From contig JAETSX010000007.1 in the NCBI GenBank assembly GCA_021769425.1, positions 1 through 64,000 of the forward strand: a stretch of 64,000 bases of DNA, given 5' to 3'. Made by a program: the position numbers and the translations under genes. Shown piece after piece: positions 1 through 64,000 of this stretch. The stretch is from Eubacterium sp. GTDB taxonomy: Bacteria; Bacillota; Clostridia; Lachnospirales; Lachnospiraceae. The notes under the pieces were generated by a model that saw nothing but the letters and a program-made list of their open reading frames with translations, searched no databases and had not been told where the DNA came from. Position 1 is the first letter of the stretch; each line of letters opens with the position of its first letter.

Positions 1-443
1 GCTAATCTTATTATACCAAAGACCAGGTGCTTTTTGTTGTCAAGGAATAAATATTTTGGCATTCAAAGTCAGAAAATTAAAGGTTTTTACCCGCTTTGGG
101 ATGTGGGAAGTTTGAGCAGCTTATTTGGGAAGCGCTCTACACGCACACTGCTCCCTGCTTCAAATCCCCACTTTTTTACCCAGTTCCCTTGTAACATAAT
201 CTGCGGCGCAGTTTTCCCTCAGAGCAGCCTGAGATACGTTTTCCCCTTTGTTTATTGTGGATTTATATGCTTTCATCCTGTGGGTGATTTGCAGTCTTCA
301 GATTTATTTACCATTTTTCCGTTCACCGGAAAATTCTTCATGATACGAAATATAATGGTTATATATCTATACCTATTATAAATAAACCATATATTACTCA
401 ATCTTACAACAATATTCTGAATAAAATATAATAGACAGAGGAG
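1..443. other. Left-edge region, mostly non-coding
   Basis: No confidently coding gene lies here. A 38-codon minus-strand ORF (listed separately) is the only candidate. At the right end a TATAAT hexamer at 427-432 lies just upstream of the XRE gene, with a poor -35 (CTTACA, 403-408). Near the left edge the minus strand carries TTGACA (38-43) and TATAAT (10-15), but the 22-base spacing is too long for an ordinary sigma-A promoter. Confidence 0.4.
160..276 (-). CDS. Possible 38-residue small protein or gene remnant
   Basis: An ATG-to-TGA minus-strand frame encodes a 38-residue basic peptide starting MKAYKSTINKGENVSQAALR and ending RELGKKVGI. The residue mix (Lys, Glu, Ala, Asn) looks protein-like rather than random, and it ends cleanly at TGA. 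There is no good ribosome binding site and no recognised family. It may be a fragment of a degraded gene at the edge of an accessory region. Seen: the open frame. Inferred: that it is or was coding. Confidence 0.25.
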   Translation of the reverse strand: MKAYKSTINKGENVSQAALRENCAADYVTRELGKKVGI

Positions 444-452
444 GTGCGGAAA

Positions 453-722
453 TTGCCTAAAAAGGAAAACCCCTTACGCCAGCTTCCGGCAAGTTCGGAT
501 GGTTACGGCGATATAAAAATTCATTTAGCTGAAATATTGGAAGAAAAAAACATTTCTCTGAATCAACTGTCTTTCCGTACGGAAATGCAGAGAACACAAC
601 TAAGGAATTACAGGGATGGGAAAATACAACGTCTGGATATTGATATTCTGAAACGGTTATGTTATGTGCTGGAATGCAGTCTGGACGAACTGATAGAATA
701 CATTCCGCCAGAAAAAGCCTAA
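453..722 (+). CDS. XRE-family (Cro/CI-type) helix-turn-helix regulator
   Basis: An 89-residue DNA-binding protein of the Cro/CI type. The helix-turn-helix lies at about residues 22-78: I-L-E-E-K-N-I-S-L-N-Q-L forms the first helices, R-T-Q-L-R-N-Y-R-D-G is the recognition region, and the C-terminal L-C-Y-V-L-E-C-S-L-D-E-L-I-E-Y is the characteristic last helix of this family. A GTG exists at 444, but it sits inside the GAGGAGGTG ribosome binding site (438-446), so the TTG at 453, seven bases downstream of that site, is the better start. There is no attached effector domain; such stand-alone XRE proteins usually act as local repressors. The target is unknown. Confidence 0.8.
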   Translation: MPKKENPLRQLPASSDGYGDIKIHLAEILEEKNISLNQLSFRTEMQRTQLRNYRDGKIQRLDIDILKRLCYVLECSLDELIEYIPPEKA

Positions 723-769
723 GCGTAAAACAGAACTGCATGAGGCAATACAGTAAAAACAATGGTAGA

Positions 770-923
770 TTACTATGAAAGTCTCTGATTTCCATAGTAG
801 GATGGCCATGCGGCCCGCCAGACGTTAGGCTGAGCATGATGAGGGTTTACTATGAAAGTCTCTGACTTCCATAGTAGGATGGCCATGCGGCCCGTTGAAC
901 GGCAGGCTGAGCATGATGGGGGT
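770..923 (+). repeat. Two tandem 77-bp repeats carrying duplicated leader ORFs
   Basis: Two adjacent near-identical 77-bp units (770-846 and 847-923) precede the AraC-type gene. The first bases of a would-be third unit (TTATTATGAAA) form the start of that gene. Each unit has an inverted repeat around ACTATG...CATAGT that can form a hairpin, and each contains a short ORF beginning MKVSDFHSRMAMRP. Seen directly in the sequence. Confidence 0.85.
775..828 (+). CDS. Leader ORF copy 1 (17 residues)
   Basis: An ATG-to-TAG ORF in the first 77-bp unit encodes MKVSDFHSRMAMRPARR. It shares its first 14 residues with copy 2, at a time when several third-codon bases could have drifted (GAT/GAC differs silently). 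The upstream ribosome binding site is weak. It could be a translated leader peptide, or simply a by-product of the repeat. Confidence 0.3.
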   Translation: MKVSDFHSRMAMRPARR

Positions 924-932
924 TTATTATGA
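852..932 (+). CDS. Leader ORF copy 2 (26 residues), ATGA-coupled to the AraC gene
   Basis: This ORF begins MKVSDFHSRMAMRP, diverges into VERQAEHDGGLL, and stops at TGA 930-932, overlapping the ATG (929-931) of the downstream regulator as ATGA. That arrangement is a standard signature of translational coupling, so translation of the leader could set the level of the AraC-type protein. A GAGGG precedes the start by six bases. The function of the peptide is unknown. Confidence 0.45.
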   Translation: MKVSDFHSRMAMRPVERQAEHDGGLL

Positions 933-1819
933 AAAAATTACATTCCCTGATTTTAGAACAAAAAGAAGACGCCAGGCACGGCGAAGCCTTTTTCCCGATC
1001 CAAAAGTACATCACCGCCCTGTCTCCCCAATATCCCGTATTGACCAATCACTGGCATGAGGAGGCTGAATTTACCCTGATTCTGGAAGGGCAGGGCACTT
1101 ACCAGATTGAGCTTGCAGAATACTCCGTGGAACCGGAGGATTTGATTTTTGTTCCGCCGCTGATGCTGCATTCCGCTTCCATTCGGCCGGCAGAATCATT
1201 GCTCTCCGAAACCTATGTTTTCCATATGAATTTTCTGGGCGGCAATTCCACCGATATCTGTTCCACCAGATATCTGCTGCCCTTAACCCACCATGAAATT
1301 ATCCTGCCCTGGGTGGTAAAGCCGGATCATCCCATTTATTTTTCCCTGCGGAAACTATTTGCCCAAATCAGCTCTCTGTACAACGGCGATATTCCAGGGT
1401 ATGAACTGGCGTTAAAATCCCTGTTTCTCCAGGTTATTTTTCTGTTGCTGCAATATCAGGAAACTGCGCCTGCCCCGGATCATTCCGCGGTTCTTTATTC
1501 TGAAAAATTAAAAACTGTCCTGGATTATATGGAAATGCATTATATGGATGCTCTCACCGTTGCGGACTTAGCCGGCCTCTGCTATTTCAGCGAGTATCAT
1601 TTCATGCGCTTTTTTAAAAAACACATGAACATGACCTGCATGGAATACCTGAACAATCTGCGGCTGGAAAAGGCGGTGGAACTGTTAGAAGAAGACAACG
1701 CTTCCATTCTGGAGGTTTCTCTTTCGGTGGGATTCCATAACCTTTCCTACTTTCACCGGGCATTTAAAAAGAAGTTCCATATGACGCCCGGGGAGTTTTT
1801 AAAAATGAAAAAAATGTAA
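929..1819 (+). CDS. AraC-family transcriptional regulator
   Basis: A 296-residue regulator with the usual two-part layout: an N-terminal cupin-like sensing domain (about residues 30-130, including H-W-H-E-E-A-E-F and a V-P-P-L-M-L-H-S strand) and a C-terminal double helix-turn-helix (about 190-296, with A-D-L-A-G-L-C-Y-F-S-E-Y-H-F-M-R-F-F-K and the family signature S-V-G-F-H-N-L-S-Y-F-H-R-A-F-K-K). Members of this subgroup usually sense sugars or other small carbon compounds and activate nearby operons, but no transport or catabolic genes are adjacent. Its start overlaps the stop of a leader ORF, which suggests translational control. Ligand and targets are unknown. Confidence 0.9.
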   Translation: MKKLHSLILEQKEDARHGEAFFPIQKYITALSPQYPVLTNHWHEEAEFTLILEGQGTYQIELAEYSVEPEDLIFVPPLMLHSASIRPAESLLSETYVFHMNFLGGNSTDICSTRYLLPLTHHEIILPWVVKPDHPIYFSLRKLFAQISSLYNGDIPGYELALKSLFLQVIFLLLQYQETAPAPDHSAVLYSEKLKTVLDYMEMHYMDALTVADLAGLCYFSEYHFMRFFKKHMNMTCMEYLNNLRLEKAVELLEEDNASILEVSLSVGFHNLSYFHRAFKKKFHMTPGEFLKMKKM

Positions 1820-2142
1820 AAATCGCTCCGACAGCAGTTTAATTGCCTTCTCTTTGATACCTGAAAATATCCATACCATGTTTTTATCTAAAAACTCTTC
1901 CTGTGGAAGACAAACAAAACTAACGATGGCATTTTCAATAACAAGACAGTTTATAAACCCCTTTCCAATTTCAGCCAAAAAACATAATAATTTCCATTAT
2001 ATTTTTATTTCCATTGCAGATAATAACACCATGGTAAGCAACAACGTTTCGAGGCGGACATCATTCCCTGGAATGAGCCATTTCGGAATGATGTTCTTGC
2101 CAGAAAGAAAACAATAAGAAAAATATTTGGAGGTGAATCGAA
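1820..2142. other. Intergenic region upstream of the spore protein gene, with a 10-bp inverted repeat
   Basis: No coding frame here looks real; the 87-codon plus-strand frame has implausible composition. A perfect inverted repeat ACATCATTCC / GGAATGATGT (2058-2067 and 2085-2094) lies about 50 bases before the spore protein start. It could be the terminator of the AraC gene, a 5' leader hairpin or an operator. No clear sigma-G promoter could be assigned by eye. Confidence 0.45.
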
Positions 2143-2367
2143 ATGGCTAACAGCAATTCTGGTTCTAACACAAGTAAAATGGCAGTGCCTCAGGCAAAAG
2201 AGGCAATGAACCGTTTCAAACAGGAGGTTGCATCTGAAATCGGCGTACCTTTGAAGGAAGGTTACAACGGTGACTTAACTTCTGCTCAGGCTGGTTCTAT
2301 CGGCGGAGAAATGGTTAAGAAGATGATTATGAAACAGGAACAGCAGATGTCCGGCGGACAGCAGTAA
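2143..2367 (+). CDS. Alpha/beta-type small acid-soluble spore protein
   Basis: A 74-residue protein of the alpha/beta SASP family, which coats DNA in dormant spores and is degraded by the GPR protease at germination. The family pattern is clear: M-N-R-F-K-Q-E-V-A-S-E-I-G-V (GPR cleavage region, about residues 26-39), then L-K-E-G-Y-N-G-D-L-T-S-A-Q-A-G-S-I-G-G-E-M-V-K-K-M-I (DNA-binding half). The Gln-rich tail is common. The ribosome binding site is TTGGAGGTGAATCGAA. The gene is monocistronic, followed by a hairpin terminator. It shows that the organism is a spore former. Confidence 0.95.
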   Translation: MANSNSGSNTSKMAVPQAKEAMNRFKQEVASEIGVPLKEGYNGDLTSAQAGSIGGEMVKKMIMKQEQQMSGGQQ

Positions 2368-2400
2368 CCATTACTGTACCATTCTGCCCAGATAGAAATT

Positions 2401-2445
2401 CCCCGGTTTTGGAATTCTTCAAAGCCGGGGGATTTATTTGTTTTC
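2401..2445 (+). terminator. Terminator after the spore protein gene
   Basis: CCCCGGTTTT...AAAGCCGGGG (2401-2430) forms a stem of about nine pairs, followed by a T-rich stretch (GATTTATTTGTTTT). It lies 34 bases past the spore protein stop codon. Confidence 0.7.
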
Positions 2446-2586
2446 CCCTGCATTGACATTAAATACTGAGAATGCTACAATCAATAACACAGGAACCTGC
2501 CGTATATCACTGATTTATTACTCTGCGCCCAAGATCCGCCCATCTCACCGCCAGAGTAATACAGACCAATTCAGGGGGATTTTTCT

Positions 2587-3036
2587 ATGGAAATTGAACG
2601 CAAATTTTTACTCCAATCACTGCCGGACAATCTGGATTTTTATCCTTATCATCAAATTGAACAGGGTTATCTCTGTACCGACCCTGTGGTCCGCATCCGC
2701 AGGCAGGATGAAGAGTATTACCTTACTTACAAATCTAAGGGGCTGATGGTGCGGGGAGAGTACAACCTTCCTCTTACCAGAGAAGCCTATTTTCACCTTC
2801 GCTCTAAAATAGACGGCATTCTGATTTCCAAAAAAAGATATCTGATTCCGCTGTCCTCCCAACACACTGCTGAATTGGATGTTTTTGAAGACAAACTGGC
2901 TCCACTGATTCTTGCAGAAGTGGAATTTGCAACAGAAGAAGAAGCAAATCATTTTCTTCCGCCGGAATGGTTCGGAGAAGATGTGACTTATTCCGAAAAA
3001 TACCATAACAGCACATTAAGCCGTTTTACTGAATGA
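2587..3036 (+). CDS. CYTH-domain triphosphatase-like protein
   Basis: A 149-residue single-domain CYTH protein (CyaB/thiamine triphosphatase superfamily), which hydrolyses triphosphate groups in a beta tunnel using divalent metal. The defining ExExK motif is at the N-terminus (E-I-E-R-K, residues 2-6). It is followed by basic strands (V-R-I-R-R-Q near residue 37, Y-L-T-Y-K-S-K-G near 48, S-K-K-R-Y near 79) and the acidic strands L-D-V-F-E-D and A-E-V-E-F-A that hold metal. The length matches short bacterial CYTH proteins. The natural substrate (inorganic triphosphate, thiamine triphosphate or another) cannot be told from sequence. The gene stands alone and ends before a long inverted repeat. 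Confidence 0.85.
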   Translation: MEIERKFLLQSLPDNLDFYPYHQIEQGYLCTDPVVRIRRQDEEYYLTYKSKGLMVRGEYNLPLTREAYFHLRSKIDGILISKKRYLIPLSSQHTAELDVFEDKLAPLILAEVEFATEEEANHFLPPEWFGEDVTYSEKYHNSTLSRFTE

Positions 3037-3040
3037 ATCA

Positions 3041-3104
3041 GGAGCCGCTAAGAAAAATCTTGTAAATCCTGCGCACGATTTACAAGATTTTTCTTAACGG
3101 TTCC
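3041..3104. terminator. 28-bp imperfect inverted repeat, probable bidirectional terminator
   Basis: The arms 3041-3068 and 3077-3104 pair over 28 bases with two mismatches around an 8-base loop; the inner half contains AAGAAAAATCTTGTAAATC. It starts four bases after the CYTH stop codon. The T-rich right arm can act as the U-tract on the plus strand. Its length is unusual for an ordinary terminator. Confidence 0.6.
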
Positions 3105-3253
3105 TTAGTTTATGCAGCAGGGAGGGTATAACTTCCATTATAAAATTGTCTGATATCCATGATGTTTAATCCTATGAAACACTCTTTGTTGATTTCCTAC
3201 GCTTTCCGAAAATACCACAGCATCCTTAAATTCGATACTTTTCAATTTTACTT

Positions 3254-3290
3254 CAAAAATTATCTTATGAAAAAAATCAAAAATAAGATA
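3254..3290 (-). terminator. Terminator of the ribbon-helix-helix gene
   Basis: On the minus strand, immediately after the repressor stop codon, TATCTTAT and ATAAGATA pair around a T-rich loop and are followed by ATTTTTG. This is a good intrinsic terminator for a 54-codon gene. Confidence 0.6.
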
Positions 3291-3455
3291 TTATTCAATT
3301 TTACCATTTCGCTTTTCAAACTGTTCAATATACTTTCTGATTATAATTTCCAATTCTCTATTTGCCGAACGAGCATTATATTCAGCTATATACCGAAATT
3401 TTGCTAATAATTCCGCATCTATGCGAAGAGTAAATTTTAACATATTATCTTTCAT
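3291..3455 (-). CDS. Arc/CopG-type ribbon-helix-helix DNA-binding protein (54 residues)
   Basis: A short protein starting MKDNMLKFTLRIDAELLAKF. It has the ribbon-helix-helix plan: a basic/hydrophobic beta strand (M-L-K-F-T-L-R-I), helix A (A-E-L-L-A-K-F-R-Y-I-A-E-Y-N), a turn (A-R-S-A-N) and helix B (R-E-L-E-I-I-I-R-K-Y-I-E-Q-F-E-K). Such proteins dimerise and insert the strand into the major groove, usually repressing their own promoter. The upstream region carries several TGACGG/CCGTCA sites, consistent with autoregulation and with control of the divergent gene at 3586. A toxin-antitoxin antitoxin role is possible, but no clear toxin partner was found. The family is clear; the targets are inferred. 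Confidence 0.8.
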   Translation of the reverse strand: MKDNMLKFTLRIDAELLAKFRYIAEYNARSANRELEIIIRKYIEQFEKRNGKIE

Positions 3456-3483
3456 CAATCGTCACATCCACACTTTTTTCAAT

Positions 3484-3554
3484 ATTATACCGTCATAATG
3501 ACAGCAAAAAAATATTGACGGTATATTGACGGCATACTGCCGTCGTATTATAAT
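3484..3554 (+). promoter_or_regulatory. Divergent promoter with repeated TGACGG operator sites
   Basis: The plus strand has TTGACG (3526-3531), 17 bases, then TATAAT (3549-3554), an almost consensus sigma-A promoter for the gene at 3586. TTGACGG occurs twice at 11-bp spacing (3515 and 3526), with inverted CCGTC-containing sites at 3489-3495 and 3539-3544. The minus strand has TATAAT at 3489-3484, overlapped by ACCGTCA. The 11-bp phasing fits ribbon-helix-helix dimers bound side by side on one helix face. Confidence 0.7.
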
Positions 3555-3585
3555 ATGATTATTATGAGAAAGGACGAAAGATATT

Positions 3586-3879
3586 ATGAATAAAAGGCAG
3601 CATTTACCAAAAAATCCACCCATGGAATTACAAATGGATGAAACCGACAGCAAACTTCACGAAATTTACGAAAATTTCACTGCTACATGGGAATATAATG
3701 AGACACTTTGCAATCTTGACTTTGATATCGACTTTCTGTTAGACATTCTGGACGTTAAAGAATACCGAAGGCTGGAAGAATATCTCCGATATTACTGTTC
3801 CAGAAAAGACGAACTTTTATTCAGACTCGGCTTTAAATACGCATGGGCATTATTTTCTGAATGCGCAAAACCAATTTAG
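3586..3879 (+). CDS. Small acidic helical protein, unknown function
   Basis: A 97-residue protein with RBS AAAGGA 13 bases upstream and a strong promoter. The C-terminal half (Y-L-R-Y-Y-C-S-R-K-D-E-L-L-F-R-L-G-F-K-Y-A-W-A-L-F) resembles the ending of short Firmicutes proteins of the DUF6809 type, in which helices end in a F-x-x-G-F-K/R-x-G-A motif; this similarity is from memory and weak. It is divergent from the ribbon-helix-helix repressor and shares its operator region, so it is probably under that control. No signal peptide or membrane segment was seen. Confidence 0.65.
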   Translation: MNKRQHLPKNPPMELQMDETDSKLHEIYENFTATWEYNETLCNLDFDIDFLLDILDVKEYRRLEEYLRYYCSRKDELLFRLGFKYAWALFSECAKPI

Positions 3880-3964
3880 AATACATAATTAATACGTAAG
3901 TATGTGTTCCCGAAAATTTACCGGAACTTCCAATACTCGCCGTTTGTTTCATCCAAATATCGCA

Positions 3965-4003
3965 GCAGATTACACAGAACAAATCTGTAAAATGCTGTGA
4001 TAT
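3965..4003 (-). terminator. Hairpin downstream of the frameshifted ORF
   Basis: AATATCGCAGCA and TGCTGTGATATT (arms at about 3957-3968 and 3993-4004) pair with one mismatch around a loop that has its own short stem (AGATT/AATCT). There is no clear U-tract. It lies just past the minus-strand ORF ending at 4004. Confidence 0.4.
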
Positions 4004-4146
4004 TTAACCGCCGGAGTAAAGCGGCGGCAAGTTCCGCTCTTGTTCATTCTCTAAGTACTGCTGAATATGTTCCAATACCCTGTCAATTTTGCTGTTTTTT
4101 TTTCTATATCCTCGCTGTCCCTTGCTTCTCTCAAATCATTTTTCAC
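4004..4146 (-). pseudogene. Short frameshifted ORF downstream of uracil-DNA glycosylase
   Basis: Starting at GTG 4146, which overlaps the last codons of the glycosylase gene, the frame reads VKNDLREARDSEDIEKK. After a run of nine A the sensible continuation is in the next frame: SKIDRVLEHIQQYLENEQER, then NLPPLYSGG and TAA at 4004. One extra A would join both halves into a 47-residue amphipathic helical protein. It could be a decayed gene, a sequencing slip in the homopolymer, or transcriptional slippage at A9. No family is recognised. Confidence 0.4.
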
Positions 4147-4702
4147 AAAATTCATAAGCGAGCTTTTTTACAATCTGGCAAAAATCCTCCTTCACAATCT
4201 CATATTTGGATGGATCCCGCAGAATTGCCGAAGGATGGTATGTGGCAGTCAGCGCACAGTTTTTCCGGTATGTCCAGGCGCCGTGCTGCCTGGTAATCTT
4301 AAAATCCGGCGAAATAAGACGCTGCGCCGCCACACGGCCCAGGCAGACGATAATTCTTGGCTTTAGAAGAAAGGTTTCATATTTCAAATAAGGAAAACAC
4401 GCTGCCTTCTCCTCTTCTTTCGGATCCCGGTTGCCGGGAGGATGGCATTTTAAGATATTCGTAATATATATTTCTTCTCTGGTAAGCCCGCAGTCTTTTA
4501 AAAGGCGGTCTAACAGCTCTCCGGAGCGCCCTACAAAGGGAATCCCCTGACGGTCCTCCTCTCCTCCGGGCGCTTCTGCAACCAGCATAAGCGCTGCCTG
4601 ACGGCTCCCGCGTCCCATCACAGGCCGGCATCTGGTCTGGCTTAAGGGACATTGGGTACAGACAGCAATGTGTTGTTCTATATCATTCCATGTATATTGC
4701 AT
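4136..4702 (-). CDS. Family-4 type uracil-DNA glycosylase (Fe-S)
   Basis: A 188-residue uracil-DNA glycosylase of the iron-sulphur family, which removes uracil from DNA in base excision repair. Motif A is E-A-P-G-G-E-E-D-R-Q-G-I-P-F-V-G-R-S-G (about residues 43-61), and the second catalytic loop is H-P-S-A-I-L-R-D near the C-terminus. Four cysteines suited to a 4Fe-4S cluster are present: C-T-Q-C near residue 15, the Cys of I-L-K-C-H-P-P-G-N-R-D-P and the Cys of A-A-C-F-P-Y-L. The start at 4702 is chosen for its RBS (AAAGGAGACTTT); the frame upstream is open but runs through structured non-coding sequence. Confidence 0.92.
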   Translation of the reverse strand: MQYTWNDIEQHIAVCTQCPLSQTRCRPVMGRGSRQAALMLVAEAPGGEEDRQGIPFVGRSGELLDRLLKDCGLTREEIYITNILKCHPPGNRDPKEEEKAACFPYLKYETFLLKPRIIVCLGRVAAQRLISPDFKITRQHGAWTYRKNCALTATYHPSAILRDPSKYEIVKEDFCQIVKKLAYEFCEK

Positions 4703-4722
4703 AAAGTCTCCTTTGAGATATA

Positions 4723-4800
4723 CTGCACGGCAAAAAGATTTGCCGTGCAGTTGCGCCAGCCGCACGCCGCAAAGCGGCAATTTTCCTTTGTGCGGCTGTG
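4723..4800 (-). other. Structured leader upstream of the uracil-DNA glycosylase
   Basis: A perfect 12-bp stem with a 4-base loop (CTGCACGGCAAA at 4723-4734 with TTTGCCGTGCAG at 4739-4750) lies next to a nested hairpin (GCCGCAC...GTGCGGC enclosing GCCGC-AAA-GCGGC, about 4758-4795). Both fall in the transcribed leader of the glycosylase if transcription comes from carB or from between. Their function is unknown. Confidence 0.5.
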
Positions 4801-4832
4801 TGCATATTGTTATACTAAGCATCATTTCGGCG

Positions 4833-4997
4833 CTTAGGAACTGCCGCAAAATAACATGCCCATATTGCGTAGGATTTTTCTTTGAAAGTGCAATGCAAAA
4901 ATCGCGCGCATAGCGGGCTATGTAAACGATTTTTGCATTGTGCTATCGAAGAAAAGGACAAGCAGGATGGGTATGTTATTTTGCGGCAGTTCCTTAG
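4833..4997. mobile_element. 165-bp palindromic MITE-like element
   Basis: The ends carry 30-bp inverted repeats with few mismatches (CTTAGGAACTGCCGCAAAAT at 4833 and the complementary ATTTTGCGGCAGTTCCTTAG ending at 4997). A perfect inner 14-bp pair is at 4891-4904 and 4927-4940 (CAATGCAAAAATCG), and the stretch between is also partly self-complementary. The whole unit folds into one long hairpin. There is no ORF. Its right end is seven bases from the carB stop codon. It may be a miniature inverted-repeat element or a REP-like terminator structure; a genome-wide copy count would decide. Confidence 0.6.
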
Positions 4998-5003
4998 AAT
5001 AAA

Positions 5004-8000
5004 TCAAATATTCTTCACCTTCGCAATATCAATCAAATCCAGTTTCTCACTGGCTGTGGCATGCTCCAGACTCTCCGCTAGGGCATTGGCCGTATCCATA
5101 GCCGTGATACAGTACACCCCTGTCTCTATGGCATTGCGGCGGATTAAAAATCCGTCCCGGCTCTTATCCCTGCCCTGGGTGGGGGTGTCAATTACCACAT
5201 CTATTTTATGCCCCAGAATCAAATCCATAACATTGGGAGATTCCTGGGAAATCTTATTGATGCGCCTTGCATTAATCCCCCGGGCCTGCAGATATTTTGC
5301 CGTGCTTCTGGTGGCGTAAATTTTATAGTCCAGCGCTTCAAACCGTCTGGCAACCTCTACCGCCTCCGGTTTATCCGCATCTTTTACGGTCATAATCATC
5401 TGCCTGTGTTTGGGCAGCTGTACGCCTGCCCCCAGAAACGCCTTGTACAGCGCCTCATCAAAGGTTCTCGCAATTCCCAGGCACTCTCCGGTGGATTTCA
5501 TCTCCGGCCCAAGGCTGATTTCCGCTCCCCGGAGTTTCTCAAAGGAAAATACCGGCATTTTAATCGCCACATATTCCGACTCCGGCGCAAGCCCTGTGGG
5601 ATAGCCCATACCTTTCAGCGTATTGCCGATCATCACCCGAGCCGCCAAATCCACAATAGGGATGCCTGTTACCTTGCTGATATAAGGAACCGTCCGGGAG
5701 GAACGGGGATTCACTTCAATAACATACACTTCTCCCTCCATGGCGATAAATTGAATATTGATAAGCCCTACCACATGCAGAGCCTTTGCCAGCCGCCTGG
5801 TGTATTCCACGATTTTCTCTTTTACCTCAGGACTGATAGTGGGCGCAGGATAAACGGAAATGCTGTCGCCGGAATGAACTCCGGTGCGCTCGATATGCTC
5901 CATAATGCCCGGAATCAAAATATCCGCGCCGTCACAGACAGCGTCCACCTCAATTTCCTTTCCCTGCAGATATTTATCCACCAGAATAGGATGATCCTGT
6001 GCAATCCGGTTGATAATCTCCATAAATTCTTCGATTTCCTGATCCGTGTACGCAATCTGCATCCCCTGGCCGCCCAGCACATAAGAGGGACGCACCAGCA
6101 CCGGATAGCCCAGGCGATTTGCCACTTCCTTCGCCTCTTCTGCGGTAAATACGGTTCCGCCTGCCGCTCTGGGAATCTGAGTCTTCTCTAAAATCTTGTC
6201 AAACAATTCCCGATCTTCTGCCGCATCTACATCCTCTGCTTTGGTTCCCAGAATGGGAACGCCCATTTTCATCAGGCTTTCCGTCAGCTTGATGGCCGTC
6301 TGGCCTCCGAACTGAACCACTGCCCCGTCCGGCTGTTCCAGGCGCACAATATTTTCCACATCCTCCGGCGTCAGAGGTTCAAAATATAATTTGTCCGCAA
6401 TATCAAAATCGGTGGATACTGTCTCCGGATTGTTGTTTATGATAATTGTCTCATAGCCTTCCCTGGCAAAAGCCCAGGTACAGTGGACGCAGCAGTAATC
6501 AAATTCAATTCCCTGTCCGATCCGAATGGGGCCGGAGCCCAGCGCCAGAACTTTTTTGCGCCGTTCTTTGCCATCCCGATATCCGGCGTCAGCGCCCGCT
6601 TCATTTTCACTTCCGAAGCAAGAATAATAGTAAGGAGTTTCCGCTGCAAATTCCGCCGCACAAGTATCCACCATTTTAAATGCCGCCGTAATTCCATAGG
6701 CATACCGCATATCCCGGATCTCCATTTCCGTTCTGCCAGTCAATGCCGCAATCACGGAATCCGGAAATTCTATGCGTTTCGCTTCTTTTAACAGCTCCGG
6801 CGTCAGCGCTTCCTGTTCCAAACGGGTTTCCATTTCTGTTAAAACAGCTATTTTATCTATAAACCACAGGTCAATTTGGGTAATCTCATGAATTTCCTGA
6901 TAGGAAATTCCCCTGCGCAGCGCTTCCGCAATCACCCAGATTCTTCTGTCGTCTACTTTTTCCAGTTTTCTTTTCAATTCTTCTACGGAAAGCCCCGTAA
7001 AATCATAACTTCTCATGCTGTCCACATGCTGCTCTAAAGACCGGATGGCTTTCATCAGCGCCCCTTCAAAGTTGGTGCAAATGCTCATTACTTCTCCTGT
7101 GGCTTTCATCTGAGTAGTCAGGGAACGCTTTGCCGTAATAAATTTGTCAAAGGGCAGTCTTGGAATTTTTACCACGCAATAGTCCAACATGGGCTCAAAG
7201 CTGGCGTAAGTTTTTCCTGTAATGGCATTTTTAATTTCATCCAGCGTGTATCCCAGGGCAATTTTAGCCGCCACTTTAGCAATGGGATATCCCGTTGCCT
7301 TGCTTGCCAGCGCCGAGGAACGGCTGACACGGGGATTCACCTCAATGACGCAGTACTCAAAACTGGCGGGATGCAGCGCATACTGAACATTGCAGCCGCC
7401 GGTGATATTCAGCTCTGAAATAATATTCAGAGCAGATGTGCGAAGCATCTGGTATTCCTTATCCCCCAATGTCTGGGAAGGCGCCACCACAATGCTGTCT
7501 CCGGTGTGGACGCCCACAGGATCAATATTCTCCATATTGCAGACTGTAATGCAGTTACCCGCCGCATCGCGCATCACTTCGTATTCAATTTCTTTCCAGC
7601 CTGCAATGCACCGTTCCACCAGAACTTCCCCTACCCGGCTGAGCCTCAGTCCGTTGGTGAGAATCTCCGTCAGCTCTGTCTCATTATGGGCAATTCCGCC
7701 GCCGCTTCCGCCCAGGGTATAGGCCGGACGCAAGACCACCGGATAACCAATGGTATTGGTAAATGCGATACCGTCTTTCAGATTGTGAACCACCTTGGAA
7801 GGAGCGCAGGGCTCCCCGATTTTTTCCATGGTATCTTTAAATGCCTGACGGTCTTCCGCCTTGAAAATGGTTTCTGCGGTGGTTCCAATCAGCTTCACTC
7901 CATGTTGTTCCAAAAAACCGGATTCTGCCAGCTCCATGCCCAGATTCAGCCCGGCCTGTCCGCCCAGGGTGGGCAATACGCTGTCCGGCTTTTCCTTTAA

Positions 8001-8234
8001 AATAATCTGTTCCAACACCTTTGCTGTTAAAGGCTCAATATATACCTCATCTGCAATTTCCTTATCCGTCATAATGGTTGCAGGATTGGAATTCACCAGA
8101 ACAACTTCCACGCCTTCTTCTTTTAAAGAACGGCATGCCTGGGTTCCTGCATAATCAAATTCCGCCGCCTGCCCGATGACAATAGGGCCGGAACCAATCA
8201 CTAATACTTTTTTGATATTCGGATTCTTCGGCAT
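5004..8234 (-). CDS. carB: Carbamoyl-phosphate synthase large subunit
   Basis: A 1076-residue large subunit that makes carbamoyl phosphate from bicarbonate, ammonia delivered by CarA and two ATP, feeding pyrimidine and arginine synthesis. The tandem ATP-grasp halves are plain: K-K-V-L-V-I-G-S-G-P-I-V-I-G-Q-A-A-E-F-D-Y at residue 8 and its repeat L-A-L-G-S-G-P-I-R-I-G-Q-G-I-E-F-D-Y near residue 565. A C-terminal MGS-like allosteric domain begins near residue 935. The length is full. The start overlaps the carA stop as TAATG, so the two subunits are translationally coupled. Confidence 0.98.
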   Translation of the reverse strand: MPKNPNIKKVLVIGSGPIVIGQAAEFDYAGTQACRSLKEEGVEVVLVNSNPATIMTDKEIADEVYIEPLTAKVLEQIILKEKPDSVLPTLGGQAGLNLGMELAESGFLEQHGVKLIGTTAETIFKAEDRQAFKDTMEKIGEPCAPSKVVHNLKDGIAFTNTIGYPVVLRPAYTLGGSGGGIAHNETELTEILTNGLRLSRVGEVLVERCIAGWKEIEYEVMRDAAGNCITVCNMENIDPVGVHTGDSIVVAPSQTLGDKEYQMLRTSALNIISELNITGGCNVQYALHPASFEYCVIEVNPRVSRSSALASKATGYPIAKVAAKIALGYTLDEIKNAITGKTYASFEPMLDYCVVKIPRLPFDKFITAKRSLTTQMKATGEVMSICTNFEGALMKAIRSLEQHVDSMRSYDFTGLSVEELKRKLEKVDDRRIWVIAEALRRGISYQEIHEITQIDLWFIDKIAVLTEMETRLEQEALTPELLKEAKRIEFPDSVIAALTGRTEMEIRDMRYAYGITAAFKMVDTCAAEFAAETPYYYSCFGSENEAGADAGYRDGKERRKKVLALGSGPIRIGQGIEFDYCCVHCTWAFAREGYETIIINNNPETVSTDFDIADKLYFEPLTPEDVENIVRLEQPDGAVVQFGGQTAIKLTESLMKMGVPILGTKAEDVDAAEDRELFDKILEKTQIPRAAGGTVFTAEEAKEVANRLGYPVLVRPSYVLGGQGMQIAYTDQEIEEFMEIINRIAQDHPILVDKYLQGKEIEVDAVCDGADILIPGIMEHIERTGVHSGDSISVYPAPTISPEVKEKIVEYTRRLAKALHVVGLINIQFIAMEGEVYVIEVNPRSSRTVPYISKVTGIPIVDLAARVMIGNTLKGMGYPTGLAPESEYVAIKMPVFSFEKLRGAEISLGPEMKSTGECLGIARTFDEALYKAFLGAGVQLPKHRQMIMTVKDADKPEAVEVARRFEALDYKIYATRSTAKYLQARGINARRINKISQESPNVMDLILGHKIDVVIDTPTQGRDKSRDGFLIRRNAIETGVYCITAMDTANALAESLEHATASEKLDLIDIAKVKNI

Positions 8235-9304
8235 TACTGGTTCCCTCCCATCATATTAATAAATCTGTCAAAAAGATAACTGCTGTCCTGAGGTCCCGGG
8301 CTCGCCTCCGGATGAAATTGGACGGTAAAAATATTTTTGCCTGTATAGCGCAGTCCTTCGTTGGTGCCGTCATTGACATTAACAAAAGCCGGAACCGCCA
8401 CAGACGAATCAAGATTATCTGTGTCCACCACATAGCCGTGATTCTGGGAGGAAATATACACCCGGCCTGTTTCCAAATCCTTCACCGGATGGTTGCCGCC
8501 CCTGTGGCCGTACTTCATCTTATGGGTATCCGCCCCATTTGCCAGAGCCATAAGCTGATGCCCCAGGCAGATGGCAAAAATCGGCGTATCGGAATCATAG
8601 AGTTTCTTAATCTCCTGAATCACCTTCATGCATTCCTTAGGGTCTCCCGGTCCGTTGCTGAGCATAATCCCGTCGGGCTTTTCTGCCAGGATTTCCTCTG
8701 CAGCCGTATCCGCCGGATAAACAGTAACGCTGCATCCTCTGTTTTGCAGCGATTTCGCAATATTCTGCTTAGCTCCTAAATCCAGCAACGCTACCCTTTT
8801 TCCTTTGCCTTTCAGGATGTAACGCTCTTTACAGCTTACTTGTTCCACCACATTTCCAGTGGCATATTCTTTCAATTTGGGAAGAATCTCCTCCAGTCTG
8901 AAATCCTCTCTTGCGGTAATCATGCCGTTCATGGTTCCCTTTTCCCGAAGAATCTTGGTCAGGGCCCTGGTGTCAATTCCGGCAATTCCCGGAATCTCAT
9001 GCTTGATAAGAAAATCCTGTATCGTCCCTTCACTGCGGAAATTGCTGGGCATTCTGGACAGCTCCCTTACAATATATCCTGTCACCCAGGGCCTCACAGA
9101 TTCCATATCCGGCGTAATTCCATAATTTCCGATCAATGGATACGTCATGACTACGGCCTGTCCCGCATAAGATGGATCTGTTAAAACCTCAAGATAACCG
9201 GTCATGGAAGTGTTAAAGACAATCTCACTGATTACTTCTTTGTCAGCGCCGATTCCAATGCCCTCAAACACGGTTCCATCTTCCAGTATTAGAAATGCTT
9301 TCAT
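8234..9304 (-). CDS. carA: Carbamoyl-phosphate synthase small (glutaminase) subunit
   Basis: A 356-residue class I glutamine amidotransferase subunit that releases ammonia for CarB. The catalytic cysteine is in F-A-I-C-L-G-H-Q-L-M and the His/Glu pair in V-Q-F-H-P-E-A-S-P-G-P; the N-terminal CarA-specific domain (L-I-L-E-D-G-T-V-F-E-G) is intact. The start at 9304 is preferred over an upstream in-frame ATG because it has AAAGGGCGG just before it and gives MKAFLILEDG, the family's usual N-terminus. The leader has a weak hairpin followed by nine T (minus strand, about 9340), which could be an attenuator but is poorly paired. Confidence 0.97.
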   Translation of the reverse strand: MKAFLILEDGTVFEGIGIGADKEVISEIVFNTSMTGYLEVLTDPSYAGQAVVMTYPLIGNYGITPDMESVRPWVTGYIVRELSRMPSNFRSEGTIQDFLIKHEIPGIAGIDTRALTKILREKGTMNGMITAREDFRLEEILPKLKEYATGNVVEQVSCKERYILKGKGKRVALLDLGAKQNIAKSLQNRGCSVTVYPADTAAEEILAEKPDGIMLSNGPGDPKECMKVIQEIKKLYDSDTPIFAICLGHQLMALANGADTHKMKYGHRGGNHPVKDLETGRVYISSQNHGYVVDTDNLDSSVAVPAFVNVNDGTNEGLRYTGKNIFTVQFHPEASPGPQDSSYLFDRFINMMGGNQ

Positions 9305-9619
9305 TTCATTACCGCCCTTTCTGTCTGATTTTTGGCAAAAAAAAAGAGTCAATTGCGTCATTGCAGTCTTTTTCGGGTTCTGTATTATTCTGTTATTATT
9401 TCCTTTTCAGGGCATATTCTATCATAATGAAAACGATTTTTCAAGTTTTTCCTGGAAATGCCTTACTGTATAAACTTACAATTTGACTGCATCACATTGC
9501 CGTGATAATATAGATACAGAGACATTTTATATTCGGAGGCCAACAGAATTTCCGAACCATCTGTGCACCGAAATATAACTTTGTCCCTTGTCACACGAAT
9601 GCCACCAAAAGGAGAACCT
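9305..9619. other. Divergent intergenic region carA / CAP-protein gene
   Basis: The region holds promoters for both directions and no coding frame. A plus-strand promoter is described separately. A hairpin (TTATATTCGG near 9528 with CCGAAATATAA near 9570) lies in the plus-strand leader. Confidence 0.5.
9483..9511 (+). promoter_or_regulatory. Putative sigma-A promoter of the CAP-domain gene
   Basis: TTGACT (9483-9488), 17 bases, then TAATAT (9506-9511), a little over 100 bases before the start codon. Confidence 0.55.
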
Positions 9620-10591
9620 ATGAAAAAATTAAACATTCCAACAAAAATCATTACTTTTTTACTGTTACTTACCCTGTCATTGTCTCAGACAACAGGCGCC
9701 GTCCAGGCGGCCTCTACACGCCCCTCTGATACATCCAAAGCGGGCAGCGGCAACATTCTTGCCGGAGTGTCCGGCTCCTTTGAGCGGGTAGAAAAGTCCA
9801 AAATTTTAAAACGGATCAACGAAATCCGCAAAGAAGCCTGCGAAAAAGGCTATCCCAATCCCAGTAACGGAAGAAAACTGACCAGTTCCGATTACAGGCC
9901 AATGAAGTGGTCCTCCAATCTGGAACTGGTGGCCCTGCTTCGGGCAGCAGAATCCACGGTAAACGAAAGCCATACAAGGCCCAACGGTCAGAGCTGCTTC
10001 AGCATCCGCTACAACGGGGAGCAGAGCTGGGCAGAAAACCTGGCCTGGAATTACTCCGGCCTGATGGCTGGCATTGAGCAATGGTATGAGGAAAAAAATG
10101 ACTGGGTAAACCAGAACGCCAATGCCGTAACCGGCCATTATAAAAGTTTAATCAATCCGGCTTACCAGTTTATCGGCCTGGGCTCTTTCCGCAGAAGCGC
10201 CGGAGGATGGTACGGCATTTCCGCAGAGTTCAGCTCCAGCAACGCCGGCTCACAGACCCAGTCCAAATTAAAGGGCAAGAAAGTCCAGACCATTGAAGTT
10301 CAAAAAAGGAACCTTTCCAATCCGTCACTCAAGGCCCCCTCAAAGCTAAATGTGAAAAAGACAAAACAGCTGACGGTTTCCTGTGACATCAATTACCCCG
10401 GAATTATGGGCGGCGTTAATACCACCAAAGGACGCATTCTCAAAGGCATTGCCTGGAAATCCTCAAAGCCCTCCGTGCTGCATGTGAATTCCAACGGAAA
10501 AATCACCGCAAAAAAAGCCGGAAAAGCAACCATTACCGCCAAAGTAAAAGGCTGCTTTTCCGTCAAAAAAACTATCGTTGTTACAAAATAA
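9620..10591 (+). CDS. Secreted CAP/SCP-domain protein with bacterial Ig-like domain
   Basis: A 323-residue exported protein. An N-terminal signal peptide (Lys-rich start, L-L-L-L-T-L-S-L-S core, cleavage likely after A-V-Q-A-A) is followed by a CAP (cysteine-rich secretory/SCP-like) domain at about residues 55-210, with the characteristic H-T-R-P-N-G, W-A-E-N-L-A-W and G-H-Y-K-S-L-I-N-P segments, then a Big_2-type Ig-like domain at about 240-323 (W-K-S-S-K-P-S-V-L-H-V and G-K-A-T-I-T-A-K-V). Bacterial CAP proteins are extracellular and often linked to the cell envelope or spores; their activity is poorly known. The start at 9620 follows AAAGGAGAACCT. It converges with the K+ channel gene four bases away. 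Confidence 0.9.
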   Translation: MKKLNIPTKIITFLLLLTLSLSQTTGAVQAASTRPSDTSKAGSGNILAGVSGSFERVEKSKILKRINEIRKEACEKGYPNPSNGRKLTSSDYRPMKWSSNLELVALLRAAESTVNESHTRPNGQSCFSIRYNGEQSWAENLAWNYSGLMAGIEQWYEEKNDWVNQNANAVTGHYKSLINPAYQFIGLGSFRRSAGGWYGISAEFSSSNAGSQTQSKLKGKKVQTIEVQKRNLSNPSLKAPSKLNVKKTKQLTVSCDINYPGIMGGVNTTKGRILKGIAWKSSKPSVLHVNSNGKITAKKAGKATITAKVKGCFSVKKTIVVTK

Positions 10592-10595
10592 CATT

Positions 10596-11015
10596 TCATC
10601 TGCGTTCAAATTCCCGAATTCGCTGGGATAGCTGCTCCAACTCTTCTTTGGACAGTTCCGGCAGCCGTTCCAGCTTTTCCAGGAACACAGAGATAGTCTC
10701 CTTTTCCCGGATTTTTAAATATTCCATATAGTAACTTACCACAACTCCCGGAACCATAGCCGTCATCAAAATTCCATAGAGACCCACAAGCACAGTGACC
10801 GCCCGTCCAATCCCTGTCACTGCACAGATATCGCCGAAGCCAATGGTGGTAGCCGCTACAAAACAATACCACAGGCCATCCCCAAAGGTATGGATGTCCG
10901 GCTCTGCCAAAACCAGCACAACGGACGCCCCGCAAAGAAACAGCAAAAAACTCATAAAAATCTGCAGCGTACCCGTCCGCTTCAGGATTTTGTAACACCG
11001 TTTCCATGTCTTCAT
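10596..11015 (-). CDS. Two-helix potassium channel protein
   Basis: A 139-residue Kef-like/KcsA-type pore subunit. Two transmembrane helices (about residues 18-38 and 75-98) flank a pore loop with the selectivity filter T-I-G-F-G-D, a close variant of TVGYG; a basic/acidic cytoplasmic helix ends the protein. Four subunits would form a K+ channel in the cell membrane. No RCK ligand domain follows, so gating is not evident. The ATG at 11015 follows GGAGG, located in the end of the upstream gene, so it is probably co-translated with the DUF308 gene. Confidence 0.85.
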   Translation of the reverse strand: MKTWKRCYKILKRTGTLQIFMSFLLFLCGASVVLVLAEPDIHTFGDGLWYCFVAATTIGFGDICAVTGIGRAVTVLVGLYGILMTAMVPGVVVSYYMEYLKIREKETISVFLEKLERLPELSKEELEQLSQRIREFERR

Positions 11016-11025
11016 CAATCTTTAC

Positions 11026-11541
11026 CTATTCCTCCGGCTGCACGGACACTGCCAAGACAATCATACTGATGCCGCTTTCTATAAAATAAATTCCTACCAG
11101 AATTCCGAAGGTAAATGCCAAAAGCATTGGATGCACCAGGGAATACAATCCCAGCAGCACACCGAGAACGCCAAGAACCATTGTCCAAATCCAACCTTTA
11201 TTATCTGCAAGTTTTTTCTGTTTCAGAGACACAAGGATCCCCACAACTCCCTGCAGCAGGAACCATGCCGCCATAAGATAAATCAGCATACCGTCTGTCA
11301 TCAATTTCAGTCCCGGCACTACCATAATCACAATGCCAAGGATGACGCTTAAGATGCCAAAAAAGAAAGGCATCCCGTATTCTTTCTCCATAACTCCTCT
11401 CACAATTGCTCCGATTCCATAAACCAGCAGCAAAATTACCAGAAAATACCCTGCCTCCAAAAAGGTCATAACAGGGGTACAGATGCAGGAAACCCCGCAG
11501 ATCGCCATAATCACTCCAAGAATAATTGTAAAAATTTTCAT
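11026..11541 (-). CDS. DUF308/HdeD-like membrane protein
   Basis: A 171-residue, very hydrophobic protein with six predicted membrane helices arranged as three pairs, each with small-residue patterns such as L-G-V-L-G-V-L-L-G-L-Y-S-L and L-S-V-I-L-G-I-V-I-M-V. This fits the short DUF308 family related to HdeD, linked in other bacteria to acid or envelope stress but without a defined mechanism. It is in one transcription unit with the ClC gene (20 bases upstream) and the K+ channel. Confidence 0.8.
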   Translation of the reverse strand: MKIFTIILGVIMAICGVSCICTPVMTFLEAGYFLVILLLVYGIGAIVRGVMEKEYGMPFFFGILSVILGIVIMVVPGLKLMTDGMLIYLMAAWFLLQGVVGILVSLKQKKLADNKGWIWTMVLGVLGVLLGLYSLVHPMLLAFTFGILVGIYFIESGISMIVLAVSVQPEE

Positions 11542-11561
11542 TACTGAAATCCTCCTGATTT

Positions 11562-12815
11562 TTATTTCTTTTCTTTCTTTTTTTTATTTGCGGACACGGC
11601 CAGGGACGAAGCCATATTTCCAGCTGCCGCTGCAAGGAAAATCCACAGAAACAGCTTAACCGGAAAACATAAAAACAGCAGCGCCGTCACCGCCAGGGGC
11701 TTCTTCATAATTGCACCCAAAAGCGCAGCCGTCACTGTGGCTGCCGCAAAGACCCCATGGCTGCCGGCATCCGGAAATACCAGCATTGCAGCAGCATATC
11801 CAAGACATACTCCCGCAAAAATAATCGGGAAAAAATGCCCTCCTTTCAATCCCGACTGAATACATATATTAGTAAGAAGCACCTTTAAGAAAGCAATTGC
11901 TAAAAGAGCCAGCGGCAGATAACTGCTGTAATCCTTCATTAGCTCTCCCATTGCCTCCTCCCCTGAAAACATCAGGATCGGCGCTGTCATACCCATAATT
12001 CCAAGACACAGGCCTCCCGCTGTCTCTTTTACAATAACGGGAAGTTTCCCCGCTGTCTTTGCTGCGGCCGCATGAGTGACAAAATAAAATCCGGCCAGCA
12101 CACAGCCCAACAGTATATATACAACCAGCATCAAATAGTCAAAACAATCCGGCTGCATTTCCGGAAAGGAAGGCATGGCAGACAGCCCTGCGCCTAACAG
12201 CCCTGACAGCAGCATATAACAGCCGGTTCCCGCTGCAACTGCAAACCCGTATAAAAACAACTTCATCGTTCCCGGAAGCTTGATAATTTCTTTGTCCTGG
12301 TTCTCTTCCTCCACGGTAAAAACACCGAAGAGAGGGGAACGGAACAGCACTCCCAAAGTCACTGCCGCACCTACCTGAGAATATTCCTTCGCATTCTGCC
12401 TTGCAAAGGAAAGATTATCTCCGACCCAATAGCAAAGCCCTACAATGACTCCGGTCAGACCTGCCTCCGGTCCGATGCTGCTGCCCAAAAGCAGCGGAAA
12501 CAGCGCACTTAACAACAATACTAACATATTGGAATAATCATACGTTTTCTCAGCCTTCACCTTGCCCATCACAGTATCCAGTTCTTCCGGATAATCCCCG
12601 AATTTCCAGCGGAAACATCCTATCAATGCTCCGCCGGCTGTACACACAATCAGTGTATAGTATGGAATGGAAAACCGGCTGGGAATCCACTCCCACAAAA
12701 AACCAATGCCCAGAGACATTACCTTTAAAAAGGCCCATATCACACCGCCGGCCACGCCGCCTATAATTCCGCAGAATAAAATAAGGTACAGGCTGTTTCT
12801 CACTGCTTTATTCAT
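11562..12815 (-). CDS. ClC-type chloride channel/antiporter family protein
   Basis: A 417-residue member of the voltage-gated chloride channel family. About ten membrane helices are visible. The ion-path signatures are degenerate but recognisable: G-S-S-I-G-P-E-A-G-L (matching the GxEGP loop, about residue 120) and K-G-G-H-F-F-P-I-I-F-A-G (matching GxFxP, about 340). The classic GSGIP loop is replaced by E-E-L-D-T-V-M-G, so selectivity may differ from chloride. The ATG at 12815 follows AGAAGGAGAAGAATC and lies eight bases inside the upstream gene, indicating coupling. The C-terminus is Lys-rich. Confidence 0.85.
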   Translation of the reverse strand: MNKAVRNSLYLILFCGIIGGVAGGVIWAFLKVMSLGIGFLWEWIPSRFSIPYYTLIVCTAGGALIGCFRWKFGDYPEELDTVMGKVKAEKTYDYSNMLVLLLSALFPLLLGSSIGPEAGLTGVIVGLCYWVGDNLSFARQNAKEYSQVGAAVTLGVLFRSPLFGVFTVEEENQDKEIIKLPGTMKLFLYGFAVAAGTGCYMLLSGLLGAGLSAMPSFPEMQPDCFDYLMLVVYILLGCVLAGFYFVTHAAAAKTAGKLPVIVKETAGGLCLGIMGMTAPILMFSGEEAMGELMKDYSSYLPLALLAIAFLKVLLTNICIQSGLKGGHFFPIIFAGVCLGYAAAMLVFPDAGSHGVFAAATVTAALLGAIMKKPLAVTALLFLCFPVKLFLWIFLAAAAGNMASSLAVSANKKKKEKK

Positions 12816-13674
12816 GATTCTTCTCCTTCTGACCTTTGGAATTTCCGCCCTGAGACGTATCAGGGCCATTTCCTCCGGCTGCGCCGTTCTTTCCTTTGGC
12901 ATAGGAACTCCCGCCTTGCAAATCCTCAGGACTGTTTACCTTGGGAATCAGCGCAGAAGCCAGCCTCCCTTTGCCCCGCTGCTTCAGATAGACAATTCCA
13001 ATGGCGGAAAAGACCACAGCTCCCACAAAATTCACCATCAAATCCTTCATGGTATCTACAATTCCAATGTCCAGATACCCGCCAAGATTCCACTCTTCTC
13101 CATTGATCACCACAGATTCCACTGCCACAGTCACCGGATTGTTGGCTCCGGCAGGATCCAGTTTCACAGAGCTGATGACTGGCAGAATCCAGTCTTTCTG
13201 CATATCTGTATGGAAAAACCAGTCCATACTGAACTCAAAGAATTCCCACACCACTCCCACCGTCATGGAAAAACAAAACGCCACAAAGGCCACAAAATAC
13301 GGAGACATTTTCACCGAAAACCGCTCGCTGCGGTTAAATAAATCAATCAGCGCAAATCCAATGGCCGCCATCAGAAATCCATTGGTGGTGTGGAGCATTG
13401 TGTCCCAAATGGGAATCTTTATGTAAAAGGCATTAATTTCCCCTAAAATTTCCGCGGAAAAAATAAAAATCAGAATCACGGTTTTCAGCCCCGCCGGAAT
13501 CGTCACTCCTACTGTTTTTTCAATCAGCTGGGGCACCATAAATAAGATCAGCGTTAAAATTCCCAGAAACATGTTATGATAGCTTCCCAGGAAAAACTGA
13601 CGGATCACAGACAACATTACCAGGGCAATCAGCACCAGTTCCACCGCTGTTTTTTTCGTTTTGTTCTCTTTCAC
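12808..13674 (-). CDS. Multi-span membrane protein, unknown function
   Basis: A 288-residue integral membrane protein with about five or six helices in residues 10-150 (for example M-F-L-G-I-L-T-L-I-L-F-M-V-P and F-V-A-F-V-A-F-C-F-S-M-T-V-G-V-V-W-E-F-F-E-F). It then has an outside loop, one more helix near 220, and a hydrophilic Gly/Asn/Lys-rich tail. The W-D-x-x-L-H-x-x-x-G and V-W-E-x-x-E segments resemble the membrane-embedded acidic/His motifs of DUF2238/YjdF-like proteins. A GTG start at 13674 is chosen because AAGGAG lies seven bases before it. It heads the four-gene membrane set with ClC, DUF308 and the K+ channel. Confidence 0.7.
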   Translation of the reverse strand: MKENKTKKTAVELVLIALVMLSVIRQFFLGSYHNMFLGILTLILFMVPQLIEKTVGVTIPAGLKTVILIFIFSAEILGEINAFYIKIPIWDTMLHTTNGFLMAAIGFALIDLFNRSERFSVKMSPYFVAFVAFCFSMTVGVVWEFFEFSMDWFFHTDMQKDWILPVISSVKLDPAGANNPVTVAVESVVINGEEWNLGGYLDIGIVDTMKDLMVNFVGAVVFSAIGIVYLKQRGKGRLASALIPKVNSPEDLQGGSSYAKGKNGAAGGNGPDTSQGGNSKGQKEKNHE

Positions 13675-13761
13675 TGCAATTCTCCTTATTGTCATAAAAA
13701 ACATACTTTTTTTGCCAAATAATCCTCAATTCCTTTTTCGAAATCGTTACGCACTTTCTGC

Positions 13762-13794
13762 AAAGGCTGCTTTGGCTTCCATGCTGCAGCCTTT
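13762..13794 (-). terminator. Hairpin at the end of the injection-system operon
   Basis: AAAGGCTGC and GCAGCCTTT (13762-13770 and 13786-13794) form a perfect 9-bp stem that includes the stop codon region of the last gene. There is no obvious U-tract, so its efficiency is uncertain. Confidence 0.45.
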
Positions 13795-14335
13795 ACTGCT
13801 CCTGCATCAGCCTTTCCACTGTCCTCATCGCCTCCTGCACGGTATCTCCGTCCAGAACCAGAATCAATACGCTGCACAGAAGTTCATAAATATCCATCAT
13901 CAGCTCGATAATATCCACACACTTTTCCAGTTCGTCTTCGCTGTCCAATTCTGTCAGCATTGTATACCGCATCCCAATGGTGTGTTCCGGTTCCTCATCA
14001 TCCTGCATATACAGAAGCTGACCCACAGAAATCACCTTGTTCAACGTGTTAATCATCTGCAGAATCACTAATTCCGTCAGCGTTCCCGGGCTCTCTTTCA
14101 TCATCCCGTCCAGGCGAAGCTGCCCGTAAAACTGCATCATGCTGCCATAATCCGGCAGATCTATAAAATTACAGGTAAGATCCAGGCTTAACTCCTCGCT
14201 GATTTCCAGGCCTATCACCAGAGCATCCAGCGGCGCCTCCTCCCCTTCTTCCAGAAATACGCTTTCCAGTTCATATTCTTCTTCCAGGTGCGTTTTCAGC
14301 CCCATTAAGCCTTCCCGCAATTCTTCTTTTTCCAT
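13793..14335 (-). CDS. Small acidic protein, last gene of the injection-system operon
   Basis: A 180-residue, strongly acidic protein (starts MEKEELREGLMGLK; many Glu/Asp and Leu/Met) with alternating strand/helix pattern and no membrane segment. The size, acidity and single-domain look recall the YbjN/type III chaperone-like fold, but that is a guess. It lies 57 bases after the AAA+ ATPase in the same operon, so a role as adaptor or chaperone for that ATPase or for a cargo is plausible. No family is firmly recognised. Confidence 0.75.
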   Translation of the reverse strand: MEKEELREGLMGLKTHLEEEYELESVFLEEGEEAPLDALVIGLEISEELSLDLTCNFIDLPDYGSMMQFYGQLRLDGMMKESPGTLTELVILQMINTLNKVISVGQLLYMQDDEEPEHTIGMRYTMLTELDSEDELEKCVDIIELMMDIYELLCSVLILVLDGDTVQEAMRTVERLMQEQ

Positions 14336-14392
14336 TACTTGCCTCCATTCTGCCCTGCAGCATAAATGTTTACGCCCACGGCCAAACCAGTT

Positions 14393-16867
14393 CTATATTG
14401 ATATCTTGTATCCATAATACTCTTTCAATTCTGCCTTTCCAAGAATTTTTCCCGATTTCTCATATTCCTGCTGCAGCGCCGTCATAATATGCTCCATCCC
14501 GGTAATTTCCTGCCGGGAAGCAGCGATAAAGGCGGCGTTTAACGCAATATTTTTGATAGAAGCCCCGGAAATCTCGAAATTCTCTGACAGATAAGGAATG
14601 TCTATGTCCTTCTGCAGAGGCATCTGCCTCGGAAAAACTTTCTCCCAGAGCAGGGCCCTCTGCTCTTTCTGGGGAAAAGTAAACCGGATGATATACTTCA
14701 TCCTCCGTTTATATGCGTCGTCAAAATTCTGCATTAAATTGGTGGCCAGGATGGTAATCCCATCGTATTCTTCCATTTTCTGCAGCAAATATGCGGTCTG
14801 GGCATTGGCGCTGATGTCTCTGGCGTCCGACACGTCCACCCGCTTGCCGAACAGCACGTCCGCTTCGTCAAAAAACAGAATACTCCGGCTCTTTTTCACT
14901 TCGTCAAAGATTTCCCGCAGATTTTTCTGGGTTTCTCCGATGTATTTGGACAGCACGCCGGAAAGATCCACTTTATATAATTCCAGATTCAGCTCTCTGG
15001 CAATCACCTGAGCCGCCATCGTTTTTCCCGTGCCCGGAGGCCCCGCAAACAGAAGGGAAACCCCTCTTCCATAGGCAATCTTATCCTGAAAGCCCCACTG
15101 CTCATAAACTTTGCCCCGATAAGCCACCTGGCTGCAGGCCTGGCGCAGCAGCTCTTTGGGCCCTTCCTCCAGCACCAGATCCTCCCAGGCATAAGCCGCA
15201 TTCACCCGGCTGGCACGCTCGCCCAGCCGGTGGGAAATCTTCTGCTGACAGGCCTGATATAAGAGAGCGGCAGATACCGGAACCTGCCCCTGAGCCCTAT
15301 TTGTAATGCCGGCATCCGGCGGGGCAGGATACAGGCGTTCCCTATTTGTAATGTCGGCGTCAGACGGGGCAGGATTTAAGCGGACAGCCAAAACCGGGGC
15401 CTGATCCCTGGCCTGCCGGCAAGCAGATTCTGCCGCTTCCCTGATAATCCCCGGCGTAAAATCAAACTGCGCCGCCAGCCTGTCATACAGAGAAGCTGCT
15501 GTCTCTCCGGCAGATTCTGCCTCCGAGTCCTGCTGCAGATTCCGGCTGCGATTGCACGGAGATTGAAGAGATGGGGGATCTTCTGCCTCCAAGTCCTGCT
15601 GCAGATTCTGAGCGTCCAAAAACGCTTCCTGCTTCCCCATATTTTCCGCCAGAAATTCCTGCCACAGACGGCTCCTCTCCTGTATCGTGGGAAAACGCAT
15701 CCGGAATTCTTCCGTCTGATATCCGAAAGGATACTCGCCTTCCAGCGCATCGGCGCCCGGCTCCTCTTCCACCGTCAAGAAAATATCACGGAAAAACAGT
15801 GAAGCCCGCCGAAGGATTGCCTGTGCAGTCCGGCGCTTTTTCTTCTCACCGGCCCAGAGCGCTTCCCAGTGGCAGAATGCCAGAAGCGCCCGATCCAGCA
15901 CCGCACGCACTGCCGCTTCCCCCACCGCTTCTCGTATCTGTTCCTCGCTTCTGTCCGCCGCTTCCCTGAGATCGAAAAACAGCACGCCAAACCCCAGGCT
16001 GCCGGCTGCCCGGCGAATCTGCAGCTTCTTTCCGCTGCCGCAGGGGCCCCGCAGCAGAAACAGCCTTCCCTTCTGCTGGGCTGCACCTTTTACCGGCTGG
16101 CCGCTCACTGCACCTTTTGCCGGCTGGCTGCCCATCACATTTTCTGCCAGACGGCGGCTAATTGCCTCCGCTGTCTCCTGGTTAATATTCAGCCCGGCTT
16201 CTGTCCCGCTGCCGGGAATGTAAAGCTGATATTCTGCTTTCCGGTTCAGTAAATCTGATTCATAGAAAAACACAAAATCAATTAAGTCCTTGGAAAGCTT
16301 CAGCCGCCAGGAAAGCTCGCTTTCCTGAGAGGCCCCTTTCCCGCCGAAGATACAGCAGAGCATTTCTTTCCTTGCGAAAACCTGATGGATCATGGCGTTT
16401 TGTTCCAATTCCTCCATGGTATACATCTTCACACACAGATCCAGAGAGGGATACCGCCAGGCAAGATCGTCCTGGAGATAGCAGTACAGCCGTTCATATT
16501 CCCGGTTCAGTTCCGGCGCCATGGCAAGGCAGGCCATGAACTGTTCAAACTCCGTCAGCTCCAACTTCCGGAGCATATACTCAAAGGGCAGCATCACCCC
16601 GCTTTTAATCGTACGGTATGCCTTGTCATGAAATTCCCGCCACCGGGCAAACAGCGCTTTCCGTTCTCTGCGATAAGCTTTCCGATCCATATGGGAAAAA
16701 GCGTCCTCTAAGACATTGGAAAGTTCTTCCTGAAATAATCTGGTATTGTACACATGCCTTATTCTCCCGTCTTCTCCTAGGCGCACAGCATACCTGGTAT
16801 AAAGGCTGATTTCTTCTTTTACCAGGACAAGCAGCTCCTGGAAATATTCCTCCTGTCCCGAAAACAC
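14393..16867 (-). CDS. Double-AAA+ ATPase of the injection system (Afp15/Pvc15-like)
   Basis: An 824-residue CDC48-type ATPase. The second AAA+ domain is complete: Walker A G-P-P-G-T-G-K-T-M-A-A near residue 610, Walker B I-L-F-F-D-E-A-D-V-L-F near 665, then sensor and arginine-finger regions (A-T-N-L, Y-K-R-R-M-K-Y-I-I-R-F). The first module at about 270 has a damaged P-loop (G-P-C-G-S-G-K-K, with Lys in place of Ser/Thr), so it probably does not hydrolyse ATP. Between them is a Gln/Ala/Pro-rich linker with two internal duplications (N-L-Q-Q-D-x-E-A-E and P-A-P-x-D-A-x-I-T-N-R). In Afp/PVC systems such an ATPase is needed for assembly of functional particles. A paralogue lies at 50548. Confidence 0.92.
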   Translation of the reverse strand: MFSGQEEYFQELLVLVKEEISLYTRYAVRLGEDGRIRHVYNTRLFQEELSNVLEDAFSHMDRKAYRRERKALFARWREFHDKAYRTIKSGVMLPFEYMLRKLELTEFEQFMACLAMAPELNREYERLYCYLQDDLAWRYPSLDLCVKMYTMEELEQNAMIHQVFARKEMLCCIFGGKGASQESELSWRLKLSKDLIDFVFFYESDLLNRKAEYQLYIPGSGTEAGLNINQETAEAISRRLAENVMGSQPAKGAVSGQPVKGAAQQKGRLFLLRGPCGSGKKLQIRRAAGSLGFGVLFFDLREAADRSEEQIREAVGEAAVRAVLDRALLAFCHWEALWAGEKKKRRTAQAILRRASLFFRDIFLTVEEEPGADALEGEYPFGYQTEEFRMRFPTIQERSRLWQEFLAENMGKQEAFLDAQNLQQDLEAEDPPSLQSPCNRSRNLQQDSEAESAGETAASLYDRLAAQFDFTPGIIREAAESACRQARDQAPVLAVRLNPAPSDADITNRERLYPAPPDAGITNRAQGQVPVSAALLYQACQQKISHRLGERASRVNAAYAWEDLVLEEGPKELLRQACSQVAYRGKVYEQWGFQDKIAYGRGVSLLFAGPPGTGKTMAAQVIARELNLELYKVDLSGVLSKYIGETQKNLREIFDEVKKSRSILFFDEADVLFGKRVDVSDARDISANAQTAYLLQKMEEYDGITILATNLMQNFDDAYKRRMKYIIRFTFPQKEQRALLWEKVFPRQMPLQKDIDIPYLSENFEISGASIKNIALNAAFIAASRQEITGMEHIMTALQQEYEKSGKILGKAELKEYYGYKISI

Positions 16868-16887
16868 TGTTTCACCGTCCTTTCCCT

Positions 16888-19347
16888 TTACATTCCTGCA
16901 ATTAGGGCATCCTTGAAGGCATCCCGATTATTAGCCTGGAGCAATGAGGCATAATTCACGCCCATACCACTCAAACTCTCATCAACTTTTTCATATCTTT
17001 TCATGATATTGCCAACTTCCGCTTTCTTTTCAGCGGTAGGTTCGCCCTCCAAGGCAGCGGCTGCTCCCCGCAGTCCATATTTCTTGTCGTCGGCAATCCC
17101 TTTCACCATCCCGTAAAGCCTGTTTTTTATCATTCCTGTCTCTTCCTGCTTCCCTGTGCCTCCTTTATCTCCCATACGCTTTTTAATAAAATGATTTGCA
17201 ACGCTGCTTCCCAGCAATCCCACGCTTGAAACCAGGCCTGCTTTCCCGCTTAAATCCTTCAGAGTCTCGTCCTTCTCATTATAAAGGCTGGCAGTTTTCA
17301 GAGCATTAGATCCAAGCCCTAAAACGGTTGAAATAAGATTTGATACGCCTATCTGCGCTTCTCTCATCTTTTTCTTTCTGACTCTTCGGAATCCTAGAAA
17401 CAGTATCACAGGTTCCTTATCTGCATCAGTGACATTCTCTCTTTGCACAAAGCTTGCGGCTCTTTTTACAAATTGTTTTCTCTGCAGGGTGCCTTCATCG
17501 CCTGATTCCCTTTTCTTTTTCTTCTTCTTTTCCTCTGTTTTCCTCTTCTCTTCCTCTTTTTTCCCCTTCTTTTCCTCTTTTTTCTCCTTTCTTTTCAAGC
17601 GCCGCGCACGTATTCTCTCTCTAAGCGTTTTTTTCCTTTCGGCCGGCGGAAGTTCTTCCCTTCCTTCCTCTTCTTCCTCTTCTTCCTCTTCTTCTCCATT
17701 CGCTAAGTGATTGCCCGCATTAATATCACTATTATCATTACTACTATCACTATTATCATTACTACTATCACTATTATCAGTATCATCATTTGGCAAAGGA
17801 GCCCCACCATCATTACCTGGCGCAAGATTGCCGCCGGCTGGAAGATCCTGCTGGACTAAATTTCCTCCCTCCTCCGCATAACGCTTCATCGCTTCCTCTG
17901 CTTCTTTCGCCTGTGCATCTTCAATCTCATTTGCTTTGTCAATCTCCCCTCTCATAGTGTGCAGACCATTCAGCTGAGCGGTAATTATTCCCATCTGCCC
18001 TACCATACCTGAAATCGTCGCCACTTTATCCGCCACCTTTGCCACCAATCCCTTTCCTCTTCCATTGAAAGCCTCAATGGCTTTTGCAAGAGCAGCCGCT
18101 TTCGACAGAGTATTAGCCAAATCAGTAACAATACCGATTACCATAAATATCTTTTCACTTATTTTGAGCTTTTTTCTACCCTTTACCAGGGCCACTACTT
18201 TCTTGATCAGTCCCCGGATGGAATTTACGCCAGCAATGATACTTGAAACCATGCCAACTATGGAATTCGTCTTGCTGTTTTTAAAACCTTCGTCAAAATA
18301 ACTTGCCACGCCGGTAACCCCGCCGGTTATCTTTGCAATCTGTCCCGCCTGATCCATCAAGTGGCCTGCGCCTTTAACCTTTGAAGAATTCATAAAGCGA
18401 GAAAAACGGTTCGGCCCTTTGCCCGCGTCCTTTTTCTGCAATGCTTTCTCTTCACTTGCCGGCTCCTTACCCTCATCCATCATTCTTAAATGAATCACGG
18501 CCCGGTACAATTTCCCCTCTTTTCTGGTCTGATATACTTTTTGCTTCAATTTCAGAAATTCTATCTCTTCCTCGCTGGCTCCTTCTTTGGGAAAAAACGT
18601 CTCCTCAGATACATGTAAAACACTCAGATCTTTCAGCGTATCGAAAGCTCTGTTTGGATCAGCGTCAGGCTGTTCAACTTCCTGCTCTCCTACCCCGGCA
18701 TTTGCCGCTGCGGCGGCAACCTCCATGTTTAAAGCGTCTAAGAGTCCTAAATATTCCGAACCTTTTTGTTTTTTTACTTTTTCCCTTACTTTTTTCGCTC
18801 CTTTTACTTTTTCTTTTTCTGCTATTTTTGCTTCTTTTCCTGCTTCTTTTTCTGCTTTTTTTGCTTCTTTTTCTGCCTTTTTTTCCTCTCTTTTCTGCTT
18901 TCTCTCCGCCCTCCATTCTTTGCTTCCTTTTTTGGGCTTATGAGGCTGCTCACGATTCTCAATCAACGGCTGTTCTTCATGATTCGGAGAATCAAAAGTC
19001 TCTCCTACAGTCGAACTGCTGCTTTCTACAGTGTTGTTTGAACCTCCAACAACAACATCATCGTCATCATCGTCATCTTCATCATCATCGTCGTCGTCAT
19101 TATTATTATCATTTTTATTTTCACTTGCTACTTGACCTGCCAGTCTATCCTCGGCTCCCGGAATGCCATTACTATTTCCCCTGGCTCCCGGAATGCCATT
19201 ATTATTTCCTAAATTCTGGCTTCCCATCGGCTGAATCGGAACATTTGTCGACCCATTAGTATCCTTATCATTTTCTCCGCGGTCTTCCTGAGTATCCTCA
19301 CTGCTTTCTTCATTCTCGCTGTTTCGCACTTCTTCTATTTCCGGCAT
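16888..19347 (-). CDS. Charged low-complexity protein of the injection system, candidate cargo or tape measure
   Basis: An 819-residue protein with no recognised family. Residues 1-135 are disordered and acidic, with two N-G-I-P-G-A repeats and a long Asp run. Residues 140-205 are a Lys/Glu/Ala coiled coil (A-E-K-E-A-K-K-A-E-K-E-A-G-K). Residues 330-480 contain hydrophobic, Gly/Ala/Ser-rich helices (S-I-V-G-M-V-S-S-I-I-A-G-V, I-F-M-V-I-G-I-V-T-D-L-A). Then come a second Ser/Asn/Asp run, a Glu run, a Lys/Glu run and a final helical domain. By gene order it sits directly before the AAA+ gene, where the tape measure lies in Afp/PVC loci. A disordered N-terminus followed by membrane-active-looking helices would also fit a payload. 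Function unassigned. Confidence 0.8.
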   Translation of the reverse strand: MPEIEEVRNSENEESSEDTQEDRGENDKDTNGSTNVPIQPMGSQNLGNNNGIPGARGNSNGIPGAEDRLAGQVASENKNDNNNDDDDDDEDDDDDDDVVVGGSNNTVESSSSTVGETFDSPNHEEQPLIENREQPHKPKKGSKEWRAERKQKREEKKAEKEAKKAEKEAGKEAKIAEKEKVKGAKKVREKVKKQKGSEYLGLLDALNMEVAAAAANAGVGEQEVEQPDADPNRAFDTLKDLSVLHVSEETFFPKEGASEEEIEFLKLKQKVYQTRKEGKLYRAVIHLRMMDEGKEPASEEKALQKKDAGKGPNRFSRFMNSSKVKGAGHLMDQAGQIAKITGGVTGVASYFDEGFKNSKTNSIVGMVSSIIAGVNSIRGLIKKVVALVKGRKKLKISEKIFMVIGIVTDLANTLSKAAALAKAIEAFNGRGKGLVAKVADKVATISGMVGQMGIITAQLNGLHTMRGEIDKANEIEDAQAKEAEEAMKRYAEEGGNLVQQDLPAGGNLAPGNDGGAPLPNDDTDNSDSSNDNSDSSNDNSDINAGNHLANGEEEEEEEEEEGREELPPAERKKTLRERIRARRLKRKEKKEEKKGKKEEEKRKTEEKKKKKKRESGDEGTLQRKQFVKRAASFVQRENVTDADKEPVILFLGFRRVRKKKMREAQIGVSNLISTVLGLGSNALKTASLYNEKDETLKDLSGKAGLVSSVGLLGSSVANHFIKKRMGDKGGTGKQEETGMIKNRLYGMVKGIADDKKYGLRGAAAALEGEPTAEKKAEVGNIMKRYEKVDESLSGMGVNYASLLQANNRDAFKDALIAGM

Positions 19348-19377
19348 AATCTCACCTCACTCTTTCAGAAAGTTCCG

Positions 19378-22185
19378 TCAGAACTTTTCAATTACTGTTT
19401 CAATTTCTTCCTCCGCTGCAAGTTTATAATACTTATCACACCGGTACAGATATTCCTTCGCTGCCTTATCCTTCCGGTGCTGTTTCAGCACTTCCACAAA
19501 AACAAGCCTTGCTTCATAGAACTTCTTTGCCACAAACAGCCCCACACCCTGTTCAAATAACTGCCGGGTCTGCTCTTTATAATAGAATTCTTCTTCGGAA
19601 TCCCCGTCGTATACGTCATACACCCGCTCATAGGAATTGTCTGCCGCCAGATAAATATTTCCCAGATACCTGGCATGGTAATGCTCTTCAAAATCCGGTA
19701 TCTGCTTATAGACCAGATGGGTAATTAGAATATGGGCGCCGTATTTATCTCCTTTCAGCCGCAATGCTTTAGCCAAATCAGAATGGGCGGAAATCGTTGT
19801 GGCTTCCATCCTCTGTTCATGCCCAATGACGCCAATCATCACGCGTCCGTAGCTGATGGCAATAGTTCTGCCGTTGCCGGGCATCGTCCGTTCCAGCAAA
19901 TGCTGGATATCAATGGCCGCATCCAGCGCCTCTTTGCTGCTGGGACAGCCGTATGCTTTTCGGACAGCTTTATTTTTATTTCCCTCTGTCCTCTGGCTGG
20001 CTGCAGGAACATCTGTACCGGGTAAACCGGAAACTTTCTCCGTAAAGAAAGCCGACAGCCCGGTATCCTCAAAATGCTCCACCACGCCGGAATGGCTGTT
20101 GATGGGTTCCACCAGCATAGACAATACCTGATTGATGTCCATGCACACCTGTTCTTCCGAAGATGAAACCCTCTGTTTTGGATAATCCATGGCATGCAGC
20201 GACAGAATGGTAAAATCTCCGATCATCTGATCTCCCAGTTTCACTTCCTGAATAGATTCTTTTCCCAGCAAATCAAGGATTTTGGCTGGAATAAACTTAT
20301 AGTAACCGTCTGACATCCCCTGAATGTCCTGTACATACTTTTCAAGCTCCAGTGACATCTGGTTAAAAGCCGAGGAGATATCTGCCACTTCATCATGCCC
20401 CCGCACCGCAACCGTTACTCCCAGGTTTCCGGACGCCAGCTTTCCGGCACATTCCTTTAATGCTTTCAAAGGCCGCAGGAAAATATAGAGAATCGCCAGC
20501 AATGCCGCTGTCAAAGCCAACAGCAGAGCAGAAGAAACATTTTTTAGGTTCCACTGGTAATACCACACCTGGTAATCCTGAATATTTCCATCCACTGACA
20601 CAGCCAGCAGTCCGTATTTTGTCCCGTCCCCCAGCACAAGAGGAATAAATTGATTGTTCCGCTTTCCGTTCCTGTTTTCATCCGTCATATTTATTATCTC
20701 ACCGGAATCAAAAGCCTGATAAATTCCTTCTGCAGTCTCCGGATCATACACCCATTCCACCGGAACTCCGCTGTATTCCGACATGGACTCACTGACATAC
20801 AGTTTTCCTTCTTCATCGGAATGAAAAATACTGTAAACATACACACACAGCTCCCCAATTCCCTTATCCTCCTTCAGGCTGCGGTGACTCAGCATCAACG
20901 CCCGATCTCCGGAAGGAAATTTATTCGCGTCTTCTTCAATGTTATGTACAATATCCTCTTTCAGCACTTTTCCCAGCGCTGACAAAGCAAAGGTCTGGTT
21001 GCCCCCCAGCTGCTCCCGCATACTCTGTTCTATCCAATATTCCAAAAAGCCGTCCATTACCAAAAGCCCCAGTAAAAAGACCAGGCAAAGCCGGACTAAA
21101 ATCGTCTGAAAATGGTATTTTACCCGGGCCATCCAATACAGGCACAAAATCACCGCCGTCAGCGTAATTCCTCCGTAACTCCATGCCATTCGATGCAAAA
21201 CTGCAGGCAGGGTAAGAGAAATTTCGCTGATATCCCGATGTTTCCCGTCCTGATAAGAGCAGATAGAAACCCGGCCATTCCCATCCTCCACCCCTGCGCA
21301 AAAGCCAATTCTGGTACAGTCCGGACTCTGAAGATTCTGAAAGTTAAATTCCGGTGCATCCTTCTGAATCTCTTTCTGAGAAAATACTACTTCTGATTTT
21401 CGTTCTGTCAAGTCGATGTAGCGGATACATTTTTTCTTATAATCCAGTACATAGGCCCCTGTCCCATCATCGGAAAGGCTTTTGAATCTTCCGCTTTTGC
21501 CGGTAATCCCCTTTATTTTGATCAGCTCTTTGGCTCCGATCTCCTTGGCTCGGACTTCTCCTGCATAATCTGTCCACAGTAAAATTCCGTCTCTGCTTAA
21601 AAAAAACTGGGCGTTCAAATAAGGATATTCCATAGGCGCCTCTTCCAAAATCTCCTTATTTCCCTTCTGATCCAGAGAAAACAGTCCGGCAGTTTTCGCC
21701 TCTTTTTCTGAATCCGGTATGCCTACATAATAAAGCCGCCCATCCCGGATATGCTGAACTGAAATCTGACTGTATTCATCGGCGTCCTCCGTCAAATCAT
21801 ACTCTGTTTCCACCAGCTTTCCCCGTTTAAAATCACATTGATACACTTTGCAGCTGATTCCGGCCCAAGATTCTACGTTGATTTCTTTTAAAAGCACATA
21901 AACATTTTCCTGGCTGTCAAAAAAAATCTGGCTGATCATCCGGTATTTTTCCCTGTCGTGCTTTTTACAGACAATCACATCCCCCTGCTTTCCCTCTGAA
22001 TCTGAACGAATAATTTTTAAATCTTCACTTTTCCCCCGATCTACATAATACAGATATCCATCTTGTAAATGAATCTGTTCAATATAATTTAATTTAATTT
22101 TTCTTCCATACAAGGTAACCGCTAAAATTGCAAAAATCGCCGCAGCCGCAATGCAGGAGATGCCATACAAACTTTTTTTATTCAT
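19378..22185 (-). CDS. Membrane receptor with HAMP and degenerate class III nucleotidyl-cyclase domain
   Basis: A 935-residue membrane protein. TM1 is at about residues 7-27, followed by an outside domain of about 300 residues with propeller-like repeats (D-G-Y-L-Y-Y-V-D, D-G-R-L-Y-Y-V-G). Two more helices near 335-380 and a second outside domain lead to a last helix near 550-570, a HAMP segment (L-R-P-L-K-A-L...N-Q-M-S-L-E-L) to about 625, and a class III cyclase-like domain (about 650-860). Its first metal site is changed (L-S-L-H-A-M-D where F-x-D-I-x-G-F is expected), but G-V-I-G-H-E-Q-R-M-E-A-T-T-I-S and the A-L-R-L motif remain. The tail is TPR-like. It is probably a sensor or scaffold rather than an active cyclase. 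The start follows TGAGGAAAAAGAT. Confidence 0.85.
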   Translation of the reverse strand: MNKKSLYGISCIAAAAIFAILAVTLYGRKIKLNYIEQIHLQDGYLYYVDRGKSEDLKIIRSDSEGKQGDVIVCKKHDREKYRMISQIFFDSQENVYVLLKEINVESWAGISCKVYQCDFKRGKLVETEYDLTEDADEYSQISVQHIRDGRLYYVGIPDSEKEAKTAGLFSLDQKGNKEILEEAPMEYPYLNAQFFLSRDGILLWTDYAGEVRAKEIGAKELIKIKGITGKSGRFKSLSDDGTGAYVLDYKKKCIRYIDLTERKSEVVFSQKEIQKDAPEFNFQNLQSPDCTRIGFCAGVEDGNGRVSICSYQDGKHRDISEISLTLPAVLHRMAWSYGGITLTAVILCLYWMARVKYHFQTILVRLCLVFLLGLLVMDGFLEYWIEQSMREQLGGNQTFALSALGKVLKEDIVHNIEEDANKFPSGDRALMLSHRSLKEDKGIGELCVYVYSIFHSDEEGKLYVSESMSEYSGVPVEWVYDPETAEGIYQAFDSGEIINMTDENRNGKRNNQFIPLVLGDGTKYGLLAVSVDGNIQDYQVWYYQWNLKNVSSALLLALTAALLAILYIFLRPLKALKECAGKLASGNLGVTVAVRGHDEVADISSAFNQMSLELEKYVQDIQGMSDGYYKFIPAKILDLLGKESIQEVKLGDQMIGDFTILSLHAMDYPKQRVSSSEEQVCMDINQVLSMLVEPINSHSGVVEHFEDTGLSAFFTEKVSGLPGTDVPAASQRTEGNKNKAVRKAYGCPSSKEALDAAIDIQHLLERTMPGNGRTIAISYGRVMIGVIGHEQRMEATTISAHSDLAKALRLKGDKYGAHILITHLVYKQIPDFEEHYHARYLGNIYLAADNSYERVYDVYDGDSEEEFYYKEQTRQLFEQGVGLFVAKKFYEARLVFVEVLKQHRKDKAAKEYLYRCDKYYKLAAEEEIETVIEKF

Positions 22186-22228
22186 ATCTTTTTCCTCAGA
22201 ATCTATTTCCATCGCCTGAAACATTTCT

Positions 22229-22612
22229 TTACAGCTGCACGGTGGGACAGCCCGAATTGGTAAACTGTATCATCCCTCCAAAGGAACAGGTCAGCTTACA
22301 GGTATCGTCCACTGCCGGTTTGCCCCCTACCAGCACCTGCGGAACTCCCGGCGTCCACGGCCCTGCCGGAACCGGCGTACAGGGCATCGGCGTCAACACT
22401 CCCATAGCCGCGGCAGTAGCCGCGGCCACCGCAGGGTTCGCCATACTCTGACACATTCCGAAAGGTGCAATATTTACAAAAGGTATTGTATCTGAAATAC
22501 AGGCCAGCGGCATCGCCGACATTACCTGCGCTGTAGGCAGAATCGTCAGTACTGAGGGCGCCATGCCGAAGGTACAGGTCAAAGCCGCTCCTCCTGTCAC
22601 ACATAATCCCAT
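22229..22612 (-). CDS. PAAR-like spike tip protein (DUF4280 type)
   Basis: A 127-residue protein starting MGLCVTGGAALTCTFGMAPS. Repeated small-residue/Cys patterns (L-T-C-T-F-G near the start, L-T-C-S-F-G-G-M-I near the end) and the central I-P-F-V-N-I-A-P-F-G-M-C and C-T-P-V-P-A-G-P-W-T-P-G segments match the PAAR-like DUF4280 family, which forms the pointed tip on the spike of T6SS and extracellular injection systems and can carry effectors. The ATG at 22612 follows AAGGAGGATTGAAAG. No effector domain is fused. Confidence 0.9.
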   Translation of the reverse strand: MGLCVTGGAALTCTFGMAPSVLTILPTAQVMSAMPLACISDTIPFVNIAPFGMCQSMANPAVAAATAAAMGVLTPMPCTPVPAGPWTPGVPQVLVGGKPAVDDTCKLTCSFGGMIQFTNSGCPTVQL

Positions 22613-22616
22613 TCTT

Positions 22617-23360
22617 TCAATCCTCCTTAGAAATATAATTCTCTCGCCCCTGAAAAATCTCTGTCTTCCCGCACTCTTCCTTTCCCTGCTCCCCGCAGGA
22701 ATAATACAGCAGGGATTTTTCCTGGGAAAGCTTCGGGAGCAGCAGATAAAAATCTCCCTTTTCATCTGCCATGCTCTCCAAAGCCGGATAAATCACCGTG
22801 TCTTTCATGAAATAATCTGCCCCTAAAGGCTCCTTTAAGGGATAAGGGCCGGCATCTTCGGCGATATCTTTTAATGTAAGATAAATGCCTGATGTCTCCT
22901 GCTTCCTTCTGATATACCAGAGAGGACTGGACAGCCTGCCTTTGAGGTAAAAAGAAATGGAATTTTCCCCTCTCTTATAATCTCCCAGCAGCCGGCAGCT
23001 TTCTTTTTCATTTTCCATATGAAACTGACAAATGCTTCCGGGCCTGGCCCTGCCTCTGACTGCAGTATGCTCTGCCCGGCGGGGATAGGCCGGTGAAGGG
23101 TACATCAGCACCTCCTCCGGTTCTTTCCCAGCATCGGATTTCAGGCAGATTTTTCTGCGCTGATAAATGGGAGATTCAATTTCCACTTCAAATTCCGGTG
23201 CACTCACATCCACAAACAGGAAATATCCGCCCTGCTTCTTTTCCATTTTTCCTCCGAAAGGAACATGAATCCGAATGCCGGAAAACACCGGCTCCCCGGT
23301 AAATGCATCTCGCAGCAGAACTGTCTTGGACAGCCGTATCTTCGTTTCCTGCAATACCAT
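22617..23360 (-). CDS. Injection-system accessory protein, beta-rich, unknown
   Basis: A 247-residue protein with RBS AAGGAGACGTAAT. The N-terminal 90 residues look like a beta sandwich of the carboxypeptidase-regulatory type (L-L-R-D-A-F-T-G-E-P-V, then G-G-Y-F-L-F-V-D-V, then F-E-V-E-I-E-S-P-I-Y). The rest alternates strands and ends with a Lys/Glu-rich stretch. It is placed between the DUF4255 and PAAR-like genes, with single-base to four-base gaps, so it belongs to the particle or its assembly. A role in holding the tip or decorating the tube is possible but unproven. Confidence 0.75.
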   Translation of the reverse strand: MVLQETKIRLSKTVLLRDAFTGEPVFSGIRIHVPFGGKMEKKQGGYFLFVDVSAPEFEVEIESPIYQRRKICLKSDAGKEPEEVLMYPSPAYPRRAEHTAVRGRARPGSICQFHMENEKESCRLLGDYKRGENSISFYLKGRLSSPLWYIRRKQETSGIYLTLKDIAEDAGPYPLKEPLGADYFMKDTVIYPALESMADEKGDFYLLLPKLSQEKSLLYYSCGEQGKEECGKTEIFQGRENYISKED

Positions 23361-23361
23361 A

Positions 23362-23940
23362 TTACGTCTCCTTTCCGGCAAAACGGTAGTTGATTTCCGT
23401 TACTCTCTTTACGGCCTTCTTCTTTGCAGACTGAATTTCCACAGGCCCCGCACTGTAGAACAGAGACGTCCGGTACGCTGCATTGGGCACGGTCCACAGC
23501 CGTACCTTCTCTTCCATCTCCAAATCCTGCATCTGAATGCGGATATTGGCTCCACCGGGTCCTTCAACCGGCAGAAAACTGTCCGGGTCCAGAGCCGCGT
23601 GATCCCGCAGCGCCTGGATGATTCTGCCAAACATCTGATGTTCCTGGACTGCCCGGTATTTCAAATCGCTTTGCAGATAAAGAGTGATCATATAGTGGAG
23701 CCGCAGATAAACAGAAGGATAGCGCTGCGTATTTCTTCCGATATTGGTCATCTCATGGGCCTGGATGGTATTATCTTCTCTGACATCGTAAAGCCAGACC
23801 CCCACTGCAAAATCCCCGTGGTCTTCCGGCGAACAGAGGCCGATCTGATCCGGACTGTTTAAAAGTTCCGGTATCAGAGCTTCTTTCAGCAATGACAGGA
23901 TTCCGTTTCCCGTGTCCGCGATTTTGGTATAATCTGACAT
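23362..23940 (-). CDS. DUF4255/Pvc16-type tube terminator protein
   Basis: A 192-residue member of the DUF4255 (Pvc16 N-terminal) family, which in Afp and PVC particles caps the end of the tube and sheath. Family features seen are V-G-V-W-L-Y-D-V-R-E-D near residue 50, Y-P-S-V-Y-L-R-L-H-Y-M-I-T-L-Y near 80, E-H-Q-M-F-G-R-I-I-Q-A-L near 105 and L-W-T-V-P-N-A-A-Y-R-T-S-L-F-Y near 150. The inner ATG at 23940 is preferred, since GAGGA lies six bases upstream; the ATG two codons earlier abuts the RBS. Confidence 0.9.
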   Translation of the reverse strand: MSDYTKIADTGNGILSLLKEALIPELLNSPDQIGLCSPEDHGDFAVGVWLYDVREDNTIQAHEMTNIGRNTQRYPSVYLRLHYMITLYLQSDLKYRAVQEHQMFGRIIQALRDHAALDPDSFLPVEGPGGANIRIQMQDLEMEEKVRLWTVPNAAYRTSLFYSAGPVEIQSAKKKAVKRVTEINYRFAGKET

Positions 23941-24050
23941 AAGCATTCCTCTTTCTGCATTTGGGTAAATAATTTCTTCTATTCCGGCCTGACGCTTCGA
24001 TCCAGCCGCTCCAAGGCAGCGCTCCTTAAATCTTTCGGCTATAATTAAAT

Positions 24051-27000
24051 CTATTCCGGTCCCGGCGCTTCAATCTGCTCCGTCTCGGTCAGCGGCCCTT
24101 CATCTTCTTCATCCCCGTCCTCATCCTCTGTAAAATTCAGAATCGACTCGGGTTGGGTCAGAATGCCATTTTTAAACTGGCCGGCTTCTAAGATTTTTCC
24201 GGTGGAGGCCTCGTAGCGGGCGCCCCGGCCGTAATAGGTTCCATTGACAAAATCTCCTTTATAGAGCAAATTGCCGTTTTCATCCCAGAGCTTTCCGGAA
24301 CCGTAATATCTTCCCTTTAAAAATCCGCCGTCATAAATCAGATTCCCCGTTACCGTGTGATACAGTTTTCCCTGGCCGCTGTACTGACCCCGGTAAAATT
24401 CTCCGTCATATACCAGATTTTCCGTAGCGGCATCCGCCAGCTTGCCCGCTCCCTGATACATGCCGTTTACAAAGCTGCCCTCATACACCACAATTTTTTT
24501 CTGGGGATCGTACTGCTTGCCCTCGCCTTCGTAAACATCTGATTTGAAACTGCCCTCATAAATCAACGTCTCTTCCGCATCATATGCTTTTCCAAGACCT
24601 TCCCGCTTTCCCTTTACAAAGGCCCCCTCATAAATCATGTTCTCTCCCTCATAAAGTTTTCCTTCGCCTTCATAAGCGTTTTCCACAAATCCGCCTTCAT
24701 ACACCAGCCTGCCGTTTTCGTAGAGTCTTCCTTTGCCGCCGTACTGGCCGGCTGTAAATTCTCCGTCATAGAGCATGTTGCCTTCCGGATCGTAATCGGT
24801 TCCGTCGCCTTCTTTTTCTCCGGCGATAAAACTGCCTTCGTAGAGAAGCTCGCCTTTCTTTGCTTCTAAGATTTCTTGCGGAGATATGTCTTCCTCTCCC
24901 GGCTCTGATTCTTCTCCTTCGTCTGCCGTTCCAGCTTCATTCTCTGATTCTACGCCAAAGCTGCTTTCTTCTGCATCATCTGCACCCGCACCGGAACCGC
25001 TCTCTTCTGCGTCTTCTGCTCCTGCACCGGAGCCGCTTTCCCCGGAGCCTTCCGCTCCTGCTCCAGAACTGCTTTCCCCGGAGCCTTCTGTTCCCGCTCC
25101 GGTTTCAGAGACGCTTCCTCCTGAGCCTTCTGTTCCCGCTCCGGTTTCAGAGACGCTTCCTCCTGAGCCTTCTGTTCCTGCTCCGGTTTCAGAGACGCTT
25201 CCTCCTGAGCCTTCTGTTCCCGCTCCGCTTCCAGAAACGCTTCCTCCTGAGCCTTCTGTTCCCGCTCCGCTTCCAGAGACGCTTCCTCCTGAGCCTTCTG
25301 TTCCCGCTCCGCTTCCAGAGACGCTTCCTCCTGAGCCTTCTGTTCCCGCTCCGCTTCCAGAGACGCTTCCTCCTGAGCCTCCCGTTCCGGATTTGCCTCC
25401 TCCAGAATCTGTTCCGGTTCCACTCTCGGAATTACCGGAACCTGTTCCGCTTTGCGTTTTAGTACTCTGGGTTCCTGTTCCGTTTGCAGAAGATTTTTTG
25501 GATGCATTGCCAGTCCCTCCGTTTTCAGAACCGTTGCCGTTAGTTCCGGCTCCTCCGCTTCCAGTATTGCCGCTTCCGGCTCCTCCGCTTCCATTCTCAG
25601 AACCGCCGGTATTTTTTCCGCTTTCCTCATTTTCGGAATTTTCGTTTCCAGGATTTCCGCTGCCAGTCCCAGAACTTCCGCCTGTACCGCCAGAAGAACC
25701 CGATTCCGCTCCAGAAGAGCCTGCACTTGCGCCAGAATTCTCTCCTGCGCCTCCAGATGTCTCGTTTCCTCCGTTCCCTTCACTGGAGGATCCGCTTCCG
25801 GATGTTCCGCTTCCGGATGTTCCGCTTTCGGCTTCACCGCTTCCTGACGATGCGTCGTTTCCGGCCTCTCCTCCGGATGTTCCGCTTTCAGCTTCATCGC
25901 TTCCTGACGATGCATCGTTTCCGGTCTCTCCTCCAGATGCTCCTTCCCCGTTCCCGGATGCCCCGTTTACCTCCTCCAAAGCGCTGATTCCTTCTCCATC
26001 ACCTTCCCCGGAAGCTTCTGCACCTGCTTCCGCAGCCGTCTCGTTGGCCGCATAAACCTTTCCATCTCCCTCTTTTTTACCGTTTACAAAATCTCCCTCA
26101 TACACCGTATTGCTTTCCGCGTCAAATTCCGTTCCGGTTCCTTCCTTTTCTCCGCCTACAAAGTCACCGTCATACACCGGCTCTCCGTCTTCATAAAGCG
26201 TTCCTTCCCCCTCATACTCTCCCTCTGCATTCACGGTTCCCTCATATACTACATTTCCCTCCTCATCCGTTAAGGCAACCTCCTGCAGGGCCGGCTCTCC
26301 ATTCTCAAAAACGCCCTTTGCAACCACATCTCCCTCTTCATCATAGAGCGTTCCCTTGCCCTCCGGTTTCCCGCTGGCAAATGTCCCCACATAATTTTCC
26401 TGGCCGTCTGCAAAATACAGCGTGCCGTTCCCCTCATAAAGTCCGTTTTTAAAGTCCCCTTTGTAAACCAGATTTCCTTCTTCATCGTACAATTTTCCCT
26501 GGCCGTCATACTGATTTAAAAGAAAAGTTCCTTTGTAGCAAAGCGTGTCAGAATTTTCATAATACAGCTCCCCTTCCCCCGAGTAGGCTTCCATCTCAAA
26601 ATTCCCCTCATAGAGCAGCGCTCCCTCATAGGTATAGAGCTGCCCTTTTCCATTAATCCTTCCCTCTTCCATCTTCCCTTTGAAAATCAGCGTACCGCCG
26701 TCTTTCTCCAGCAACTCCACGTTGCCGCTGTATCCAATCATTTGAGGAGAATTAATCACCATGGTCTTAGTAAAAAACTGCGATATCAGAATCGGGTGCA
26801 GCAACTTCAGATACAAAACCGGAAGAACCACTGCCGCCAGCATCAAACAATAGACAAACCTTTTCAGCACATAATAATGGCCTATGGAAAAGTAATCCTG
26901 GATTGTCCGCTCTTTTTTCTTTTTCTTCTGATTGATCCCTTTGCGGACATCGCTTAGCACTTTTGAGGAAAAAGATTCCGGACTGACCATCCTCTTTGCC

Positions 27001-27080
27001 TTGCGATATACCACCTGAATCGGCGCCGTTAAAATATGCGACAGCCTTCGGGCTGTACGTCCTATCAGTCCGCCCCGCAT
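24051..27080 (-). CDS. Membrane-anchored MORN-repeat protein with Gly/Ser linker
   Basis: A 1009-residue protein in four parts. A basic cytoplasmic N-terminus and one membrane helix (about 74-98, L-M-L-A-A-V-V-L-P-V-L-Y) come first. A first block of MORN repeats (about 115-350, pattern Y-x-G-x-F-x-x-G-x-Y-x-G-x-G-x-L-Y) follows. A Gly/Ser/Glu low-complexity linker (about 360-735) contains seven perfect-frame 14-residue units, four GSGGSVSGSGAGTE and three GSGGSVSETGAGTE. A second MORN block (about 740-975) precedes an acidic tail. MORN repeats form curved beta sheets that bind lipids or proteins. Placement between the baseplate and terminator genes suggests a membrane docking or scaffold part. 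The linker repeats (42 bp) look recently amplified. Confidence 0.88.
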   Translation of the reverse strand: MRGGLIGRTARRLSHILTAPIQVVYRKAKRMVSPESFSSKVLSDVRKGINQKKKKKERTIQDYFSIGHYYVLKRFVYCLMLAAVVLPVLYLKLLHPILISQFFTKTMVINSPQMIGYSGNVELLEKDGGTLIFKGKMEEGRINGKGQLYTYEGALLYEGNFEMEAYSGEGELYYENSDTLCYKGTFLLNQYDGQGKLYDEEGNLVYKGDFKNGLYEGNGTLYFADGQENYVGTFASGKPEGKGTLYDEEGDVVAKGVFENGEPALQEVALTDEEGNVVYEGTVNAEGEYEGEGTLYEDGEPVYDGDFVGGEKEGTGTEFDAESNTVYEGDFVNGKKEGDGKVYAANETAAEAGAEASGEGDGEGISALEEVNGASGNGEGASGGETGNDASSGSDEAESGTSGGEAGNDASSGSGEAESGTSGSGTSGSGSSSEGNGGNETSGGAGENSGASAGSSGAESGSSGGTGGSSGTGSGNPGNENSENEESGKNTGGSENGSGGAGSGNTGSGGAGTNGNGSENGGTGNASKKSSANGTGTQSTKTQSGTGSGNSESGTGTDSGGGKSGTGGSGGSVSGSGAGTEGSGGSVSGSGAGTEGSGGSVSGSGAGTEGSGGSVSGSGAGTEGSGGSVSETGAGTEGSGGSVSETGAGTEGSGGSVSETGAGTEGSGESSSGAGAEGSGESGSGAGAEDAEESGSGAGADDAEESSFGVESENEAGTADEGEESEPGEEDISPQEILEAKKGELLYEGSFIAGEKEGDGTDYDPEGNMLYDGEFTAGQYGGKGRLYENGRLVYEGGFVENAYEGEGKLYEGENMIYEGAFVKGKREGLGKAYDAEETLIYEGSFKSDVYEGEGKQYDPQKKIVVYEGSFVNGMYQGAGKLADAATENLVYDGEFYRGQYSGQGKLYHTVTGNLIYDGGFLKGRYYGSGKLWDENGNLLYKGDFVNGTYYGRGARYEASTGKILEAGQFKNGILTQPESILNFTEDEDGDEEDEGPLTETEQIEAPGPE
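25091..25385 (-). repeat. 42-bp tandem repeats in the MORN-protein gene
   Basis: Seven consecutive in-frame 42-bp units encode 14-residue Gly/Ser/Glu repeats. Two sub-types lie in blocks (GSGAGTE and ETGAGTE endings), as expected from unit-by-unit expansion. Boundaries are approximate. Confidence 0.85.
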
Positions 27081-27111
27081 CTTTCATCCCTCCTGACAAA
27101 CTTATGATTTC

Positions 27112-27984
27112 TCACTCCTGCTGCTCCTGAATCTCCAATGTCCCGATTTGCCGGAACGTAATACCCTTATCCGACAACACCGGATTAGGCAGCGTCAATA
27201 ACAGATAAACGGCCGCTGACAGAATCAAAGCTGCCGCAAGCATCGCCCGAATCTTAGGAAAAACTTTTTTCAGCCATTCCCAGGCCCTCCACCAGATACG
27301 CCCCGGCCTCAATTCCTCCCGCTCGCTTTTGGTCAGCACAGATTCATAGATATTGTCATAAGCCACATAGCAGTCCCACAGATAAGCGAACCGCCCTTCC
27401 TCCACATCCCGTGCAAATTTCATCAGTTCCCGGGAACTTTTTTGCTCCAGTTCCTTGGCAAACAGCTCCTGCACCAGTCCGCTGACCCGGTTGATGCAGT
27501 CCTTTTCCTGCACTTTCCAATAGTAATCCACTTCCGTAAAAAAGTAATTAAACCGGACGCCTAAGGCATCGTCCACCACAATATTATCCTTCCGCAATAT
27601 TTCATAGAGAAAACATTCCGGCATATTCAAAAGAAAAATCTGTGCAAAAATATTTTTCATTAACAGCAAACGTTCCTGAAGATGATAATTTCCCCGCTCA
27701 ATGGCCTGCTGCAGCGTCTTTCCGCTGGCATGGCTGAAAATGATATAATATTTTCCGTCCGCATTGAAGCTTGCATACAGATCTTTAAAGGTATAATTGA
27801 TATTCGCCTTGGTGGTCACCGGCACAAGCCGCCTTGCCAGTTCCATATCATTGACACAGGCCACCGTATATTTCACACCTTCCGCTCCGGCGTCTGCCGC
27901 CGCATACAGTTCAATGGCCCCGGAGCCTGTGGTCTTGATTTTTGAAATCAGCTCATACTGTTTCTCCTGAAACTTAATTACCAT
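27112..27984 (-). CDS. Single-span membrane protein with pseudokinase-like cytoplasmic domain
   Basis: A 290-residue protein. The N-terminal 220 residues show a kinase-like order of elements (Y-E-L-I-S-K-I-K near the start, Y-I-I-F-S-H-A-S-G-K-T-L-Q-Q-A-I hinge-like segment near 95, F-L-Y-E-I-L-R-K-D-N-I-V-V-D-D near 130) but no catalytic HRD or DFG, and the layout resembles EssB/YukC of type VII secretion. One membrane helix is at about 248-268 (A-M-L-A-A-A-L-I-L-S-A-A-V-Y-L-L-L), with a short outside tail. GTG 27993 is an alternative start. The link to EssB is from pattern alone. Confidence 0.75.
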   Translation of the reverse strand: MVIKFQEKQYELISKIKTTGSGAIELYAAADAGAEGVKYTVACVNDMELARRLVPVTTKANINYTFKDLYASFNADGKYYIIFSHASGKTLQQAIERGNYHLQERLLLMKNIFAQIFLLNMPECFLYEILRKDNIVVDDALGVRFNYFFTEVDYYWKVQEKDCINRVSGLVQELFAKELEQKSSRELMKFARDVEEGRFAYLWDCYVAYDNIYESVLTKSEREELRPGRIWWRAWEWLKKVFPKIRAMLAAALILSAAVYLLLTLPNPVLSDKGITFRQIGTLEIQEQQE

Positions 27985-28047
27985 TTTTCTCACTCTTTCT
28001 TACGCACCGCTGGATTGGGGCAGTCTGTCACATGGGATACGATATCT

Positions 28048-29775
28048 TTACTCTTTCTCACGCACCACTACAAAGGTGGAAGCCTGCACCTCTGGGTATG
28101 CCATGCTTGATACCGTAATCTGGAAAATTCCTTCCGTCTCCGGCGCTGTATATTTTCCGTTTTTGTCAATGGAGCCGCCGTCCCGATCCTTGACGCCCCA
28201 TTTCAGGCGTTCGTCGGTAAAGCCCTCCAGCACAGCAGTGAATACCACACTGTCTCCCGCAAATACATTGGGATTATCCGGCTGAATGAAAATACGCTTC
28301 TTCTTAATGGATACCGGCTTGCGGATCTCATTGCGCAGAGCCGTCCAGTGAACCCGCACCTGTTTTGCATTGTCATTTTTTAAGATTTTCAGTCCAATTT
28401 CAAAAGTGCCCTCAGAAGGCATCAGCCTGGCGCCCAAAGAGGCCGCAAACCCGTTCTGTCCCTGAAACATAGACGCGTCTCCAAACATCACCTGGGTATC
28501 CCCGGTAAATCCATGCTCCACCTCGTATCCCAATTCAATGGTAACAGGGCCGAATCCCAGCCCGTGGACAATTTCATCGGAATACAGCACTTCTCCCGGA
28601 CGCATATGCCCGATTTCAAATACCGTTTCCCCATAGGCAGCTTTCAGCGGCTTCTCCTCTTCCTTTTCCTTCTGCATTTCCGTTTCCAGAAGCCTGGCAT
28701 CCTTTAATTTCTTTACATCCTCTACCAGCCTGCCGATTACGGCGGCGGAAATCTCCGTATGCATAATCTTCTGTCCAAAAGGAAGCGGCTCCACCCGCTC
28801 AATCAAACACACGTCCCCGGCCCGCACCACATGGATTCTGGCCAGATAAATCCCCTGCTGAAAAGTATTTCCCACAATATAATCCATGGCCGTTTTATAA
28901 TATTCCATCTGCAGGGATGCATACTCGTCCAAATCATTGACCGACGCCCGGCTAATGCAGGGATCTGTCTCACAGTATTCCCGTCCCCCTACCTGAAGTT
29001 TAAAGCTGTCCTTTACCAGAGCCGCCTGGGCCTCCACATTCTGAACACAGGCTGTTTTTAAGGGAATTTCCATCTGGCGTTTCCCGCCTTTTGCGGGCTC
29101 AGATTCTTCAAAAGCCACCCGCACCCGGTTCCCCTCTCCATTGGTAAGAAAGGACAATTCCAATTCATATTCAAAAGAAAATTTCTGCTGGCCGGTATGC
29201 TCTATTTCAATCCGCAATGCAGTGTCTTTTCCCATTTCCAAGAATTTCGGCAGTACCTGGCAAATAGTGATTCCCTGTCCGTGCCATACGGTTTTTTTCT
29301 CCTCATAAAGCCTGGAAGGAGAATATATTTCCCGCTCCGGCTCTTCCTGGGTCACAAACAGGCGATATCCCTCTTTATATTTGTTAAATTCGCTGCTGTT
29401 ACGTCCTGCCATCCCTGTAACATTGTGCATCAGCTCGGCAGCCTCTTCCTGATATTCCAGACAGAGATAATAAAAGCCTTCTTCCTGCCCGTCTCCATAT
29501 CCCTCCAGCTCCGTAATTTTGCGCACCGCCGGTTCATCCAGAACAATTTCCCGGCCGGCAAAATCAAGCGCCAGCCCCCGTTCTACAGAAATGCTTTCAT
29601 CATCCACTTCCACCACGCCAAGGCCGCAGACTACCCCGGAGCCAAAAAGGAAACGGTTAATGGTTCTGCGCTTGTCGTTAAAATATTTCTGCTCTGTCTC
29701 AAAATCTTCTACAGACAGCAGCTTCCCATAAAAATAGCGGTTCCTCTCAAATGGAAAGCTTTTCAAATTCTTCAT
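28048..29775 (-). CDS. Conserved injection-system protein with C-terminal Ig-like domain
   Basis: A 575-residue protein whose N-terminus (F-E-R-N-R-Y-F-Y-G-K-L-L-S-V-E-D-F, then F-G-S-G-V-V-C-G-L-G-V) is a hallmark of a family found repeatedly in extracellular contractile injection loci. Residues about 490-575 form a bacterial Ig-like domain (D-S-V-V-F-T-A-V-L, K-W-G-V-K-D-R-D-G-G-S-I, G-I-F-Q-I-T-V-S-S). It overlaps the upstream tail protein I gene by 29 bases. Known family members are baseplate-associated or of unknown role; a surface or fibre-like function for the Ig domain is possible. Confidence 0.85.
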   Translation of the reverse strand: MKNLKSFPFERNRYFYGKLLSVEDFETEQKYFNDKRRTINRFLFGSGVVCGLGVVEVDDESISVERGLALDFAGREIVLDEPAVRKITELEGYGDGQEEGFYYLCLEYQEEAAELMHNVTGMAGRNSSEFNKYKEGYRLFVTQEEPEREIYSPSRLYEEKKTVWHGQGITICQVLPKFLEMGKDTALRIEIEHTGQQKFSFEYELELSFLTNGEGNRVRVAFEESEPAKGGKRQMEIPLKTACVQNVEAQAALVKDSFKLQVGGREYCETDPCISRASVNDLDEYASLQMEYYKTAMDYIVGNTFQQGIYLARIHVVRAGDVCLIERVEPLPFGQKIMHTEISAAVIGRLVEDVKKLKDARLLETEMQKEKEEEKPLKAAYGETVFEIGHMRPGEVLYSDEIVHGLGFGPVTIELGYEVEHGFTGDTQVMFGDASMFQGQNGFAASLGARLMPSEGTFEIGLKILKNDNAKQVRVHWTALRNEIRKPVSIKKKRIFIQPDNPNVFAGDSVVFTAVLEGFTDERLKWGVKDRDGGSIDKNGKYTAPETEGIFQITVSSMAYPEVQASTFVVVREKE

Positions 29776-30925
29776 CTTTCTTTTCCTCCTCTGCCCCGGC
29801 TTCTGCTGCGCCCACCATAGACGGAATTGCAGCTACGCCGTTTAAATTTGCATTCTCATAAGCCACCAGCATACTGTTTACGCCTGCATACACGTTTTGC
29901 CCCAAATATATTCCCGGCCGCAGAATCATCAGATGCATCCTGATATGAGCCGGCTGTATGTCTTCTATCATCTTCTTCAATGCATACTGTTCCCGCAGAG
30001 AAGGCACTGCCTGCTCCCGCACCAGCACGCTTACCTCATAAGGCCCATGGGCATAAGACCGTATCAGGCTTTGGTATGCCCTGTCATTCCCCCGGTACTG
30101 CTCAATCTCTCCATATTCCAGGAAAAAAGGCCTTTCTCCGGTAAATGTGCCTATCATATGTTCCATATATTCCCTGGTTCCCCGAATCAGATTTTTTTTC
30201 ACAATTCCCTCTAATAAAAGCCTTAATTTCTCTTCCTGCCACAGATGCGCATTGGAAATTCCCACCCATCTGGCCAGCCAGCGCAGAAATTCCGGTTCCG
30301 CAGCCATAGGGTCTAACTGTCTGGCGGAACCTGCAATTCTTTCCTCCAGATCCTGATACACCGCTTCAAACATCCCCAAAAATCTTCCAAGAAAATCCTC
30401 TCTGCCCCCGGTCTGGTAAATCATGGGAAGGTAGGACAAAAAGCTGCGGTTTCCGGCATACAGCTTCATATGATGGATTTCTGGAAGGAATCCTGCCTGG
30501 CAAAAGAGCTGAATCTCCATCCAGAGATATCTTCCCCTGGCATGGTACAGCATAATATCCTGAGGATTTGCCACAATATGAACCAAAAACGGCTCCATCA
30601 GACGGTGTTTCTTCTCCGGGGAAATCTCCCGGTTTCCAATCACTTCCTCCCAGGCGTACATTTTGCCGTCTACCGATACCTGGGATTCATCGCTGCAGTA
30701 AAAATAAAACCGGATGGAATCATCCCCGTAGCCCTCGCTTTCTATCACTGCCCGGTGCCACTGATTCCCTTCCTCCCCGCTGTCCAACAACCGGGAAATA
30801 AAAACTCCGCTGTCTGAAACGCCGTCCTCTAACGCAAGCCCCTGCTTTGTGATTCTGATATCTTTCCGGTATCCGGACTCATAATCCTTTTTTTTATTAA
30901 AAACAAAATATCTCAACTGATCCAT
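29747..30925 (-). CDS. Phage tail protein I-like baseplate component
   Basis: A 392-residue protein related to P2 gpI/Afp tail protein (TIGR02242 type). The conserved core is in the middle: Y-L-P-M-I-Y-Q near residue 180, then F-L-G-M-F-E-A-V-Y-Q-D-L-E-E-R-I, then L-D-P-M-A-A-E-P-E-F-L-R-W-L-A-R-W-V-G and R-G-T-R-E-Y-M-E-H-M-I. It would sit at the outer edge of the baseplate, where fibres attach in phages. The ATG at 30925 follows GAAGAGGTGATCGG. The Glu/Lys-rich end overlaps the next gene. Confidence 0.88.
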   Translation of the reverse strand: MDQLRYFVFNKKKDYESGYRKDIRITKQGLALEDGVSDSGVFISRLLDSGEEGNQWHRAVIESEGYGDDSIRFYFYCSDESQVSVDGKMYAWEEVIGNREISPEKKHRLMEPFLVHIVANPQDIMLYHARGRYLWMEIQLFCQAGFLPEIHHMKLYAGNRSFLSYLPMIYQTGGREDFLGRFLGMFEAVYQDLEERIAGSARQLDPMAAEPEFLRWLARWVGISNAHLWQEEKLRLLLEGIVKKNLIRGTREYMEHMIGTFTGERPFFLEYGEIEQYRGNDRAYQSLIRSYAHGPYEVSVLVREQAVPSLREQYALKKMIEDIQPAHIRMHLMILRPGIYLGQNVYAGVNSMLVAYENANLNGVAAIPSMVGAAEAGAEEEKKDEEFEKLSI

Positions 30926-31000
30926 CCGATCACCTCTTCGCCTGCAGTGACAATATGCCGAAAGAGCATACTTATCTGCCAAATCCTTTGACCCACGGGC

Positions 31001-33115
31001 TTACCAATTCTCTCTCGCCGTAAAAATTCTGAAATCCATTTCCTTCAGATACGGCAGCCCATTGGGCGGAAGTTTCACATCCCCATTCACAAGATGCCGA
31101 AATCCCTTTCCACTTGCCTCCACCGACAGGGATCTGGCCTGCTGCACACAGGGCAGCATATCTATAATCCCATATATTTCACTGCTGGAAACCGGCCTGC
31201 CGATTTCCCAGGCGGTTTCATCCAGATAGGCGCGCACCGCCTCTTCAATCATGATTTCCGCGTCAGTAAACTGAGGCCGGATGACAATTTCCGCGAAAAT
31301 GGAAATGCCCACATATTCCGGATTTAAAATTTTCACCGCAGTTCCAATCATCTTCCTGCTCTGCAGCATCTGCTCCAAGTTCTGGCGGTATTTCTCATTT
31401 AAACAACCGTCTCTTTTCTTATAGCTTAAGGGCCGCACCACAATGGAAATCTCATTTTCCGGCACATGCTCCGGATCGGTTCCCTCTTCCGGAGTTATTA
31501 CCTTGCTGTCTAAAATCAGCAGCCCGGGCGTGCGCCGAACCAGTTCTTCATAATCTGAAGCAGTAACCCCCCGGTTAATCTGTTTTAAATCCCTCCGCAG
31601 ACGTTCAAAGCACTCCTCTACCGTCTCATTGTCCCTGCCTCCGGCCGTGCTCTCATACTGCCTTACCAACAACTCCGGAAAAACCTGGCACTCCCGGATT
31701 TTCCCGGCCTTGATATTGCCTGATTTCCCTTCGCTTACCCTAAGGCGCAACAGGCGGATTCTGCCGTCCGGCGCCATCCCGTTTTCGCAGTTTCCGAATA
31801 TCAGCCTGTTTTCTCCCGGCTCTAACACATAGACTGCATCCTCCGGCGTGCAATTGTCGAAATCACTGACTCTCCGGTAGGGATAATATCTTCCGTCCTG
31901 CCGGTCGCAAACCATCAGTTCAAATTCATCACAGACAATTCCGTCCATATCCAGCGCATATTCCTGGCTGGCAAAGCCTCTTCCTGTGCCGATTTCCCGC
32001 CTTTCCCAAAAATCATCCTCACAGGCGGCCAGGCGGCAGGTAAGCCTGCCTTTGGCCCAGACCGGCCTTGCAAAAAACAGCAGGCAGTCTCCCTCTTTTG
32101 TCTCTTCTTTCCGAATAATACGGGCAGGAATCCATCCCCCGTCCCGCTCTAAGTAAAGCTCCGTCTGCCCGCTTTCTGCCAGATACATGCTGCTGACAAG
32201 AGATAGCATCTGGGATGTGTCGGAAAGTTCAAGATCATAATCTTCATAATCGCAGTAAGAATACTGCTGCCTGACCTCTATCTCATTAAAATACATATTC
32301 TGTATCAAAGGCGCCACATCATAATTGTTTTCTGTCAGGGTAACGCGAAGCTGAAAAGCTCCATATGTCTGATCCTCCGTCATCTCTTCCGGTAAGTAAA
32401 ACCCGATTCTGCCGCTTTGTAAAAAAGCATATGTAGTATCAAATTCCACAGGAAGCACCTTCCAGCCTTCCTCTGACTGATATTCCCATTTAAGTTTTGC
32501 CAGAGGAATGAAATCTTTCCCGATGGGATTGCGGCTTACTTCATAATCGGTACGGATATCAAAAGTTACCGCCGTCAGGCTTTTGGGACGGAACGCCTGA
32601 TCCATAATGAAATAGCAGCAGTTTCCCTGTTTCGGATATTCTCCAAAAGGATGCAGGCGCATCTGCTTTTCCAAATCATTGCCGATGTTCACATATTTTT
32701 CCAGCAATTCCCCGGACAGGAGATAAGCGCCCATCAGCCTTATGGGATGGGGCCATTCTTTTTTCACCGTCTCAAATACCATATCATCTGCAAGAAATCT
32801 GGTCCCTTTCGGCAAAGGCGTCTGAGGGCCGGACATCCCGGCGGGCAGCTCCACGCTGACAGCTCCTCGGGCCGGCCTGGCACACCCCATAGAGACGCCG
32901 AATAATTTCAGATATTTCTGCCGTTTCCAGCCGCAGAGCTGGCTGATATGGTACTGTTGGATCTCTTTGAGCCAGGCTAGGAGCCCCAACAGCATAATTC
33001 CCGGATCCGATTGGTTATAATTGGTCCAGTCCGGACATTCTCCGGGGATTTGAAATACCGCATCCGCTTCAATTTCCTGATAAGATTTATCATCCAGATT
33101 CAAATTGTAGAACAT
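31001..33115 (-). CDS. Baseplate J-like wedge protein (short form)
   Basis: A 704-residue protein of the putative baseplate assembly family (TIGR02243, distantly gpJ-like). The N-terminus is typical: C-P-D-W-T-N-Y-N-Q-S-D-P-G-I-M-L-L-G-L-L-A-W-L near residue 30. The conserved J-like core is near 500-560: E-C-F-E-R-L-R-R-D-L-K-Q-I-N-R-G-V-T-A-S-D-Y-E-E-L-V-R-R-T-P. It forms baseplate wedges that link sheath and spike, and is paired with the larger homologue just upstream, as in Afp11/Afp12. Confidence 0.9.
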   Translation of the reverse strand: MFYNLNLDDKSYQEIEADAVFQIPGECPDWTNYNQSDPGIMLLGLLAWLKEIQQYHISQLCGWKRQKYLKLFGVSMGCARPARGAVSVELPAGMSGPQTPLPKGTRFLADDMVFETVKKEWPHPIRLMGAYLLSGELLEKYVNIGNDLEKQMRLHPFGEYPKQGNCCYFIMDQAFRPKSLTAVTFDIRTDYEVSRNPIGKDFIPLAKLKWEYQSEEGWKVLPVEFDTTYAFLQSGRIGFYLPEEMTEDQTYGAFQLRVTLTENNYDVAPLIQNMYFNEIEVRQQYSYCDYEDYDLELSDTSQMLSLVSSMYLAESGQTELYLERDGGWIPARIIRKEETKEGDCLLFFARPVWAKGRLTCRLAACEDDFWERREIGTGRGFASQEYALDMDGIVCDEFELMVCDRQDGRYYPYRRVSDFDNCTPEDAVYVLEPGENRLIFGNCENGMAPDGRIRLLRLRVSEGKSGNIKAGKIRECQVFPELLVRQYESTAGGRDNETVEECFERLRRDLKQINRGVTASDYEELVRRTPGLLILDSKVITPEEGTDPEHVPENEISIVVRPLSYKKRDGCLNEKYRQNLEQMLQSRKMIGTAVKILNPEYVGISIFAEIVIRPQFTDAEIMIEEAVRAYLDETAWEIGRPVSSSEIYGIIDMLPCVQQARSLSVEASGKGFRHLVNGDVKLPPNGLPYLKEMDFRIFTARENW

Positions 33116-33141
33116 GGCCTGCGCTCCTTTTTCAAATTCTG

Positions 33142-36066
33142 TCAGGGCTCTGCAATCACTTCATGAAAGCCGCTTTTCGGCAGCCGGTAAAATGGCAGCA
33201 GCCGTTCCTCATTCACTTCATATTCCTCAAACCGCCCGCTTCTGTATTTCCGCAGGGAAAGCTGGCTGATATACTTTACGCCCTCCACTTTTTTCAGAGC
33301 GTGGGTAATCTGGTTTTTATCCGGAAGTGTGCCGATTTCCCAGCCATTCCCGTAAAAGTTGCCATACAGAGGATTCAGAAACCTCTCCAGTTCCTCCCGC
33401 ACCCGCTTGATGGCGGCAAAAATTTCTTTTTCCTGGGTCAGCTCCAGCGTCACCTTCACATCCAGCCGGATCAATTCCGGCATTACAATATGAAACCGCC
33501 CCCGGTTTAAAATATTTTCATCCATATGAGCAGACAGGCAGGCGTATATTTTCTTCCTTATCCGCTCAAAGCTGTAAAAACTTTCTCCATAATCTCCGGG
33601 AAGCACAACCAGGGTCACCGCTCCCGGCTGACTGCGCCCCGTTTCATCACGGCCCGGAAAACACTTTACCCGGCTGACGTCCCTGGCTGCCTCTTTTGCC
33701 ATATCTTCATAATCTTCCGCAGAAACACACCGCCTGCCGTGACGCAAAAAGCCTGCACTCCGCTCCACAGCCTCCATCACCGTTTCTTCCGGCAGCCCGC
33801 ACACCGTCGCCATGGGATTAAATACGCTGTTGATAAATCCCACTGTCCGATCCAGCCGATTCACTTCCCCGGCTGCAAGGTTTCCTTCGGCGCCCCGGCT
33901 ATAGCTGTATCTTACATGAACCTCAATTTCCTCCTGTTCATTCCGTCCCCCGGCCTCCATATATTTGGGAAACAACAGCTTTCCAGTCCGTCTGTCCGCC
34001 GCAAATTCCTTCCGTCCGCCGCTTCCTTCTGTCAATTCCTCCACTTCGTTCCACAATTCCCATTGTTTTACCGAACCTCCGGCATAATCTCCCGGTTCCA
34101 GTACCCGAACCTCCAAACTGGAAATATCCGGATAAGAAAGCTGTATCTGCTTTTCTTCTGCACGGGGTTCGATTCCATAGAACTCTTCCAGGGTTTCAAC
34201 CCCCAGAATACTGGTGGCATTGGCATATATTCCCTCAATTCTCGGACAGTTCATCCTATCATTTTCCACTTCCTGTCCATTTCCTTCCCGAAGGCGTATC
34301 CAGTACAAGTCCTCTCCGAACATCTTCTCATGACTGCTGTCCTTTCGCCCATACCAGGAAATCAGACCCGTATGGGCAAAGCCTTCGGTGCCGTCTGCAG
34401 GATGCATTTCCTTCCAGCCTTCCTCGGACAGATATTCCCACTTCATTCCTGACAGATTGCTCTTCACCGTATCATGCATCACAAACAGAAATTTCAGCGG
34501 GCCTCCCACCGGAGGCTGGTCAAATCCGAAATAGCAGGTTCTCTGTTTCTCTGTTCTTGCTCTGCATGCAGGAAATGCAAATCCCTTTGTCTCCATCTCC
34601 TCTTTCCTGTATTCCGTCCGCTCCATATTGCTCTGCTGAACCATTTGAAGGGGATGCAGCGGCGTTTCCATATAGCTGTAACTGAAAGAAAAATTCCCTA
34701 TTACAGGCGCAATGTAAGCGCCTTTTGTCTTATAAGCATTATTCATCCGTATAATTCTGGCGCGGATACAGTAATTCTCTGCCGAATTCACCAGTGCAGG
34801 CTGAATATCCTCGGGGCAGGTAAATTCCATCCGCCGGCGTACGCCCCGCAGCCCTTCCGCCACGGAAAAAATATCCCGGTACTGAGAAGACACTGGCAGG
34901 CGCTTCCAGCCGAATCCGTTATAATATTCCCAAATCACTTCCCGGATGGTAATATCGTACTCTTCCTCCGGCACAAATTCCTGTTTCCGCATAATCCGTT
35001 TCCAGGCTATTTTCGTGCCCGACACAATTTCTTCAATGGGAATTTTCACAAAATCCAGATCAAATTCCAGTGAAATCTGCGCCCCCATTTTCCCGAAAAT
35101 TTCCTGGCTTCCAAGATAGCATTCATCATACAGGGAAGGATTTTCACCGAACGCCAGAAATTCCTCAATTTCCTGATCGGTGCCGTTTACATTGATAAAT
35201 TCCGGCTTCTGCCCCCTGCATTCTGTGCCTAAAGCCATCTCTTCCCAATATATGCCTGAAAAAAATTTCCCGTCCAGAATTTCCGCCGAAATCACATACT
35301 GGGAATGAAATTCCTCCATAGCCGCAATTCCCTGTGCCCCGCCCGGAATCCGAAAACAAAGCGCACCGTCCTGATAAGTATAATCTGAAATTCTCTGATA
35401 CTCTTCTCCTTTGCCGTAGAAGAAACGAATGCGGGCGGGATCACAGAGAGCTTCCTCTAATTCCTTCTCCGTCTTCCCCTCTGCCGGCACAAGAGAAAGC
35501 CGCACATCAGCATAATTTATAATCTTTAGTTCCTGCCCAAAACAGAAAAACAGCAGATGGCGCTGCAGATTCTCTTTCCCGTCCTGAAACAAAAAGAAAG
35601 AGGGCACAGGATCTTTTCTTCGGCTGAACAGCTCATAAATGGCGTCCTCCTTAGGAGCTGCAAGAAATATCCTCTGTATTTCCACAGAACACACCAGCGC
35701 TTCCTCCTGGGTTTCAAACACAAGCTGCCCGTCTTCTGTATCTGCCAGAAGCCGGGTTCCAATGGGAACCTCCGCCTCACTGACAAACCCCTCCGGGAGT
35801 CCAAATACCACAAAGCCTTCCGCCGGACTTGCCGGAAGCAGCTTTGCGTTTATTCCGTCAAAGAAAGAAAATAAATCTCCCGCCACGGACATATTAAATT
35901 TTTTAATATTGTCATACATCATGTCTGCAAAAATGGATACCAGCGCAGTTCCGGCATCCGGCTGCTCCTCATCATATCTCCACTCCGGAACATACTGCCT
36001 GGCGCATTTTCTCATATAATCAATGATGTCTTTTTTTGACATTTTCTCCATTTGCGGAATATCCAT
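33142..36066 (-). CDS. Baseplate J-like wedge protein (long form)
   Basis: A 974-residue baseplate wedge protein. Features are the early Y-D-E-E-Q-P-D-A-G-T-A-L-V-S-I-F-A-D-M segment, a large middle insertion of beta-rich sequence, and the gpJ-like core near residue 770-800 (A-G-F-L-R-H-G-R-R-C-V-S-A-E-D-Y-E-D-M-A-K-E-A). The start at 36066 follows AGAGGGAACAGTT; an upstream in-frame ATG would overlap the gp25 gene. With the 704-residue protein it makes the heterodimeric wedge. Confidence 0.9.
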   Translation of the reverse strand: MDIPQMEKMSKKDIIDYMRKCARQYVPEWRYDEEQPDAGTALVSIFADMMYDNIKKFNMSVAGDLFSFFDGINAKLLPASPAEGFVVFGLPEGFVSEAEVPIGTRLLADTEDGQLVFETQEEALVCSVEIQRIFLAAPKEDAIYELFSRRKDPVPSFFLFQDGKENLQRHLLFFCFGQELKIINYADVRLSLVPAEGKTEKELEEALCDPARIRFFYGKGEEYQRISDYTYQDGALCFRIPGGAQGIAAMEEFHSQYVISAEILDGKFFSGIYWEEMALGTECRGQKPEFINVNGTDQEIEEFLAFGENPSLYDECYLGSQEIFGKMGAQISLEFDLDFVKIPIEEIVSGTKIAWKRIMRKQEFVPEEEYDITIREVIWEYYNGFGWKRLPVSSQYRDIFSVAEGLRGVRRRMEFTCPEDIQPALVNSAENYCIRARIIRMNNAYKTKGAYIAPVIGNFSFSYSYMETPLHPLQMVQQSNMERTEYRKEEMETKGFAFPACRARTEKQRTCYFGFDQPPVGGPLKFLFVMHDTVKSNLSGMKWEYLSEEGWKEMHPADGTEGFAHTGLISWYGRKDSSHEKMFGEDLYWIRLREGNGQEVENDRMNCPRIEGIYANATSILGVETLEEFYGIEPRAEEKQIQLSYPDISSLEVRVLEPGDYAGGSVKQWELWNEVEELTEGSGGRKEFAADRRTGKLLFPKYMEAGGRNEQEEIEVHVRYSYSRGAEGNLAAGEVNRLDRTVGFINSVFNPMATVCGLPEETVMEAVERSAGFLRHGRRCVSAEDYEDMAKEAARDVSRVKCFPGRDETGRSQPGAVTLVVLPGDYGESFYSFERIRKKIYACLSAHMDENILNRGRFHIVMPELIRLDVKVTLELTQEKEIFAAIKRVREELERFLNPLYGNFYGNGWEIGTLPDKNQITHALKKVEGVKYISQLSLRKYRSGRFEEYEVNEERLLPFYRLPKSGFHEVIAEP

Positions 36067-36092
36067 AACTGTTCCCTCTTTTACATCTCTGG

Positions 36093-36506
36093 TCATTCTC
36101 CCTCATTGATATAGAAAGGATAGACCATATTATACTGATTGTTGGTGGCGCGGACTACATAGCTGATATGGATCAGAAGCATTCCCTGATCAATCTGCTC
36201 ATCACTGACTTCTGCCTGAATATCCATAATTCTGGGTTCCCAGCGTATCAAGGCATGCTCCACTTCTGTTTTCATGGAATACAGCGTGGTGTAATCCACA
36301 GATTCAAAGGCATATTCCTGGATTTTACATCCAAAATCCGGGTGCATGGGCAGTTCGCCCTGCCTGGTTCCTATAATAATCCGAATGGATTCCCGAATGC
36401 TTTCCTCATTGGAAGACATTTTGATTCTGCCGGTGGCGCTGTCAACTCCCACCGGGAACTTCCAGCCAGCGCCCAGAAATGCTTTTACACTGCTTCTTTG
36501 ATCCAT
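36093..36506 (-). CDS. gp25-like baseplate wedge protein
   Basis: A 137-residue GPW/gp25 family protein. The family pattern N-E-E-S-I-R-E-S-I-R-I-I-I-G-T-R-Q-G-E-L-P-M-H-P-D-F-G-C is complete (residues 33-60), including the E-L-P core that in T4-like systems helps start sheath polymerisation. It ends at the start region of the large wedge gene. Confidence 0.95.
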   Translation of the reverse strand: MDQRSSVKAFLGAGWKFPVGVDSATGRIKMSSNEESIRESIRIIIGTRQGELPMHPDFGCKIQEYAFESVDYTTLYSMKTEVEHALIRWEPRIMDIQAEVSDEQIDQGMLLIHISYVVRATNNQYNMVYPFYINEGE

Positions 36507-36516
36507 GGTTTCTCCT

Positions 36517-37296
36517 TTAATTAATCTTCACCATACTGCCTTTAATTTGAGTGACTCCCGAAGCCTGCAGTCCCATCTCTCCGTCTGCCTTAACTTTTAT
36601 GCTGGTGCCCTCTACCGAAGCGGTCTGTCCAGCCAGCTTTAAAGTCTGCTGTGCGTCCAGTTGAATGGAACCGCAGGTAAGCTTGATGGTGTCAGCATCG
36701 GCTTTCATCACTTCTTTTGTTCCTATGGTCAGGGACATCTCCTGTTTTGCTTTCAGCTTCATGGCCCCGTTTTTGCAGTCCAGGTGGATACTGTTTTCTT
36801 TTTCCTTGTCCTGTACAAAAACTGCCTCATTTTCGTCGTCCATTAAAATGGTCAGGCCCTTGGGGGTATCTATTGTAATCTTTTGTTTCCCCTCAGTTTC
36901 CGTAAAAGTGATTTTATGGCCGCCTTTTGTCATGACTGTCTTTGTTTCATTTTTTTCACTTGCCGCCCCTTCCGGAAGCTGATCCTTCCCGTTCCACAGA
37001 CATCCCAGGACCACCGGCATATTCATATTTCCATGGATAAATCCTACAAGCACCTCTGTGCCGATTTCCGGCAGCCAGTAATTGCCGAATCCGTCTCCGC
37101 CGTAGCCTGTCATAACTCTCACCCAGTCGGAAGTCTTTTTATTCTTTTCTCCCATCAGGTATTCCACTTTGATCATGCCCTTGTGCTGCTCATCCCAGAT
37201 ATCTTTTACAATGGCATTCAAAAGCCCGGGAGCCGTTATCTCCGGATATGTCTTATCGTCTTTTTTATCAGTCAGAAGTTCATCATAAAAATTCAA
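36517..37296 (-). CDS. Baseplate spike protein, gpV/VgrG-like
   Basis: A 259-residue spike. An OB-fold with G-M-I-K-V-E-Y-L, W-V-R-V-M-T-G-Y-G-G-D-G-F-G-N-Y-W-L-P-E-I-G-T-E-V-L-V-G-F and M-P-V-V-L-G-C-L-W-N-G-K-D (about 40-105) is the gp5/gpV signature. The rest is a repetitive beta-helix (alternating K-L-K-A-K, S-L-T-I-G, I-K-L-T-C-G-S-I-Q-L-D) forming a trimeric needle on which the PAAR-like tip would sit. Its start overlaps the stop of the gpD-like gene by four bases. Confidence 0.94.
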   Translation of the reverse strand: MNFYDELLTDKKDDKTYPEITAPGLLNAIVKDIWDEQHKGMIKVEYLMGEKNKKTSDWVRVMTGYGGDGFGNYWLPEIGTEVLVGFIHGNMNMPVVLGCLWNGKDQLPEGAASEKNETKTVMTKGGHKITFTETEGKQKITIDTPKGLTILMDDENEAVFVQDKEKENSIHLDCKNGAMKLKAKQEMSLTIGTKEVMKADADTIKLTCGSIQLDAQQTLKLAGQTASVEGTSIKVKADGEMGLQASGVTQIKGSMVKIN

Positions 37297-38351
37297 CGTT
37301 TCCAGCCTCCTACTTCAAAAGTTGTCCGATACCCTTCTCCGCTGAAAGAATGCTTCGCCTCAATAATGTCATAAGTTCCGTCAATGAGCCTGGAGTCTCC
37401 TTTTTTGATTTTCACCCGGCCGCCCGGCTGAATTTCCGGTACGCCGATACACACTCCGGTGGCCTGCCTTGCCTGCTTTTTCATCTCATCCGCTTTGTGC
37501 TCCGCAATCTTTTTGGCGTCGCTGTTGTCTTCCACAGCCGCATCCATTTCCGTAGTCTCATTTTTCACCAGTGACTTCTGTTTATCGTCGGCTTTCACCT
37601 TGACTTCAGCCTCTACCTCTTCCTTTTTATCTGTGTCCTGCCCCATAATCCTTATGACGGCGTCCTGAAAAGAAGCCCTTCGCTGAAAGGAAATAAAGTC
37701 TTTGGCCCACTCCATTTCTACGGTATAAAACAGCTCTGCCGAAATATCTTTAAAATAAAGTTTTCCGGCATGGACAAAAAAATCCCTGTTTGCTTTCCTG
37801 CACAATTCTTCTTTGATAAAATCATAATCGCTGCCGTTTTGGATGATACAGTCTGTTTCCAGCTTATCTGTGGCATCCACATCTTTCGTCTTAAATACAG
37901 GATTATATGCTTTTACCACTTCATTAAATGCCTCAGAATAGCTTTTTACCTGGTGGGAAATATTACTCTTCTTGCTCCCCATCATCATTCTGCGGACATC
38001 CACTGCCGTAACCCGAACAGAAGGATTTTCCGAAAGCTCATAATTTATTTCATCTACATATCCGTAAAACATGGAAGTCAGGGAGGAGCCATATCCCATC
38101 TCAACCTCTATCATCTCTCCCAGAATAAAATCGCTGATATCGGAAACGAAGCTGCGCTTTTCCAAATCATACACATTGGTAAGTTTAATCACCGCCGCGC
38201 TTGCAGCAGATTGGGAAAGGGTCAGTTCCACGGATTCCACGCCGTATTCACTTGCTCCGATCAGGTCAAACCCGCCTGCTTTTACCTTCAAGGCAGGCAC
38301 CATAAAATCGTTGTATTTTGCGGCCAGACTTGCCATGGAAATTTTCGCCAC
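37293..38351 (-). CDS. gpD-like baseplate hub protein
   Basis: A 352-residue late control D-like hub protein (the N-terminal part of the Afp8/VgrG architecture). The domain core is V-E-L-T-L-S-Q-S-A-A-S-A-A-V-I-K-L, then G-E-M-I-E-V-E-M-G-Y-G-S-S and F-Y-G-Y-V-D-E-I-N-Y, followed by a Glu/Lys/Ala stretch and a C-terminal G-R-V-K-I-K-K-G-D. It forms the collar that joins tube and spike. Start is GTG with AAAGGAGA 12 bases before. The gp27-like hub and the gp5-like spike are separate genes here, coupled by ATGA overlap. Confidence 0.9.
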   Translation of the reverse strand: MAKISMASLAAKYNDFMVPALKVKAGGFDLIGASEYGVESVELTLSQSAASAAVIKLTNVYDLEKRSFVSDISDFILGEMIEVEMGYGSSLTSMFYGYVDEINYELSENPSVRVTAVDVRRMMMGSKKSNISHQVKSYSEAFNEVVKAYNPVFKTKDVDATDKLETDCIIQNGSDYDFIKEELCRKANRDFFVHAGKLYFKDISAELFYTVEMEWAKDFISFQRRASFQDAVIRIMGQDTDKKEEVEAEVKVKADDKQKSLVKNETTEMDAAVEDNSDAKKIAEHKADEMKKQARQATGVCIGVPEIQPGGRVKIKKGDSRLIDGTYDIIEAKHSFSGEGYRTTFEVGGWKR

Positions 38352-38545
38352 TTAGCGTCACTCTCCTTTCCTGCCGAAACGCTGTTCGCTTTGCATAAAG
38401 GCGGACATTCCTTTCATTTCATCCAGCTTGAAACTTATACCCGTGAGCGAAATCATTTGCCAGAAGATTGTTCATAGCTTTGAGGAAAAAAGCAAATGAT
38501 TTGGCAAATAAGTATGCTCGTGAGTATAACCTGTCCGGCGCCAAA
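38352..38545. other. Intra-operon gap with imperfect inverted repeat
   Basis: A 194-base gap, the largest inside the operon. TTATAC..C..GAGC at 38435 and its partner near 38515-38528 pair, as do AATCATTTGC (38451-38460) and GCAAATGATT (38482-38491). No coding frame is credible. It could be an RNA processing or attenuation structure. Confidence 0.5.
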
Positions 38546-39214
38546 TCAGAGCGCCGGCAGCTTTACCACCTGACCCGGCCGGACATCCAACGGATTTAAG
38601 ATCCCGTTCTCCCTGGCAATCACCTTCCACAGATCCGGATCTCCATATTCCATTCCGGCAATGTCCCACAATCCGATTCCCTGTCGGATGGTGCGGTATT
38701 TGGTACGGTCCGGCGATTCAAAGGGGGATTCCCGCCGCTTATCCTTAGGCGACATCAGAGATTTAAATGTCAAGCTCACCTTGGCGCGGACCGGCATTCC
38801 ACTTTCGGTAAACATGGTATAGGTATGGCTGAACTTGGTCACCACTCCTTTAAAATTCAAGGACCCCCATTTAAAGGTTACCTTGGGAGGACGATGCAGG
38901 CTTCCGTCAATGGACGTTGCATCTGCAATCCGCTTTGTAATGTCAGATACATCGGTGGAACTGCCGCCGGAACGGCCGAAAGAGAACAGCGAAGGCGACT
39001 TTTTCGGCACATAAGTATCCAGAAAAAGATTCAGCGATAATTCCGTCGCTTCGCCGGAAATATACTGTATGATAGGTCCGTCCAATCCAGGCACTTTTTT
39101 TTCTGAATAATTCGCACTGTCTGTCAACTGATATTCAGATGGATTAAACAGCACGTCTATGACACTGATTCCAATTTCTTTTTCAATTTCCAGTTTCGCC
39201 TTAGTAAGTCCCAA
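38546..39214 (-). CDS. LysM-containing tube/baseplate adaptor protein (Afp7/Pvc7-like)
   Basis: A 222-residue protein. The N-terminal CIS tube-type domain (V-L-F-N-P-S-E-Y-Q-L near residue 20, then T-E-L-S-L-N-L-F-L-D-T-Y and F-K-W-G-S-L-N-F-K-G-V-V-T-K-F-S-H-T-Y-T-M-F) is followed by a LysM-like C-terminus (L-W-D-I-A-G-M-E-Y-G-D-P-D-L-W-K-V-I-A-R-E-N-G, P-G-Q-V-V-K-L-P). It links inner tube to hub, like T4 gp53/gp48-type proteins. The start is TTG with AAAGGAGG seven bases upstream. Confidence 0.93.
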   Translation of the reverse strand: MGLTKAKLEIEKEIGISVIDVLFNPSEYQLTDSANYSEKKVPGLDGPIIQYISGEATELSLNLFLDTYVPKKSPSLFSFGRSGGSSTDVSDITKRIADATSIDGSLHRPPKVTFKWGSLNFKGVVTKFSHTYTMFTESGMPVRAKVSLTFKSLMSPKDKRRESPFESPDRTKYRTIRQGIGLWDIAGMEYGDPDLWKVIARENGILNPLDVRPGQVVKLPAL

Positions 39215-39241
39215 AAGTATTCCTCCTTTCCCGGATTCCCT

Positions 39242-42200
39242 TTACACCAAACCTCTGCGAAGCTTCTCCACATGCAGTTCCTCATAGAGCTGTCTCTTCA
39301 CCTGTTCTGCAAAGGATCTCACATCTTCTCTTGCCTGCGCTGCGCCCTCTGTTTTCTTCAATTGCTGCTCCACTTCCTTCAGCTTCTTGTCCAACTGTTC
39401 CTGTGCGGATCTTATCTGAGCGTTTTCCTCCTCCATGCGGATTCTGGCTCTCTGCTGTTCTTCCTCCAATGCACCTGTTTTCTGTATGGAATATTCCAGT
39501 TCCTGAAGCCGGTAAGAAGGCGGCCGGACATTTTGGCGGTCTGCAAAGTTCCTGTGCGGGGCCAGCGCAAGACGGGTTTTGGAAAGTTCCAGACTATCAT
39601 TTTCCATTGATGCCGTCTGAGGATATTCTGTTACACCATTCCCATCGGCCTGGAGATATTCTATGACGTTATTTTCCTCTGCCTGGAGATATCCGCCTGT
39701 ATTGTTTTCCTCTGCTGTCCGGAGATATCCGCCTGTATTGTTTTCCTCTGCTGCCTGAAAATACTCTGTTACACTATTTTCTCCCGGCGCATACGGATAT
39801 CCGGTTACACTGTTTCTATCTGCCTGGAAATTTCCGGTCATGTTGCCTTCCTCTGCTGCCTGAAAATACTCTGTTACACTATTTTCTTCCGGCGCATACG
39901 GATATCCGGTTACATTGTTTCTATCTGCCTGGAAATTTCCGGTCTTATTGCCTTCCTCTGCTGCCTGAAAATACTCTGTTACACTATTTTCTTCCGGCGC
40001 ATATGGATATCCGGTTACATTGTTTCTATCTGCCTGGAAACTTCCGGTCATATTATTTTCTTCTGGTGCTGGAAAATATCCGGCCATATTATTTCCTTCT
40101 AATATATAGGGATACCCTTCATTATACCTTTCATATGCATTTTCACTGGCAGAATCTCTATTATAACTCTCATATGCTTCTATACCGGCAGAGTCTCTAT
40201 TATAATTTTCATATGCTTCTATGCCGGCAGAGTCTCTATTATAATTTTCATATGCTTCTATGCCGGCAGAATCTTTATTATAATTTTCATATGCTTCTAT
40301 ACCGGCAGAACCCCTGTAGGCTTCTTCTTTCATTAAATTCCGGGCATTTTCTTCCCGTGAAACCGGTAATCCCAGGTTTTCTTCCATTTTCCGAAGCTTC
40401 CTTCGGACTGCCAGACGCCTCTGTGTTTCAAACTGCTGAATGCGCTTTGCCAATACAGTATAAGAAGCCGCCTGGTATCCCTTTCCTTTCCTGTGTTCCA
40501 GTGATTGGGCCGCCGCGCCGGATGACTGCTTCTTTTCCTTCATATCTTTCTGAGCAAATTCTGCCGGATCCCGCTGCATTTCCCGTTTGTCCTGTTTTTT
40601 ATTCCGGCTGGGAACAAAATGGCTCTGGACTGAATCCTGCTGCATTTCCCGTTTGTCCTGTTTTTTATTCCGGCTGGGAGCAGAATGGCTCTGGACTGAA
40701 TCCTGCTGCATTTCCCGTTTGTCCTGTTTCTTATTCCGGCTGGGAGCAGAATGGCTCTGGACTGAATCCTGCTGTATTTCCTGCCTATCCTGCTCTCTGT
40801 GCGCTGCAGACGGCTCTGTTTCTGCCATATATAGTTCCCGCACATCAGATATGTTAGAAAGCCCATCGGAAGCTGTAACTGCTGGCTCCTGCCCAGCATC
40901 CAGCAATTTCTGCATCTTAACCACTTCTGACAGTTCTTTCACAAGAATTCCATACTGCGCTTCATCCAATTGCCGGACATCATGTAAAAGCTCCTGAACC
41001 TGCGGCATACTCAGCTGGACATCTGTATAAACAAGTCCCGCATCTATCCGGTGATTGATTTGACGTAACAGCTTTTGCAGGTGATTCCTGTCCTTCGCCA
41101 GTTCAATCTGCCGGCGTATCACCTGAGTCTGCAGATTCTCCTGTCCAGCCTCTTCGGAAAAAACCACCTCCTGCTGCCGTCCTGATAAAATATCTGCATC
41201 CTGCCGTTCCTGCTCATACTCCGGATGGCTCAAAAGGGCTTCCCCCCATTCCCATAGTTTCCAGTGGGATATTCCCGGTATTCTTTCATTGCCCGGCAAA
41301 CTTTCTTCTACAAATCTTTTCTCTTCTATTTGAAACAGTTTTTTTATAATATCTTTATTTTCTTTCTGGAATAATCGTTGAACAAATGCTCGGTTTTGGG
41401 GCTTTAATAGGTTTTCGGCCAGCCTCTTATTTTCTGTTCGCAACAGACTTTCTGCAAATTCTCGATCTTCCAATTGCATTAATTGTTCAGCAAATTTCCC
41501 ATTGTCTATTTCCAACAGCTGCTCTGCAAATTCTCGGTCTTCTATTTTCAATATTTGCTCTGCAAATGTTCGGTCTTCTATTTTTAATATCTTTTCTGCA
41601 AATGCTCTGTTTTCTACTTTTAATAATTGCTCTGCAAATATTCGGTCTTCTATTTTTAATATTTGCTCTGCAAATTCTCGGTCTTCTATTTTTAATATCT
41701 TTTCTGCAAATGCTCTGTTTTCTACTTTTAATAATTGCTCTGCAAATGTTCGGTCTTCTACTTTTAGTATTTTTTCTGCAAATGCCCGGTCTTCTATTTT
41801 TAATATCTTTTCTGCAAATGTTCGGTCTTCTATCTCTGAAATTTTTTCAGAAAATTCTTTCTCCGTCATCTGCGGAACTGATTTTGAAGATTCTGTTTTT
41901 TCATACTGCAGCATGATATTTGCCGTTTCTCTTTCTTTCACATTATGAGACAAATTCTCCTGCTGCAAAATCAAAATCATGTCCGCCAGATATTTGATAA
42001 ACTCTGTTCGCTGTGTTTCCTTCAATTCTTGGATGTGCACCAGTAATCTCTGAATTTCAGGATCCTTCGGAAGATTTTCCCGCCAATTCAATGTTACTTT
42101 TTCATCAGATATATTCTGCTCTTCCATATAGCGGTTAATCTGCTTAATCATATGTATCAGTTCCAGCTTATACTTCCGGTCAGCAGACAGCGCCGTTTCT

Positions 42201-44107
42201 TCCGTTCTTGTACGAGATTCCAGTTTAGCTGCTTCGGTTTGATTTTCTCTTTCTTTTTGTTCTGTATACAGTTCCTTTTCAGAAATTTCTGCATCTCTCC
42301 AGTCCTGCTTTTGTTTTATCAGAAAAGATTCCAAAAGCATCCTGCTCCATTTGCGGATATTCCAAACCTCCTCCTTCGTCACTTCCTGACGGTGCCGGCT
42401 GAGAAATGTCCGCTCTGCCTGCTGATCTGCCTGTTCCTGATCCTGCCAATCCTCCGGCAATACCTGCTGATAGAATTCCCGATAAGTCTCGAAAGCCTGC
42501 GCCTGATGATGCTCTATTCTTTCCCTGCGTATCTCCCGTTCCTGATCCAGCCTGTAAAACACATAAGAAACGCCATCTCCTGAAAAACGATCTGTATGTT
42601 CCATGATACCGCGGTTTCGTTGATCCGCGTGTTCCATTACCGCATACACCGGCGGTTCTTCTGGTTCCGCTGCACTATGCTCCAGCCATCCCTCTGGCTC
42701 CGCTGCACTATGCTCCAGCCATCCCTCTGGCTCCGCTGCACTATGCTCCAGCCATTCCTCTGGTTCCGCTGCACTATGCTCCAGCCATCCCTCTGATTCC
42801 GTTACATTGAATTCTCTCACCAATTGCCCAATATCCACAATATCCGCAATCTTCTGAAAGGTATTCTTCTCCAGCATAACAGCAGCCCGTTCCTGAAGAT
42901 TTTTGATCTCTTCCTTCCGATATTGTTCCCGCAAATGTTCCATTCTCTCTGCCAAAACTTTTTTGATGTGTCTGGCTGATTTTTGAGTACGCTGGAAAAC
43001 AGTTTTTTCTTTGACAGCCATCTGCTTTAGATTTTTTATCTGCCCAGCAGACTTTTCCGCCTGTACTGCAGACTTTTCTGTTGGTTCTGCAAACTTCTCC
43101 GTCTGTCTTGCGGACTTTTCTGTTGGTTCTGCAAACCTCTCCACCTGTACTGCAGATTTTTCTGTTGGTTCTGCAAACTTCTCCGTCTGTCCTGCAGACT
43201 TTTCCAGCTGCACCCAGACTTTCTGCAAGACTGCTGGTTTTGCCTGTTCCAGGAAACGCAGCATCTCTGTCCTGCTTTTTTTCCATATTTCCTTCTGCCG
43301 GATAATATCTGTCCCTTGCGCCGCCTGGTGGTATACAAAACAGAACTCTTTCTGTTCCATCTTTGTGACTGCTTCCACAAGCTTTTCCTGGGCAGATTGT
43401 TTCCGAACAGCATAAAAAACCTGCCGGATGCTTTTTTCCTTTTCCAGCTGCTGAACCATTCTTCTGCACTGCGTTTCGTCACATTCTCTCAGATATGCAA
43501 GAAACTCCTGTTTTTCCTGCCAGATAATATCTTCCGCCAAAGTCCGATACTCTGTTTCTGAGAGAACGCGGAGCAACTCTTTTTCCACTGTCCGCATTGC
43601 CCTCACAGAATATTCCGCCGAATATTCCCGCAGACGGACGGAAAAAAGAGAAAGCAGACGGTATTCTTCCCTTTGCTTTTCAATGGCTTGGCAGGCCTTC
43701 TGCCAGCTTCGATACCTGAGATCCCCTTTCTCTGCCTGCCAAAGCAGCGCAAAGTACTGTTTTACGTTCCGATACACCGCAAAATCACAGCTTTTCAACT
43801 GTGTCATATAGTGCCGCTCCATCCGCTTAAGGCCGCCCTCCATCTGTTTTTGAGCAAATTTTGCCAGAGCCGGAGATTGTTCCAGCCTCATTTGCATCCT
43901 TTGATTTCGGATTATCAGGTTCAAAAGCAGCTGCACCTGCTCTGGGCGCTGTCCTCTTTCTCCCGTTTCCCCGTCCAGATAAATAAGCTGTATCTGTTCA
44001 TACTCCGGCGAAGAAGTAGGAACATACTTATCCCACAGCCGCTGCAGCATATCCTGTCTGATATGAAGATGTACTTTCTTAGAAAAAGGCTCTCGTAACT
44101 TTAACAT
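39242..44107 (-). CDS. 1621-residue repeat-rich helical protein, candidate tape measure or scaffold
   Basis: The largest protein here, without a recognised family. Residues 1-320 are mixed helical (starts MLKLREPFSKKVHLHI). At least six kinds of tandem repeat follow: about 14 residues (A-E-P-T-E-K-S-A), 11 residues (W-L-E-H-S-A-A-E-P-E), about 15 copies of 12 residues (F-A-E-K-I-L-K-I-E-D-R, about 742-925), 22 residues (Q-D-S-V-Q-S-H-S-A-P-S-R), 13 residues (S-A-G-I-E-A-Y-E-N-Y-N), and 35 residues (T-G-Y-P-Y-A-P-E-E-N). A coiled coil near the C-terminus ends it. There is no membrane helix or signal. Gene position (between tube and tube-adaptor) and length would suit a ruler. The RBS is poor, suggesting low copy number. 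Confidence 0.85.
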   Translation of the reverse strand: MLKLREPFSKKVHLHIRQDMLQRLWDKYVPTSSPEYEQIQLIYLDGETGERGQRPEQVQLLLNLIIRNQRMQMRLEQSPALAKFAQKQMEGGLKRMERHYMTQLKSCDFAVYRNVKQYFALLWQAEKGDLRYRSWQKACQAIEKQREEYRLLSLFSVRLREYSAEYSVRAMRTVEKELLRVLSETEYRTLAEDIIWQEKQEFLAYLRECDETQCRRMVQQLEKEKSIRQVFYAVRKQSAQEKLVEAVTKMEQKEFCFVYHQAAQGTDIIRQKEIWKKSRTEMLRFLEQAKPAVLQKVWVQLEKSAGQTEKFAEPTEKSAVQVERFAEPTEKSARQTEKFAEPTEKSAVQAEKSAGQIKNLKQMAVKEKTVFQRTQKSARHIKKVLAERMEHLREQYRKEEIKNLQERAAVMLEKNTFQKIADIVDIGQLVREFNVTESEGWLEHSAAEPEEWLEHSAAEPEGWLEHSAAEPEGWLEHSAAEPEEPPVYAVMEHADQRNRGIMEHTDRFSGDGVSYVFYRLDQEREIRRERIEHHQAQAFETYREFYQQVLPEDWQDQEQADQQAERTFLSRHRQEVTKEEVWNIRKWSRMLLESFLIKQKQDWRDAEISEKELYTEQKERENQTEAAKLESRTRTEETALSADRKYKLELIHMIKQINRYMEEQNISDEKVTLNWRENLPKDPEIQRLLVHIQELKETQRTEFIKYLADMILILQQENLSHNVKERETANIMLQYEKTESSKSVPQMTEKEFSEKISEIEDRTFAEKILKIEDRAFAEKILKVEDRTFAEQLLKVENRAFAEKILKIEDREFAEQILKIEDRIFAEQLLKVENRAFAEKILKIEDRTFAEQILKIEDREFAEQLLEIDNGKFAEQLMQLEDREFAESLLRTENKRLAENLLKPQNRAFVQRLFQKENKDIIKKLFQIEEKRFVEESLPGNERIPGISHWKLWEWGEALLSHPEYEQERQDADILSGRQQEVVFSEEAGQENLQTQVIRRQIELAKDRNHLQKLLRQINHRIDAGLVYTDVQLSMPQVQELLHDVRQLDEAQYGILVKELSEVVKMQKLLDAGQEPAVTASDGLSNISDVRELYMAETEPSAAHREQDRQEIQQDSVQSHSAPSRNKKQDKREMQQDSVQSHSAPSRNKKQDKREMQQDSVQSHFVPSRNKKQDKREMQRDPAEFAQKDMKEKKQSSGAAAQSLEHRKGKGYQAASYTVLAKRIQQFETQRRLAVRRKLRKMEENLGLPVSREENARNLMKEEAYRGSAGIEAYENYNKDSAGIEAYENYNRDSAGIEAYENYNRDSAGIEAYESYNRDSASENAYERYNEGYPYILEGNNMAGYFPAPEENNMTGSFQADRNNVTGYPYAPEENSVTEYFQAAEEGNKTGNFQADRNNVTGYPYAPEENSVTEYFQAAEEGNMTGNFQADRNSVTGYPYAPGENSVTEYFQAAEENNTGGYLRTAEENNTGGYLQAEENNVIEYLQADGNGVTEYPQTASMENDSLELSKTRLALAPHRNFADRQNVRPPSYRLQELEYSIQKTGALEEEQQRARIRMEEENAQIRSAQEQLDKKLKEVEQQLKKTEGAAQAREDVRSFAEQVKRQLYEELHVEKLRRGLV
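39640..40310 (-). repeat. 105-bp and 39-bp tandem repeats in the 1621-codon gene
   Basis: Three near-identical 105-bp units (35 residues, T-G-Y-P-Y-A-P-E-E-N...) lie at about 39750-40040, and five 39-bp units (13 residues, S-A-G-I-E-A-Y-E-N-Y-N) at about 40120-40310. All keep the reading frame. Confidence 0.85.
40570..40790 (-). repeat. 66-bp tandem repeats in the 1621-codon gene
   Basis: Three to four 66-bp units encode Q-Q-D-S-V-Q-S-H-S-A-P-S-R-N-K-K-Q-D-K. Adjacent units are nearly identical, indicating recent duplication. Confidence 0.85.
41340..41880 (-). repeat. 36-bp tandem repeats in the 1621-codon gene
   Basis: About fifteen 36-bp units encode a 12-residue helical repeat (F-A-E-K-I-L-K-I-E-D-R-x). 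The central units are almost identical; those at both ends have drifted, as expected for unequal exchange in the middle of an array. Confidence 0.85.
42640..42795 (-). repeat. 33-bp tandem repeats in the 1621-codon gene
   Basis: Four 33-bp units encode E-P-E-G/E-W-L-E-H-S-A-A. A separate 42-bp-type array (F-A-E-P-T-E-K-S-A-x-Q) lies at about 43045-43210. Confidence 0.8.
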
Positions 44108-44127
44108 CTGACTATTTCAACCGTCTC

Positions 44128-44568
44128 TTACAATCCAATTTTATTAATGGTTTCTGTTAATCCATTGTGGGATATCTCCACTTTCTTAATCAGCAGGCCG
44201 CTGCTTGAGGCATCTAACGTGTCAATTTCCCACTTGGTTACCACGCCCCAGTTGGCCTGATAAGTTGCCGTAGGGATCATCCCCTTTTCCGGCATTACCA
44301 TAATAATAATTCCCTTTTTCAGTTCATATCCCGCCGTCAGTGTGGTACGGGTCAGCTCTCCGCTGGCAATCCCATACTCCAGAATCAGCTTGTCCATAGA
44401 CTGCCTGGGCTTCTGCAGATAATGAACCCTGTCGTTCACCCCGCCTTCCAACACCGTTTCAAATTCCATTGTAGCGGAGATATTGGATACTTTGGAAAAT
44501 CCCAGAGGTTTTCCATTTAATATCACCTTAAACTTCGTGCGCTTTGCAAGATTATCCTGTATTGCCAT
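44128..44568 (-). CDS. Inner tube protein 2 (gp19-like)
   Basis: A 146-residue tail tube paralogue: F-K-V-I-L-N-G-K-P-L-G-F-S-K-V-S-N-I near the start, V-H-Y-L-Q-K-P-R mid-protein, and the C-terminal S-S-S-G-L-L-I-K-K-V-E-I-S-H-N-G-L. In Afp/PVC loci a second tube-like protein (Afp5) makes the first ring at the baseplate. The ATG at 44568 follows AAGAGGTG; a GTG three codons earlier is inside the RBS. Confidence 0.9.
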   Translation of the reverse strand: MAIQDNLAKRTKFKVILNGKPLGFSKVSNISATMEFETVLEGGVNDRVHYLQKPRQSMDKLILEYGIASGELTRTTLTAGYELKKGIIIMVMPEKGMIPTATYQANWGVVTKWEIDTLDASSSGLLIKKVEISHNGLTETINKIGL

Positions 44569-44587
44569 GTATTTCACCTCTTACTCA

Positions 44588-44767
44588 TCAGATCCGGAAA
44601 ATGTCGTTTTTCGGCGGCTCATGGCTGACTTTTCTGTTTATCTCTGATATTTCCTTACACCAACGGAGCCGTTCATTATGTGTAAGATTCAAAACATCCT
44701 CCCGGCTCCAATGTACATAATAGGCAATAAATGCCGCCTCTTCATAAATTCTGTCCGCCGGATACAC
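44588..44767 (-). CDS. DUF6760-type small injection-system protein
   Basis: A 59-residue protein from GTG 44767: V-Y-P-A-D-R-I-Y-E-E-A-A-F-I-A-Y-Y-V-H-W, then L-T-H-N-E-R-L-R-W-C-K-E-I-S-E-I-N-R-K. This matches the short DUF6760 pattern (tyrosine/proline start, two helices, R-R/L-R-W-x-x-E-I) found next to tube assembly genes in eCIS loci. An upstream ATG at 44830 would add 21 residues overlapping the preceding gene. The stop of that gene lies just three bases before the GTG, so translation is likely coupled. Confidence 0.75.
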   Translation of the reverse strand: MYPADRIYEEAAFIAYYVHWSREDVLNLTHNERLRWCKEISEINRKVSHEPPKNDIFRI

Positions 44768-44769
44768 AT

Positions 44770-45138
44770 TTATGGCCCGGCTTCCATAAAATTTACAGGC
44801 ACTGTAATCTCTTTCCCGCAATGGGGACAAACCGTACGGTAGACGGGAACTTCCGCCTGATTGATCCGCTCGTACAAATCTTGCAGATATGCCAAATCCG
44901 CTGTATAAAGCCCCTCAATTACTTTTGTATCCACCGCAGGCATGGTTCCCAGGCTTGTAATCACTCTGGACAGCAGAATAATCACTAAGTATCCGGGATT
45001 CTGCTGCACCCTTGGGTCACGCAGAGGTATAATCTCATCTGCAGCCGTAGCCAGGCGCATCCTTCCTTCTTTGTGGAGATTTCCCTCTCTGTCCACATAC
45101 CCTCTGGGCAGAACAAAAGAAAACTCTGTCTCAAACAT
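44770..45138 (-). CDS. Tail assembly protein of the injection system
   Basis: A 122-residue protein of a family conserved beside the tube gene in eCIS loci: F-S-F-V-L-P-R-G-Y-V-D-R-E-G-N-L-H-K-E-G, M-R-L-A-T-A-A-D-E-I-I-P-L-R-D-P-R-V-Q, and Y-L-Q-D-L-Y-E-R-I-N. The C-terminus has a C-P-H-C-G zinc-knuckle-like motif. It is thought of as an assembly chaperone by position; its exact role is not established. Confidence 0.85.
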   Translation of the reverse strand: MFETEFSFVLPRGYVDREGNLHKEGRMRLATAADEIIPLRDPRVQQNPGYLVIILLSRVITSLGTMPAVDTKVIEGLYTADLAYLQDLYERINQAEVPVYRTVCPHCGKEITVPVNFMEAGP

Positions 45139-45209
45139 CTTCTGTTCCCTCCTGCTTTCCTGTCAGCTCCGGAAAGCCCGCGTCTTTCCGGAGCCATAGC
45201 AATATAACT

Positions 45210-45635
45210 TTAGGAAACCCTGGTCATTCCCTCATGGGCAATTTCAAGTGACTCAATTGCAACCTCAGAAGAAGTTGCATTGAAATCCGGCGCCGTATAT
45301 TTTGCCGGCCATGCATTGATTACCTGCCAGGATGCCGTGGCAGTTTCAGTCTCATCCAAAATAGTAATGGTAATTGTCTTGCGCTCCACTTCACCTTCCA
45401 CGCCGGCAATCATCCATTCATACATTACCATAGAGTCTGCAACGCCCTGTTTCAACGTAATGTTCCCATATTTTTTCAATCCCGGAAGCTTCAAAGGCGT
45501 CTGAACCATATCGCCTTCCCGGTATTCAATCACATCAATGGATGCGTCAAATCCGGATGCTTCCGAAAATCCTCCGGCCTCTAAGCCGTCTATTTCCACC
45601 TTATATCTAAATTTTCCATATGGAGTACTTGCCAT
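45210..45635 (-). CDS. Inner tube protein 1 (gp19-like, main tube)
   Basis: A 141-residue tail tube protein (TIGR02241/gp19 type): F-R-Y-K-V-E-I-D-G-L-E-A-G-G-F-S-E-A-S-G, L-K-L-P-G-L-K-K-Y-G-N-I-T-L-K-Q-G, and S-E-V-A-I-E-S-L-E-I-A-H-E-G. It polymerises as hexameric rings to make the tube that is driven through the target. The RBS is GAAAGGAGCGTTGTG. A hairpin separates it from the sheath gene. Confidence 0.95.
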   Translation of the reverse strand: MASTPYGKFRYKVEIDGLEAGGFSEASGFDASIDVIEYREGDMVQTPLKLPGLKKYGNITLKQGVADSMVMYEWMIAGVEGEVERKTITITILDETETATASWQVINAWPAKYTAPDFNATSSEVAIESLEIAHEGMTRVS

Positions 45636-45680
45636 CTCTTCACAACGCTCCTTTCTGACTATTTATTCCCTGAAGAAATG

Positions 45681-45727
45681 GTAACTGTTCAGTCCCGGCA
45701 GACGCTCCGACCTGACTGAATAGTTAC
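45681..45727 (-). other. Hairpin between sheath and tube genes
   Basis: GTAACTGTTCAGTC (45681-45694) and GACTGAATAGTTAC (about 45714-45727) pair with a single wobble. Its sequence resembles the 28-bp hairpin at 53595-53655, which also contains GTAACAGTTCAG. It may stabilise the sheath message or partly end transcription. Confidence 0.6.
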
Positions 45728-45754
45728 AAGAAATATTTTCCTGCACCATCATTC

Positions 45755-47491
45755 TTATACGGAATCGCCTGTTTTCTGTGAAATCCTGAAGATTACAAAT
45801 TCAGCAGGCTTCACCGGTGCAATGCCGATAACACAGACCAGTCTTCCATTGTCAATATCATCCTGGCTCATGGTATTTCTTCCGCAATTTACAAAAAATG
45901 CTTCTGACGGCGCAGATCCTGCAAGCGCCCCATTTCTCCAGAGCCCTGTCAGGAATACGTCAATGGTCCGTTTCACACGTACCCACAAAACCTCATCATT
46001 GGGCTCAAATACTGCCCAGTTGGTATTCGCCTTAATGCTCTCTTCAATGAAGATAAACAGTCTGCGCACATTTATGTATTTCCAGCTTGGATCGCTGCTG
46101 GCTGTACGTGCACCCCAGACACGGATGCCCTGTCCCGGGAAAGAACGGATCAGGTTCACTCCCTTGGGATTTAAGATATCCTGCTCGCCTTTGTTAAACT
46201 GGCAGTCCAGTCCCACACAGGCCCGCACTGTCTCATTGGCCGGCGCCTTATGCACTCCTCTTGAAGTATCGCTGCGGGCATAAATTCCAATCACAGAACC
46301 GGAAGGCGGAATCGCCATGTTCTTCTTATCCAGCGGATCAAAAACCTCCAGCCAGGGATGGTACATTGCAGCATAATTGCTGTCCACAATGTCCCTGTGG
46401 GCAATGATGTCATCCATCTTTCTTGCGTCTCTGGGCATATCCAATACCGCAAACCGGCTGGCAAGATTCTCACAATGGGCAACCAGCATTAACTGCACGT
46501 TGGGATCCACCACTCCCGGAACCGCCATAATGGAAACATTGTCATTATCCAAAAATGCCTGTATGCCCGTTCTCTTTCCCGCTCCCTTATCCACGCCGAT
46601 AAAGTCTGCCGCGCTGATATTGGAAACAGAGCCGTTGCTGCCGCCCTTTAAAGAAATGACGCAGAATGCCTTCTCCGGATCTGCCCCTGCAATCTCATCA
46701 AAAGGAGCTATGGCTTCGGTCTTTGGTTTTCCCACATACTCTGCGGTAATCAAATCCGATTTTGCCGTCTTCTTCTCAATATAATTGGGAATTGACACGT
46801 TAAAGGACAAATTCTCATAAAATTCTACAATATCATCAAATTTTACTTCCAGATTAAATTCACAGGTGGAGATCACCTTAGTTGGAAGCAGATTCTTGTC
46901 CACAACATCCTGTTCAAACTCTTTTTCAAAAACAATAATATTGTCCTGGCTTCTGACCACACGATTGTATACCACATTTGTCATATCCTTGTATACAACC
47001 ACATCTCCCTCGTGGAAACCTGCCGAACTTTTGACGGAATACTGTTTTCCGTCCGCTGTCTCAAGCTCCTCTAAAATCTGTGTCTTAGCCTTGCTTGCCG
47101 GGGTTACTACAATACTCATGCTATTGCCCCATAACCCAGGATTCTTCGCCTTTAAGCGAAGCACGGCATCCTCAGCCGGAATTCTTGCCTGGGCAGGCTT
47201 CGCATCCTGCGGCGCCACACGGGAGATAAAGCAGCGGGAACCGCCGTTAACAAAAAAGTGTTCTACCGCATAAGCTAAAAATCGGTATTCCCCGTACTCA
47301 TTTTCAGAAAGATACCCACCGAATTTCCTCTTAAAATCTGCAAAATTGGTAACAAGCTGCGGAACTCCCTCCGCCGGGCCTCTCTCGGCAAGTCCGATAA
47401 ATCCGGCTGTACTCGTACCAACGCCTTCCATGGGCTTTCCGCCTGAATCAAATTCCTCTACATATACGCCTGGTGATAAATATTCAGCCAT
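45755..47491 (-). CDS. Contractile sheath protein
   Basis: A 578-residue tail sheath subunit, first gene of the operon. The N-terminus L-S-P-G-V-Y-V-E-E-F-D-S-G-G is the sheath signature. Other conserved parts are F-I-G-L-A-E-R-G-P (about 30), I-M-A-V-P-G-V (about 320), and the C-terminal F-I-E-E-S-I-K-A-N-T-N-W-A-V-F-E-P-N-D with V-R-V-K-R-T-I-D-V-F-L. Contraction of the assembled sheath drives the tube. The start has only a weak GGAAG; a strong AAAGGAGG is about 45 bases further upstream without a normal start codon near it. Confidence 0.97.
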   Translation of the reverse strand: MAEYLSPGVYVEEFDSGGKPMEGVGTSTAGFIGLAERGPAEGVPQLVTNFADFKRKFGGYLSENEYGEYRFLAYAVEHFFVNGGSRCFISRVAPQDAKPAQARIPAEDAVLRLKAKNPGLWGNSMSIVVTPASKAKTQILEELETADGKQYSVKSSAGFHEGDVVVYKDMTNVVYNRVVRSQDNIIVFEKEFEQDVVDKNLLPTKVISTCEFNLEVKFDDIVEFYENLSFNVSIPNYIEKKTAKSDLITAEYVGKPKTEAIAPFDEIAGADPEKAFCVISLKGGSNGSVSNISAADFIGVDKGAGKRTGIQAFLDNDNVSIMAVPGVVDPNVQLMLVAHCENLASRFAVLDMPRDARKMDDIIAHRDIVDSNYAAMYHPWLEVFDPLDKKNMAIPPSGSVIGIYARSDTSRGVHKAPANETVRACVGLDCQFNKGEQDILNPKGVNLIRSFPGQGIRVWGARTASSDPSWKYINVRRLFIFIEESIKANTNWAVFEPNDEVLWVRVKRTIDVFLTGLWRNGALAGSAPSEAFFVNCGRNTMSQDDIDNGRLVCVIGIAPVKPAEFVIFRISQKTGDSV

Positions 47492-47770
47492 AATCTTCCA
47501 GCACCAGCAACTTTTGCCGCTAATGCCGGCTACCTCCTTTCCTTTTAAAAACTGCACTCTGCAACAATATAACAATTCTGTTGTCTGATGTTTCAAATTA
47601 TAAACCACCCCACTGAACAAAATTCTAAACAATTTTACGTTTTTCCGAAAAGATTGACACAAACCGTACCCGAAAAAATGCAATCGGTGAAAAAGCCCCT
47701 GCATTTTTTATGATTTGCGGTATGATAGAAACAAAAACATCTTAGAACATGCATAAAAGGATACGGCAAA
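47492..47770. promoter_or_regulatory. Divergent control region of the injection system
   Basis: A 279-base region between the sheath gene (minus) and the BTAD regulator (plus). On the minus strand TATAAT is at 47602-47597 without a good -35, as expected for an activator-dependent promoter; this gives a leader of about 100 bases. On the plus strand TATGAT (47721-47726) lacks a clear -35. TTGACA occurs at 47654-47659. No obvious operator repeats were found by eye. Confidence 0.45.
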
Positions 47771-50551
47771 ATGAGGAACGAAAACAGCAAAATTCAGATA
47801 CCAACGATAAACAAAGGCTACACAAAGCGAGGCATCGACGCCCTTCTTTCTTCTTTGGAAACAGGAATTATTATATTGAATGCCGGGGCCGGGTACGGAA
47901 AAACCCAGGCCCTGGCCAATTATGTGCGCAGTTTTCCCGGGAAAAGCGCCTGGTACAGCATCAGCGAAACGGATAATGACCTGATGTCTTTTATCCAAAA
48001 TTTTACCAAATCCGTCCAGTATGCCCTTGGAAATTCCAGTGGGAATTTTGCCGTTTCAGCGCCTCTTTTGGAAAACATCGACATTGTAATGGAACAGCTC
48101 GTGATCTGGCTGGACGAGCGAATTGACTTTCTGAATATTATTCTGGATGATTTCCAGGAAATCACGAACCCCGACATTTTCAATCTGCTGGATATTTTAA
48201 TAGAAACTATGGAGCGCAAAATCCGTCTGTTCCTTGTGGAAAAACGCGCGCTTCCCCGCTTTTTCGACAAATATATCCAAAGCGGATATGCCGTCTGTCT
48301 TGGCATGGAAGAGCTGAAATTCACGCCGGAAGAAATCGCTTCCCTCTTAGAGCCTTCCAGCGACAGCCGCCTGCATTGGGCTAAACTGATCTGCGATTTT
48401 ACCGAAGGATGGCCGGTGGGCATTGCACAGATCATGCTGCAATTGCGGCAGCAGAAAAAACCTGTTACCTCAGACATCATACAAAGCATTTGCGAAAAAC
48501 TGGAGGTTTCCGATTATTTTATGACAAGGGTATATCGGATGCTGCCTTTCGATATTCAGACTTTTCTGAAAAAAACTGCCGTTTTGGATTATATGACTCC
48601 ATCCATCTGCAATAAAATCGCAGGAATCCACAACTCAGACAGCCTGCTTCACTATCTGGTAAATGAAATGCTTTTTGTCCAGGCTCTTGGAGACGGCAGC
48701 AATTTATACCGCTACCATTCCATTTTCCAGCGGTTTTTGTTATCTCAGACACCTTTGGAAGAACAGCAGGAAACCCTTCGGACTGCCGCTTATTTTCTGC
48801 TGAAAACCGGCGACAGGATTCAGGCTGCCGAATATGCCTGCCGGGGCAGCGCAGCGGATATTGTCCAGGCTGTGCTGGAAGTTTCCGGAGATTCCATGTT
48901 AGAAGAACGCCTTTACGGGACCATGGATCGGTGGTTTTCATTCCTTGAAACCAACCATTGTGAATTGACTCCCAGAGCCAGATTCATTTACGGCAAATAT
49001 TTGATGGCATTAGGCCGCACAGCCCAATCCCTTCAGCAGATTGAGCAGTCCGGAAAAGCCTTTTACGAGGAAGGCAGATTGAAAGATTACAAAAAGGTCC
49101 TCTTGTTCGCTGCAGCGGTAAAACGCAGATCCGGCGACCTCCAACTGACTGACGCATATTTAAAACAAGCTGAAGAATTTCCGGAAAATAACTGGAATGA
49201 GACAGCTAAAGCCGTCTGCACCGAGCAGGTAAAGTTAAAATGCTGTCTCCACCAGTTAGAAGAGGCCCTCGCCCTTCTTGACGAACAGACCCAAAAAGGA
49301 ATCCGGTTTCAGCCGGGCAGCTTCCTTGCCGCCGCCTGGCAGGTTCTCCCGAAACTGGTTTTGGATCCAGTGCAGCGCCCTGTCTCCTGTGATATGCAGA
49401 CGGAGACTGATTCAAGGACGAACTCTTCTGCATACAGCATGGGAACAGAGACCATTCCGGAAGGATTTCTTCTCAGAAACTGCATCCTGGCAGAACAGAT
49501 GAAGTCTTCCTACTTGTCGGGGGATTATCCGGCTGCCGGACATGCCGCAAAGAAAATGATTCAAAATTCTGAATATGAAACACTGCAGACGGCAATTGCC
49601 TGGGAAATGCTTGCTGTTTTATCCTGGGATGGCGGAAATTACCGAAAAGCCATTGAACAATCCCGGACCGGCAGCGCTTTTTTGCAGAAAAACCACATAT
49701 GGAATCCCGGATTCACCCCAAAGCATCAGCAGATTTTAAATGAAATCCAGTCCTTTCACCGGAATACCATAGACGCCCGCAGCCTGATTACCCAAAAAAT
49801 AAACCAGGATGCTACTGACCCAAAGGAATCCGGAAAAATCAAAATCCAGTGTATGGGCTGTTTCTCGGTGTTTCTTCCCGCTTCTCCAAATCAGGAAATG
49901 AAATGGCGGACCAAAAAAGCAAGGGAATTGTTTGCCTACTTATTCCATCTTCAGGGAAACAGCGTTTCCAGAGAAGTTCTGGTGGAATTATTGTGGCCGG
50001 ACGCAGGAATAAAAAGCGCAATTGCCCTGTTCCATACCACCCTCTACAGTATCCGGCAGTCCTTTGGACAGGAAGGCCTTGAGGATTTAATTTCTTATGA
50101 GAATAAGAAATATTCTCTGAATATGCAGTTTGTAGACTCTGACTTAGCGGAGCTGACTGCCTATTTCAAAGATGAAACCGCATGTACCGGCAATCCGGAA
50201 AAGATCATCTCTCTTTATCCCGGAAGCTACATGGGAAACAGCGGCTATCTGTGGTCCTACGGAACGGCTAAGGAACTGGAGAACCAGTACCTGAGCGTGC
50301 TCCGTTCAGGCGCGTCCATGCGGACCTCCCAGAAGCTGCCGGAAGCCGCCATACCATTTTTCCAGAGAATGTTGGAAGCCGATCCCTATAACGAAGAAAT
50401 CCTGACCCGGTTGATTGGATGTCTGTACCAAAGCGGCAGGCAATCCGAAGCAAAACAGCAGTACGATCGTATGCTGAAACTGTATCAGGAAGATCTGGAA
50501 CTGGATTTTAAAAAGACCTTTAAAGAGATTGTGGCACAGGAGGATTTATGA
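47771..50551 (+). CDS. MalT-like ATPase with C-terminal BTAD domain, probable activator of the injection system
   Basis: A 926-residue regulator. The P-loop N-A-G-A-G-Y-G-K-T is at about residues 37-45, Walker B-like I-I-L-D-D-F near 123, followed by helical TPR-like repeats. The C-terminal part from residue 690 has an OmpR/SARP-type winged helix (K-A-R-E-L-F-A-Y-L-F-H-L-Q-G-N-S-V-S-R, L-V-E-L-L-W-P-D-A) and a BTAD module (F-F-Q-R-M-L-E-A-D-P-Y-N-E-E-I-L). Such STAND ATPases are ligand-controlled activators that assemble on promoters. Being divergent from the sheath gene, it most likely controls the structural operon. The stop overlaps the next ATG. Confidence 0.88.
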   Translation: MRNENSKIQIPTINKGYTKRGIDALLSSLETGIIILNAGAGYGKTQALANYVRSFPGKSAWYSISETDNDLMSFIQNFTKSVQYALGNSSGNFAVSAPLLENIDIVMEQLVIWLDERIDFLNIILDDFQEITNPDIFNLLDILIETMERKIRLFLVEKRALPRFFDKYIQSGYAVCLGMEELKFTPEEIASLLEPSSDSRLHWAKLICDFTEGWPVGIAQIMLQLRQQKKPVTSDIIQSICEKLEVSDYFMTRVYRMLPFDIQTFLKKTAVLDYMTPSICNKIAGIHNSDSLLHYLVNEMLFVQALGDGSNLYRYHSIFQRFLLSQTPLEEQQETLRTAAYFLLKTGDRIQAAEYACRGSAADIVQAVLEVSGDSMLEERLYGTMDRWFSFLETNHCELTPRARFIYGKYLMALGRTAQSLQQIEQSGKAFYEEGRLKDYKKVLLFAAAVKRRSGDLQLTDAYLKQAEEFPENNWNETAKAVCTEQVKLKCCLHQLEEALALLDEQTQKGIRFQPGSFLAAAWQVLPKLVLDPVQRPVSCDMQTETDSRTNSSAYSMGTETIPEGFLLRNCILAEQMKSSYLSGDYPAAGHAAKKMIQNSEYETLQTAIAWEMLAVLSWDGGNYRKAIEQSRTGSAFLQKNHIWNPGFTPKHQQILNEIQSFHRNTIDARSLITQKINQDATDPKESGKIKIQCMGCFSVFLPASPNQEMKWRTKKARELFAYLFHLQGNSVSREVLVELLWPDAGIKSAIALFHTTLYSIRQSFGQEGLEDLISYENKKYSLNMQFVDSDLAELTAYFKDETACTGNPEKIISLYPGSYMGNSGYLWSYGTAKELENQYLSVLRSGASMRTSQKLPEAAIPFFQRMLEADPYNEEILTRLIGCLYQSGRQSEAKQQYDRMLKLYQEDLELDFKKTFKEIVAQEDL

Positions 50552-52755
50552 AGGAATACCAGAATTACGGGGAATTTTTAAATGATTTAGTAATATGGGG
50601 GGACTGTGTCTGCCGGCCGCAGCCTTCCGAAGATATTCACATGGACTGCTCTGAGATCCGCAGTCTGCAGCCTTCTAAGGACATTCACATGGACCGCTCT
50701 GAGATCCGCAGGCCGCAGCTTTCTCAGGACATTCACATGGACTGCCCTGAGAGCTGCCGGCCGCAGCCTTCCGAAGATATTCACATGGACTGCTCTGAGA
50801 TCCGCAGTCTGCAGCCTCCCAAAGGCAGAAATCCCAAAGAAGCCTTTTCTGCCCTGCTGAAGAAAGCTTCCATCAGTGCGGATCACGGCGTTTTTTCCCC
50901 TTTTCTCTATCTTGCTCTTTTGGCCCGTCTGGAATGGACGGAAATGCTGCTGTTTGCAGCTGCACTCTATACAGGACTAAAGGGAGAAAGCCTTACTCCG
51001 GGCGTCTGGCAGTTATTTCTGACGGAAGAAAGAAGCGATTTCCAGGATAGCGGGAAAACAGACTCTTTCGAATGGGAACTGTTTTGTCAGTCCGCCCCTC
51101 TTCTTTATGAACGGGAGTGGGATGAGACTTTTTTTGGCGTCCGCCTTAGAATTGTTCCTCGGATATTCCTTTTTCTGAAAGGAATCCTGGCAGAACCTAT
51201 CCATATTCCCGGCCTGAACTGGTATTATCAGAAAGAAGATTTTCCCGGCAAGCCAGCCCATTCCCATTATTCCAGCAAATCCACTGCCGCCGGACATAGT
51301 CAGCAGGCAAACGCCCTGCCCTATCTGGGGAAAAATATCCGCCTCTGGGAAAGAATTGCCTCCTGCATTTCTGAGATTCCTGGACAGAAGCTGGTATATC
51401 TGAACGGCCCCAAGGGAAGCGGACGGAAACTGAATTACGCTTATCTCGCCGCCCTTTTCGGGAAAAATCTTGCCGTGATAGACTTCGAGCAATTGGAATC
51501 CCAGGCCCAGCTTCGGGACATTCAGACAGAATGCCTTTTGAATCACTCCATGTTTGTCATTGAACTGCCGGCGGACGAAACAGACCTTTCTCCTCTTCTA
51601 AACTGGCTTCAGGAAGAAGAAACTGTTTTTTTGCTGGGCGAGAAACCAAATCTTGTGAAAATTAACACGTTTCAGCGGCAATACCTCCCCTTTTCCATCC
51701 ACCCCCAGGATATGTGGAAAGACAAAGAACTGTATGAACAGCTAACCCTTGACTACCAGTGGGAACAGGACAGGGTGCGCACCGATTTCCTTAGCCGCTA
51801 CAATTTCCTGCCCGGCAGAACACGGGAAATTCTGGAACTTGCCAAATCCTATTCTTTCAGCGCAGGAACCTTCCGGATTACCGACGAACATTTGAAACAA
51901 GCTGTCCTGGGCGTGTCCTCCCATTCTCTGGATCGGTATGCAAAAAAAATACGCAGCATTTATCAGATGAAGGATCTGATTCTTCCGGATCTGCCCAGAC
52001 AAAAACTATTTCATGTCATAAACCGCATCCGCAACCGGAAACTCGTCTATGAAGAGTGGGGATTTCTGGAAAAATCAGCTTACGGCAACGGCGTATCCAT
52101 GATTTTCGCCGGCCCGCCGGGCACCGGTAAAACAATGGCCGCACAGGTCATGGCCGGGGAACTGGGCATGGAGCTTTACCGGGTGGAACTGCCTGCCGTT
52201 GTGGACAAATATATCGGGGAAACAGAGAAAAAGCTAAACCGCATTTTCGGGGAAGCGGAAAAAACCATGGCGATTCTCTTCTTTGACGAAGCTGACGCAC
52301 TGTTTTCCAAACGGACAGAAATCAAAGAATCCAATGACAAATACAGCAATATGGAAATTGCCTTTTTACTGCAGAAAATGGAAGAATATGAAGGCATCAG
52401 CATTCTGGCAACTAATTATCTGCAGAATTTTGACGGCGCGTTCCGGCGCAGAGTCAGCGATATCATAGATTTTCCTCTGCCCGACGCCCTCCTGCGTCAG
52501 CAAATGTGGAAGTCCATGATCCCCTCAAAGCTTCCGGTATCAGAGGAAATTGATTTCCGCTTTCTGGGAGAACAATTTGAAGTATCAGGCAGCGCCATCA
52601 AAAATTCTCTGATTTATGCCGGTTTTCTCGCTGCCGAAGCAGCAGAGCCATTGCTTACCATGGAACGAATCCTGAAAGGACTCAGCCACGAACTGGAAAA
52701 AAGCGGAAAAAAACTCAGCCGAAAGGAATATGGAGAATATGGGCATTTATTTTAA
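50548..52755 (+). CDS. Second double-AAA+ ATPase, paralogue of the operon ATPase
   Basis: A 735-residue ATPase with an intact second AAA+ domain: Walker A G-P-P-G-T-G-K-T-M-A-A-Q-V-M-A near residue 518, Walker B I-L-F-F-D-E-A-D-A-L-F near 575, then A-T-N-Y-L and F-R-R-R-V-S-D-I-I-D-F. The first P-loop is broken (G-P-K-G-S-G-R-K at about 290). The C-terminus (E-V-S-G-S-A-I-K-N) matches the paralogue at 14393. Residues 25-88 consist of four 16-residue repeats (Q-P-S-E-D-I-H-M-D-C-S-E-I-R-S-L). It is coupled to the regulator by ATGA. Probable role: assembly, recycling or cargo handling. Confidence 0.92.
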   Translation: MKEYQNYGEFLNDLVIWGDCVCRPQPSEDIHMDCSEIRSLQPSKDIHMDRSEIRRPQLSQDIHMDCPESCRPQPSEDIHMDCSEIRSLQPPKGRNPKEAFSALLKKASISADHGVFSPFLYLALLARLEWTEMLLFAAALYTGLKGESLTPGVWQLFLTEERSDFQDSGKTDSFEWELFCQSAPLLYEREWDETFFGVRLRIVPRIFLFLKGILAEPIHIPGLNWYYQKEDFPGKPAHSHYSSKSTAAGHSQQANALPYLGKNIRLWERIASCISEIPGQKLVYLNGPKGSGRKLNYAYLAALFGKNLAVIDFEQLESQAQLRDIQTECLLNHSMFVIELPADETDLSPLLNWLQEEETVFLLGEKPNLVKINTFQRQYLPFSIHPQDMWKDKELYEQLTLDYQWEQDRVRTDFLSRYNFLPGRTREILELAKSYSFSAGTFRITDEHLKQAVLGVSSHSLDRYAKKIRSIYQMKDLILPDLPRQKLFHVINRIRNRKLVYEEWGFLEKSAYGNGVSMIFAGPPGTGKTMAAQVMAGELGMELYRVELPAVVDKYIGETEKKLNRIFGEAEKTMAILFFDEADALFSKRTEIKESNDKYSNMEIAFLLQKMEEYEGISILATNYLQNFDGAFRRRVSDIIDFPLPDALLRQQMWKSMIPSKLPVSEEIDFRFLGEQFEVSGSAIKNSLIYAGFLAAEAAEPLLTMERILKGLSHELEKSGKKLSRKEYGEYGHLF
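50620..50811 (+). repeat. Four 48-bp tandem repeats in the second AAA+ gene
   Basis: Four 48-bp in-frame units encode 16 residues each; the first and fourth are identical in DNA, the middle two have diverged. The repeats lie before the first AAA-like module. Confidence 0.9.
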
Positions 52756-53593
52756 CGAGCCTCAGAAAAAACAACGCTGGGAATCGGGACAGGCAATTCT
52801 TCACCGGGAAGCCAGCGAATCAAAAGACAAAAAACAGCAGCAGAAAACCAGCGAATCAAAGGAACTAAAACAGCCGGAAACTATAAAAAATTCTTACGGA
52901 AAGCTGAACTATCTGCATCATGGTAGAAAAAATGGTCAGGAACAACACGGTTTTTCACTGGAGGCTTTTGAAGCCCCCGGCACTCCCCTTCACACCGAAA
53001 AAGAAAAGCATCTTAATCCTGCCTCCATGAAAAAAATAAGACGAAACGGCAACCAAACGCTGTTTGCCTCGGAAGTTCCCCTGCATAACCAGGCCCTCTT
53101 CTACGATATGTCAGACAGTAAAAAAAGCGTCCGTTTCCTCAAATATATGAAGCTCCTGCTGAAAACCCAGGGCCACCAGACCCTGCAAGATGCCTTTGGC
53201 TTCTTAGACCAGGAATCCGAACACAGGGAACTGGAAGTTTTAAAAAAGACATCCGGAGAACTGTCTCCGGAAGAATTCCAGTGGAAAAATCAGTCCATGA
53301 ATACCCTGAACAGCCGGCTGCAACGGAAACAATCCAGAGAACGTCAGCTCTGTAAAGACCTGCAATTGCTGTTGGATCAGCGGCGCGAACAAGAGCGTAC
53401 GGCCGCTGGACGCCCCCTGCAGAAAGCAGCGGAAACTACACCGGAAAGCAAAGAAAAAAGACGGGCCGACAACTTCCCCAAAAGACATTTTGCTTCTGTT
53501 TCAGAAGATGCCGCCGTATCTTCTTCGGATACCTTCCCCGCTGCATCCGAAGCTCCGCCCGAAGAACAAGATTCCCCGGCAAAAACAAAATAA
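52730..53593 (+). CDS. Disordered, charged protein of the regulator operon
   Basis: A 287-residue Lys/Glu/Gln-rich protein with no recognised family. Residues 15-60 and 230-287 look disordered (S-K-D-K-K-Q-Q-Q-K, then Ser/Pro/Ala-rich end). A central helical part (about 120-225, K-Y-M-K-L-L-L-K-T-Q-G-H-Q-T-L-Q-D-A-F-G) may be the folded core. It overlaps the AAA+ gene by 26 bases. A second ATG three codons in is an alternative start. Position suggests a partner of the ATPase or of the particle. A strong terminator follows. Confidence 0.75.
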   Translation: MENMGIYFNEPQKKQRWESGQAILHREASESKDKKQQQKTSESKELKQPETIKNSYGKLNYLHHGRKNGQEQHGFSLEAFEAPGTPLHTEKEKHLNPASMKKIRRNGNQTLFASEVPLHNQALFYDMSDSKKSVRFLKYMKLLLKTQGHQTLQDAFGFLDQESEHRELEVLKKTSGELSPEEFQWKNQSMNTLNSRLQRKQSRERQLCKDLQLLLDQRREQERTAAGRPLQKAAETTPESKEKRRADNFPKRHFASVSEDAAVSSSDTFPAASEAPPEEQDSPAKTK

Positions 53594-53594
53594 T

Positions 53595-53655
53595 TTGTAA
53601 CAGTTCAGCCCAGGACTTTGCAGCAAGTGCAAAGTCCTGGGCTGAACTGTTACAA
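53595..53655. terminator. Perfect 28-bp hairpin terminator
   Basis: The arms 53595-53622 and 53628-53655 pair perfectly around the loop GCAAG; the core is GTAACAGTTCAGCCCAGGAC. It lies two bases after the stop of the last regulator-operon gene and is followed by AATAATTT. The perfection and length suggest selection or a recently inserted element. Confidence 0.75.
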
Positions 53656-53728
53656 TAATTTCCCGCCGCCTCAAAAAAACCTGTCCAAACTCCATGAAGT
53701 ATGATATAATCTATTACAAGAATTTACC

Positions 53729-53998
53729 ATGAAGAGGGATCCAGCGCTTACCATGTGGAGGAACCCAGCGCAAAACCAACATATATCCACAATGCAGTGT
53801 GCTGGGAGGAGTCCTGATGGTTCCCAAAATAACCACAATCCCACTGGAAAAATGAGTCCTGATAGCCCCCAAATCAACCACAACTCTGCCAAAAGAAACC
53901 CTGGCAGCTTTATTCACAGGGCCATCCTGGAGCCAGAAAACACGTTCTGCTCATTCGGAATCAAATCACATTATCCCAATAAGGAGGAAACCAAATGA
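53729..53998 (+). CDS. Possible 89-residue ORF coupled to the coiled-coil gene
   Basis: An Asn/Pro/Ser-rich frame containing an imperfect internal repeat (S-P-D-G-S-Q-N-N-H-N-P, then S-P-D-S-P-Q-I-N-H-N-S). TATAAT lies at 53705-53710. Its TGA overlaps the ATG of the next gene (ATGA), and that gene's RBS (AAGGAGGAAACCAA) lies within it. The composition is odd and its own RBS is weak, so it may be a leader or non-coding. Confidence 0.3.
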   Translation: MKRDPALTMWRNPAQNQHISTMQCAGRSPDGSQNNHNPTGKMSPDSPQINHNSAKRNPGSFIHRAILEPENTFCSFGIKSHYPNKEETK

Positions 53999-54519
53999 CA
54001 GATAGCGAATTATTACTTGCAATATCCACTATGATGGATCAAAAGTTCAAATCTGAACTTCAGCCAATTAAAAATGATCTACAAATTTTAAAGGAAGATG
54101 TCAAAATATTAAAAGTTGATGTTCAGGACTTAAAGCACAATATAGATATCCTGAAAACCGAAGTCAAAGATCTTAGAAACGACGTCGACATCCTGAAAAC
54201 CGAAGTCAAAGATCTTAGAAACGACGTCGACATTCTGAAAACTGACGTCAAAGATCTTAGAAACGACATCGATGACTTAAGGGACAAAGTAGAAAGCTTA
54301 GAAACCAGCGCCCAACGCATACAGAACAGTGTTCACCGTCTGGAATTATCTCAGGAGAACATCATTCTGCCGCGTCTTAACACGATTGAAGCCTGCTACA
54401 CAGACACCTATAACCGTTACAGGAACAACGCGGACAGAATGGACGCATATTTTGACGACACTGAACTGCTGAAACGTGTAGTATCTGAACATTCTGAAAA
54501 AATCCAGAAGATGGCATAA
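53995..54519 (+). CDS. Coiled-coil protein with heptad-repeat expansion
   Basis: A 174-residue soluble protein: short N-terminus (M-T-D-S-E-L-L-L-A-I-S-T-M-M-D), then a long coiled coil (about 20-115) built of 14-residue double heptads (V-D-I-L-K-T-E-V-K-D-L-R-N-D) repeated three to four times, then a helical end (L-P-R-L-N-T-I-E-A-C-Y). Proteins of this form are common in Lachnospiraceae and usually unassigned. The 42-bp units are almost identical, hence recently expanded. It ends one base before the convergent SDR gene. Confidence 0.8.
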   Translation: MTDSELLLAISTMMDQKFKSELQPIKNDLQILKEDVKILKVDVQDLKHNIDILKTEVKDLRNDVDILKTEVKDLRNDVDILKTDVKDLRNDIDDLRDKVESLETSAQRIQNSVHRLELSQENIILPRLNTIEACYTDTYNRYRNNADRMDAYFDDTELLKRVVSEHSEKIQKMA

Positions 54520-55302
54520 CTACCGTCTTTCACTTCTACGGCCAAATTTTTTCTTTTTCTGCTGGTGGGCCGCAATTCTTATATATAATGTTTCCGGCAG
54601 GAACCGACCAAATGTTACCGCTAATTTTACCGAAAGTTTCGGAACAATTACTGTTTTTCCCCGCTTCATCTGCTGATATGCATAGCGGGCGCACCAGGCA
54701 GGGCTAATTCCCCTCAGGGCAAATTCTACCTCAGCAACCTCATTAAACTCCGTGTTCACCGGGCCAGGGCAAAGACACCCAATATAAACAGGGCTCCCTT
54801 CATATCGAAGTTCCTCCGCAATTGCCCTGGTCAGGCTGGTCACATAAGATTTTGTAGCGTAATACGTTGCCATATAAGGTCCGGCAGGCATCAGCCCTGC
54901 ACAGGAAGCCACATTCAAAATAGAGCCGTAGTTCTGCCGTTCCATTTTCTTCAATACCAGTTTTGTAAGAAGGTGCAGGGCTCTGACATTGACAGAAATC
55001 ATATCCAGCTCTTTTTCCAATCCCCCTTCTTTAAAGACGCCACAATGGCCAAATCCTGCGTTATTGATCCAGATTGCCACCGGCTGATCCGCTACAGCCT
55101 GATAGAGGCGGTAGCAATCCTCCTCTTTGCTCAGATCCGCTTCCACAATCTGACATTCCGTTTTTAAATGTTTTGCCAGCTTCTCTAAGCGATCCCCTCT
55201 TCTGGCAGTAAGCGCCAGGGCATACCCTTCTTTTGCCAGTATTTTTGCAAATTCTTTTCCAATTCCGGAGCTTGCTCCTGTAATTACAGCATATTTTTTC
55301 AT
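54520..55302 (-). CDS. Short-chain dehydrogenase/reductase
   Basis: A 260-residue classical SDR. NAD(P)-binding T-G-A-S-S-G-I-G (residues 8-15), N-N-A-G-F-G (about 82-87) and catalytic Y-x-x-x-K (Y-Y-A-T-K, about 155) with an upstream Ser/Ala region (N-V-A-S-C-A-G) are present. Arg after the glycine motif (A-R-R-G-D-R) points to NADP. The closest type is the DltE/YqjQ-like oxidoreductase group; the substrate is unknown. The ATG at 55302 gives the normal N-terminus MKKYAVITGASSGIG. Confidence 0.92.
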   Translation of the reverse strand: MKKYAVITGASSGIGKEFAKILAKEGYALALTARRGDRLEKLAKHLKTECQIVEADLSKEEDCYRLYQAVADQPVAIWINNAGFGHCGVFKEGGLEKELDMISVNVRALHLLTKLVLKKMERQNYGSILNVASCAGLMPAGPYMATYYATKSYVTSLTRAIAEELRYEGSPVYIGCLCPGPVNTEFNEVAEVEFALRGISPAWCARYAYQQMKRGKTVIVPKLSVKLAVTFGRFLPETLYIRIAAHQQKKKKFGRRSERR

Positions 55303-55346
55303 TTTATAATTTGTTCCTTTCTCCTGTTTTCCGGCGCTGTTCGGTC

Positions 55347-55778
55347 TCACACCTTTTTATTAAACACTGACAGCTCCTCATGATCCTCCATATTAAAAAA
55401 CTTCTGTCTGTCATTATGCGGGAAAAGAAGTTCCATATAAAGACTGCCCAGCAGTTCCTTAACCTCCTCTGCATTGACTTCCTCCACAGGCAGCTGTTCC
55501 ATTTCCATCTGTTTTAAATTCGAAAGCACCGCTTCTATCCGCTGTTTGTCTGTAGGCAGTTTTTCAAACATCGGCAGCGGCTTGGGAAGCTGCTTCGGCT
55601 CTTCGGTTTCCGGCTGCAGAATTTCCTTTGTCTCCGGTATCTTATATACGATATTCCTGCAGGTTTTCTCAAAACACTCCGGATCATATTTGGACAGATA
55701 CTTTAAATCCTCCATGGTCAGCGTGTGCTTGTTGTGAATCTTGATATAGATATTTACAAGACGTGTATCTTTACCCAT
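55347..55778 (-). CDS. Small acidic protein, unknown
   Basis: A 143-residue protein (M-G-K-D-T-R-L-V-N-I-Y-I-K-I-H-N-K start) with a Pro/Glu-rich middle (E-T-E-E-P-K-Q-L-P-K-P-L-P) and helical ends (A-V-L-S-N-L-K-Q-M-E, L-L-G-S-L-Y-M-E-L-L-F). The ATG at 55778 follows GAAGGGAGGATGTT. It is 44 bases upstream of the SDR gene and probably co-transcribed with it. No family is recognised. Confidence 0.7.
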   Translation of the reverse strand: MGKDTRLVNIYIKIHNKHTLTMEDLKYLSKYDPECFEKTCRNIVYKIPETKEILQPETEEPKQLPKPLPMFEKLPTDKQRIEAVLSNLKQMEMEQLPVEEVNAEEVKELLGSLYMELLFPHNDRQKFFNMEDHEELSVFNKKV

Positions 55779-56002
55779 AACATCCTCCCTTCTGAATATA
55801 TCCCCTTGCCGGATTTGTTCAGGCTGCAACGCCATTGAGCTCCCGCCGGGAACGAAGCCTCAGATTTGATTATTCCGGCGGTAAACGAAACCTCAGGATT
55901 TCTATTTCCAGTATAATTCTCCTGTCTGTCCCTTGTCAATATTTACATACAGACAAAGCTGTAGTAAAATAAAAAAATACACGATACAAGGAGATTCTAA
56001 CA

Positions 56003-57163
56003 TTGTTTACAAAAAATCATACTTTTATGGAAATTATGAACACAGAGCCTGTCGGACGGGCCATTGGAAACCTGTTTCCATCCTGCTGGATTTCCCGTAT
56101 TCCGCCGGAACACAGCCAAATGACTATGGAACAGATTCAAGAAAAAGATCAGATGGAATGGGGCGCGCCTTTTTTATCAGGCGCTTTTGTGAAAGCCGCA
56201 AATCTGTTGATGGAAACTGCCGCAAACCAGCGTTTTCTCTTTCTTCCGCTCTGGCGGCCAGCCCCGGACAACAATGCCTGGATTCCGGATGCAGACCAAA
56301 ATACCGCCGAAGGAGTATGGCTGTTTACCGGCAATCCCGCCCTGGACAACCAGGCATTTGCGCATACTGCCGGAACCAGCACAATTCCTCCCTATCCCAC
56401 AAATGCAGTTCCTCCCAAAAACCGCAGGCCTCACCGCCGCCCTGCTGTAATTCTCTGTCCCGGCGGCGGATATGAAATGATTTCTTCTTATTCCGAAGGA
56501 ATACAACTGGCTGAGCGTATGGAACGGGACGGAGGATATAAAGCTTTCCTGCTCAATTACCGCCTCAGTCCCAACAGCTATCCCCTGCCCCAAATGGATC
56601 TTGCACTGGCAGTCATGCATGTCCGTGCCCATGCAGATATTTATGATATCGATCCCGCTCGTATCTTTGTGGTGGGAGCATCCGCAGGCGGCCATCTTTG
56701 CGCCAGTGAAGCCTTATGGCATGAAACTTTAAAGAAGCTGGCATTGACGGCTCTCATGGAAGAATCACAGGAAAACCGCCGGCTGATTTCTCTCTATCAG
56801 GATATTTCCGCCAAACCGGACGGCCTGGGTCTGCTGTACCCGGTCATCAGCTTTCAGTCAGAGTACCATGCCGGAACCTGCCAAAACAATACAAAAGGAG
56901 AGCCTGCACTTCGGGAACTGCTTTCTGTGGAACAGCATATCGCCCCGGACTATCCTTTGACATATGCATTCGCCAACGCCGACGACCAAAGCGTTCCGGC
57001 AAGCAATACCACACGCCTGGAGGAAGCATTAAGCAGGGCAGGCATTCCGCATCTATGCCAGATATTTCCCACCGGAGGTCACGGAACAGGTCTTGGGTAT
57101 GGCTGCTCCTGCCAAAAATGGAGTGAAAATATGCTTGCTTTCTTTGCCTCTTTCGCTGAGTAA
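56003..57163 (+). CDS. Alpha/beta hydrolase (esterase-like)
   Basis: A 386-residue hydrolase. The oxyanion-type segment P-G-G-G-Y is at about residue 154, the nucleophile elbow G-A-S-A-G-G-H at about 227, an acid in the N-A-D-D-Q-S-V-P loop and the His in T-G-G-H-G-T-G near the end, giving a full Ser-Asp-His triad. This arrangement fits the BD-FAE/acetyl-xylan-esterase-like group. The start is TTG with AAGGAG ten bases before; an ATG eight codons in is an alternative. There is no signal peptide, so it is cytoplasmic. Its last 317 bases are overlapped by an antisense frame. Confidence 0.85.
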   Translation: MFTKNHTFMEIMNTEPVGRAIGNLFPSCWISRIPPEHSQMTMEQIQEKDQMEWGAPFLSGAFVKAANLLMETAANQRFLFLPLWRPAPDNNAWIPDADQNTAEGVWLFTGNPALDNQAFAHTAGTSTIPPYPTNAVPPKNRRPHRRPAVILCPGGGYEMISSYSEGIQLAERMERDGGYKAFLLNYRLSPNSYPLPQMDLALAVMHVRAHADIYDIDPARIFVVGASAGGHLCASEALWHETLKKLALTALMEESQENRRLISLYQDISAKPDGLGLLYPVISFQSEYHAGTCQNNTKGEPALRELLSVEQHIAPDYPLTYAFANADDQSVPASNTTRLEEALSRAGIPHLCQIFPTGGHGTGLGYGCSCQKWSENMLAFFASFAE

Positions 57164-58376
57164 AGCCCCGATTTGGTAAAAACAGCCTCCCGGCAGAAAC
57201 TGCGCCGTTTCCCTGTCCCTTTTGCAGGCCAGCGCCCTGATTCTGCCGAAACAGCTTCCAGGTGGAGACTGCACAGATTCTGTCCACCAGATAGCTGCAT
57301 CTCCGGTAAGCAGGCGTACTGTAGCAGGTGGCCGAAGACTCAAACAGAAAATAAGTGAAAGCCCCGTCGCAAACCATTTCTTCCGCCATCGGCGGAAATC
57401 TGTCAGAATGATAGGCATAATATACATTTTTCCCGGTGTAACTGTCTTTGTGCACTTCATAAAAATAAACTCTGGAGTCAAAAAAGCGGCCTCTGGAAGC
57501 AGTAACCGCCAAATAAGTTTTCCCTCCCAGTTCCGTAAAAGCGGCTCCATTGGCAAACCCGGGAATAATAACTTCATCCTGTTTCTGCAGAGTGAACATC
57601 TGCCCCGATCCGGCAGCCTCTTTCTGTTTCGTATTTTCCTTTTTTACCCGAAAACTTCTCAGCCATCCTTTTCCGCTGATTCGGTTGGTATAAGTTCCCA
57701 CCCACAGCTTATTGTCATGCCAGGTTACAAAAGAAGCGATTACACCGCAGGGCACATTCTGATCATACTCCTGAAGCTTATAGCTGCCCTTTCCTGAATC
57801 AGCCGCTTCTTTGATTCGCTCATAGGAAATCACGCTGCACTGCCTGTCAATGCTTTTGGCTATCCAGACATTTTCTCCGTCAAAAGCCACCCCGCCCACA
57901 TGATTGATATCCGGCAGTATAATGGTTGTCAGAAGCCTTCGGTCTTGAGGGTTCCGGTTTGACAGCACATACAGCGCCGATGGACTTCTCTTCCCCCTGA
58001 CGTTTTCCCCGGAAAAATCTCCGCTGTCATAAGCCGTTACCAGCATATAGTCTCCTGCCGTACAGATTCCCTGGGGCACCATCTGCCTGCAGCTCTCTCC
58101 CAGTATATCTGTAACCTCCAGACCCGGCACTGCTGTAGAATACTGGGATTGGTACAGACTGCCGAAAGAACGGTAATGACTTAAGGTATCCTGAAACTTC
58201 TTTTCATATCTGAAATCCATGCTGGTAGGCGCCGGCTCCGGTTCTGTTTCCATATTTTTACAAAAAAAACGGGCCGCATGAAATCCTCCTGCTGTCAGGA
58301 GACACCACGCAGCCGCTGTCATATAAAATAGCACGCTAAACTTAAAAAATAAACCCTTATTGTTTTGTTTTCTCAT
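56847..58376 (-). CDS. Membrane-anchored propeller-like protein with overrun C-terminus
   Basis: A 509-residue protein. A signal anchor at about 10-32 (F-S-V-L-F-Y-M-T-A-A-A-W-C-L-L) is followed by an extracellular domain with repeated strand motifs (V-T-A-Y-D-S-G, V-G-G-V-A-F-D-G-E-N-V-W-I-A, W-H-D-N-K-L-W-V-G-T-Y), suggesting a beta propeller. After about residue 405 the sequence becomes Arg/Gln/Cys-rich and is antisense to the conserved end of the hydrolase gene, so the true protein probably ended near 57170 and a stop has been lost or a frame shifted. The start follows AAAGGCGGAAAGTGT. Function unknown. Confidence 0.7.
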   Translation of the reverse strand: MRKQNNKGLFFKFSVLFYMTAAAWCLLTAGGFHAARFFCKNMETEPEPAPTSMDFRYEKKFQDTLSHYRSFGSLYQSQYSTAVPGLEVTDILGESCRQMVPQGICTAGDYMLVTAYDSGDFSGENVRGKRSPSALYVLSNRNPQDRRLLTTIILPDINHVGGVAFDGENVWIAKSIDRQCSVISYERIKEAADSGKGSYKLQEYDQNVPCGVIASFVTWHDNKLWVGTYTNRISGKGWLRSFRVKKENTKQKEAAGSGQMFTLQKQDEVIIPGFANGAAFTELGGKTYLAVTASRGRFFDSRVYFYEVHKDSYTGKNVYYAYHSDRFPPMAEEMVCDGAFTYFLFESSATCYSTPAYRRCSYLVDRICAVSTWKLFRQNQGAGLQKGQGNGAVSAGRLFLPNRGFTQRKRQRKQAYFHSIFGRSSHTQDLFRDLRWEISGIDAECLPCLMLPPGVWYCLPERFGRRRWRMHMSKDSPGRYAVPQKAVPEVQALLLYCFGRFRHGTLTES

Positions 58377-58539
58377 ACACTTTCCGCCTTTGTCGTATTT
58401 TACCAATACTTTTGTCGTTATTTATAGTATAACCAATAAATTTACAGACACAATTAACAAAAAATGTATATTTTGTGAACTTTTTTCATTTATTTTTACA
58501 CATTCTGGAAATAAATGTCAGACAAACCCTTTTGTTTGA

Positions 58540-58569
58540 TTGCAGTCATTGGCTGCAGTATGGTATAAT
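58540..58569 (+). promoter_or_regulatory. Putative cheC promoter
   Basis: TTGCAG (58540-58545), 18 bases, TATAAT (58564-58569), 27 bases before the start codon. The spacer contains a TGCAG/CTGCA inverted pair that could be an operator. Confidence 0.5.
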
Positions 58570-58596
58570 AAGAAAAAATGTTAAGGAGAGATTCTT

Positions 58597-59220
58597 ATGG
58601 GCATAACAGACATGAACAAATTAGACGAAATGCAATTAAGCGTATTAACTGAAATAGGGAATATTGGCTCCGGCAATGCCGCAACCGCACTGGCTACTTT
58701 ATTGAATACTTTTGTGGATATCGAAATTCCCAATATTCACCTTATTGACTTTGAAGATATTTCGCAATATCTGGGCGGTCCGGATAATTTTGCTCTGGGT
58801 CTTACCATTGCTTTGGACGGGGATATTCAGGGAATGATGCTGCAAATCATACAGAAAGAATTTGCCGAAAAATTGATTAACACATTTTATGAAAAAGAAA
58901 TTTCTTCCCTCCATGACATTACAGAAATGGATTTATCCGTAGTGCGGGAAATGGGCAATATCACCACTGCCGCTTACATCAATTCCATTGCCAAAATGAC
59001 AAATACATTTATCAATATTACCCCGCCGGAGGATCACATTGATACAGTGGGAAATATTCTGTCCGTTCCCTCCAACAGTTTTGCTTCTCTTGGCAAGAAA
59101 GCGCTGTTTATTGATGAGAGTTTCTGTATTTCCGGGACACAGATTAAAGGAAGTATGATTCTAATTCTGGAATATTCTTCCATGAACACCCTGTTTCAAA
59201 AGCTGGGGCTTCCGGTTTAA
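58597..59220 (+). CDS. cheC: CheC-type CheY-P phosphatase
   Basis: A 207-residue CheC/FliY-family protein that dephosphorylates the response regulator CheY-P during chemotaxis adaptation. Both active sites are intact: S-V-L-T-E-I-G-N-I-G-S-G-N-A (about residues 12-25) and S-V-V-R-E-M-G-N-I-T-T-A-A (about 112-124), each with the essential Glu and Asn three residues apart. RBS is TAAGGAGAGATTCTT. No other chemotaxis genes are adjacent, so it is probably an orphan copy. Confidence 0.9.
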   Translation: MGITDMNKLDEMQLSVLTEIGNIGSGNAATALATLLNTFVDIEIPNIHLIDFEDISQYLGGPDNFALGLTIALDGDIQGMMLQIIQKEFAEKLINTFYEKEISSLHDITEMDLSVVREMGNITTAAYINSIAKMTNTFINITPPEDHIDTVGNILSVPSNSFASLGKKALFIDESFCISGTQIKGSMILILEYSSMNTLFQKLGLPV

Positions 59221-59359
59221 AATACAGTCTGTGCCACAGCCAACATTCTATGTTACGGTACACAGGAATACAGGGCTGCCCAGTTTGTGTATGGAAGGGC
59301 AATCCTGTATTTCTGTCCGTATCCAAAATATAGACAGTTTAGCTAAACATGATGGAAGT

Positions 59360-60562
59360 TTACTGTATTCTGCTTTTTATCTGATTTAAAATCTCACAAG
59401 CCGCTTCTGATTTGTCCATCCGTTCTAAATGGATGACGTTTTCCCGGGTAATCAAAGTGAGCACGTTGGTGTCTGTGCCGAATCCGGCCCCTTCCACTTT
59501 CAGGTTATTGGCGGCAATCATGTCCAGATTTTTTTTCTCAAGCTTGGCCCTGGAATTTTCCTCCAAATCCCGGGTCTCCATGGAGAATCCGCAGAGGAAA
59601 CTGTGAATCATCCCTTCTGATTTCAGCCGGCCCAGTTCTGCCAGAATATCCCTGGTCCGTTCCAGATGAATCTGAGCTGCGCCTTCTGATTTTTTTATTT
59701 TATCCTCTGCAACCTCTGAAGGACGGTAGTCCGCCACTGCCGCGGCTTTGATGATCACATCCATCTGAGCAGCCCGGCTGATCACTGCCTGATACATTTC
59801 TTCCGCAGAAACTGTTTGGACTGTTTCCAGAAACATCGGCGGCTCCAGAGAAGTTATGCCTGTTACCAATGTAACTTCTGCCCCTCTTCTCATTGCCGCT
59901 TTTGCCAGGGCATATCCCATTTTTCCCGTGGAATGGTTGGTAATATAGCGCACCGGATCTATGGCCTCCTGGGTGGCTCCTGCAGTCACCAGAATCTTTT
60001 TCCCTGACAGATCTTTGGGAAAGGCAAGCTCCTTTAGAATATATTCCACCAGAACTTCCTCGGAGGGCAGTTTTCCCTCTCCAATATCGCCGTTTGCAAG
60101 CATTCCCGTATCAGGAGGAATCATTTCGTATCCAAAGCGTTCCAGTTTTTTCAGATTATCCTGAACAATGGGATTACGGTACATGTTATGGTTCATGGCG
60201 GGAGCAATCAGCGTTCTGCAGGTGCACGCCATCACGGTTGTGGTCAACATATCGTCTGCAATGCCATTTGCCATTTTACCGATGACGTTTGCCGTGGCCG
60301 GGGCGATCAGCGCCAGGTCTGCCTGTTTCGCCAAAGCCACATGCTCCACCGAAAATTCAAAATTCCGATCAAAGGTGTCAATCAGGCATTTATTTCCGGT
60401 AAGGGTTTCAAAAGTGGTGGCAGTAATAAAATTCGTGGCATGTTCTGTCATCAGCACATGCACATTGCAGTGAAGTTTCTTTAACATTCTTGCCACATTG
60501 GGCATCTTGTAAGCGGCTATTCCGCCGGTTACGCCCAGTAAAACGGTTTTTCCCTGTAACAT
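59360..60562 (-). CDS. coaBC: Phosphopantothenoylcysteine decarboxylase / phosphopantothenate-cysteine ligase
   Basis: A 400-residue bifunctional enzyme for two steps of coenzyme A synthesis. The CoaC half (1-185) has the flavoprotein start L-L-G-V-T-G-G-I-A-A-Y-K, the catalytic His in V-E-H-V-A-L-A and the substrate clamp A-P-A-M-N-H-N-M-Y. The CoaB half has L-V-T-A-G-A-T-Q-E-A-I-D-P-V-R-Y-I-T-N-H-S-T-G-K-M-G and A-A-V-A-D-Y-R-P. RBS is AAGGAGGATTCCCCTA. Last gene of the pantothenate cluster. Confidence 0.97.
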   Translation of the reverse strand: MLQGKTVLLGVTGGIAAYKMPNVARMLKKLHCNVHVLMTEHATNFITATTFETLTGNKCLIDTFDRNFEFSVEHVALAKQADLALIAPATANVIGKMANGIADDMLTTTVMACTCRTLIAPAMNHNMYRNPIVQDNLKKLERFGYEMIPPDTGMLANGDIGEGKLPSEEVLVEYILKELAFPKDLSGKKILVTAGATQEAIDPVRYITNHSTGKMGYALAKAAMRRGAEVTLVTGITSLEPPMFLETVQTVSAEEMYQAVISRAAQMDVIIKAAAVADYRPSEVAEDKIKKSEGAAQIHLERTRDILAELGRLKSEGMIHSFLCGFSMETRDLEENSRAKLEKKNLDMIAANNLKVEGAGFGTDTNVLTLITRENVIHLERMDKSEAACEILNQIKSRIQ

Positions 60563-60667
60563 TAGGGGAATCCTCCTTATATATTCAGCAGGTATTTTTG
60601 CATATCAGAGCAAGTTCAAAAATGCTCTGGTTTTTATGCAGCAAAAAGCACATTGCGCTCTGACCCG

Positions 60668-61054
60668 TCAGACGGAAATTTCGCCGTGCTTTTCATAGGC
60701 TGTAATTTTGGAAATCTTATTTTCCCCGTCTACAAATACTACTTTCGGCCGAAACTCTTTCGCTTCCTCCGGCGTCATCTGGGCATATGCCATGATAATA
60801 ATATGGTCGCCGGTCTGCACCTGGCGGGCTGCCGCCCCGTTTAAGCAGATCATGCCGCTGTCCGGCTCCCCCGCTATGGTGTAAGTCTCGAAACGGTTTC
60901 CATTTTCTATGTCTACAATCTGTACATTTTCATATTCCAGAATCCCTGCCGCTTCCATAAGTTTAGGATCTACGGTAATGCTGCCCACATAATGAAGTTC
61001 CGCCTGCTTCACCACAGCGCGGTGAATTTTTCCTTTTAACATTTTAAAATACAT
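60668..61054 (-). CDS. panD: Aspartate 1-decarboxylase
   Basis: A 128-residue proenzyme that makes beta-alanine from aspartate for pantothenate. Self-cleavage occurs between Gly24 and Ser25 in Y-V-G-S-I-T-V-D, leaving a pyruvoyl group; the conserved L-N-G-A-A-A-R near 72 and full length are present. It is followed by coaBC and preceded by panC in one operon. Confidence 0.97.
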
Positions 61055-61093
61055 GGCATTTCTCCTTTTCGGTTCTCTGCTGCAATATCTGCC

Positions 61094-61945
61094 TTATGCC
61101 CTGGGATCGTAGCTGAAATTGTCAATCAGCCTTGTTTTTCCAATGTAAACTGCGGTGGCTGCCAGAATTGGGCTCTCAATCTTTTTCACCGGCTCTAAAT
61201 TCTCGGCATCCACAAGTTCCACATAATCAACTCTGGCAAGGGGCTCTGTCTTTATATTTTTCAGGATGGCATCTCTTACTTTCGCCGCGTCTTTTTCCCC
61301 TGACCGGATCATCTCTTCCCCTAAGGTCAGCGATTTGTGAAGAATCAGAGCCGCTTTCCGCTCTTTTTCACTCAGATATGTGTTGCGGGAGCTCATGGCA
61401 AGTCCGTCTTCCTCCCGGACAATGGGACAGCCTACAATCGTAATGTTATAATTCATATCCCGCACCATCCGGCGGATCACTGCAAGCTGCTGTGCATCCT
61501 TCTGCCCAAAATATGCCCGGTCCGGCGTTACGATATTGAAAAGCTTGGACACCACCGTACATACCCCGCAGAAATGTGTGGGCCTTGTTTTGCCGCAAAG
61601 CCCCTTTGTCAGCCGGTTCATATCCACAAAAGTGCAATTATCCTTAAAATACATCTCTTCCGGCGCCGGATGGAAAATCACGTCCGCGCCCGCCTCTTCA
61701 CAGAGGGCGGCATCCCTGTCAATGTCTCTGGGATAAGTGGATAAGTCTTCATTTGCCCCGAACTGAGTGGGATTAACAAAATCGCTGACCACCACCCGGT
61801 TATTTTCGCTGACCGCTTTGACAATCAGGCTTTTATGCCCTTCGTGAAGATAGCCCATAGTGGGCGCCAGGCCGATGGAATGACCTTCTCCCCGCCACCA
61901 TTTCACAATAGAGCGCAGTTCTTCTATCGTTGTTACAATCTGCAT
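61094..61945 (-). CDS. panC: Pantothenate synthetase
   Basis: A 283-residue enzyme joining pantoate and beta-alanine with ATP. The nucleotidyltransferase motif P-T-M-G-Y-L-H-E-G-H is at about residues 26-35, F-V-N-P-T-Q-F-G at about 58, F-G-Q-K-D-A-Q-Q at about 150 and the K-M-S-K-S counterpart is A-M-S-S-R-N-T-Y-L. The ATG at 61945 follows GGAGGAAATT and gives the usual N-terminus. Confidence 0.97.
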   Translation of the reverse strand: MQIVTTIEELRSIVKWWRGEGHSIGLAPTMGYLHEGHKSLIVKAVSENNRVVVSDFVNPTQFGANEDLSTYPRDIDRDAALCEEAGADVIFHPAPEEMYFKDNCTFVDMNRLTKGLCGKTRPTHFCGVCTVVSKLFNIVTPDRAYFGQKDAQQLAVIRRMVRDMNYNITIVGCPIVREEDGLAMSSRNTYLSEKERKAALILHKSLTLGEEMIRSGEKDAAKVRDAILKNIKTEPLARVDYVELVDAENLEPVKKIESPILAATAVYIGKTRLIDNFSYDPRA

Positions 61946-62178
61946 AATTTCCTCCATTCTATGGCCAAAGCGCGCCTTCCCCCAAAGAGCCTTGTCCAAT
62001 CCCGGCTCTTTGGGGTGCGCTTTGCCATCTCCATTTCCCTGACAGAATCCTGTGCCTGCATAAACAAAGCCATGAATTCCATCCCGGGGTTCGCTTTGCC
62101 ATCTCCATTCCCCTGACAGAATCCTGCGCCTGCATAAACAAAGCCATGAATTCCATCCCGGGGTTCGCTTTGCTGATT
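61946..62178. repeat. 74-bp tandem repeat between panB and panC
   Basis: Two full 74-bp units (62012-62085 and 62086-62159) and a partial third (to about 62175) lie inside the pan operon. They differ at three positions. 74 is not a multiple of three, and frames across it are not conserved, so it is non-coding. An inverted repeat CCCAAAGAGCC/GGCTCTTTGGG lies at 61981-62014. Confidence 0.85.
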
Positions 62179-63006
62179 CTAATACAGCTTTTCTATTACG
62201 TCATCATCTATTTTAAAGGTATGTTCCGGCGCCGGGAAGGTTCCCGCCTTCACTTCTTCGCTGTAATTCTTAAACGCCTCCTTCATTGCCGCGCCCACTT
62301 CGCCGAAACGTTTGACGAATTTCGGCTTGAAATCCCCGAACATGGACAGCATATCCTGATATACCAGCACCTGTCCGTCGCAGTCTGCTCCGGCGCCGAT
62401 CCCGATGGTTGGGATATGGAGCTTCTCAGTCACCAGTTTTGCCAGTTTTGCCGGTACGCATTCCAAAACCACTGCCACTGCCCCGGCTTCCTCTACAATC
62501 TGAGCGTCCTCCAAAAGCTTTCTTGCCGCCGCTTCTGACTTGCCCTGCACTTTAAAACCGCCAAAAGCATTTAAAGACTGGGGGGTCAGCCCTAAATGGG
62601 CAACCACAGGTATGGAAGCAGTCGTGATAGCCCTGATGTGGTCTGCAAATTCCCGGCCTCCTTCTAATTTCACGGCCTGGGCCCGGCCTTCTTTCATCAG
62701 CCGCCCGGCATTTAGCACGGCGTCATATACAGAGGTTTGATAAGACATAAAAGGCATGTCCGCCACAACCAATGCATTCTTTGCCCCCCGCGCCACTGCG
62801 CTGGTGTGATGGATCATGTCCTCCATCGTCACAGACAGGGTATCTTCATAGCCCAGCATTACCATGCCCAGAGAATCTCCCACCAGAATCATATTGATGT
62901 CCGCTTCGTCAATTAATTTTGCCATGGAATAGTCATAGGCTGTCAGCATTGTTACTTTTTCGCCCCGTTCCTTGGCTTCCCGTATTGTTACAACTGTGTT
63001 TTTCAT
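62179..63006 (-). CDS. panB: 3-methyl-2-oxobutanoate hydroxymethyltransferase
   Basis: A 275-residue ketopantoate-forming enzyme (TIM barrel). Metal and substrate residues are in the typical segments: M-L-T-A-Y-D-Y-S near 20, L-V-G-D-S-L-G near 42, V-V-A-D-M-P-F near 82, K-L-E-G-G-R near 113, and V-L-E-C-V-P near 180. The ATG at 63006 follows GTGAGGAAAGAACC. Confidence 0.97.
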
Positions 63007-63062
63007 GGTTCTTTCCTCACTTGCTTTCCGGCACATACTGCAAAATCCTGCTGTCTGCAGTT

Positions 63063-63962
63063 TCACTCATGCCCTAATAATTTTTTCATGGTCTCATAAC
63101 TGCGGTTTGGATGCTTCTTTTCTGCAAGCTCCGTCACCACAGTTCCTACTGCCCGGTAAGCCAACGCCCACTGGGGCCTGTCCATATGCTCCAAATGTTT
63201 TCGGACAGTCTCCGTGTCATTGCGCTCAATCGGTCCGGTCAGCGCCTGTGCGCATCCGCGGTATTCTGCTTTTCGGCCGGTACAGCTTGCGCTTTCCTCC
63301 TGAGCCGCTGCTTCAAAGATGGATTTCACATTGTTTTCCACCAAAGGCTTCAGCAGTTCATAGGCGGACATTTCAGAAATTCCGGCTTCCTGCATAAGCT
63401 CCACTGCCATAGAAATAAGCCCCACCACCTGATTGCTGGCAATGCTTGTGGCGGCATGGTATTTCACCTTTTCCGAAGTGGAAATCTCCACAATTCGGTT
63501 GGGCAGCAGCCGAAAAAACTCCTGCATCCTTGTCAATGCCATCCGGCAGCCCTCTACCGCAAAGGCTGCGCCTGTTAAATTTTGATAAGCTGTGAATTTG
63601 CTGCTGAACGCGTAGATCGGATGGACCGAGCAGACATATGCGCCTGTCTCTTCCCAGTTTGAAAAAATATCACTTGATAAAGAACCACTAAAGTGGCAGA
63701 TGACTTTTCCTTTCACATTCTTCTCTGCAATGCAATCCCATACCTTAACGATTTCTCCGTCTGTGGTGGTAAGAAACAGGGTATCGCTTGCGTGTATCAG
63801 TGAATCCAATGTTTCAAAATACTCTGTGCCTGTAAATTCTGCGGACTCCCTTCCGCTGCTTTCCGTTCTGCTGTAAAAGCCTGTGACACATGCACCGTGA
63901 TCTTTGGCATATTTTGCCAGGGTCGTTCCTACCTTTCCGGCGCCTATGATTCCTATCTGCAT
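63063..63962 (-). CDS. Rossmann-like/DUF2520 dehydrogenase in the pantothenate operon
   Basis: A 299-residue NAD(P)-binding protein: G-I-I-G-A-G-K-V-G at the N-terminus, S-G-S-L-S-S-D and V-H-P-I-Y-A-F-S near 95-115, then an all-helical DUF2520 C-terminal domain. The pantothenate route needs a ketopantoate reductase; panE itself is not present in this window, and DUF2520 proteins are often found beside panB, so it may fill that step. That is inferred from context. The ATG at 63962 follows GGAGGCGGAT. It is the first visible gene of the operon, with more possible beyond the window. Confidence 0.88.
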
Positions 63963-64000
63963 ATCCGCCTCCATTTCCTGCGGAAACTGTTTTCCGCACC

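Follow-up and report, generated by a model that had tools for sequence, protein, structure and literature searches.

Gene content of the locus

The 13.8–53.6 kb region of the window (a 64,000-nucleotide stretch of contig JAETSX010000007.1 from Eubacterium sp.) is occupied by the locus of a contractile injection system (CIS) whose gene set is complete as judged by Pfam. Genes for the sheath, tube, hub, spike, gp25, baseplate J, DUF4255 and AAA+ proteins all lie within one cluster (Pfam, NCBIfam), as had been claimed, and their order is common to several genera. The sheath gene is present as a single copy in the genome, which also contains a spo0A gene. The structural genes are the following.

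45755–47491, minus strand: sheath (Cis2-like); PF04984/PF17482; solved match 9ezm, E 1e-133; start corrected from 47704
45210–45635, minus strand: inner tube protein 1; PF06841 3.8e-44
44128–44568, minus strand: inner tube protein 2; PF06841 4.7e-13; start refined by eye
39242–44107, minus strand: tape-measure candidate of 1621 aa with internal repeats and a helical composition
38546–39214, minus strand: CIS_tube/LysM adaptor (Cis7-like); PF19266 2.9e-34
37293–38351, minus strand: hub (gpD-like); PF05954 3.9e-6, below the Pfam cut-off
36517–37296, minus strand: spike (gpV); PF04717 5.8e-22
36093–36506, minus strand: gp25 baseplate wedge; PF04965 1.1e-23
33142–36096, minus strand: baseplate J protein 1 (Cis11-like); PF04865 5e-10
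31001–33115, minus strand: baseplate J protein 2 (Cis11-like); PF04865 1.8e-9
29747–30925, minus strand: CIS12-like tail protein I; start set by eye from 30982
28048–29775, minus strand: CIS13-like baseplate protein; NF053767 1.6e-26, below the NCBIfam cut-off
23362–23946, minus strand: DUF4255/Pvc16-type terminator; PF14065 1.1e-26
22229–22612, minus strand: DUF4280 PAAR-like tip; PF14107 1.7e-28; start refined by eye

The sheath ORF had been called too long; because its alignment to the solved sheath begins only at residue 72 (MAEYLSPGVYVEE), the gene is taken to span 45755–47491. The part list of the original prediction largely stands: the sheath, the two tube proteins (both gp19-type), the gpD hub (below the Pfam cut-off), the gpV spike, gp25, the PAAR-like tip, the two wedge proteins (both Baseplate_J) and the DUF4255 terminator (Pvc16_N/DUF4255) each find their family, and the proposed tail protein I is matched by TIGR02242 above its cut-off (8e-21) and by Tail_P2_I (0.0038) and the CIS12 family NF053768 (2e-33) below theirs. 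Two entries needed amendment: the LysM adaptor matches CIS_tube, with its LysM part recognised by eye only, and the AAA+ ATPase is represented by two genes rather than one. The CIS13 relative is an addition to that list. Capsid, portal, terminase and lysis genes, said to be lacking, were not found among the 40 window proteins and ten further proteins scanned, one from the window and nine from among the 23 ORFs of at least 150 aa in the 20 kb that follow on the contig, where head or lysis genes were to be sought. The cluster proteins scanned contain neither a TssJLM membrane complex nor the TssBC families of the canonical Gram-negative T6SS, and the sheath is a single protein. The locus is confirmed as a complete, non-phage contractile injection system.

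Further genes surround this structural core.

52730–53593, plus strand: 287 aa protein; no family (Pfam, NCBIfam); matched in G056 and G687
50548–52755, plus strand: second AAA+ ATPase; PF00004 6e-29
47771–50551, plus strand: divergent STAND/BTAD-type regulator; PF03704 1.5e-12; AAA part weak, 0.005
22617–23360, minus strand: CIS accessory protein; conservation among loci; start refined by eye
16888–19347, minus strand: 819 aa protein without assigned family, cargo candidate
14393–16867, minus strand: AAA+ ATPase (winged helix and AAA); PF00004 9e-32, PF22977 1e-14
13793–14335, minus strand: 180 aa protein, last gene of the run; no family (Pfam, NCBIfam)

The extra genes without known function pointed out in the original prediction are now fewer: a fold or domain could be given to several of them, namely the pseudokinase, the pseudocyclase sensor, the MORN protein, CIS13 and the tail chaperone; 16888–19347, 13793–14335, 22617–23360, 52730–53593 and the tape-measure candidate remain without a family. 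The cargo candidate is matched at 33% over 238 aa in the congener G687 and has no match in 20 other loci, some of them incomplete; for the last gene of the run the corresponding figures are 51% in G687 and none in the 20 loci otherwise compared. In a Streptomyces clavuligerus CIS, a gene annotated as carboxypeptidase regulatory-like occupies the same place after DUF4255 as 22617–23360 does here. In keeping with the lack of a visible fibre in the original prediction, no fibre family in Pfam, NCBIfam or PHROGs matches; since fibres diverge fast, one may have gone unrecognised. Matches to the Sarcoglycan, LRR_5 and coiled-coil families of Pfam were regarded as composition effects. Scans for promoters and terminators, made at either end of the gene run, gave counts near chance, and a search for two flank proteins in three genomes yielded no usable site.

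Among ten neighbours of relatives' operons (four each in G106 and G188, one each in G278 and G022), no convincing toxin-immunity array was found. These neighbours include amidase/DUF4214, AlgX-like, MBOAT, glycosyltransferase, aldolase and SpoIIE proteins, an FtsH-type protease, a GHKL ATPase protein, one family-less protein, and an Mbeg1-like protein that is encoded shortly after the sensor region in G278.

The tail chaperone and the tape-measure candidate

Between the two tube genes lie two overlapping frames.

44770–45138, minus strand: tail assembly chaperone (G-like) with A_AAT_TTT slippery site; phrog_508 2e-6
44588–44830, minus strand: DUF6760 (T-like part) in the -1 frame, presumed frameshift product of 44770–45138; PF20546 4e-16

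Judged from their sequences, these frames carry a -1 frameshift signal of the phage lambda type, newly noticed here, which would yield a G-T chaperone fusion. From 101 loci (80 named and 21 other, including the window), 12 without one of the matches were dropped; the 89 kept correspond to 84 distinct chaperone sequences, with some genomes counted twice (e.g., L104 and G278). DUF6760 lies in the -1 frame relative to the chaperone in all 89, and the zero-frame slippery heptamer within the overlap is A_AAU_UUU in 88 of them (87 by script, and L100 by eye, the script having missed it because of an early stop in the chaperone frame of that assembly) and U_UUU_UUG in one. A per-sequence stem search placed a hairpin downstream in 72/81 cases versus 16% of mononucleotide shuffles, an excess of which coding constraint could account for a part; the folding z-score downstream of the slippery site is weak (mean -0.90, n = 60, 8 below -2), and RNAalifold, applied to the MAFFT-aligned region, returned no consensus structure. 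The A_AAT_TTT heptamer is absent from the overlap in Paenibacillus and Haloferax relatives; unlike the clostridial frames, DUF6760 of Haloferax starts with an ATG of its own, within an ATGA overlap, and no slippery site was seen. Frameshifted tail chaperones are characteristic of phages: in the G/GT chaperones of the lambda type, as presumably here, two overlapping frames next to tube genes are fused by a -1 frameshift, whereas the present frames belong to a headless CIS and use the heptamer A_AAU_UUU.

The tape-measure candidate ranges from 167 to 1621 aa among 15 loci, with versions of 191, 371 and 1268 aa in between, and retains a similar C-terminal tail; the comparison covered 21 loci, of which five (G149, G046, G176, G253, G174) were marked as incomplete and one (G188) had no candidate.

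A predicted membrane module inherited together with the sheath

Three genes of the run code for predicted membrane proteins.

27112–27984, minus strand: bitopic membrane pseudokinase; profile and structure model
24051–27080, minus strand: MORN-repeat protein, membrane-anchored, with Gly/Ser-rich spacer; PF02493 6.7e-19; repeats predicted outside
19378–22224, minus strand: membrane sensor made up of an outer N-terminal part, a second sensor part, a HAMP domain, a degenerate class III cyclase domain and a helical tail

Taken singly, no pseudokinase row finds a Pfam family of kinases or YukC; profile and model predict a kinase fold. The β3 Lys, the catalytic Asp and the DFG motif are missing at the aligned columns in 16/16 rows, and the protein is, on this basis, predicted not to be an active protein kinase. 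Its outer part comprises about 20–25 residues with an IGT motif, and K+R are more frequent on the N side in eight of nine sequences. The MORN protein has a predicted TM segment (residues 76–94) with a positive-inside pattern; a hydrophobic segment near the N-terminus, with more K+R on its N side, is found in 10/10 sequences. In the sensor, HAMP matches at 3e-9 and a profile matches adenylyl cyclases at 7e-16; no row out of seven retains both metal-binding Asp residues (two rows have one each), and the sensor is thus probably not an active class III cyclase.

In loci from each of the two sheath subclades, the gene for CIS13 adjoins that of the pseudokinase, with MORN, or first the sensor and then MORN, coming next. 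The sheath was found in 27/299 sampled genomes of the host's family (Lachnospiraceae-type). Cultured bearers include [Clostridium] polysaccharolyticum DSM 1801 (G278), for which the whole locus was examined, and Sporofaciens musculi and Petralouisia muris, with sheaths 92–94% identical. Since co-occurrence totals include the profile rows themselves, row-free counts are given alongside. The sensor output domain occurs in 20/27 sheath-positive versus 2/272 sheath-negative genomes (13/20 versus 2/272 without the seven profile rows, p 6e-16), and the pseudokinase (E up to 1.6e-7) in 16/27 versus 2/272 (7/18 versus 2/272 without the nine profile rows, p 3e-8). The two sheath-negative pseudokinase matches are in G003 and G120, the latter being a kinase with HGDLKPEN and DFG. 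In the class sample, all five pseudokinase matches below 1e-60 fall in sheath-positive genomes, and 16/21 sheath-positive genomes have no strong match, including G626 with a sheath 59% identical. It should be noted that the A1 profile overlooks some second-clade pseudokinases found by A2 (G180: absent with A1, 1e-67 with A2). The sensor match is missing in 7/27 sheath-positive genomes; as the assemblies of G046, G085 and G104 are nearly unbroken, the sensor is absent there at the profile sensitivity used. Membrane proteins are thus coinherited with the CIS, as a T6SS mode would have it, with the sensor-less and pseudokinase-less genomes as exceptions.

A cytoplasmic pseudokinase with one TM helix is likewise part of YukC/EssB (T7SSb) and TraF (Gram-positive T4SS) secretion machines (PMC13037476), from which the CIS pseudokinase differs in its short outer part. 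Sequence comparison does not support homology to YukC (no match of PF10140 in the own genome; hhalign probability 1.6%, an insensitive comparison in which YukC reaches only 24% against kinases), and no YukC/EssB entry occurs among the 50 structure matches listed in the Foldseek ranking, a list that excludes nothing.

Sheath kinship and mode of action

The best-scoring solved sheath is 9ezm from the membrane-bound haloarchaeal T6SS (450 bits), ahead of the Streptomyces-type 8bky (376 bits). By tblastn, the S. clavuligerus and Haloferax sheaths score alike (455 and 452 bits), and in the sheath tree it is the S. clavuligerus row rather than Haloferax that branches closer to the clostridial clade (92/82), all these branches being long. 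Hence, the tree does not place archaea as the closest kin, and the mode of action cannot be read from the kinship of the sheath.

According to the haloarchaeal study, all T6SSs described before it came from Gram-negative bacteria, and haloarchaeal Cis11 has its closest relatives in Bacillota (PMC11566945). The Halogeometricum borinquense T6SS of that study supplies the best-scoring solved sheath and has, like our locus, two Cis11 (baseplate J) genes; the related Haloferax larsenii locus shares the order sheath, tube, (small gene), chaperone, DUF6760, tube 2. By description, the haloarchaeal anchor candidate, with six TM helices, is set apart from the bitopic pseudokinase; pseudokinase, sensor and MORN protein found no match at E 0.01 in a 37.7-kb Haloferax stretch. 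The Streptomyces CIS with CisA (PMC12237407, 8bky) resembles the locus in having relatives of CIS12 and CIS13 (scoring here below the NCBIfam cut-offs) and a bitopic membrane protein whose gene follows those of the baseplate. CisA itself is described as largely unstructured on the cytoplasmic side and solute-binding-like in its outer domain; our locus instead has a pseudokinase, a pseudocyclase sensor and a MORN protein.

We tentatively read the locus as a clostridial, cell-bound and signal-gated CIS that would work like a T6SS in a monoderm, a proposal that in our estimate falls a little short of an even chance. It draws on results obtained by computation: the complete tail, the lack of a recognised fibre or lysis gene, the coinherited pseudokinase/sensor/MORN module, the predicted topology and the catalytic residues lost in both pseudoenzymes. 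The match to the sheath of a membrane-bound T6SS and the Bacillota relatives of haloarchaeal Cis11 also speak for it. Because the CIS genes travel with genes for a membrane sensor and scaffold proteins, the injector may discharge while still within the envelope of the cell rather than being released as a free particle; membrane attachment is suggested by predicted topology and coinheritance. Our confidence is lowered by the tree and the tblastn scores, which do not favour archaeal over Streptomyces kinship. The sheath-positive genomes without a sensor or strong pseudokinase match, and the lack of toxin-immunity pairs among the ten neighbours sampled, also count against this reading. The CIS would be assembled in the cytoplasm and docked to the cytoplasmic membrane at the baseplate rim (Cis12/Cis13) by the bitopic pseudokinase and partners; an external cue reaching the HAMP/pseudocyclase sensor would release it to contract. 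The MORN protein might reach into or through the wall, 39242–44107 might serve as length ruler, and 16888–19347 is one candidate for the cargo, whose target is likewise conjectural. The fuller version, in which a pseudokinase scaffold comparable to the T7SS and Gram-positive T4SS ones holds the machine in the membrane, the pseudocyclase sensor is the trigger, and a frameshifted phage chaperone pairs with a tape measure varying about tenfold in length, appears doubtful as a whole.

A Streptomyces-like cytoplasmic CIS for regulated death of the producer, with free particles that a membrane checkpoint recruits and fires under envelope stress, would fit the lack of a recognised fibre, the sensor and degenerate enzymes, the BTAD-type regulator and the tree, in which, with long branches, the S. 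clavuligerus sheath is nearer than the archaeal one; with an archaeal T6SS as the best-scoring solved sheath, we consider it unlikely. The eCIS type named in the original prediction, taken here as a released particle, is not supported, as neither fibre nor lysis gene was recognised and a membrane/sensor module is coinherited with the sheath. A released eCIS whose fibre is too divergent to be recognised, such as the CIS13-like or the MORN protein, is improbable: the tail is complete, the MORN protein has an extended, repetitive build, and PMC12923769 reports fast fibre divergence and one fibre-attachment type in Bacillota, but the N-terminal hydrophobic segment of the MORN protein, the lack of lysis genes among the proteins scanned, and a pseudokinase and sensor without evident role in a released particle speak against it. 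A tailocin or decayed prophage, despite the frameshifted chaperone and a sheath family common to CIS and myophages, is highly implausible and was rejected on gene content (DUF4255, AAA+ and CIS12/13 occur, the scanned proteins include no head, terminase or lysis families, and the gene order is shared) and on sheath distance (26.5% identity over 98% of the query for the best-ranked phage sheath versus 36.6–52.9% in the 25 plasmid records listed).

The cell-bound, signal-gated reading offers concrete bacterial-side candidates for anchor and trigger genes that can be deleted, and the conserved frameshift signal points to a phage-like step of CIS assembly that is easy to test. If the reading is true, bitopic pseudokinases would be known from three secretion machines of Gram-positive bacteria, the CIS adding to T7SS and T4SS.

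Gene layout and distribution of the CIS locus

The contractile injection system (CIS) is encoded by a minus-strand run of 23 genes (47491 down to 13793) with at most 194 nt between neighbours, which probably forms one operon, judged on spacing alone, and by a divergent unit of three genes (47771-53593). Searches against Pfam, NCBIfam and PHROGs matched sheath, two tubes, CIS_tube adaptor, hub, spike, gp25, two baseplate J proteins, CIS12-like and CIS13-like proteins, DUF4255, a PAAR-like DUF4280 protein and two AAA+ ATPases; four matches (hub PF05954, Tail_P2_I, CIS12, CIS13) lay below curated cut-offs. The locus is flanked by chromosomal genes (carAB, CLC channel, CheC, pantothenate synthesis), and the next 20 kb of the contig carry a multicopper oxidase, ABC transport genes and mannosidases. 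The host genome contains a single sheath gene, and also spo0A. The regulator encoded at 47771-50551 in the divergent unit, which has a BTAD domain and matches AAA weakly, is a possible controller of the CIS genes, acting from the 279-bp divergent region.

The excerpts of Geller et al. (PMC8213781) considered here describe loci from Firmicutes, a Ruminiclostridium toxin included, and note that eCIS are depleted in human body sites. CIS loci in Clostridia are therefore, as such, already known. We detected the sheath in 27 of 299 family genomes, host included, and in 21/391 class-sample genomes at E <=1e-20, several at <50% identity. Petralouisia muris, Sporofaciens musculi and [Clostridium] polysaccharolyticum are among the named bearers, and the closest named records indicate that the family is probably Lachnospiraceae. 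Within the genus, only two of 13 other genomes carry it (94% and 53% identity), and one genome outside the genus has it at 91%. The 94% congener matches the window in the gene order of the CIS run and in its left flank (three genes); within the 6 kb examined, none of seven right-flank genes tried was matched. In a tree of 33 sheaths, the clostridial sequences group together in a single clade (100/99), where G242 lies next to two subclades, one of 11 rows and a larger one of 17 that also takes in rows named Oscillospiraceae, Anaerotignaceae, Anaerovoracaceae and Syntrophomonadaceae. Beyond this clade, Streptomyces clavuligerus (92/82) lies nearer than Haloferax grouped with Paenibacillus (99/91), the outer branches all being long, so that false joins are possible there.

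Coinheritance of the sensor and pseudokinase with the sheath

Three genes of the run constitute the module:
19378-22224, minus strand: sensor with HAMP and pseudocyclase output
24051-27080, minus strand: MORN protein
27112-27984, minus strand: pseudokinase

At E <=1e-20, the match to the sensor profile extends into the output domain (past about model position 287) in 22 family genomes, 20 of them sheath-positive, and covers the sensor-HAMP half only in 29, one of them sheath-positive. The pseudokinase profile matched 11 family genomes with E of at most 1.2e-47 and another five with E from 3.7e-8 down to 9.6e-17, every one of them carrying the sheath. Of the genomes lacking it, two have matches at 1.6e-7 or lower, one of which reads as a true kinase. 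Weaker matches (up to 0.001) in 40 more genomes mostly cover the first ~140 positions, the pattern expected of kinases; among these is the sheath-positive G086, whose match lies about 7 kb from the sheath. With profile rows left out, the sensor output is found in 13/20 sheath-positive vs 2/272 sheath-negative genomes, and the pseudokinase in 7/18 vs 2/272. All five class-sample genomes with pseudokinase matches <1e-60 are sheath-positive, and 16 of the 21 sheath-positive genomes there lack a strong match; 13 weaker ones (7.9e-8 to 9e-25, frames of 149-659 aa) include two sheath-positive genomes.

Variants of the module were also observed. In G278, presumably [Clostridium] polysaccharolyticum, the cyclase-like domain sits on a protein of its own (L112:5772-6767), the gene following the sensor-like protein (L112:6782-8437) combines, by eye, HAMP with a PP2C/SpoIIE-type phosphatase output, and an Mbeg1-like protein immediately following the module (L112:8523-10064) is possibly cargo. 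Loci of the second subclade encode extra proteins, each with a single N-terminal hydrophobic segment, in the interval from the MORN gene to the sheath: G180 (L186) has proteins of 720 and at least 661 aa there and G080 (L187) one of at least 280 aa, the minimum lengths reflecting truncation where the sequence stretches end. The pseudocyclase output domain also occurs in sheath-negative genomes (G200:C20:5867-7069, 947 aa frame; G125:C30:15146-16198, 921 aa frame). Downstream of the AAA gene, G104 encodes a protein of 875 aa whose hydrophobic segments are positioned as in the sensor; the sensor profile found no match in that genome.

The -1 frameshift signal and the length-variable protein

Three reading frames are concerned here:
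39242-44107, minus strand: length-variable protein
44588-44830, minus strand: DUF6760 frame, T-like part
44770-45138, minus strand: G-like tail assembly chaperone

Among 101 loci, 12 lacked either the chaperone or the DUF6760 match; in all 89 others the DUF6760 frame overlaps the chaperone frame and is -1 relative to it, in 27 of them without a start codon for DUF6760. A script found the zero-frame heptamer A_AAT_TTT in 87 loci, inspection by eye added L100, and G242 has T_TTT_TTG in its place; elsewhere in the same loci, the heptamer occurs at 7/48 [VLI]NF tripeptides of long ORFs. A stem (>=5 pairs, >=3 of them G-C) begins within 3-14 nt downstream in 72/81 distinct sequences vs 16% of shuffles, and its outer pairs vary (A-T, T-A, C-G, G-C). 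However, alignment folding of the region yielded no consensus structure and its plain folding z-score is weak, both of which count against the stem.

The length-variable protein, charged and helical in composition, is encoded between the genes for tube 2 and the LysM adaptor; across 15 loci it has 167 to 1621 residues and a similar C-terminal tail. That it adjoins the chaperone points to a tape measure; as rulers, the shortest forms would be unusual, and it therefore remains a candidate. Together with 16888-19347 (33% over 238 residues), it changes fastest in the congener (40% over 303 residues), the remaining genes of the run retaining 51-99% identity.

Proposed working of the system

In the open-licence literature, "contractile injection system" with Lachnospiraceae was met only within a reference list, "contractile injection" with MORN gave no match, and the portions covered held no prior account of the module or of a CIS frameshift, the latter also not being reported in the part of a review of major tail proteins considered. 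Excerpted accounts of known systems describe a membrane-seated haloarchaeal relative that kills by contact (PMC11566945), a Streptomyces relative whose firing requires the membrane protein CisA (PMC12237407), and the bitopic pseudokinases YukC and TraF, able to act as hubs of Gram-positive secretion machines (PMC13037476). The main rival is a Streptomyces-like checkpoint, which would employ the same parts. Given the module, alongside these precedents, we suggest that this CIS most likely works by docking at the membrane, where its contraction would be gated.
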